IMG/VR virus record: IMGVR_UViG_3300046002_007350
Coordinates: 1-22,213 of that record
Reading direction: 5' to 3' (one strand)
DNA from: a virus
DNA: 22,213 nt
Shown: positions 1-22,213 of the stretch, piece after piece
Numbering within the stretch: the first letter of the stretch is position 1
How the letters are laid out: every line of letters begins with the position of its first letter
Notes under the pieces: model-generated
What the model saw: only the letters and a program-made list of their open reading frames with translations
What the model was told of the DNA's origin: nothing
The model's database searches: none
Made by a program: the position numbers and the translations under genes

Positions 1-1241
1 TTAACCGAGCTACATTAGCACAATCACCTACGACCAATCTTCCTGTAACGGCTTGGCAACTCGGCAACTTAGGATTAAGTGCCCAAACAATATATACAAG
101 TGGAACTATTTCACAAGTTGATTATACATTAGTTGCGGGCTTTGTGACAGATATTTTGAATCCTAATACAACTTCTATACCCGGTGGTATCTGGGATTTT
201 AATATATGGGGATATTCTAATGCTACTACTAATAATCCAACCGTATTACAAGCGGTAGTTTACATTTATGATGGAATAAATGCGCCTGTTTTACTTTCCA
301 CATCCAATGATGATACATTAACTAATAATGGAATATTTATTCAGCAGTCAATGTCGTGTTTAGTTCCACAGAAAACTGTATCATTATCTGATAGAATATA
401 TGTAGAAATTAGAGCAAAAGCAACTACCAATCATAAAACTGTAACATTGGCATTCGGAGATTATACTCCATCGCATCTACATACCACAATATCTTATGTC
501 GGAGGAACAGGGTTAGTAAAAGTTGTTGACGGGGTTACACAAACATCTGCTTCTCTTTTAGTTGACGTAGATGTTGCCTCTGCTGCAAATATAAATCAAT
601 CAAAGATTAGTGGTTTAACCACTGTTGTAGATAATGTAAATTCATCATATACCACTCTAAATACTCAAAGCGCAAATAACTTAAGCAATTATACTACTGT
701 TAATACTAATAGTGCTAACTGGAATTCAGTTTATTCTAATACCAATTCTAATAGTGCGAATAATATGTCGGTTTATTCCACTGTTAATACTAATTCAGCC
801 GTTCAATGGAATTATCAAGGAATCGACGTTAAATCATTAACTGGTAATTGGCAAAATACCTTTACTGATTTCTCTGTTCAGTCAGCTAATAACTTAAGCA
901 ATTATACTACGGTTAATTCTAATAGTGCTAACTGGTTAAGTAATTATACTAGTTTTAATACTCAGTCAGGAAACAATGCATCAGTTTATTCTTATGTTAA
1001 TAATAGTTCAGCGAATAATCTAAGTAATTATACTACTGTTAACACCTATTCTGCAACATGGAATGCAGGCGGAGGAAGCGGAATTGACACCGAAGTTAGA
1101 GCATTAACTTCAAATTGGCAACACACTTACTCAACAGTGTTGGCTAATAGCGCAACGTGGGGTACTGGTGGTAGCGGAGGAACTAATACAATAAACGTAG
1201 AAGATGCAAATGTTATTATTGCATTGTCGATGTTCATTTAA
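1..1241 (+). CDS. Repeat-rich tail fibre or adhesin protein, 5' end outside window
   Basis: The frame is open from the left window edge (first full codon at base 3) to the TAA at 1239-1241, so this is the C-terminal 412 codons of a longer protein. A GTG at 144 is in frame but sits inside continuous coding sequence and is not a convincing start. The first half looks beta-rich. From base 666 it carries 14-residue repeats of the type NSANNLSNYTTVNT, with a longer GIDVKSLTGNWQNT-type unit that recurs near the C-terminus as GIDTEVRALTSNWQHT. A Gly/Ser-rich linker precedes a short hydrophobic end. Low-complexity Asn/Ser/Thr repeats with regular hydrophobic positions are typical of trimeric phage fibre shafts. 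The exact role (fibre, collar fibre or other virion adhesin) is inferred. The stop overlaps the promoter-like octamer of the next gene. Confidence 0.7.
   Translation, partial: NRATLAQSPTTNLPVTAWQLGNLGLSAQTIYTSGTISQVDYTLVAGFVTDILNPNTTSIPGGIWDFNIWGYSNATTNNPTVLQAVVYIYDGINAPVLLSTSNDDTLTNNGIFIQQSMSCLVPQKTVSLSDRIYVEIRAKATTNHKTVTLAFGDYTPSHLHTTISYVGGTGLVKVVDGVTQTSASLLVDVDVASAANINQSKISGLTTVVDNVNSSYTTLNTQSANNLSNYTTVNTNSANWNSVYSNTNSNSANNMSVYSTVNTNSAVQWNYQGIDVKSLTGNWQNTFTDFSVQSANNLSNYTTVNSNSANWLSNYTSFNTQSGNNASVYSYVNNSSANNLSNYTTVNTYSATWNAGGGSGIDTEVRALTSNWQHTYSTVLANSATWGTGGSGGTNTINVEDANVIIALSMFI
666..1046 (+). repeat. Coding 42-bp tandem repeats of fibre shaft
   Basis: Seven 42-bp units encode the 14-residue motif (Q/N)SANxxSxYTxVNT. 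They lie at 666-707, 708-749, 750-791, 879-920, 921-962, 963-1004 and 1005-1046. An 87-bp non-canonical unit at 792-878 breaks the array. The units at 666 and 879 share a run of more than 20 identical bases, so recent duplication or recombination is plausible. Confidence 0.8.
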
Positions 1242-1248
1242 ATAAATA
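1241..1248 (+). promoter_or_regulatory. T4-late-like octamer AATAAATA
   Basis: AATAAATA begins on the last base of the preceding stop codon and ends 5 nt before the ATG at 1254. No Shine-Dalgarno sequence is visible between octamer and start. Confidence 0.5.
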
Positions 1249-1253
1249 CTTTC

Positions 1254-1604
1254 ATGCCTTCTTATTCTAAATTACCTTTATCTCAATCTGAAAACGGAAA
1301 ATCTATACTAATTTCTTTATCGGCTCTTCCGGGGAATTTAATACATACTGCGGTGAATACAACTACCGGAGCAGATGAAGTATGGTTATATGCATCTAAT
1401 ACAACAGCATCAGATAATATCACTACCATTTATTGGGGTAGTACCGCAACAAGTGATTTTTTATCACAGACTAATATCCAAGCATATGCAGGATTGACCC
1501 TACTCATTCCCGGTATTATTATTAATAATAGTTTACAGATATATGCATTAACCTCGTCTCCTAGTGCTGTTAATATCAGTGGATACATAAACAGAATTTC
1601 TTAA
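1254..1604 (+). CDS. Small beta-rich virion protein, function unknown
   Basis: A 116-aa protein starting MPSYSKLPLSQ. It has no signal peptide or membrane segment and contains alternating hydrophobic stretches such as ADEVWLYASN and TLLIPGIII, which suggest a compact beta sandwich. It lies between a fibre gene and an adhesin gene, 12 bases after the first and 2 bases before the second, so it is probably a small tail or fibre-associated structural protein. That role is inferred from context and no catalytic motif is visible. The start is supported by the AATAAATA octamer 5 nt upstream and by the tight spacing to the previous stop. Confidence 0.65.
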   Translation: MPSYSKLPLSQSENGKSILISLSALPGNLIHTAVNTTTGADEVWLYASNTTASDNITTIYWGSTATSDFLSQTNIQAYAGLTLLIPGIIINNSLQIYALTSSPSAVNISGYINRIS

Positions 1605-1606
1605 TT

Positions 1607-3961
1607 ATGAGCATTAGATACGGCCAGAAAGCAGCAACATCTGCGGATAAAATAATCTCATCCTCTTTCATGGGGTATAATAGATTTAATAATCTAAAAA
1701 AACCCATTGCGGCTGCAACTAGTACAGATCGTCCCACCGATTTGCTTGCACCACCTGTTATCTCTAGCGCAGAACAGAAGATTGCTTTGTTGGTTTTTAT
1801 ATCAAATGATTCATCTAATTTTTTAGCTTTTACCGTTGCAGGCAACTATACAGTTGATTGGGGAGATGGAACAGCACCACAAAACGTCTCATCTGGCGTC
1901 GCAGCACAATACTCCTATAATTTTGCAACATTTGATCCAACCAATTCTACTCTAACATCTGACGGTTTCAAGCAAGCATGGGTAATTATAACGCCACAAG
2001 GAGGCGCAAATATAACATCTGTAAATCTTCAGACCAGACACTCTTCCATGCTGGCGCTTAACTATTACAGTCAACCCATACACGAAATATATCTTTCTGC
2101 TCCAAATCTAACATCATTAACAATTGGGACAACAAGCGGTGCATCTACTATATATCCTAGACGTTGCAGATACATTAATTTTATCAATACAGGCACATTA
2201 ACCAGTTTTGCAAATTTACTATACAGCATGTATAGTTTGTTGCTAGTTGATGTTGGTGTAACAGCAGCAGTGACAAACATGTCAGGTATGTTTGCTTTTT
2301 GCTATAGTTTATTAGATGTTAGATTCAGTTCTAATGCAAATTTAGCAGGTTTGCTTAATGTTGCATCAATGTTTTATGATTGTCGTAGCTTATTAATAGC
2401 TCCACTATTTAATACAGCAGCAGTGACAAATATGAGCACTATGTTTTACCAATGTTATTCATTGGTGAGTGTACCGCTATATGATACCCGTAGCTGTATT
2501 AATATGAGTCAAATGTTTTATACTTGTTATAGTCTTAAAACAGTTCCAGCATTTAATACAGTTAGAGTAACAGACATGAGTAGTATGTTTTGGATTTGCA
2601 CTGGTTTGGTATCAGTACCATTATTCAATACAGTGGCTGTGACAACTATGAATAGTATGTTTTATCAATGTCATAGTTTGGAAACAGTACCATTATTTAA
2701 TACTATTGCTGTTACAACTATGAATAGTATGTTTTATCAATGCTACTCATTACAAAATGTTCCAGCTTTTAATGCAGCTAATGTATTGGCCATGAATAGT
2801 ATGTTTTTTGGCTGTTATTCGTTAATCAATGTTGAGTTGATTAATACTATTAAAGTAACAGATATGACTAGTATGTTTCAAAACTGCATTAGTTTAAAAA
2901 CAGTTCCTTTATTCAATACCATAGCTGTGACAGGAATGTCTAGTATGTTTAATTTTTGTGCCAGTTTAGTAACAGTTCCGTTATTTAATACTGGCGCTGT
3001 GACAACCATGAATAGTATGTTTTATAATTGTTTTAGTTTATCATCTGTACCTTTGTTTAATACAGCAAACGTTCTTAGTTTTGCTAGCATGTTTTATAGC
3101 TGTTATAGCTTAAGAAGCGTACCATTATTCAATACTATTAAAGTAACTTCATTTAACGGCACATTTAATAGCTGTGTCAGTTTAATGACTATTCCTGAAT
3201 TTAATACAATTGCTGCAACTGATATGACAAACATGGTTATTGCATGTTATAGCTTAACTACATTTCCCGCTATGAATTTGAATCTAGTAGGTGCTTTAAC
3301 ACTCACTAGCTGCTTTAGCTTGGCTACTTTTAATGCTACTAATTTAAGAGTCACCACATCTTTTAGCAATTGCAAATTTGCAAAAGATGCTCTTGAAACA
3401 ATCTTTACAAATTTAGGAACAGCACTTGTAGGCGCAACAAGAACCTTAACTATATCAAGTAACTGGGGTGCTCCAACACCAGTTTCACTAGCAGGCACCA
3501 CTGTAGCAGGGTCAAATGTTATAATAATGGCAAGCACCGTCGGATTATCGGCGGGTATGCAAGTTACAGGTACTAACACCAGTCTTACAACAGGCAGAGC
3601 TGTAACTTTCACAGATGCAGGAGATACTGTTAATTTAACTGCACATGGACTAAGCAACGGAGATGAAGTTTCTTTTTCAGTTATAACAACAACAACAGGT
3701 ATTGTAATTAACACAATATATTTTGTTGTTGAAGCTACTTCGGATACATTTCAAGTTGCTGCTACTCTCGGAGGGTCTGCGCTTCCATTAACAACAAACG
3801 GCTCTGGAACAGTTCGATATAATTCCACAATTGCGAGTATTATAGCTAATACCAGTGTCACAATGACTAGACCGATGGCAGGAAGTGCTTCCCAAACATT
3901 AGCGTTCCGTTTGTTAGGAACATATAAAGCATTACTTAAAGGTTTTGCAATAACAGGATAA
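1607..3961 (+). CDS. PKD-like / BspA-type leucine-rich-repeat tail adhesin
   Basis: A 784-aa protein with four visible parts. Residues about 58-150 contain a PKD-like segment with WGDG at 85-88. Residues about 206-588 are about 15 repeats, most of exactly 24 residues, of the form CxSLxxVPLFNT followed by xxVTxMxSMF. This matches the BspA-like (DUF285) leucine-rich repeat, with a Cys ladder. Residues about 630-662 and 738-765 resemble a GLSAGMxVTG small beta domain, interrupted by a segment (about 665-737) with the HGLSNGDEV pattern seen in phage tail proteins. The C-terminus, LLGTYKALLKGFAITG, is compact. PKD and BspA repeats are surface interaction modules, so host-receptor binding is the best inference. 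The gene follows the previous stop by 2 bases with no octamer or clear Shine-Dalgarno, suggesting co-transcription. Confidence 0.8.
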   Translation: MSIRYGQKAATSADKIISSSFMGYNRFNNLKKPIAAATSTDRPTDLLAPPVISSAEQKIALLVFISNDSSNFLAFTVAGNYTVDWGDGTAPQNVSSGVAAQYSYNFATFDPTNSTLTSDGFKQAWVIITPQGGANITSVNLQTRHSSMLALNYYSQPIHEIYLSAPNLTSLTIGTTSGASTIYPRRCRYINFINTGTLTSFANLLYSMYSLLLVDVGVTAAVTNMSGMFAFCYSLLDVRFSSNANLAGLLNVASMFYDCRSLLIAPLFNTAAVTNMSTMFYQCYSLVSVPLYDTRSCINMSQMFYTCYSLKTVPAFNTVRVTDMSSMFWICTGLVSVPLFNTVAVTTMNSMFYQCHSLETVPLFNTIAVTTMNSMFYQCYSLQNVPAFNAANVLAMNSMFFGCYSLINVELINTIKVTDMTSMFQNCISLKTVPLFNTIAVTGMSSMFNFCASLVTVPLFNTGAVTTMNSMFYNCFSLSSVPLFNTANVLSFASMFYSCYSLRSVPLFNTIKVTSFNGTFNSCVSLMTIPEFNTIAATDMTNMVIACYSLTTFPAMNLNLVGALTLTSCFSLATFNATNLRVTTSFSNCKFAKDALETIFTNLGTALVGATRTLTISSNWGAPTPVSLAGTTVAGSNVIIMASTVGLSAGMQVTGTNTSLTTGRAVTFTDAGDTVNLTAHGLSNGDEVSFSVITTTTGIVINTIYFVVEATSDTFQVAATLGGSALPLTTNGSGTVRYNSTIASIIANTSVTMTRPMAGSASQTLAFRLLGTYKALLKGFAITG
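2300..3370 (+). repeat. Coding 72-bp tandem repeats (BspA-like LRR)
   Basis: Each unit starts at a TGT/TGC cysteine codon. From 2381 to 3244 there are twelve units of exactly 72 bp without any indel (cysteine codons at 2381, 2453, 2525, 2597 and so on to 3245). The array begins with a longer degenerate unit at 2300 and ends with 66- and 60-bp units at 3245 and 3311. Two consecutive units share 29 identical bases (2642-2670 and 2714-2742), pointing to recent duplication or gene conversion inside the array. Confidence 0.9.
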
Positions 3962-3965
3962 TTTT

Positions 3966-4400
3966 ATGAATGATTTAGGATTTTACAAAAAAGACGGAAC
4001 ACAAATTCTCTATGCCCCAAATATCGTTGAGGGGCCAAATTATATGTTAACTATAGAGGATAAAGATAATTATTCTTATCCTGTGGATGGATGGATTTAT
4101 GCCACTTCATTAGACAATGCAATAAATATTTTCGCGGGATTACAAAATGGTTCAGGAGAGAATTGTTTTGAAGTTATTCCCGAAGGATTTTTTCTATCTA
4201 CAGATGATGTAAGTAGAAACGCTTTTACGCAAATGACTACCTTGATACAAGAAGCTTTGTCACTAGGTTTTATTGATAATAATACGCTGCAAACAATTAC
4301 AGACAGTCAGAGCAGAAAACAAACCCTGACAACTTTGAGATTTAGGCAGATTATGATTCAATATGGGTTTTATTATAAAAATCTATGGGATAATTATTAG
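3966..4400 (+). CDS. Hypothetical phage protein, 144 aa
   Basis: A soluble 144-aa acidic protein, not recognised with confidence. The N-terminal half is probably beta-rich and carries a GWIYATSLDNAINIF segment. The C-terminal half (about 75-144) is probably helical and ends in aromatic residues (YGFYYKNLWDNY). It starts 4 bases after the stop of the adhesin gene, with a GGAT sequence about 8 bases upstream that may act as a weak ribosome-binding site. It has no upstream octamer, so it is probably translated from the adhesin transcript. Context suggests a tail or fibre accessory such as a small subunit or assembly factor. This is inference only. Confidence 0.6.
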   Translation: MNDLGFYKKDGTQILYAPNIVEGPNYMLTIEDKDNYSYPVDGWIYATSLDNAINIFAGLQNGSGENCFEVIPEGFFLSTDDVSRNAFTQMTTLIQEALSLGFIDNNTLQTITDSQSRKQTLTTLRFRQIMIQYGFYYKNLWDNY

Positions 4401-4405
4401 TAGTA

Positions 4406-4413
4406 TATAAATA
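4406..4413 (+). promoter_or_regulatory. T4-late-like promoter octamer TATAAATA
   Basis: Exact match to the T4 late promoter octamer. It ends 10 nt before the ATG at 4424, the widest spacing in this window. Confidence 0.55.
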
Positions 4414-4423
4414 ATTACTATAC

Positions 4424-5059
4424 ATGGAAACATTATTAATTATTCAAGCATTAGTTGAGATTTTAGTTGGAATATCTGCACTTATAGGAGTTTTATGGGG
4501 TGGATGGAAATTAATAGTTAGCCCAATACGAAAGATACTAGATTATCAGAAAAATCATGAGACAGAGCAATTAGAAATTCGCAAAACATTAAACGAAGAG
4601 GTTTTACCTGTTATAAATTCATTAAAAAGGGAATTCTCTAAAAATGGAGGAAAGTCTATCAAGGATCAAATTAATCGTATCAGTGATGCAGTGGCTCTTG
4701 CTGAACTACGTTCTAAGATGATTGCTAGTAACCTACTAACCGCAGGTACATATGAATGTAGTCCAACCGGAGAATGTACATGGGTCAACAAAGCCCTATG
4801 TGAAATGTTTGGCCTCACATATGATGAATGTATGGGCAATGGATGGCTCACTGGTGTAGTAGGCGATGATCGTACATATGTATGGAAACAATGGAATGAA
4901 AGTATCTCTCTTGATATTCCTTATGAAGCCGAGTATCTAGTTTTAAATCATATCACCAATAAAAAAATCAAAGTACGAGCAACTGCTGTTGCCCATAAAT
5001 CAATTGATGGAAAGGTGCTGGGGTTCTATGGCACAATTATTCGTTTGGGGGATGTCTAA
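4424..5059 (+). CDS. Membrane-anchored PAS-domain protein
   Basis: A 211-aa protein in three parts. Residues about 4-32 form one hydrophobic, Gly-containing transmembrane segment (LVEILVGISALIGVLWGG) followed by the basic flank SPIRK. Residues about 35-100 are charged and helical, with an NGGKSIKDQINRI segment, and look like a coiled-coil linker. Residues about 101-211 have the layout of a PAS fold: GTYECSPTGECTWVNKALCE, then FGLTYDECMGNGWL, and a final strand pair with DGKVLGFYGTIIRL. No histidine kinase, GGDEF or other output domain follows, so it would be a stand-alone sensor or protein-binding module at a membrane. It is the last gene before a terminator. Possible roles include holin-like lysis control or membrane tethering, but none is shown by sequence. 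Confidence 0.7.
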   Translation: METLLIIQALVEILVGISALIGVLWGGWKLIVSPIRKILDYQKNHETEQLEIRKTLNEEVLPVINSLKREFSKNGGKSIKDQINRISDAVALAELRSKMIASNLLTAGTYECSPTGECTWVNKALCEMFGLTYDECMGNGWLTGVVGDDRTYVWKQWNESISLDIPYEAEYLVLNHITNKKIKVRATAVAHKSIDGKVLGFYGTIIRLGDV

Positions 5060-5089
5060 TATATTATTAAACTTTTCTATAATTATATC

Positions 5090-5112
5090 AGATACTTTTT
5101 TAGTATCTTTTT
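5090..5112 (+). terminator. Rho-independent terminator after the PAS gene
   Basis: A 7-bp stem AGATACT (5090-5096) / AGTATCT (5102-5108) encloses a TTTTT loop and is followed by a short T run. It lies 31 bases after the stop at 5059, between convergent genes. A second 6-bp hairpin, TCATCA/TGATGA (5112-5129), follows directly. It lacks a T run on either strand, so any role for the minus-strand operon is unclear. Confidence 0.65.
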
Positions 5113-5166
5113 CATCATTTTCCTGATGACCCTCTGTGTATAATACTAGTTCTAGAAAATTCATAT

Positions 5167-5463
5167 TTATTTTTTATTTCTTCTACGAAGTCTTTTTTGT
5201 CTGCGTATTTGAGCGCGGCGTATATCCTTACACTCTTCATATGCACCTGTTCCCGGTCTAGGATTTCTCAGACATTTAGTATAGTCGAATGAACCATCTT
5301 TATGTCCCCAATAAATTCTTTTAAAACCCGGTGAATACGGGTTTTCACGACAAGCCATGAAACGGTATCCCGACTTATCGCTTAATTGGCGAAGAGACGG
5401 ACCCTGACATCTTTTGGCTTCTGTTAAGATTTCTTGAACAAATTTATCAAACTCTGGAGTCAT
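5167..5463 (-). CDS. Small Arg/Lys-rich protein with capsid-targeting-like N-terminus
   Basis: A 98-aa protein with a very basic C-terminus (CKDIRRAQIRRQKRLRRRNKK region, residues about 77-98), suited to nucleic-acid binding. The N-terminus, EFDKFVQEILTEAKR, forms a short amphipathic helix ending in LTE-A. This resembles the capsid-targeting sequence of T4 internal proteins, whose end is cut by the gp21 prohead protease after (L/I)xE. The middle part contains several aromatic and Cys residues (MACRENPYSP, GFKRIYWGHKDGSFDYTKC). It could be an internal head protein that binds packaged DNA; this is inferred. The start is supported by the AATAAATA octamer 5 nt upstream. It is the last gene of the minus-strand block. 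Confidence 0.65.
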   Translation of the reverse strand: MTPEFDKFVQEILTEAKRCQGPSLRQLSDKSGYRFMACRENPYSPGFKRIYWGHKDGSFDYTKCLRNPRPGTGAYEECKDIRRAQIRRQKRLRRRNKK

Positions 5464-5468
5464 ATGTG

Positions 5469-5476
5469 TATTTATT
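5469..5476 (-). promoter_or_regulatory. T4-late-like octamer AATAAATA
   Basis: On the minus strand it ends 5 nt before the ATG of the 98-aa gene (5463). It overlaps the stop codon of the endonuclease gene at 5475. Confidence 0.5.
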
Positions 5477-6575
5477 ATTTTATATTAAAATTATTTAAAT
5501 AATCTTGAAATGCTCCAAAATCATTATCTAATAATATATAATAACGCTTCCCTGACAATTCCGTAAAATGTTTTTTCATTTCATTCTTCTCTGTACCCTG
5601 TTTATTATATATCCATGTTGACTTTATCTCTACGATCAAATTTAAACTTTTAATATAGAAATCTGGATAATAAAAATGTTTTGTTTTATCGGAAAAATAT
5701 TCTATTCGAGACGGTTTATAGTCAATATCATCAACATTGAATATTTTATTATCAAAGATATAATCTAAAAATTGTGGTTCATAGCCTCGTAGATATATTT
5801 TCTCGTTATTAGGTAATATATATTCTTTCCTTTTACCCGAACTGGAAAAGAATTTAGCCACATATTCTGGATTATTGAAATTATTTAATCGAACTTCTTT
5901 AGGAGTTCTTAATTTTAAATCCGTGTTCTGTAATATTTTTGTTATTTTAGGGGCAGAACAGTTATATAACTTAGCTAATTCTACAGTGTTTTTACCGTCA
6001 ATATATAATTGCTTAATTATGTCTATTTCTCCGTTGTTAAACTTTTTTAAATTATGCGTCCTATATGATACATTATTTTTTTCTAATATTAATGATATAA
6101 CGGAACTCGTGCAATTAAACATTTTTGCTATATGTTTAATTGGGTGGTTACTGTTGAAAAGTTTTATTATCTCTTCTGATTTTTCCATTAACGAATTAGG
6201 GGGGAGTTTAAGATTTTTCTCAATTTTAAATAAATTATTTTTTCGTATATATTGTTTCAATACATTAATGGTTACATTTAATTTTTCAGCAATTTGTCTA
6301 TTATACATTCCAGCATTTCGTAATGAAATATATTCATCGAGAGATATTTTGGCCCACTCGGCTTTTTTGATATGCCACTCATTTCTATCCAATTTTTTTC
6401 GAATATTATTATACTCTAATAAATTAACTATATGGACATAGCTTTTTATATTTAAAATTTTTGCTATTTGAGGTATCGGGGTTTGTTTATGATACAAGTC
6501 TATAATAAGTTTTATTTGATCTTCTTTAATTATTTTACAATTTGGATATAATTTATATTGAGGCAATAGTTGCAT
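5475..6575 (-). CDS. Freestanding homing-type endonuclease (HTH repeats + PD-(D/E)xK)
   Basis: A 366-aa protein. The N-terminal two thirds contain about four helix-turn-helix-like repeats: IPQIAKILNI (about 21-60), NRQIAEKLNV (77-115), IKHIAKMFNC (131-173) and TVELAKLYNC (181-224). These are probable sequence-specific DNA-binding modules. The C-terminal domain carries a PD-(D/E)xK nuclease core: E266 in RGYEPQFLDYI, then YYPDFYI with D305, then LIVEIKS with E316 and K318. This combination is typical of phage homing endonucleases related to very-short-patch-repair-type or Holliday-resolvase-type nucleases. The gene looks more AT-rich than its neighbours and stands alone between virion genes. 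Its own ACTAAATA octamer lies 7 nt before the start. All catalytic residues appear intact, so it may be active. Confidence 0.8.
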   Translation of the reverse strand: MQLLPQYKLYPNCKIIKEDQIKLIIDLYHKQTPIPQIAKILNIKSYVHIVNLLEYNNIRKKLDRNEWHIKKAEWAKISLDEYISLRNAGMYNRQIAEKLNVTINVLKQYIRKNNLFKIEKNLKLPPNSLMEKSEEIIKLFNSNHPIKHIAKMFNCTSSVISLILEKNNVSYRTHNLKKFNNGEIDIIKQLYIDGKNTVELAKLYNCSAPKITKILQNTDLKLRTPKEVRLNNFNNPEYVAKFFSSSGKRKEYILPNNEKIYLRGYEPQFLDYIFDNKIFNVDDIDYKPSRIEYFSDKTKHFYYPDFYIKSLNLIVEIKSTWIYNKQGTEKNEMKKHFTELSGKRYYILLDNDFGAFQDYLNNFNIK

Positions 6576-6582
6576 ATATCAA

Positions 6583-6590
6583 TATTTAGT
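6583..6590 (-). promoter_or_regulatory. T4-late-like octamer ACTAAATA
   Basis: A two-mismatch variant of TATAAATA on the minus strand, ending 7 nt before the endonuclease ATG at 6575. Confidence 0.4.
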
Positions 6591-6628
6591 GGAAAATATG
6601 AATACGTGTAACAAAAAAGGAAGGAGGG

Positions 6629-8722
6629 TTAGCACACGAACATGGACGGAGGAGCAGTGTAATAATTCTCATTTCTCAACTCTTTCATAAGAGTTTCGAT
6701 ACGCGCAGTACCATCCTGAACCAATGATGATCCTTCCAATGTTGCACCACCATATAAAGTAACGGTGCCGTACTTAGAACGAATATTTCCAATTACTTGT
6801 TTTGCTCTTGCAAGCGTATATTCTCTAACGAAATAGGTAGAAAGTAACTCTTGAACAGGCGCTTCAACATATACACCAATAAGATAACATTGATTATTAT
6901 ACGCACCGATAACACTAGAACTACAACAAGTACCACCATTTTGTTGACTTAACGGAGGTTCAGGAGTCATCTTCAAGTATTGGGTTCTCTCATCCCATTG
7001 ATAAGAAATATACCGAAGCATTTTCTTACTCTGTTCTACGAAAGAACGAGCTAAGTGATATGTGACAAGATCATATCCACCACCAGCGGTTATTCTTGAT
7101 CCTTGTAGATTGTATCCAAAGGTAGAAGCTAGAAGCGCATAATCAAAATTGAAAAGTAGATCAGAACCATAACCACCGTAACTTCCGGTATTGTTGGCAT
7201 TGTCTAGACTGAAAACACCATAAATCTTACGTTTACGGTTAAGACCATAATCATAGTTATAGCTATAATATGAAGAAACTTCACCGACTTCTGTAGATTG
7301 GGTTTTCTTGTAGAACGAAATATCAACTGGAATCTTATCAGGAGTATGACGGATACAGTCAGAATTAGCACTAATATAATAGTTCAAAGTGAATCCATTA
7401 TTATTCCATCCGCAATGCGTATCATATAAGGCATTTGTATCTGGTTTGAAATCTTTTAGGAACTGAACACTTTCAAGATACATTTTACCATTAGTACTAA
7501 GGGCTGAATTACATAGAGTGAAATTGCTATAAATTCCATTATTAGAGTTTAGCGGAATAGAATCACCGCCCGCACAGATAGGAACATTATTAAGCTTAAC
7601 ATGGGTAGCTTTACTGATGTCAGTAGCAGATAAATCCCAAATAACACCATCACTACCACTGATAACATTTCTGAATAATAAGAAATCTACTGAGGAAGTT
7701 GACCAATTAATTGATGAAATAGCTGCACAGTTACAGTTGCAATCGCTACAGAATAGATCGAAATATGCAGATACGGTAGGAAAATTAACCGAACTTGTAG
7801 CAATGGTTACAGCGGAAATGGTCTGAGTTGCAAGCACATAATCATATGCAGGGGAAATATTGTATTGAGAAGATAGTGCCGAACATGCATTTATGAGACG
7901 GGTATTACACTTAGGGAAAATGTAACCACTGCCTCCACCAATTTCTAAACATGCTTCCAATGGAGGACCAAATAGAATATTTGATGGATAGAATGCCACA
8001 ATATCATAATAAGATATAGGAATACTTGATAGTAGATTTCCCATTGCTGACAATGGAATAGAATCTAAGGAATAACCGGGAATCGCTGAAACTGCTGATG
8101 CCAAAGGTGCCAAAGTTACATTATTAACAAAGTCAAAAGTTAATGCAGATAATGAAGGATTTCCGCTAAGTTGAAACCACTGAGAATTGATAGGATTAAG
8201 CTGAACACAATCTAGGTTACATACTGTGTTAGCATTCCATGGATTTTTAGGATCAAAATACAAATACATGTATTGTCCACTTACACCACTATAAGCAATA
8301 CTATAAGGATTTGTATTATCTACAAATGATGGATAAGAGAACGGTGTAACAGATAGAAAAGCAGATTTAGTATCAATTAAATCATAGGTTGTAACCAATG
8401 AAGTAACCGCAGAAACAACTGTTGTGACGTTGCAATATTGACTATTACATCCTACAGAGATTAGATCGTCAAGTTTGACACCACATCCTTGTTTATACAT
8501 GTTCGCACAGAAAATAAGATATTCTTCCTTAGAGCCACCGCCCCAAGTTGTATAATTTTCAATTGCCTCATCAATAATAACCGCCCATTGTGCATCGGTT
8601 AACTCATCATTTTGAATAGGAAATCCGAGCAAGGATTTACATCTATACACTAAGTCCGCATAATTATTAATTATCGGACTTAAAAATGTACTACCAAAAC
8701 CATCTGGAACTATGTTATTCAT
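6629..8722 (-). CDS. 13: Neck protein, gp13-like, with very large central insertion
   Basis: A 697-aa protein whose two ends resemble T4-family gp13, the neck or head-completion protein of the connector. Near the N-terminus, YADLVYRCKSLLGFPI plus LTDAQWAVIIDEAIENY match the gp13 pattern of a short helix and an acidic helix ending in Tyr. The C-terminus has FVREYTLARAKQVIGNI, then YGGATLEGSSLVQDGTARIETL and an ending with APPSMF, matching the gp13 helix-loop-helix. T4 gp13 is about 310 aa, so some 400 extra residues lie between. That insertion is rich in Ser, Asn and Cys, with a CxxCxCxC cluster at 325-332. It may form an outward-facing neck decoration. The gene sits directly after the portal gene, consistent with connector assembly. 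Homology is judged by eye. Confidence 0.6.
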   Translation of the reverse strand: MNNIVPDGFGSTFLSPIINNYADLVYRCKSLLGFPIQNDELTDAQWAVIIDEAIENYTTWGGGSKEEYLIFCANMYKQGCGVKLDDLISVGCNSQYCNVTTVVSAVTSLVTTYDLIDTKSAFLSVTPFSYPSFVDNTNPYSIAYSGVSGQYMYLYFDPKNPWNANTVCNLDCVQLNPINSQWFQLSGNPSLSALTFDFVNNVTLAPLASAVSAIPGYSLDSIPLSAMGNLLSSIPISYYDIVAFYPSNILFGPPLEACLEIGGGSGYIFPKCNTRLINACSALSSQYNISPAYDYVLATQTISAVTIATSSVNFPTVSAYFDLFCSDCNCNCAAISSINWSTSSVDFLLFRNVISGSDGVIWDLSATDISKATHVKLNNVPICAGGDSIPLNSNNGIYSNFTLCNSALSTNGKMYLESVQFLKDFKPDTNALYDTHCGWNNNGFTLNYYISANSDCIRHTPDKIPVDISFYKKTQSTEVGEVSSYYSYNYDYGLNRKRKIYGVFSLDNANNTGSYGGYGSDLLFNFDYALLASTFGYNLQGSRITAGGGYDLVTYHLARSFVEQSKKMLRYISYQWDERTQYLKMTPEPPLSQQNGGTCCSSSVIGAYNNQCYLIGVYVEAPVQELLSTYFVREYTLARAKQVIGNIRSKYGTVTLYGGATLEGSSLVQDGTARIETLMKELRNENYYTAPPSMFVC

Positions 8723-8728
8723 TATTAC

Positions 8729-8736
8729 TATTTATT
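8729..8736 (-). promoter_or_regulatory. T4-late-like octamer AATAAATA
   Basis: Minus-strand octamer in the 20-bp gap after the portal gene, ending 6 nt before the neck-protein ATG at 8722. Confidence 0.5.
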
Positions 8737-8742
8737 CATAAT

Positions 8743-11010
8743 TTACTTTGGTGGAGGTGGAGGAGGGGGCGCGGCTGTTTTTTCTCCACCGCCTTCTGCT
8801 TTAGGTGCTCCTGCACTTGCTGGTGATCCGCCTTCACCGCCAGTTGCTGCTGCATCACCTTCTGGTGGTGCTCCAAAATCTGGTAAACTAGTATCTCCGC
8901 CGCCTCCGCCAGTAGGAAGTCCTCCCCCACCACCGCCTCCGCCGCCAAGTCCACCTAATCCAGCATCGTCTCCACCTGCTAGAGTATCTTCCATTTCTTG
9001 TAATGCTTTTTCTCGGAAGTCTGGACCGTTTGCTTCGATTTGTGCTAGTTCCCATCTCAATGCGGCATCTTTTTGCATCAATGCTCTATTAGCTAAGATT
9101 TCTTCATCACTCATACCAAACCACATCTTCTGTGCAAAGGTTGCACTGATGAAGTCTTGAGACGCAATGTTAGTATAGTTATCTAACTTCTGTTGGAAAA
9201 TCTGCTGTTCTCTAATCTGGAAGAACTGAGTAGGTTCATTCATTTTGACATCAATATCTTCTTCTTGAATATCATATTGTTCCCACCAGCTAACGCCTTC
9301 ATCATCAATTTCTTTGATTTTTCCATCAATGAATTCTAAGGTTTTTGCGGCTGTTGTAGTTTCAGTAAGCAATCTCTTCTTACTATCTTGAATTTTATTA
9401 ACTAAGAATTCATCTGCCTCCGTAATTAATTGTGTATCTAATCCAAACAATTCTTCATTGATAAGGATTGATCTTTCATAAATTTTTTCACGTTCTTCGA
9501 CCAATGATTCTCTCATTGATTGCATTTTTTCACTTACTGCTTCTGATAGAATATCATAATAATCCCAACACTTACTGTTGAAATTATCTTTAAATACGCT
9601 GGATACTTTTAAATTTTCTTTTGCATTAGGATCATTTTTATTAGGAACCTTGATGTCATTTACTTTATATTTCTTGGCTTGATCTAATAGACGTTTCCCA
9701 CGAAGTTTCAAATGAACAATGAAGGATTTCTTAATAGCACTTGCCCATAGCTTTTGAACGGTTATAATGAATTCGGCAAAGCGTAATTCTTCACGGGTAA
9801 TATTTTCACCGTCACTGAATGCTGTTTCAGAATTCAAACGACCAAGAGGTACGTGCAATGCAGTATAAAGACACTGAACGAAATAGTTAAGAGTGTCTAA
9901 GTTATCTGCTGATTGTTTACCACCACCGACGCTTTCCACAGTAGAGCCAGAACCATCTTTTCCTTTAGGGAACCAATAGTTTTCCAACATACCTTGTGGG
10001 TCATAAACGTTTTCAATTCTACCATCTTGACCTACGGTTTTCTTTGACCAGAAACTTGCCATCATTCGTTTCATGTATTTTTCTGCTTGAGCAGCCGGAA
10101 GATTTCCTGTGTCAATATTGAATACTAATCTTTCAGGAGCACGCACTAACATGTAGATAACGGTTGCATCTTCGATAAGACTCAACTGTCTGTATGGACC
10201 TTGTGCATGTGCAAGAATAGGAATACGGAATTTCTTACCAGTAGTTTCCCATTGATCATTACAGATATAAGTAATCTGCTTATCATTAAGGAACATTGGT
10301 TGATGCTGTCTTCCAGAACTAACGGAACTCTGTGCAGTGAACTTACCCCATTGGTAAGGATAATCATCATGTTCCTTAGTACGCATAATGAAACAGTCGA
10401 TAAGTTCATTATCTAAGTCATAGTAAAGAGGGTCGATACGTTCTGCGGCAATACGGGTTGTGCCAATAATACCTAAATCGGTTTGCTTAGAAGAGACGAT
10501 ATTTTCAAAGAATAGTTCACCTTCTGTAATCCAGTCACGGGCATATTGCCAGCCTTTTTCTTCAAATTTATAAACATTAAGGAACTTCTGGAATTCTTTT
10601 TCAATCAAAGAACGGACTTCATCATTGTAATCCCCACGGAGACGACACTTAAAGATTTCTCCCTTGTCGTCTCTTTCAAACATTTCGTTACAAATTTCAC
10701 GAACAGCATTTTCCACTTTTGGATATTGAGACATGCTTCTGAAATCAATGATACGACGCTTTTTGTTTTCGGAGCTAATTCCGCTCATCAATTGATGATA
10801 GAATAGATTAGGAACACGACCACCGTTAGTAGTGTATTCCATTTGATTATCAAATTGGTTGGTAATGGATAGGCGCTGAACCTGTTTATCCTTTGTTACA
10901 CCGGGACCATTGAAAATGTTGTACTTATCATTGATTTTTTGAATATCATTATCTCCGAATAATGATTTTACATATGGTAAGTTGGATATTGTTCTGTCAA
11001 CAGTGTTCAT
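8743..11010 (-). CDS. 20: Portal protein, T4 gp20 family
   Basis: A 755-aa portal vertex protein that forms the ring for DNA packaging and tail attachment. Family-typical blocks are GPYRQLSLIEDATVIYMLVR then APERLVFNIDTGNLP (residues about 271-310), the MLENYWFPKGKDGSG segment with a following GGG turn, YFVQCLYTALHVPLGRL (about 374-392) and ENITREELRFAEFI (about 398-411). T4 gp20 is 524 aa. The excess is mostly at the C-terminus, where residues about 678-755 are low complexity: a run of nine Gly, further GGGGG, Ala/Pro/Gly stretches, and a run of seven Pro before the final Lys. The encoding bases (8743-8976) are far more GC-rich than the surroundings. The start at 11010 has a CATAAATA octamer 6 nt upstream. 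Confidence 0.93.
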   Translation of the reverse strand: MNTVDRTISNLPYVKSLFGDNDIQKINDKYNIFNGPGVTKDKQVQRLSITNQFDNQMEYTTNGGRVPNLFYHQLMSGISSENKKRRIIDFRSMSQYPKVENAVREICNEMFERDDKGEIFKCRLRGDYNDEVRSLIEKEFQKFLNVYKFEEKGWQYARDWITEGELFFENIVSSKQTDLGIIGTTRIAAERIDPLYYDLDNELIDCFIMRTKEHDDYPYQWGKFTAQSSVSSGRQHQPMFLNDKQITYICNDQWETTGKKFRIPILAHAQGPYRQLSLIEDATVIYMLVRAPERLVFNIDTGNLPAAQAEKYMKRMMASFWSKKTVGQDGRIENVYDPQGMLENYWFPKGKDGSGSTVESVGGGKQSADNLDTLNYFVQCLYTALHVPLGRLNSETAFSDGENITREELRFAEFIITVQKLWASAIKKSFIVHLKLRGKRLLDQAKKYKVNDIKVPNKNDPNAKENLKVSSVFKDNFNSKCWDYYDILSEAVSEKMQSMRESLVEEREKIYERSILINEELFGLDTQLITEADEFLVNKIQDSKKRLLTETTTAAKTLEFIDGKIKEIDDEGVSWWEQYDIQEEDIDVKMNEPTQFFQIREQQIFQQKLDNYTNIASQDFISATFAQKMWFGMSDEEILANRALMQKDAALRWELAQIEANGPDFREKALQEMEDTLAGGDDAGLGGLGGGGGGGGGLPTGGGGGDTSLPDFGAPPEGDAAATGGEGGSPASAGAPKAEGGGEKTAAPPPPPPPK

Positions 11011-11016
11011 GATAGA

Positions 11017-11024
11017 TATTTATG
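11017..11024 (-). promoter_or_regulatory. T4-late-like octamer CATAAATA
   Basis: Minus-strand octamer ending 6 nt before the portal ATG at 11010, in the 41-bp gap after the 921-aa gene. Confidence 0.55.
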
Positions 11025-11051
11025 AAAATAATATATTCAATCAATTTATAA

Positions 11052-13817
11052 TTATTTAAATATAACCTTATTGAGGATAGTATTTATCGGTTTGAGATTG
11101 TCGATATTCGCAAGAATATAATTTTCAATATTCTCCTGAACAGCAGGATCATCAAAACCTCTAACAATTAGATTGAATTTATTTGATTTATGACCGGGCG
11201 GTCTATTCATATGGAAGAACTTAACTTGCTCCAAACATGTATATTTCTTAGTTGGCACATGGAAAATCAAATCATTCCAATTAGAATAATGCTTATTATT
11301 AGCCAATGATAGAATTTGGAAGTTGTTTAAGCAACTATGGTGAATACGAAGATCATCAAATTTACCTACCAAATATTCATTCTCAATAGAACGTTCAAGT
11401 TTGTTTGCACCTAGTTTTCCACTGGTTCCTCCGATGATAAACGGCGAAACCTTGGTTCCAAAGTTAACCATCTTGATATTTGAAACATTTTGGTCAATAC
11501 CGTAGAACTTGCTTAGGCGTTCAATACCATTAATGTATAGTTTAATACTGGTAGTATTATCTTCCACTTTATGAACTAGGGAGAAATGAACCCATCCACG
11601 AAGGTTCTTAACCGGATAATACATCTGTAATAGTTCAGTATTAGAACCACATTTAAGATTCATCTTGACGGAGAATGCAGGATTTTGGGTAGAAATATTC
11701 CCTGTGGAAGACTTCTCATACTTTCTCTTAATATCAAAATCGGTGAAATCACCTTTGGTAGTCAAGTAGAATGGATTACATTTGTTTAAGTTGACAACAT
11801 CATTGAGATTTATTCTCTTAATGATTTCCCCGTTTGAATTCATTTTCATAATATATCTATTATTATTGAAAATAATCCATAGAATATCTTGTTCGATAGA
11901 GTTGATCACATCTTTAACGAAATTCATTTCGAATGAAGTTTCTTTGAAAACAACTGGAAGATTTATAGTGAATAGTAATTTCTGTGTCGGGGATAGCTTC
12001 ATGATCTTATTACGATCATATAGAATCCACATATTATTAGATAAGTCGAACTTAATCACATTGATTTCCTTGCCAACATGGAAATACATCTCATCATTTT
12101 TATAGATATTACTACCTATATGTTTATAGATATTATTATTGTTATCACAATACATATTATCTGCAATGGAAGTTTTAATGGTATTATTTCCATCTATTTC
12201 AAAATTATTAAATTTAGGAGATATGAAATAATTAGCCACAAGATTTCCGTTTTGATCAAATGCAGAAATGGTATGATTCGAACTATCCAAGATGACTAAC
12301 TGGTTTAATCCATTCAGTTTCATTGCTTTAATTACGGAATTCGATGGTAGGTCAATCACTTCTCTAAGAAGATCATCTGATTCTAGCTTGATGATTTTCT
12401 TGTTGAAATCATCAAGCATCCAACGTGCTCCGAAGAAATCGGTAGCAATGAATTTAATATGTGGAGTAACTAACCCGGCACTTTTCTGTAAATCTTTTTC
12501 AAATATCTTATATCCTTTTGGATTGAAACCGTAAACCATCCCAATATTAGTGGGGAAAGTGAGTAAGCTATTGGTTCCTCCGGTATTATAGTTCACACTA
12601 TAACCTTCGAAGTTAGAGAAGTTACCAAATATCTGACTATCTGGACCATACATCCAATCGTCTTTATATGTCCAAAATGAAGTAGTGAAATCGTATTCTT
12701 TTAATAGATTATCGACAGGAGGGATATGTCCATGAACAGAGCCATCTAGTATCAATTCTGATTCATGATAAGGATATGTTCCTTCGATAAATCCTTGAAC
12801 TCCGTTGAGTTCATCTTTAAAAACTGTACCCCATGCAGAGATACAACACTTCTGAGTTGTTGCAAAATAGTCAATAAAGTCCAAATTTCTTTGTGGACCC
12901 AATCTATTAATGGTCACAGTATCCCCATCACGAATACTCATTGAAGAAGGAATATCTACAACCGGACTGAATGGGGAAGTATTAACTTTACTAATAAGTG
13001 CATCACCTTGCGTGATATTATTAGGATCGTACCAGCGTTCCATCCATTGTTTAGGAAATCCTTGTAGAACATAACTACCGGATAACCATAGACATAGAGG
13101 AGTTCCGTTGAAATTGGTTCTATTTGGAATTCCTGTGGCATCGAAACGATTCAAATAAATGACATCAGAGTCTAGTGGCTGAGAACCTCCAATGGCCCCT
13201 GATTCAGCTAATCCGAGAGAACTAACTGCCACATTAATATTTTTGCCTTGAATACTAAATGATGCTTCTTCATCTGGTTGGATGTTCACTGGCATATAAT
13301 CAGTTTTATACTCAATAAAAAGATCATTATTATCTGCTCCGCATGCATTGCTAAATGCCAAGGATTTATAATCACGAAAGTTAGTGAACCAGCCTTTTTC
13401 TTCATTGATATTCAATGTATTCTTCATTGGAACTACATTGAATATCAGTTCCGATGAGAGTGGACATGTAATTAAATAATTTCCTTTGGTTTCAAGTGTA
13501 GAACGAACATTTAAATTAAAATTATCTAAATCATTTAATTCTCTAACAGAATAGGTAGATACCGTCTGTTTTGCCTTATTATACGTATCATAAAACAATG
13601 ATGATAGTGTAATATTATCTGTTAGGAATGATATACTATTATTTGTTATCTCAATATCCTTGACGTTGGTTAGACAGTTATATGAAGATAGAGAATATTC
13701 TAGGGAATCATCCACTGACGTAACGGGAACGATATTTCTACCATTATGTATATAGGACATAACCAATGGAGAAATATTAGCAGAAAGAGGTTCTATGTTT
13801 ATCGCGGATAGGATCAC
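11052..13817 (-). CDS. Large virion protein with propeller-like and LamG-like regions
   Basis: A 921-aa protein with a GTG start. Residues about 450-640 contain spaced WMLDDFNKKIIKL, QLVILDSSNHTISAF and NMWILYDRNKIMKL segments that read like blades of an NHL-type beta-propeller. Residues about 725-835 (WVHFSLVHKVEDNTTSIKLY, then INGIERL, and GKFDDLRIHHSCL) have the signature of a LamG/concanavalin A-like domain. The C-terminus, AVQENIENYILANI then LKPINTILNKVIF, resembles the helix-strand end seen in some baseplate proteins. It lies between wedge-region genes and the portal, so a baseplate or tail-tip component with carbohydrate-binding ability is a reasonable inference. I know no exact T4 equivalent. 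The GTG start is chosen because the upstream ATG at the same site reads ATGTGA. Confidence 0.65.
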   Translation of the reverse strand: MILSAINIEPLSANISPLVMSYIHNGRNIVPVTSVDDSLEYSLSSYNCLTNVKDIEITNNSISFLTDNITLSSLFYDTYNKAKQTVSTYSVRELNDLDNFNLNVRSTLETKGNYLITCPLSSELIFNVVPMKNTLNINEEKGWFTNFRDYKSLAFSNACGADNNDLFIEYKTDYMPVNIQPDEEASFSIQGKNINVAVSSLGLAESGAIGGSQPLDSDVIYLNRFDATGIPNRTNFNGTPLCLWLSGSYVLQGFPKQWMERWYDPNNITQGDALISKVNTSPFSPVVDIPSSMSIRDGDTVTINRLGPQRNLDFIDYFATTQKCCISAWGTVFKDELNGVQGFIEGTYPYHESELILDGSVHGHIPPVDNLLKEYDFTTSFWTYKDDWMYGPDSQIFGNFSNFEGYSVNYNTGGTNSLLTFPTNIGMVYGFNPKGYKIFEKDLQKSAGLVTPHIKFIATDFFGARWMLDDFNKKIIKLESDDLLREVIDLPSNSVIKAMKLNGLNQLVILDSSNHTISAFDQNGNLVANYFISPKFNNFEIDGNNTIKTSIADNMYCDNNNNIYKHIGSNIYKNDEMYFHVGKEINVIKFDLSNNMWILYDRNKIMKLSPTQKLLFTINLPVVFKETSFEMNFVKDVINSIEQDILWIIFNNNRYIMKMNSNGEIIKRINLNDVVNLNKCNPFYLTTKGDFTDFDIKRKYEKSSTGNISTQNPAFSVKMNLKCGSNTELLQMYYPVKNLRGWVHFSLVHKVEDNTTSIKLYINGIERLSKFYGIDQNVSNIKMVNFGTKVSPFIIGGTSGKLGANKLERSIENEYLVGKFDDLRIHHSCLNNFQILSLANNKHYSNWNDLIFHVPTKKYTCLEQVKFFHMNRPPGHKSNKFNLIVRGFDDPAVQENIENYILANIDNLKPINTILNKVIFK

Positions 13818-13821
13818 ATAT

Positions 13822-14514
13822 TTATTTATCTACTATTTTGAATGGTGTAATGTTTTGCTGGTTGGAAGAGTAAAATTGTAATTCATTATCTACCCGTTGA
13901 ATCTTTTTAATTACATTAGTGACCCCTAAATCAACACTATATTTCGAATAATTGATTAATTCTGGTTTAGAAGTAATGTCAAAGGTTAATACATTTAATA
14001 TACGAAACTCATTTGTAACGGTAGTAATCAACACGTCTGCGGTAGTGTCACTAACGGATAATAACGGTGGATGGTATGCAGTCAATGAACCTAATACAGA
14101 ACTTGTCCATGTAGGCTTATCAGCATCTGTGGGATATTGCATGGCTATATTATGATTATTAATATCGTATTTGTAAATTTTAGGCATGAACGAATTATCC
14201 AATGCCGACACGGTGAAAAGTGTCACAGATTTTTCATTTTGATCGAAATATGCATCCACAACTCCGTTTCCAGTAGGTTGCACAACATCAGAATTCAATA
14301 ATCCGAGATTTAAAACAATTGATTTGTTTGATTGTAAAGGAAATTCTGTATAATTGTAGTTAATTTTATCAAATAAAACATGCCCATAGTAAGAATGATT
14401 AAATCCATCATCTTTACATTTAACTTCTATCATCAAGGTATCATAAAAAACCTTTAAACGAGTTATTCCATAATCGGTACTAGTGCTGGATAATGCAGAA
14501 TATATATTATACAT
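13822..14514 (-). CDS. Beta-rich virion protein, possible detached C-terminal part of the 1278-aa protein
   Basis: A 230-aa protein with no signal peptide or membrane segment. It has many short beta-type segments (RLKVFYDTLMIEVK, GHVLFDKINYNY, DVLITTVTNEFRILNVLTFDI). The LKVFYDTLMIE plus VLFDKINYNY pattern is, in my recollection, part of larger virion proteins of related phages, so this may be a detached terminal domain of the protein encoded just upstream. The gap to that gene is 11 bases and only a degenerate octamer (AGTAAATT) lies before the ATG, so it is probably co-transcribed with it. A tail or baseplate role is inferred from position. Confidence 0.6.
   Translation of the reverse strand: MYNIYSALSSTSTDYGITRLKVFYDTLMIEVKCKDDGFNHSYYGHVLFDKINYNYTEFPLQSNKSIVLNLGLLNSDVVQPTGNGVVDAYFDQNEKSVTLFTVSALDNSFMPKIYKYDINNHNIAMQYPTDADKPTWTSSVLGSLTAYHPPLLSVSDTTADVLITTVTNEFRILNVLTFDITSKPELINYSKYSVDLGVTNVIKKIQRVDNELQFYSSNQQNITPFKIVDK
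13823..13830 (-). promoter_or_regulatory. T4-late-like octamer GATAAATA, overlapping a second copy
   Basis: GATAAATA ends 5 nt before the GTG start at 13817. An overlapping AATAAATA at 13819-13826 ends 1 nt before it. The pair overlaps the stop codon of the upstream 230-aa gene. Confidence 0.5.
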
Positions 14515-14525
14515 AATAAATTTAC

Positions 14526-17500
14526 TTATCCGACTAATATTAGGAAACCATCCTCTGTGATTAATCTATAACCATCTTCTGTGACAATAATTCCTTCGGT
14601 TGCACCTGTAAAAGTTATTGCCATATACTTGTTGAAAATTTCAGCCAAATATTCTTGACCGGAATATAAAACACCATCAGGACTTTTCATAGATAAATTG
14701 CCCACAAGAGAACGACTGAATGGCTTATTGGAAGTCAAATAATACTGGTTTCCAAAAATATCAGTTTGCCATTCTAATAAATCATATGACAAATCTGTCA
14801 AATCATTTGGACCTGTAGTATAAGGATAATATGATTGCTTACCTCTTAATAAAGGTATCCCGATATTATTTTTATACTTTCTAGAATCAATCTTTGTAGG
14901 AGTTAACGGGTAATCAAACTTGTTTAAACGAACAGCACTCACCCCATTAACAGATACATTTTTTGCTTGGGTGGCATTTGATAATTCATATTTTCCAACT
15001 CCTAATTTATTAGGAATCATTAATCCTAATTGTTTATGTGACATTAGATTATCATCTATTTGTTTATAAAGGAAATTAGCGGTTTTATCATTTAATAGAT
15101 TGCTCCAAGGTTTGGCTGCTTTAGCCAATAATCCAGAAAGAGGGGAATGGTACACCGATCCCGCAGTCAAATCCACAACATTAAAATTGAGATTGAATGC
15201 ATTTCGTGCAAAGTAGTTAATGAATACAGGTATGCCTGATAGTTCAGTATTAAGAGTAATATCCGCAGGAATGTTTGTAGCAGTTACACCAGTCTTAGAG
15301 GTTTCACAGAAATCGCCACAACCACATATACTAAATTCTTGACATTCAGAATAACATTGTGGAACATATGAGTTACAGTATTTGTCCGCACGTTCGTGTA
15401 GATAATTTAATACATCAGAATATACACAATCATCTATGCTAATTTTATTCCAATGCATTTTTGGATCAAATATCTTGAGAGTGATAGGCTGTTTCCATGT
15501 GAAGCACTGATTACATTCACTTAATTCATAACGGATAACATTCTGTTCAGTTAATAGTAACGTGCTAGGAATAGGCTGAGAAAGCTGTAAGTATTCATTA
15601 ACATTACGATTATCATCGGTGATACGTTGTACAGGCTTTGTCTTGTCCCCATAAGATGCATGTGCCCAATAAGAACTATTATTTAAAAGAGGAACCTTGA
15701 TAAGGAAATTAATTGCAGGAGAACTAAACACAACTTTTTTATAAGTTATATTTGGATCATCATTAAAAACAGTAATATAATTACCACTTATAGGGGTAAT
15801 ATCTGTTCCATTATAAAGTAGTTTTTGCTTAGCAATTACATACGAATCTTTATGAGAATAGGTGTAAAATGATCCTGATTCTAGTGTCATATCACTACGT
15901 AAACCAGTATCTATCCATTCACCGTTACTGTTTTTGACTGCCTTGTACCAAGATGGCACGCTATCAATAATAGAACAATCACTTGTCTTTATGGTGGAAG
16001 ATGAGTATCCTTGGTTGATTATAAATGGCGGTAAGCTATAGTTACAGCTATCAAGATTGGTGCGGTAATAGATATAACTCTTGCCCGTTTCCAAGATAAA
16101 TGGAATATTTGATGAGCGAATCCAGCGACCCTTATTCCATCCAATATCTTTCTCAATAAGATGATCTGGTCTGAATCTAATAAGATCAGATGATTCAGTA
16201 TAGGATTTACCATCGTTACCTCTCCAATCGACTAAGTTAAATGCTTGGTCGGGTTGAGTATCAGGAACGATGAAATCAGGGAATACTTTCTTAATGCTTA
16301 GGTTATCGCCTTGATGCCCTAACGGAGAATAGTACACTGATTTACAGCTACATTTCTTCCAGCGTTCATATCTTTCTGTATCATCAACGGATAAGAAATT
16401 CACATCAATGATAGAATTGTTATGGTTTAATTGAGTATATTCGCAAGACGGATCATGGTTGAATCCAGTGAAACCCTTGACAGTATTAATATCTGTATCG
16501 GTTCCACACCATACGAAACGCACATATTCTCCTTGATCAGTACGGAATGCAATACCCGGTTGAGTAGTTCCGCTGATATAATTCCATTGGGTGTAATACT
16601 GGGTTAGTTGATTAACCCCACAAGTATAATCATTTAAGAAAATGTTCTGTGAATACTTTAGAGGTATTCCTTTTAGCCATGCTGCTTCGATTTCAGGACC
16701 ACATGGAGCCTTCAATTTAACAATCATATCAGATGTCGCAATATCTTCTCCTGCAATCGCACCGGAGAAAGATTCATTTACAGGCACAGATGAAAGGGCA
16801 ACAGTATCTCCACTTTCATATTCATAATACAAGTCACTTAAATTATCAAAGGATGTAAGTGGATAGTATATGTTAGTGTCTCCGACTACAACGGGTAATT
16901 GTGTTTGGTTAAATTTATAAAGCCATGCAATATCAATATTTCCAGTGAATACGCCATTAGGATTTTGGTCATCAATTGTGTATTGAGCGGTATTGCTTCT
17001 GATTAGAAGTTTGTCGGCTGTCTTAAATTTGTTTGAGGCATATGCACCACATTGTTCCAAAGTTAGATTCTGGATATTAACTGGCTGAACAGATGAATTG
17101 GTTACGGTTCCGCTCCAATATAATTTCTCGATTTCTTTCTGGTTATTCTGGTAACTAACTTCATTAGGGAAGAATCTCTTATCTTCCTCATAACGATCCG
17201 TTATTAGTCGTCCTGTCCATTCGCCACCTTCGGCACTCAATCCTATACCGGGATAAGGGAATTTAAATTCGCGCCCATCAGAAATAGTTGCATTCATTTC
17301 TGTGTCATATGTATAGTTTGCTGCAGACATTAACCATGCGGCTTCTGTCTTCAAGTTTCCATAATTAACAAAGATAATATCTGATGCAGAGAAATCCCCC
17401 GAACCTGTAGCATTAGACCAATCCAACGCAGATAGGGTAATGTCATTGTAACGTCCTTCTGGAATTTCATTAACATTTTCTCCACTGAACCAGTAGAAAA

Positions 17501-18362
17501 AGTTATTATTAGCTTCGATAGGTAAGGATACATCAATACTATTAAATATTGATCCACCGCCAGAAATGTAATATAAATCTGTTCCTAAATACTTCTCCCA
17601 TCCTGCACGGATAAGATCGGAGCTTTGTAGATTATCTGTTTCACATAAGAAAATAGATTCAAGAGGAGCATTATTACTATCAGTAGTAATATCTCCTAGC
17701 TGGGTACAGATATTAGATACATAACCGTCAAGCACACATAGAAGAGGATTTATATCTAATGTGTTATCATTTGCATAATTGGTTGTGTCATATAATTCTT
17801 CAATTTCAAGCTTGAATGAGGGAGATACCGCAGAAAGATCGGGACTATTATTGGAATATAATCCATCCTCAGAGAATTCTTTCTTGGTGAAAAGTCCTAG
17901 TAGATTTTTATACAGGAATCGTTCAATACCCAATTCAGAACCGATAGAAGCATAGTGCAACTTACTCTGTTTGATATTATCACGATGATTAATATAATAC
18001 ACCGCAATTTCTTTAAGCTTTTTCGCATAGAATGGAATAGCTATTTTCAATTCGGTATTAGATGATAAATCTATGTTAGCATACCGTTGAAACTCTGGAT
18101 CATATTTGAAAATATTTGATAACTTCTTAATTAATGCAATATAATCATTTTTTAAGTTATTCGCCTTGGCAGTTGCTTGATCATCTTTATTGGTATAGAA
18201 ACTTAACAAATATTGTTCATATTGTTTCTGTGCATCATTAGGAATAATTGCCACATGCTGAGATAGCCAATCCTTATAGTTCAAAGGAGTGGAAGTGTTT
18301 AAAATATCTCTGGATGAGATTTGTTGCGGTTGGGCAATCTTTCTAAGGACAATAGAAGGCAT
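14526..18362 (-). CDS. Giant wedge-region structural protein, 1278 aa (gp7 position)
   Basis: It directly follows the gp6-like gene, the place of gene 7 in T4, but I see no clear gp7 sequence match. Residues about 60-170 are helical and include KIAIPFYAKKLKEIAVYYI and GSELGIERFLYKNLLGLF. The rest is mostly beta-rich with many Trp, Tyr and Asn. Cysteines cluster at 671 and 673 (KKCSCKS) and at 996, 1003, 1007, 1013, 1015 and 1019 (CX6CX3CX5CXCX3C), which could bind metal or form disulfides. The C-terminus has a repeat-like VTEDGYRLITEDGFLIL. It is probably a baseplate wedge component about one quarter longer than T4 gp7 (1032 aa). The ATG has an AATAAATA octamer 6 nt upstream. Confidence 0.65.
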   Translation of the reverse strand: MPSIVLRKIAQPQQISSRDILNTSTPLNYKDWLSQHVAIIPNDAQKQYEQYLLSFYTNKDDQATAKANNLKNDYIALIKKLSNIFKYDPEFQRYANIDLSSNTELKIAIPFYAKKLKEIAVYYINHRDNIKQSKLHYASIGSELGIERFLYKNLLGLFTKKEFSEDGLYSNNSPDLSAVSPSFKLEIEELYDTTNYANDNTLDINPLLCVLDGYVSNICTQLGDITTDSNNAPLESIFLCETDNLQSSDLIRAGWEKYLGTDLYYISGGGSIFNSIDVSLPIEANNNFFYWFSGENVNEIPEGRYNDITLSALDWSNATGSGDFSASDIIFVNYGNLKTEAAWLMSAANYTYDTEMNATISDGREFKFPYPGIGLSAEGGEWTGRLITDRYEEDKRFFPNEVSYQNNQKEIEKLYWSGTVTNSSVQPVNIQNLTLEQCGAYASNKFKTADKLLIRSNTAQYTIDDQNPNGVFTGNIDIAWLYKFNQTQLPVVVGDTNIYYPLTSFDNLSDLYYEYESGDTVALSSVPVNESFSGAIAGEDIATSDMIVKLKAPCGPEIEAAWLKGIPLKYSQNIFLNDYTCGVNQLTQYYTQWNYISGTTQPGIAFRTDQGEYVRFVWCGTDTDINTVKGFTGFNHDPSCEYTQLNHNNSIIDVNFLSVDDTERYERWKKCSCKSVYYSPLGHQGDNLSIKKVFPDFIVPDTQPDQAFNLVDWRGNDGKSYTESSDLIRFRPDHLIEKDIGWNKGRWIRSSNIPFILETGKSYIYYRTNLDSCNYSLPPFIINQGYSSSTIKTSDCSIIDSVPSWYKAVKNSNGEWIDTGLRSDMTLESGSFYTYSHKDSYVIAKQKLLYNGTDITPISGNYITVFNDDPNITYKKVVFSSPAINFLIKVPLLNNSSYWAHASYGDKTKPVQRITDDNRNVNEYLQLSQPIPSTLLLTEQNVIRYELSECNQCFTWKQPITLKIFDPKMHWNKISIDDCVYSDVLNYLHERADKYCNSYVPQCYSECQEFSICGCGDFCETSKTGVTATNIPADITLNTELSGIPVFINYFARNAFNLNFNVVDLTAGSVYHSPLSGLLAKAAKPWSNLLNDKTANFLYKQIDDNLMSHKQLGLMIPNKLGVGKYELSNATQAKNVSVNGVSAVRLNKFDYPLTPTKIDSRKYKNNIGIPLLRGKQSYYPYTTGPNDLTDLSYDLLEWQTDIFGNQYYLTSNKPFSRSLVGNLSMKSPDGVLYSGQEYLAEIFNKYMAITFTGATEGIIVTEDGYRLITEDGFLILVG

Positions 18363-18368
18363 AACTAT

Positions 18369-18376
18369 TATTTATT
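18369..18376 (-). promoter_or_regulatory. T4-late-like octamer AATAAATA
   Basis: Minus-strand octamer in the 30-bp gap after gp6, ending 6 nt before the ATG of the 1278-aa gene. Confidence 0.5.
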
Positions 18377-18392
18377 ATATGTGCCCACCGTA

Positions 18393-20150
18393 TTAAACAA
18401 CTGTTATTCTTGATATTAGAGGAGAAGTATAAAGGAAAGGGAACTGGAATGATTCTAATGCAATATTAGTACTGAAAGAAGTTGTGTAGGTTGGATACAA
18501 AGGATTCCATAGTAACAACTGTAATCCTTCAATGGTTGTACCTACATCATTGATACGAGTGCCAATGTTAGCCACACCATCCAATGCCAAAATATCTGTA
18601 ACCAATTGGTTAACATCTATCTTCTGTCCAAGATTATTATTGATACGACTAAAGAAATTTACGATCAATGATTCCACATCCGCAGCAATAGTTGAATCGC
18701 TTTTACGAGTAATCTTATCCTTATAGATTATAATCTGTGTATTATTGATGTCATTTACTGTTGGCTGTCCTGTAACAGATGCGGCAAAATCAATTGCCAT
18801 ATAAACTGGATCAGCAATAATAACCTCGGAGGTTAGTACTTTTTGCTCATTGATAGTATTGATTATCAATGATTTCTGCTCAGGGAATATATAGGATTTA
18901 ACATTATTACGAGTCTTAGGAACACAGAAACAATAGATATTATTGAAGTTACATGCATCGGCAAAATGAACTTGATTATATAATGCACGGTATTCCAATT
19001 GAGGATTTGTCAATCCCAAGTTATAGAAATATTTGGTATAACTATTTAAATATTCGTCATTATTCATAACAGACACATCATGAAGAATATTGGCAAAGTT
19101 AGTTTTGAGGAATGTCTGGTAGGACTTAGCAGTAGTTAGACTAAACTGTGAACGATAATTAGCAGGTGCATTTTGACGAATTTGTTCAATAGTTTCTGGT
19201 TCACTGTAATATGTGCTAGGGGATGCATTATCGAGAGATACTACATTCAATGTGTTATTGTCGAGTATATTTTGAACCTTTTCATCTGTGAAAATTTCTT
19301 CAATTCTGGTAGTGTCGAAAATAGTAAGTTTTTTATTAGCAATTGCATTGATTCCAACTTCTCCACTAGGACCATCAGATGCCAAATAATAAATTCCAAT
19401 TTGAGTATTTTCCGGTAATTGCTTACCATTGATATTGTTTCCAAATTTGATTTCGTAACGACGGTTTTCACTGTAACGCACTTCGAAAACTTGATCAGCC
19501 GCATTATTAAGATATAATGATGCGGTTCTGCTCCATTTTGTCCAAATACCATTTGGCTCTTTAATATAAACGAAAATGTTAAAATGATCAACTAAGGTTG
19601 TGTCATCAGGAATTATAAAGACTGTTTCATTCGGAGTACCAGATGAAATTACAGTTGGATATTCTTGGAACGAACCTTGATACAAAATCTTAGAGTTGTT
19701 TATATCAATAATCTGTTCAGAGATAGTATCAACTAATTTGCTGAAAACTAAATCATCATTGAAGGAATATTTAATTCCGCCCAAGGTGATAGAAGAATAC
19801 CGAGGAATGGTATAAAATCCTGCCTTCAAAGTTTGGGCAGTCATTGTATAATTAACCGATGCTGTTTGAGAACCAATCGGATTATAACTTAATGCTTTAA
19901 CAATTCCATTAATAGACTTATATAATGATGTTTCAGAGAAGGTTCCATTAGAACTTGTCTTATTTAGATTATAAAGTAACAATGAGAAAACCATTGATAC
20001 TACATCATTGATAGCGGATATGTTGCTTCCTTCGAAACTCTGATCAGAGAATACTCCTGTTTGAGTTAATCTTTCACGTATTTTATCTCGAATAGAAAGT
20101 CCATCGAAAGCTAAGTAAGCATCCTTTGAAACTGGAAAATTATCATTCAT
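18393..20150 (-). CDS. 6: Baseplate wedge protein, T4 gp6 / gpJ family
   Basis: A 585-aa protein; T4 gp6 is 660 aa. The N-terminal block matches the family: FDGLSIRDKIRERL, then TGVFSDQSFEGSN and DVVSMVFSLLLYNLN (residues about 12-62). It is followed by a lead into a beta domain (ALSYNPIGSQTASVNYTMTA, about 90-109). The middle holds the gpJ-type core with RRYEIKFGNNINGKQLPEN and a following GPSGEVG turn. gp6 forms the ring that joins the wedges of the contractile-tail baseplate and works with gp25 and gp7. A gp25-type gene lies just beyond the upstream gene on the opposite strand. A TGTAAATA octamer ends 5 nt before the ATG. Confidence 0.88.
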   Translation of the reverse strand: MNDNFPVSKDAYLAFDGLSIRDKIRERLTQTGVFSDQSFEGSNISAINDVVSMVFSLLLYNLNKTSSNGTFSETSLYKSINGIVKALSYNPIGSQTASVNYTMTAQTLKAGFYTIPRYSSITLGGIKYSFNDDLVFSKLVDTISEQIIDINNSKILYQGSFQEYPTVISSGTPNETVFIIPDDTTLVDHFNIFVYIKEPNGIWTKWSRTASLYLNNAADQVFEVRYSENRRYEIKFGNNINGKQLPENTQIGIYYLASDGPSGEVGINAIANKKLTIFDTTRIEEIFTDEKVQNILDNNTLNVVSLDNASPSTYYSEPETIEQIRQNAPANYRSQFSLTTAKSYQTFLKTNFANILHDVSVMNNDEYLNSYTKYFYNLGLTNPQLEYRALYNQVHFADACNFNNIYCFCVPKTRNNVKSYIFPEQKSLIINTINEQKVLTSEVIIADPVYMAIDFAASVTGQPTVNDINNTQIIIYKDKITRKSDSTIAADVESLIVNFFSRINNNLGQKIDVNQLVTDILALDGVANIGTRINDVGTTIEGLQLLLWNPLYPTYTTSFSTNIALESFQFPFLYTSPLISRITVV

Positions 20151-20155
20151 CTAAT

Positions 20156-20163
20156 TATTTACA
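20156..20163 (-). promoter_or_regulatory. T4-late-like octamer TGTAAATA
   Basis: Variant octamer on the minus strand, ending 5 nt before the gp6 ATG at 20150, in the 24-bp gap after the 164-aa gene. Confidence 0.4.
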
Positions 20164-20174
20164 TTATAATTAGA

Positions 20175-20669
20175 TCACTTCCCTTTTCTTTTTTCCCGCT
20201 GTCCTACGACGTTTGGATGTTGTTTGCCGTCATTATACGAATTATCACCTTTGGACTGTCCTTGGGGTGTTTCCTTGCCGGGAACAGGGATTTGCATAAT
20301 ATTCTCGGGTTCAACTACACTTTTCAATACAGATATTGGCAAGGTCATAGGGGCATGCCAAGTAGCACTTAGTCCCGGTGAATAATTAACTACATCCGCC
20401 TCTTGAAAATCATTACTAGTTGGAAGAGATGCATAAACACTGTTAACTGGACGTACAGTTTTTAATGCAGACACATACAAAAGAGCCTTATCATTTGCTA
20501 ACTTTTGTAATTGAGCAAGATATGAAATTCCTTTTCTCTGAATAATATCATCTGCAATATCTTTGCGTTTGATCATGGTTGGATCAATAACCACAACAGA
20601 TTGTGGACGAATAGTGCCAAGTGCAACTGATTCTAATACACTTTCATAAAGTTCTAAAAATTTGGACAT
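20175..20669 (-). CDS. Hypothetical 164-aa protein at head of baseplate operon
   Basis: Not recognised. The N-terminus, SKFLELYESVLESVALG, is an amphipathic helix ending in VLE-S, weakly like a T4 capsid-targeting/prohead-protease site. Next comes IRPQSVVVIDPTMIKRKDIADDII (about 21-44), a compact segment with a strand and a helix. The C-terminus from about 128 is hydrophilic and probably disordered (PGKETPQGQSKGDNSYND) and ends with the basic REKRKGK. It is the first gene of the minus-strand block and shares a 34-bp divergent intergenic region with gp25. A GATAAATA octamer ends 6 nt before the ATG, and those 6 bases read AAGGAT, the only good Shine-Dalgarno-like sequence among the octamer-bearing starts. 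Confidence 0.6.
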   Translation of the reverse strand: MSKFLELYESVLESVALGTIRPQSVVVIDPTMIKRKDIADDIIQRKGISYLAQLQKLANDKALLYVSALKTVRPVNSVYASLPTSNDFQEADVVNYSPGLSATWHAPMTLPISVLKSVVEPENIMQIPVPGKETPQGQSKGDNSYNDGKQHPNVVGQREKRKGK

Positions 20670-20675
20670 ATCCTT

Positions 20676-20683
20676 TATTTATC
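20676..20683 (-). promoter_or_regulatory. T4-late-like octamer GATAAATA (left arm of divergent pair)
   Basis: Minus-strand octamer ending 6 nt before the ATG at 20669. Only 6 bp separate it from the plus-strand octamer at 20690-20697. Confidence 0.6.
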
Positions 20684-20689
20684 ATATAA

Positions 20690-20697
20690 TATAAATA
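20690..20697 (+). promoter_or_regulatory. T4-late promoter octamer TATAAATA (right arm of divergent pair)
   Basis: Exact TATAAATA ending 6 nt before the gp25 ATG at 20704. Together with 20676-20683 it would drive the plus- and minus-strand blocks in opposite directions. Confidence 0.6.
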
Positions 20698-20703
20698 ATT
20701 AAA

Positions 20704-21174
20704 ATGATAACTATTAGTAATCTGTCAAATAAAAAGAATATCAATAAACCAACTTTTGTTGATTTAAATCTTGATTTCCAAATGAACCAAGTTTCAAGCA
20801 ATAGGAAAAATGCTGATGTGGTCTTAGGTAATGATCTTATAGTTGATACAGATGATCGTGCTATTATGAATTCTATTCAGAACATTTTATCACAGAAGCG
20901 GTATCTTAATCCAGCATTCAACATAGATTTATCTAATTTTATTGGACAACCTCTCTCTGATATGGGAGCAACGGCACTTGGAAATACCATAGATAAAGGT
21001 ATTGCACTATTTGAACCGCGTGTTAAAGTACAAAAGATTTTGGTTGCAACCGATCATGATACTAACACTTACGTTATAGCTATTATTCTAGTTCTTCCTA
21101 ATTTAGGAAATAAACAATTAATTATTAACAGTTCCTTATCCAATACCGGGGATTTCATAATTCATTATAAATAA
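20704..21174 (+). CDS. 25: Baseplate wedge protein, T4 gp25 / GPW family
   Basis: A 156-aa protein, slightly longer than T4 gp25 (132 aa). Family-typical features are the N-terminal DLNLDFQMN segment, then LIVDTDDRAIMNSIQNIL (about 45-62), a short loop, the IGQPLSDMG turn (80-88) and FEPRVKVQKI (103-112), the EPR-type strand entry of gp25. Strands YVIAIILVLPN and QLIINSSL close the domain. gp25 is the lysozyme-like-fold wedge subunit next to the sheath that helps trigger sheath polymerisation; it is structural and has no enzymatic role here. It works with gp6, encoded on the opposite strand 0.5 kb away. Confidence 0.87.
   Translation: MITISNLSNKKNINKPTFVDLNLDFQMNQVSSNRKNADVVLGNDLIVDTDDRAIMNSIQNILSQKRYLNPAFNIDLSNFIGQPLSDMGATALGNTIDKGIALFEPRVKVQKILVATDHDTNTYVIAIILVLPNLGNKQLIINSSLSNTGDFIIHYK
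21166..21173 (+). promoter_or_regulatory. T4-late promoter octamer TATAAATA
   Basis: Exact octamer lying inside the last codons of gp25, ending 5 nt before the ATG at 21179. Confidence 0.55.
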
Positions 21175-21178
21175 CTAT

Positions 21179-21481
21179 ATGTTTTTCAATGATTATATCA
21201 AACTAATAACCGAATCTCTTAATTCGGGAGAAAATAAACTAATGGACGAAATTAAACGCTGCCAAAGCAAAATAATAAATTTACATAAACAGATCAATAT
21301 TCTCAACTATCAAGAAGTGTATCCCGATGGTGCAGCAGAACATTTGAAAGATTTATTAAGAAATGCAGTGGAAGATTATAAACAATTTGTTAATAGTCAC
21401 ATGGATAATATCATGCGTTCGTCCATAGGTAAAAGAATGTACATAGATTTTGCACAGGTATTAAAGACTATAAAAATATGA
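21179..21481 (+). CDS. Small helical protein with capsid-targeting-like N-terminus (paralogue A)
   Basis: A 100-aa protein, not recognised by family. The N-terminus, FFNDYIKLITESLNSG, resembles the T4 internal-protein targeting helix, with ITE-S as a possible prohead-protease cut site. The rest is probably helical (MDEIKRCQSKIINLHKQI, then EHLKDLLRNAVEDYKQFV). It aligns by eye with the next gene product: both share an ExLK then NA spacing, a following F, and a GK pair near the C-terminus. Its stop overlaps the next start (ATGA at 21478-21481), so the two are translationally coupled. An internal head protein or a small assembly factor is inferred. Confidence 0.6.
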   Translation: MFFNDYIKLITESLNSGENKLMDEIKRCQSKIINLHKQINILNYQEVYPDGAAEHLKDLLRNAVEDYKQFVNSHMDNIMRSSIGKRMYIDFAQVLKTIKI

Positions 21482-21798
21482 AATTAAATGATTTATATTT
21501 TCTAATTTCTGAATCGTCAGAGGATGATAGTGAACTTCTACGAAAAATTTCAACCTTTCATCGTAGAGTACGCGCAGCATTTACACGGGTTTATAAACTT
21601 CACCTAAATGGTGATATGTTTTCTAAGGCAGTATATAAGGAAAAACTTAAAAATGCATGGGCAAATGCCAGACAATTACAGGCCGCATATCTAGATTTCT
21701 TAGATAAGAATACTCATGCCCTTTTAATGAGCACCACCGCCACTGGAAAAATTAAAGAATTCAAAGACCGAAATCCCTTTATATTTTCTAGTAAATAA
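21478..21798 (+). CDS. Small helical protein with capsid-targeting-like N-terminus (paralogue B)
   Basis: A 106-aa protein with N-terminus MKLNDLYFLISESSED, whose ISE-S fits the (I/L)xE cleavage pattern of T4 prohead protease. It is helical and basic, with HRRVRAAFTRVYKL (about 24-37) and an EKLKNAWANARQLQAAYLDF helix. The arrangement parallels the preceding 100-aa protein and suggests an old tandem duplication. There is no octamer upstream, only TATAAAAAT, which fits translation by coupling through the 4-base overlap. The stop TAA at 21796-21798 lies inside the octamer region of the next gene. Function is unknown. Confidence 0.6.
   Translation: MKLNDLYFLISESSEDDSELLRKISTFHRRVRAAFTRVYKLHLNGDMFSKAVYKEKLKNAWANARQLQAAYLDFLDKNTHALLMSTTATGKIKEFKDRNPFIFSSK
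21790..21797 (+). promoter_or_regulatory. T4-late-like octamer AGTAAATA, overlapping AATAAATA
   Basis: AGTAAATA ends 5 nt before the GTG at 21803. An overlapping AATAAATA (21794-21801) ends 1 nt before it. This is the same doubled arrangement as before the other GTG-start gene at 13817. Confidence 0.45.
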
Positions 21799-21802
21799 AT
21801 AA

Positions 21803-22213
21803 GTGATTAACATTTCTCCACTTTCAGGTTATACATTAGATACCGCCTTTACCTTATCATTTTCAGATTTATCTGGATCATATATTGTAAATTGGGGCGA
21901 TGGTACTATTGCTGATCTTACTAATAACACTCACCGTTACAGTGCGGGAAATGTTTATGATATTTTTGTGACTAATTGTAACAAAATATCTGCGTTCCAA
22001 GTATCAGCATTCCCTAATATTTTCTATCAGAATGCAATCAATGTATCGTATGATGTTTTATCTGCATACACCAGTTGCCCACAAACTCTTACTTTAAATA
22101 TTTCTTCCACGGAACCTACTGCAACTGTATTCCTATATTCCAGTGGTAGCAATTCATCCCCTGTCACTGACACATCTTTCTGGAATCATTTAAATCCTGA
22201 ATGGGGATTTTAT
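21803..22213 (+). CDS. PKD-like virion adhesin, 3' end outside window
   Basis: A GTG at 21803 opens a frame that runs without a stop to the window edge (137 codons). It starts MINISPLSGYTLDTAF and continues with SDLSGSYIVNWGDGTIADLT. WGDGT is the core motif of PKD-like domains and matches the WGDGT of the 784-aa adhesin at 1607. The rest is beta-rich with Ser/Thr/Asn residues and ends in the partial segment WNHLNPEWGFY. GTG is preferred because the frame is dense with protein-like sequence from there on and the octamer pair sits directly upstream. It is probably another tail or fibre adhesin; the missing part may carry repeats like those of the first adhesin. Confidence 0.75.
   Translation, partial: MINISPLSGYTLDTAFTLSFSDLSGSYIVNWGDGTIADLTNNTHRYSAGNVYDIFVTNCNKISAFQVSAFPNIFYQNAINVSYDVLSAYTSCPQTLTLNISSTEPTATVFLYSSGSNSSPVTDTSFWNHLNPEWGFY

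Follow-up and report, generated by a model that had tools for sequence, protein, structure and literature searches.

Most genes in this stretch of viral DNA follow an octamer of the T4 late promoter type that lies only a few nucleotides from the start codon. Does transcription begin at these start codons, or is the octamer something else: an accident of base composition, a promoter in front of wrongly called starts, or a signal for translation? As far as sequence can tell, gp55-type and sigma70-type promoters are very probably placed for leaderless mRNAs, with downstream genes translated by coupling.

The window, by which we mean the whole stretch of DNA analysed, is an entire IMG/VR record of 22,213 bases. 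Because the terminal genes run off both ends of the record, the window must cover only part of a larger genome. It comes from a T4-superfamily myovirus: T4-type virion genes match PHROG 213, 219 and 261. Among them are a T4 gp20-type portal gene (8743..11010, minus strand; PHROG 213, E=4e-80), a T4 gp6-type baseplate wedge gene (18393..20150, minus strand; PHROG 219, E=4e-33) and a gp25-like baseplate wedge gene (20704..21174, plus strand), whose match to Pfam GPW_gp25 is below the curated cut-off. A gp13-like adaptor domain is also encoded. The portal, gp6-like, gp25-like and gp13-like genes are virion (late) genes, and each is preceded by an octamer.

Cultured phages are distant: with its best match the window portal shares about 30% identity. 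A close relative is the 85-kb record G002, with a portal about 90% identical to that of the window. It holds a T4-type terminase, major head protein, head protease and tail tube as well as gp14 and gp15 homologues (PHROG 138, 207, 227 and 679 and terminase were matched). A search of bacterial genome contigs with gp55 and portal profiles, aimed at the host, returned no relatives; tRNA genes, checked as another host clue, amounted to a single tRNA-Leu.

Octamers at the start codons of the window

We re-extracted all starts. Upstream of 13 of the 17 visible starts stands NNTAAATA, at a gap of 5 to 10 nt between octamer and start codon, and at 12 of the 17 the gap is 5 to 7 nt (5 nt in six genes, 6 nt in five, 7 nt in one; the remaining gap is 10 nt). 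The T4-type (gp55) late promoter motif is TATAAATA, in which the first base is loose (PMC1524935, PMC2984593), and the window octamers agree with it.

The form AATAAATA occurs four times, on the plus strand at 1241..1248 (gap 5 to ATG 1254) and on the minus strand at 5469..5476 (gap 5 to ATG 5463), 8729..8736 (gap 6 to ATG 8722) and 18369..18376 (gap 6 to ATG 18362). The three on the minus strand are retained in G002 and in a further relative, G003, and that before 8722 also in G008. TATAAATA is found three times, always on the plus strand: at 4406..4413 (gap 10 to ATG 4424, reduced to 8 in G002 and G003), at 20690..20697 (gap 6 to ATG 20704 of the gp25-like gene) and at 21166..21173 (gap 5 to ATG 21179, retained in G002 and G003). 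Two minus-strand genes have GATAAATA, one at 13823..13830 (gap 5 to GTG 13817, retained in G002 and G003) and one at 20676..20683 (gap 6 to ATG 20669; G002 and G003 have a homologous start, also at gap 6).

Four forms precede one window gene each. The portal gene has CATAAATA at 11017..11024 (minus strand, gap 6 to ATG 11010); at the portal start of G003, AATAAATA stands in its place, also at gap 6, in flanks that are otherwise unrelated. The variant TGTAAATA lies at 20156..20163 (minus strand, gap 5 to ATG 20150 of the gp6-like gene; retained in G002, G003 and G008), ACTAAATA at 6583..6590 (minus strand, gap 7 to ATG 6575) and AGTAAATA at 21790..21797 (plus strand, gap 5 to GTG 21803), where G002 has AATAAATA. 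The octamers of 20669 and 20704 form a back-to-back pair within the 34-nt spacer that separates these divergent start codons, too short a stretch to hold two leaders.

Four starts are without a clear octamer. The genes at 1607..3961 (plus strand, with BspA-like DUF285 repeats) and 3966..4400 (plus strand, with AGGA upstream) begin 2 and 4 nt past the previous stop, and the gene at 21478..21798 (plus strand) overlaps its predecessor by 4 nt. The fourth start, ATG 14514, is 11 nt from the previous gene and has a degenerate octamer, GATAAGTA, at 14523..14530 (minus strand, gap 8), a weak promoter or none; the corresponding gene in relatives has a TAAGTA variant. We infer that all four genes would be translated by coupling. 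Motifs resembling a Shine-Dalgarno (SD) site (crudely defined as GGAG, GAGG or AGGA between -18 and -4) precede none of the octamer-bearing window genes and one of the four others (3966, with its AGGA). The first-pass annotation had listed the octamers, their gaps and the four exceptions and had remarked on the near-absence of SD sites; every item was found again as described.

The same arrangement in related phages

Relatives were collected by portal similarity, giving eight IMG/VR records with 887 genes. The late octamer lies at gap 5 in 68 of these genes, at gap 6 in 61 and at gap 7 in 33, with 0.65 expected per position. A scan of IMG/VR with the gp55 of the clade yielded 80 loci, whose pooled gaps peak at 5 (95 genes) and in which SD-like motifs are few. 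Shared content among some of these genomes makes the counts partly non-independent; the pattern persists after identical upstream sequences are removed. Around half of the non-abutting genes of the clade have neither promoter type at short spacing.

The early-type modules of the relatives have no octamer. Their genes follow TTGACA, a spacer of 16 or 17 nt and TATAAT, with a few bases between the end of TATAAT and the start codon. With promoters defined by at least five of six matches to TTGACA, a spacer of 16 to 18 and at least five of six matches to TATAAT, the gap in the pooled relatives peaks at 6, with 22 genes against 0.24 expected; in the larger set, 43 such promoters lie at gap 6. That these modules are early is suggested by their promoters and small genes.

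The difference of one nucleotide between the two peaks is what leaderless transcription predicts. In sigma70 promoters, the -10 box (TATAAT) spans -12 to -7. The T4 late octamer spans -13 to -6 relative to the transcription start (PMC1524935). With the octamer ending at -6 and TATAAT at -7, gaps of 5 and 6, respectively, each make the first base of the start codon the +1 position. The predicted gaps are thus 5 for the octamer and 6 for TATAAT, and both are seen. A translation signal would predict neither this one-nucleotide difference nor a -35 box.

Gene context matters as well. Among abutting genes (at most 3 nt from the previous gene or overlapping it; n=249), 4% have an octamer or early promoter directly upstream, compared with 41–65% in other contexts. 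SD-like motifs are found at 1% of the promoter-bearing genes of the clade (2/314) versus 9% of those without a promoter (P=1.5e-8); the background in coding interiors is 6–8%, and T4 genes reach 50%. Abutting genes have the motif in 14% of cases, above that background, and so the host may use SD sites in part.

Chance, misplaced starts or a translation signal

Could the octamers be a product of composition? TAAATA is frequent where DNA is rich in A and T, and at gene junctions it often overlaps a TAA stop; several window octamers do share bases with the stop codon of the upstream gene. ATAAATA is moreover not enriched over the whole window (16 found, 18.4 expected). This lack of enrichment also means that the octamer signal is purely positional. 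When the upstream regions were shuffled with dinucleotides preserved, a mean of 0.24 genes had an octamer at gap 5–7 and no more than 3 of the 17 did in 5000 trials, whereas 12 were observed. The comparison of starts with coding interiors that the first-pass annotation had proposed points the same way: 12 of 17 starts have the octamer at that spacing, against 0 of 119 internal in-frame ATG codons of the window. In addition, the gap peak is missing from regions of T4, S-PM2 and Syn9, and orthologues retain the octamer. It is kept at gap 4–10 in 8 of 8 orthologues shared by the window and G003 and in 15 of 16 shared by G002 and G003, while the flanks from -50 to -31 of the same orthologues are 29–35% identical, near chance for A/T-rich DNA. 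We consider the probability of a chance origin to be practically negligible. One could also argue that the octamers are late promoters of mRNAs with ordinary leaders, whose true start codons lie further downstream. Open reading frames were started at the longest frame, and some of these picks are wrong: the homologue of 20669 begins two codons later in G002 and G003, and the gp25-like gene of G003 begins at a later ATG. Such errors would blur the peak and not create it, and corrected starts shift into the gap of 5 to 7 nt, not away from it. For most orthologues protein similarity starts at residue 1, and the codon-position signal sets in immediately past the start codon, from which it follows that most start codons are right. 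Downstream starts are therefore a very improbable explanation. GTG starts were commoner at gap 5 (29/159) than at gaps 6–9 (10/215; P=2.7e-5), an excess that we do not rely on, since GTG start calls are less certain.

A more serious competitor, already named in the first-pass annotation, is that the octamer acts as an A/U-rich translation signal (a ribosomal protein S1 site, for example, or a site of the -3/-6 adenine type) on leadered mRNAs that come from promoters further upstream in a host making little use of SD sites. SD-like motifs are indeed rare throughout the clade, upstream sequences are A/T-rich, and read-through transcripts from upstream genes would contain the octamer as RNA. Abutting genes need to be translated too, however, and they are nearly devoid of it. 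In early genes another signal is in use, whose -35 box lies some 30 nt away. The octamer is identical to the T4 late promoter, relatives carry gp55, and the bases that separate octamer and start codon show little conservation. A translation signal leaves the -35 elements and the missing octamer at abutting genes unexplained, and we judge it improbable. T4-late-type promoters with transcripts from the start codon, the reading put first in that annotation, are favoured by the gap-5 peak across the clade, the conservation in orthologues, the absence of the octamer at abutting genes and the gp55 of relatives. The strongest argument for them is the set of TTGACA/TATAAT early promoters, whose gap is larger by the predicted single nucleotide.

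Probable late transcription without leaders

If T4-late-type promoters are indeed placed in this way, a late RNA polymerase carrying gp55 would recognise the octamer, as the motif and the gp55 of relatives suggest. By the geometry of T4, the first transcribed base would be that of the start codon or lie one or two positions ahead of it, and the first gene of a late mRNA would have no leader or almost none. Ribosomes would then have to accept a 5'-terminal AUG or GUG without an SD site. Acceptance of a 5'-terminal start codon by ribosomes is known for leaderless mRNA in general. Abutting or overlapping genes would have no promoter of their own and would depend on coupling or reinitiation, a minority of them with an SD site. 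In related phages, early genes would likewise be leaderless, from host-type promoters; here the sequence evidence comes from the relatives only.

The first-pass annotation had suggested looking for T4 late factors in the same genome. Homologues of gp55 were found in four wider relatives (G009, G011, G012 and G014, one gp55-bearing relative measuring 218 kb), in the order UvsW-gp55-gp47. Their portals are 35–39% identical to that of the window, and the gp55 of the clade aligns with those of T4, S-PM2 and HTVC008M. The window and its closest relatives (three for gp55), all of them incomplete fragments, yielded neither gp55 nor gp45. PHROG 223, Pfam PF09116 and a three-sequence profile detected no gp45 in the relatives either, the 218-kb one included, in which gp44 is present; PF09116 does recover the gp45 of T4 and HTVC008M.

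Two further candidates were rejected. Recoding of gp55 was considered because of an in-frame TAA in the G011 and G012 matches; both frames are open, with 197 aa each, and the G012 match overruns the stop. Ribosomal protein bS21 was considered as a common companion gene; it occurs only in G009 and G016 (and in HTVC008M), and hence is not a general feature of the clade.

Leaderless initiation is usually treated as a minority route. If transcripts begin at the start codons, these phages would provide many natural examples of leaderless late genes, portal and baseplate genes included. They would also hint at hosts in which leaderless mRNA is translated efficiently, and T4-type late promoters would be repositionable as a unit. 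A more speculative idea, to which we give limited credence, is that a widespread T4-type clade has moved its entire early and late expression to leaderless mRNA. This would free translation from SD pairing and might favour phage mRNA on altered ribosomes, G009 being a genome that encodes bS21.

Comparison with known systems

The late promoters of T4 (served by gp55, gp33 and gp45) show the same octamer, again loose at its first base, and precede homologous virion genes; in records related to the window a gp55 homologue likewise lies beside gp47 and UvsW. In T4 the octamer is the only element of a late promoter. Here, too, nothing is conserved upstream of it: across 181 octamers, each of 36 positions holds at most 0.10 bit, and there is no -35 element. 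The systems differ in that gp45, a part of the T4 late system, is not recognised by sequence models in the window clade. They also differ in placement. In T4 the octamer lies mostly about 23–28 nt before the start, often with an SD site between, whereas in the window clade it lies 5–7 nt before it with none between.

Late promoters of the form NATAAATA have been described in marine T4-like cyanophages (PMC2984593). S-PM2 and Syn9 share with the window clade this motif, the loose first base and related virion proteins. As controls we used genome parts of 40–50 kb each (two such parts for HTVC008M), and in the sampled regions of T4, S-PM2 and Syn9 no gene has the octamer at gap 5–7, the gaps being mainly 20–35. 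The phages phiM12 (Sinorhizobium), Melnitz-1 (Methylophilales), Mosig (Pelagibacter) and XG4 (Pseudoalteromonas) are mostly leadered, with gaps near 20–35, as is a single-cell marine virus. SD-like motifs precede 24–57% of genes in the cultured T4-superfamily controls.

Closer to the window clade is HTVC008M, a cultured Pelagibacter phage of the T4 superfamily. About ten of its sampled genes have the octamer 4–8 nt upstream, mostly at 5, and two early-type promoters lie at gap 6, as in the window clade. HTVC008M is mixed, however, with SD-like motifs before 41–46% of sampled genes, whereas the window clade is systematic. Mosig shares the host strain of HTVC008M, yet is mostly leadered.

Neither part of the arrangement is new: T4 late promoters are known, and so are leaderless genes, which are identified by their -10 box (PMC3160421). 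Our searches of open-access papers in PubMed Central yielded no previous account of a T4-type clade that combines the two systematically; the AR9 paper mentions leaderless genes in passing, and in a methylophage paper they appear only in a reference title. The nearest parallel outside phages is formed by TA-led leaderless bacterial genes, which were classed as leaderless by a -10-type element about 10–12 nt before the start and the lack of an SD site (Zheng et al. 2011, PMC3160421). Both features were found here as well. TA-led genes, however, are host genes with sigma70-type boxes, whereas the window clade adds a late sigma of phage type and extends the arrangement to whole late modules.

The choice of start codon appears to vary with the distance to the octamer, the T4-late-type promoter motif. 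When we pooled the clade records with the gp55-bearing loci (L105–L184), GTG was commoner at a gap of 5 nt, where it accounts for 29 of 159 starts, versus 10 of 215 at gaps of 6 to 9 nt (P=2.7e-5).

A variant octamer, ACTAAATA, leads the gene at 5475–6575, whose product combines a DUF7487/TnsA-like nuclease domain with several helix-turn-helix motifs. No orthologue was found in four relatives of the window (G002, G003, G008 and G009), and the gene is possibly a mobile nuclease gene.

The first gene of the window (3–1241) is probably a fibre gene. It is open-ended and carries repeated NNLSNYTTVNTNSANW-like units. The gene at 1607–3961, which adjoins the fibre-like genes, contains a long run of BspA-like (DUF285) repeats. 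The gene at 4424–5059 encodes a short protein, hydrophobic over a stretch at its N-terminus and carrying a PAS domain at its C-terminus, which is unusual in a phage late module. The portal protein (8743–11010) has a long Gly- and Pro-rich C-terminal extension outside the match to the T4-type portal family.

A homologue of ribosomal protein bS21 is encoded on the minus strand of the 218-kb relative G009 (L187, G009:C1:190766–190903). Homologues also occur in G016 and in the cultured Pelagibacter phage HTVC008M, and the gene is not common to the whole clade. Phage bS21 might have a role in translating mRNAs that lack a Shine-Dalgarno site.
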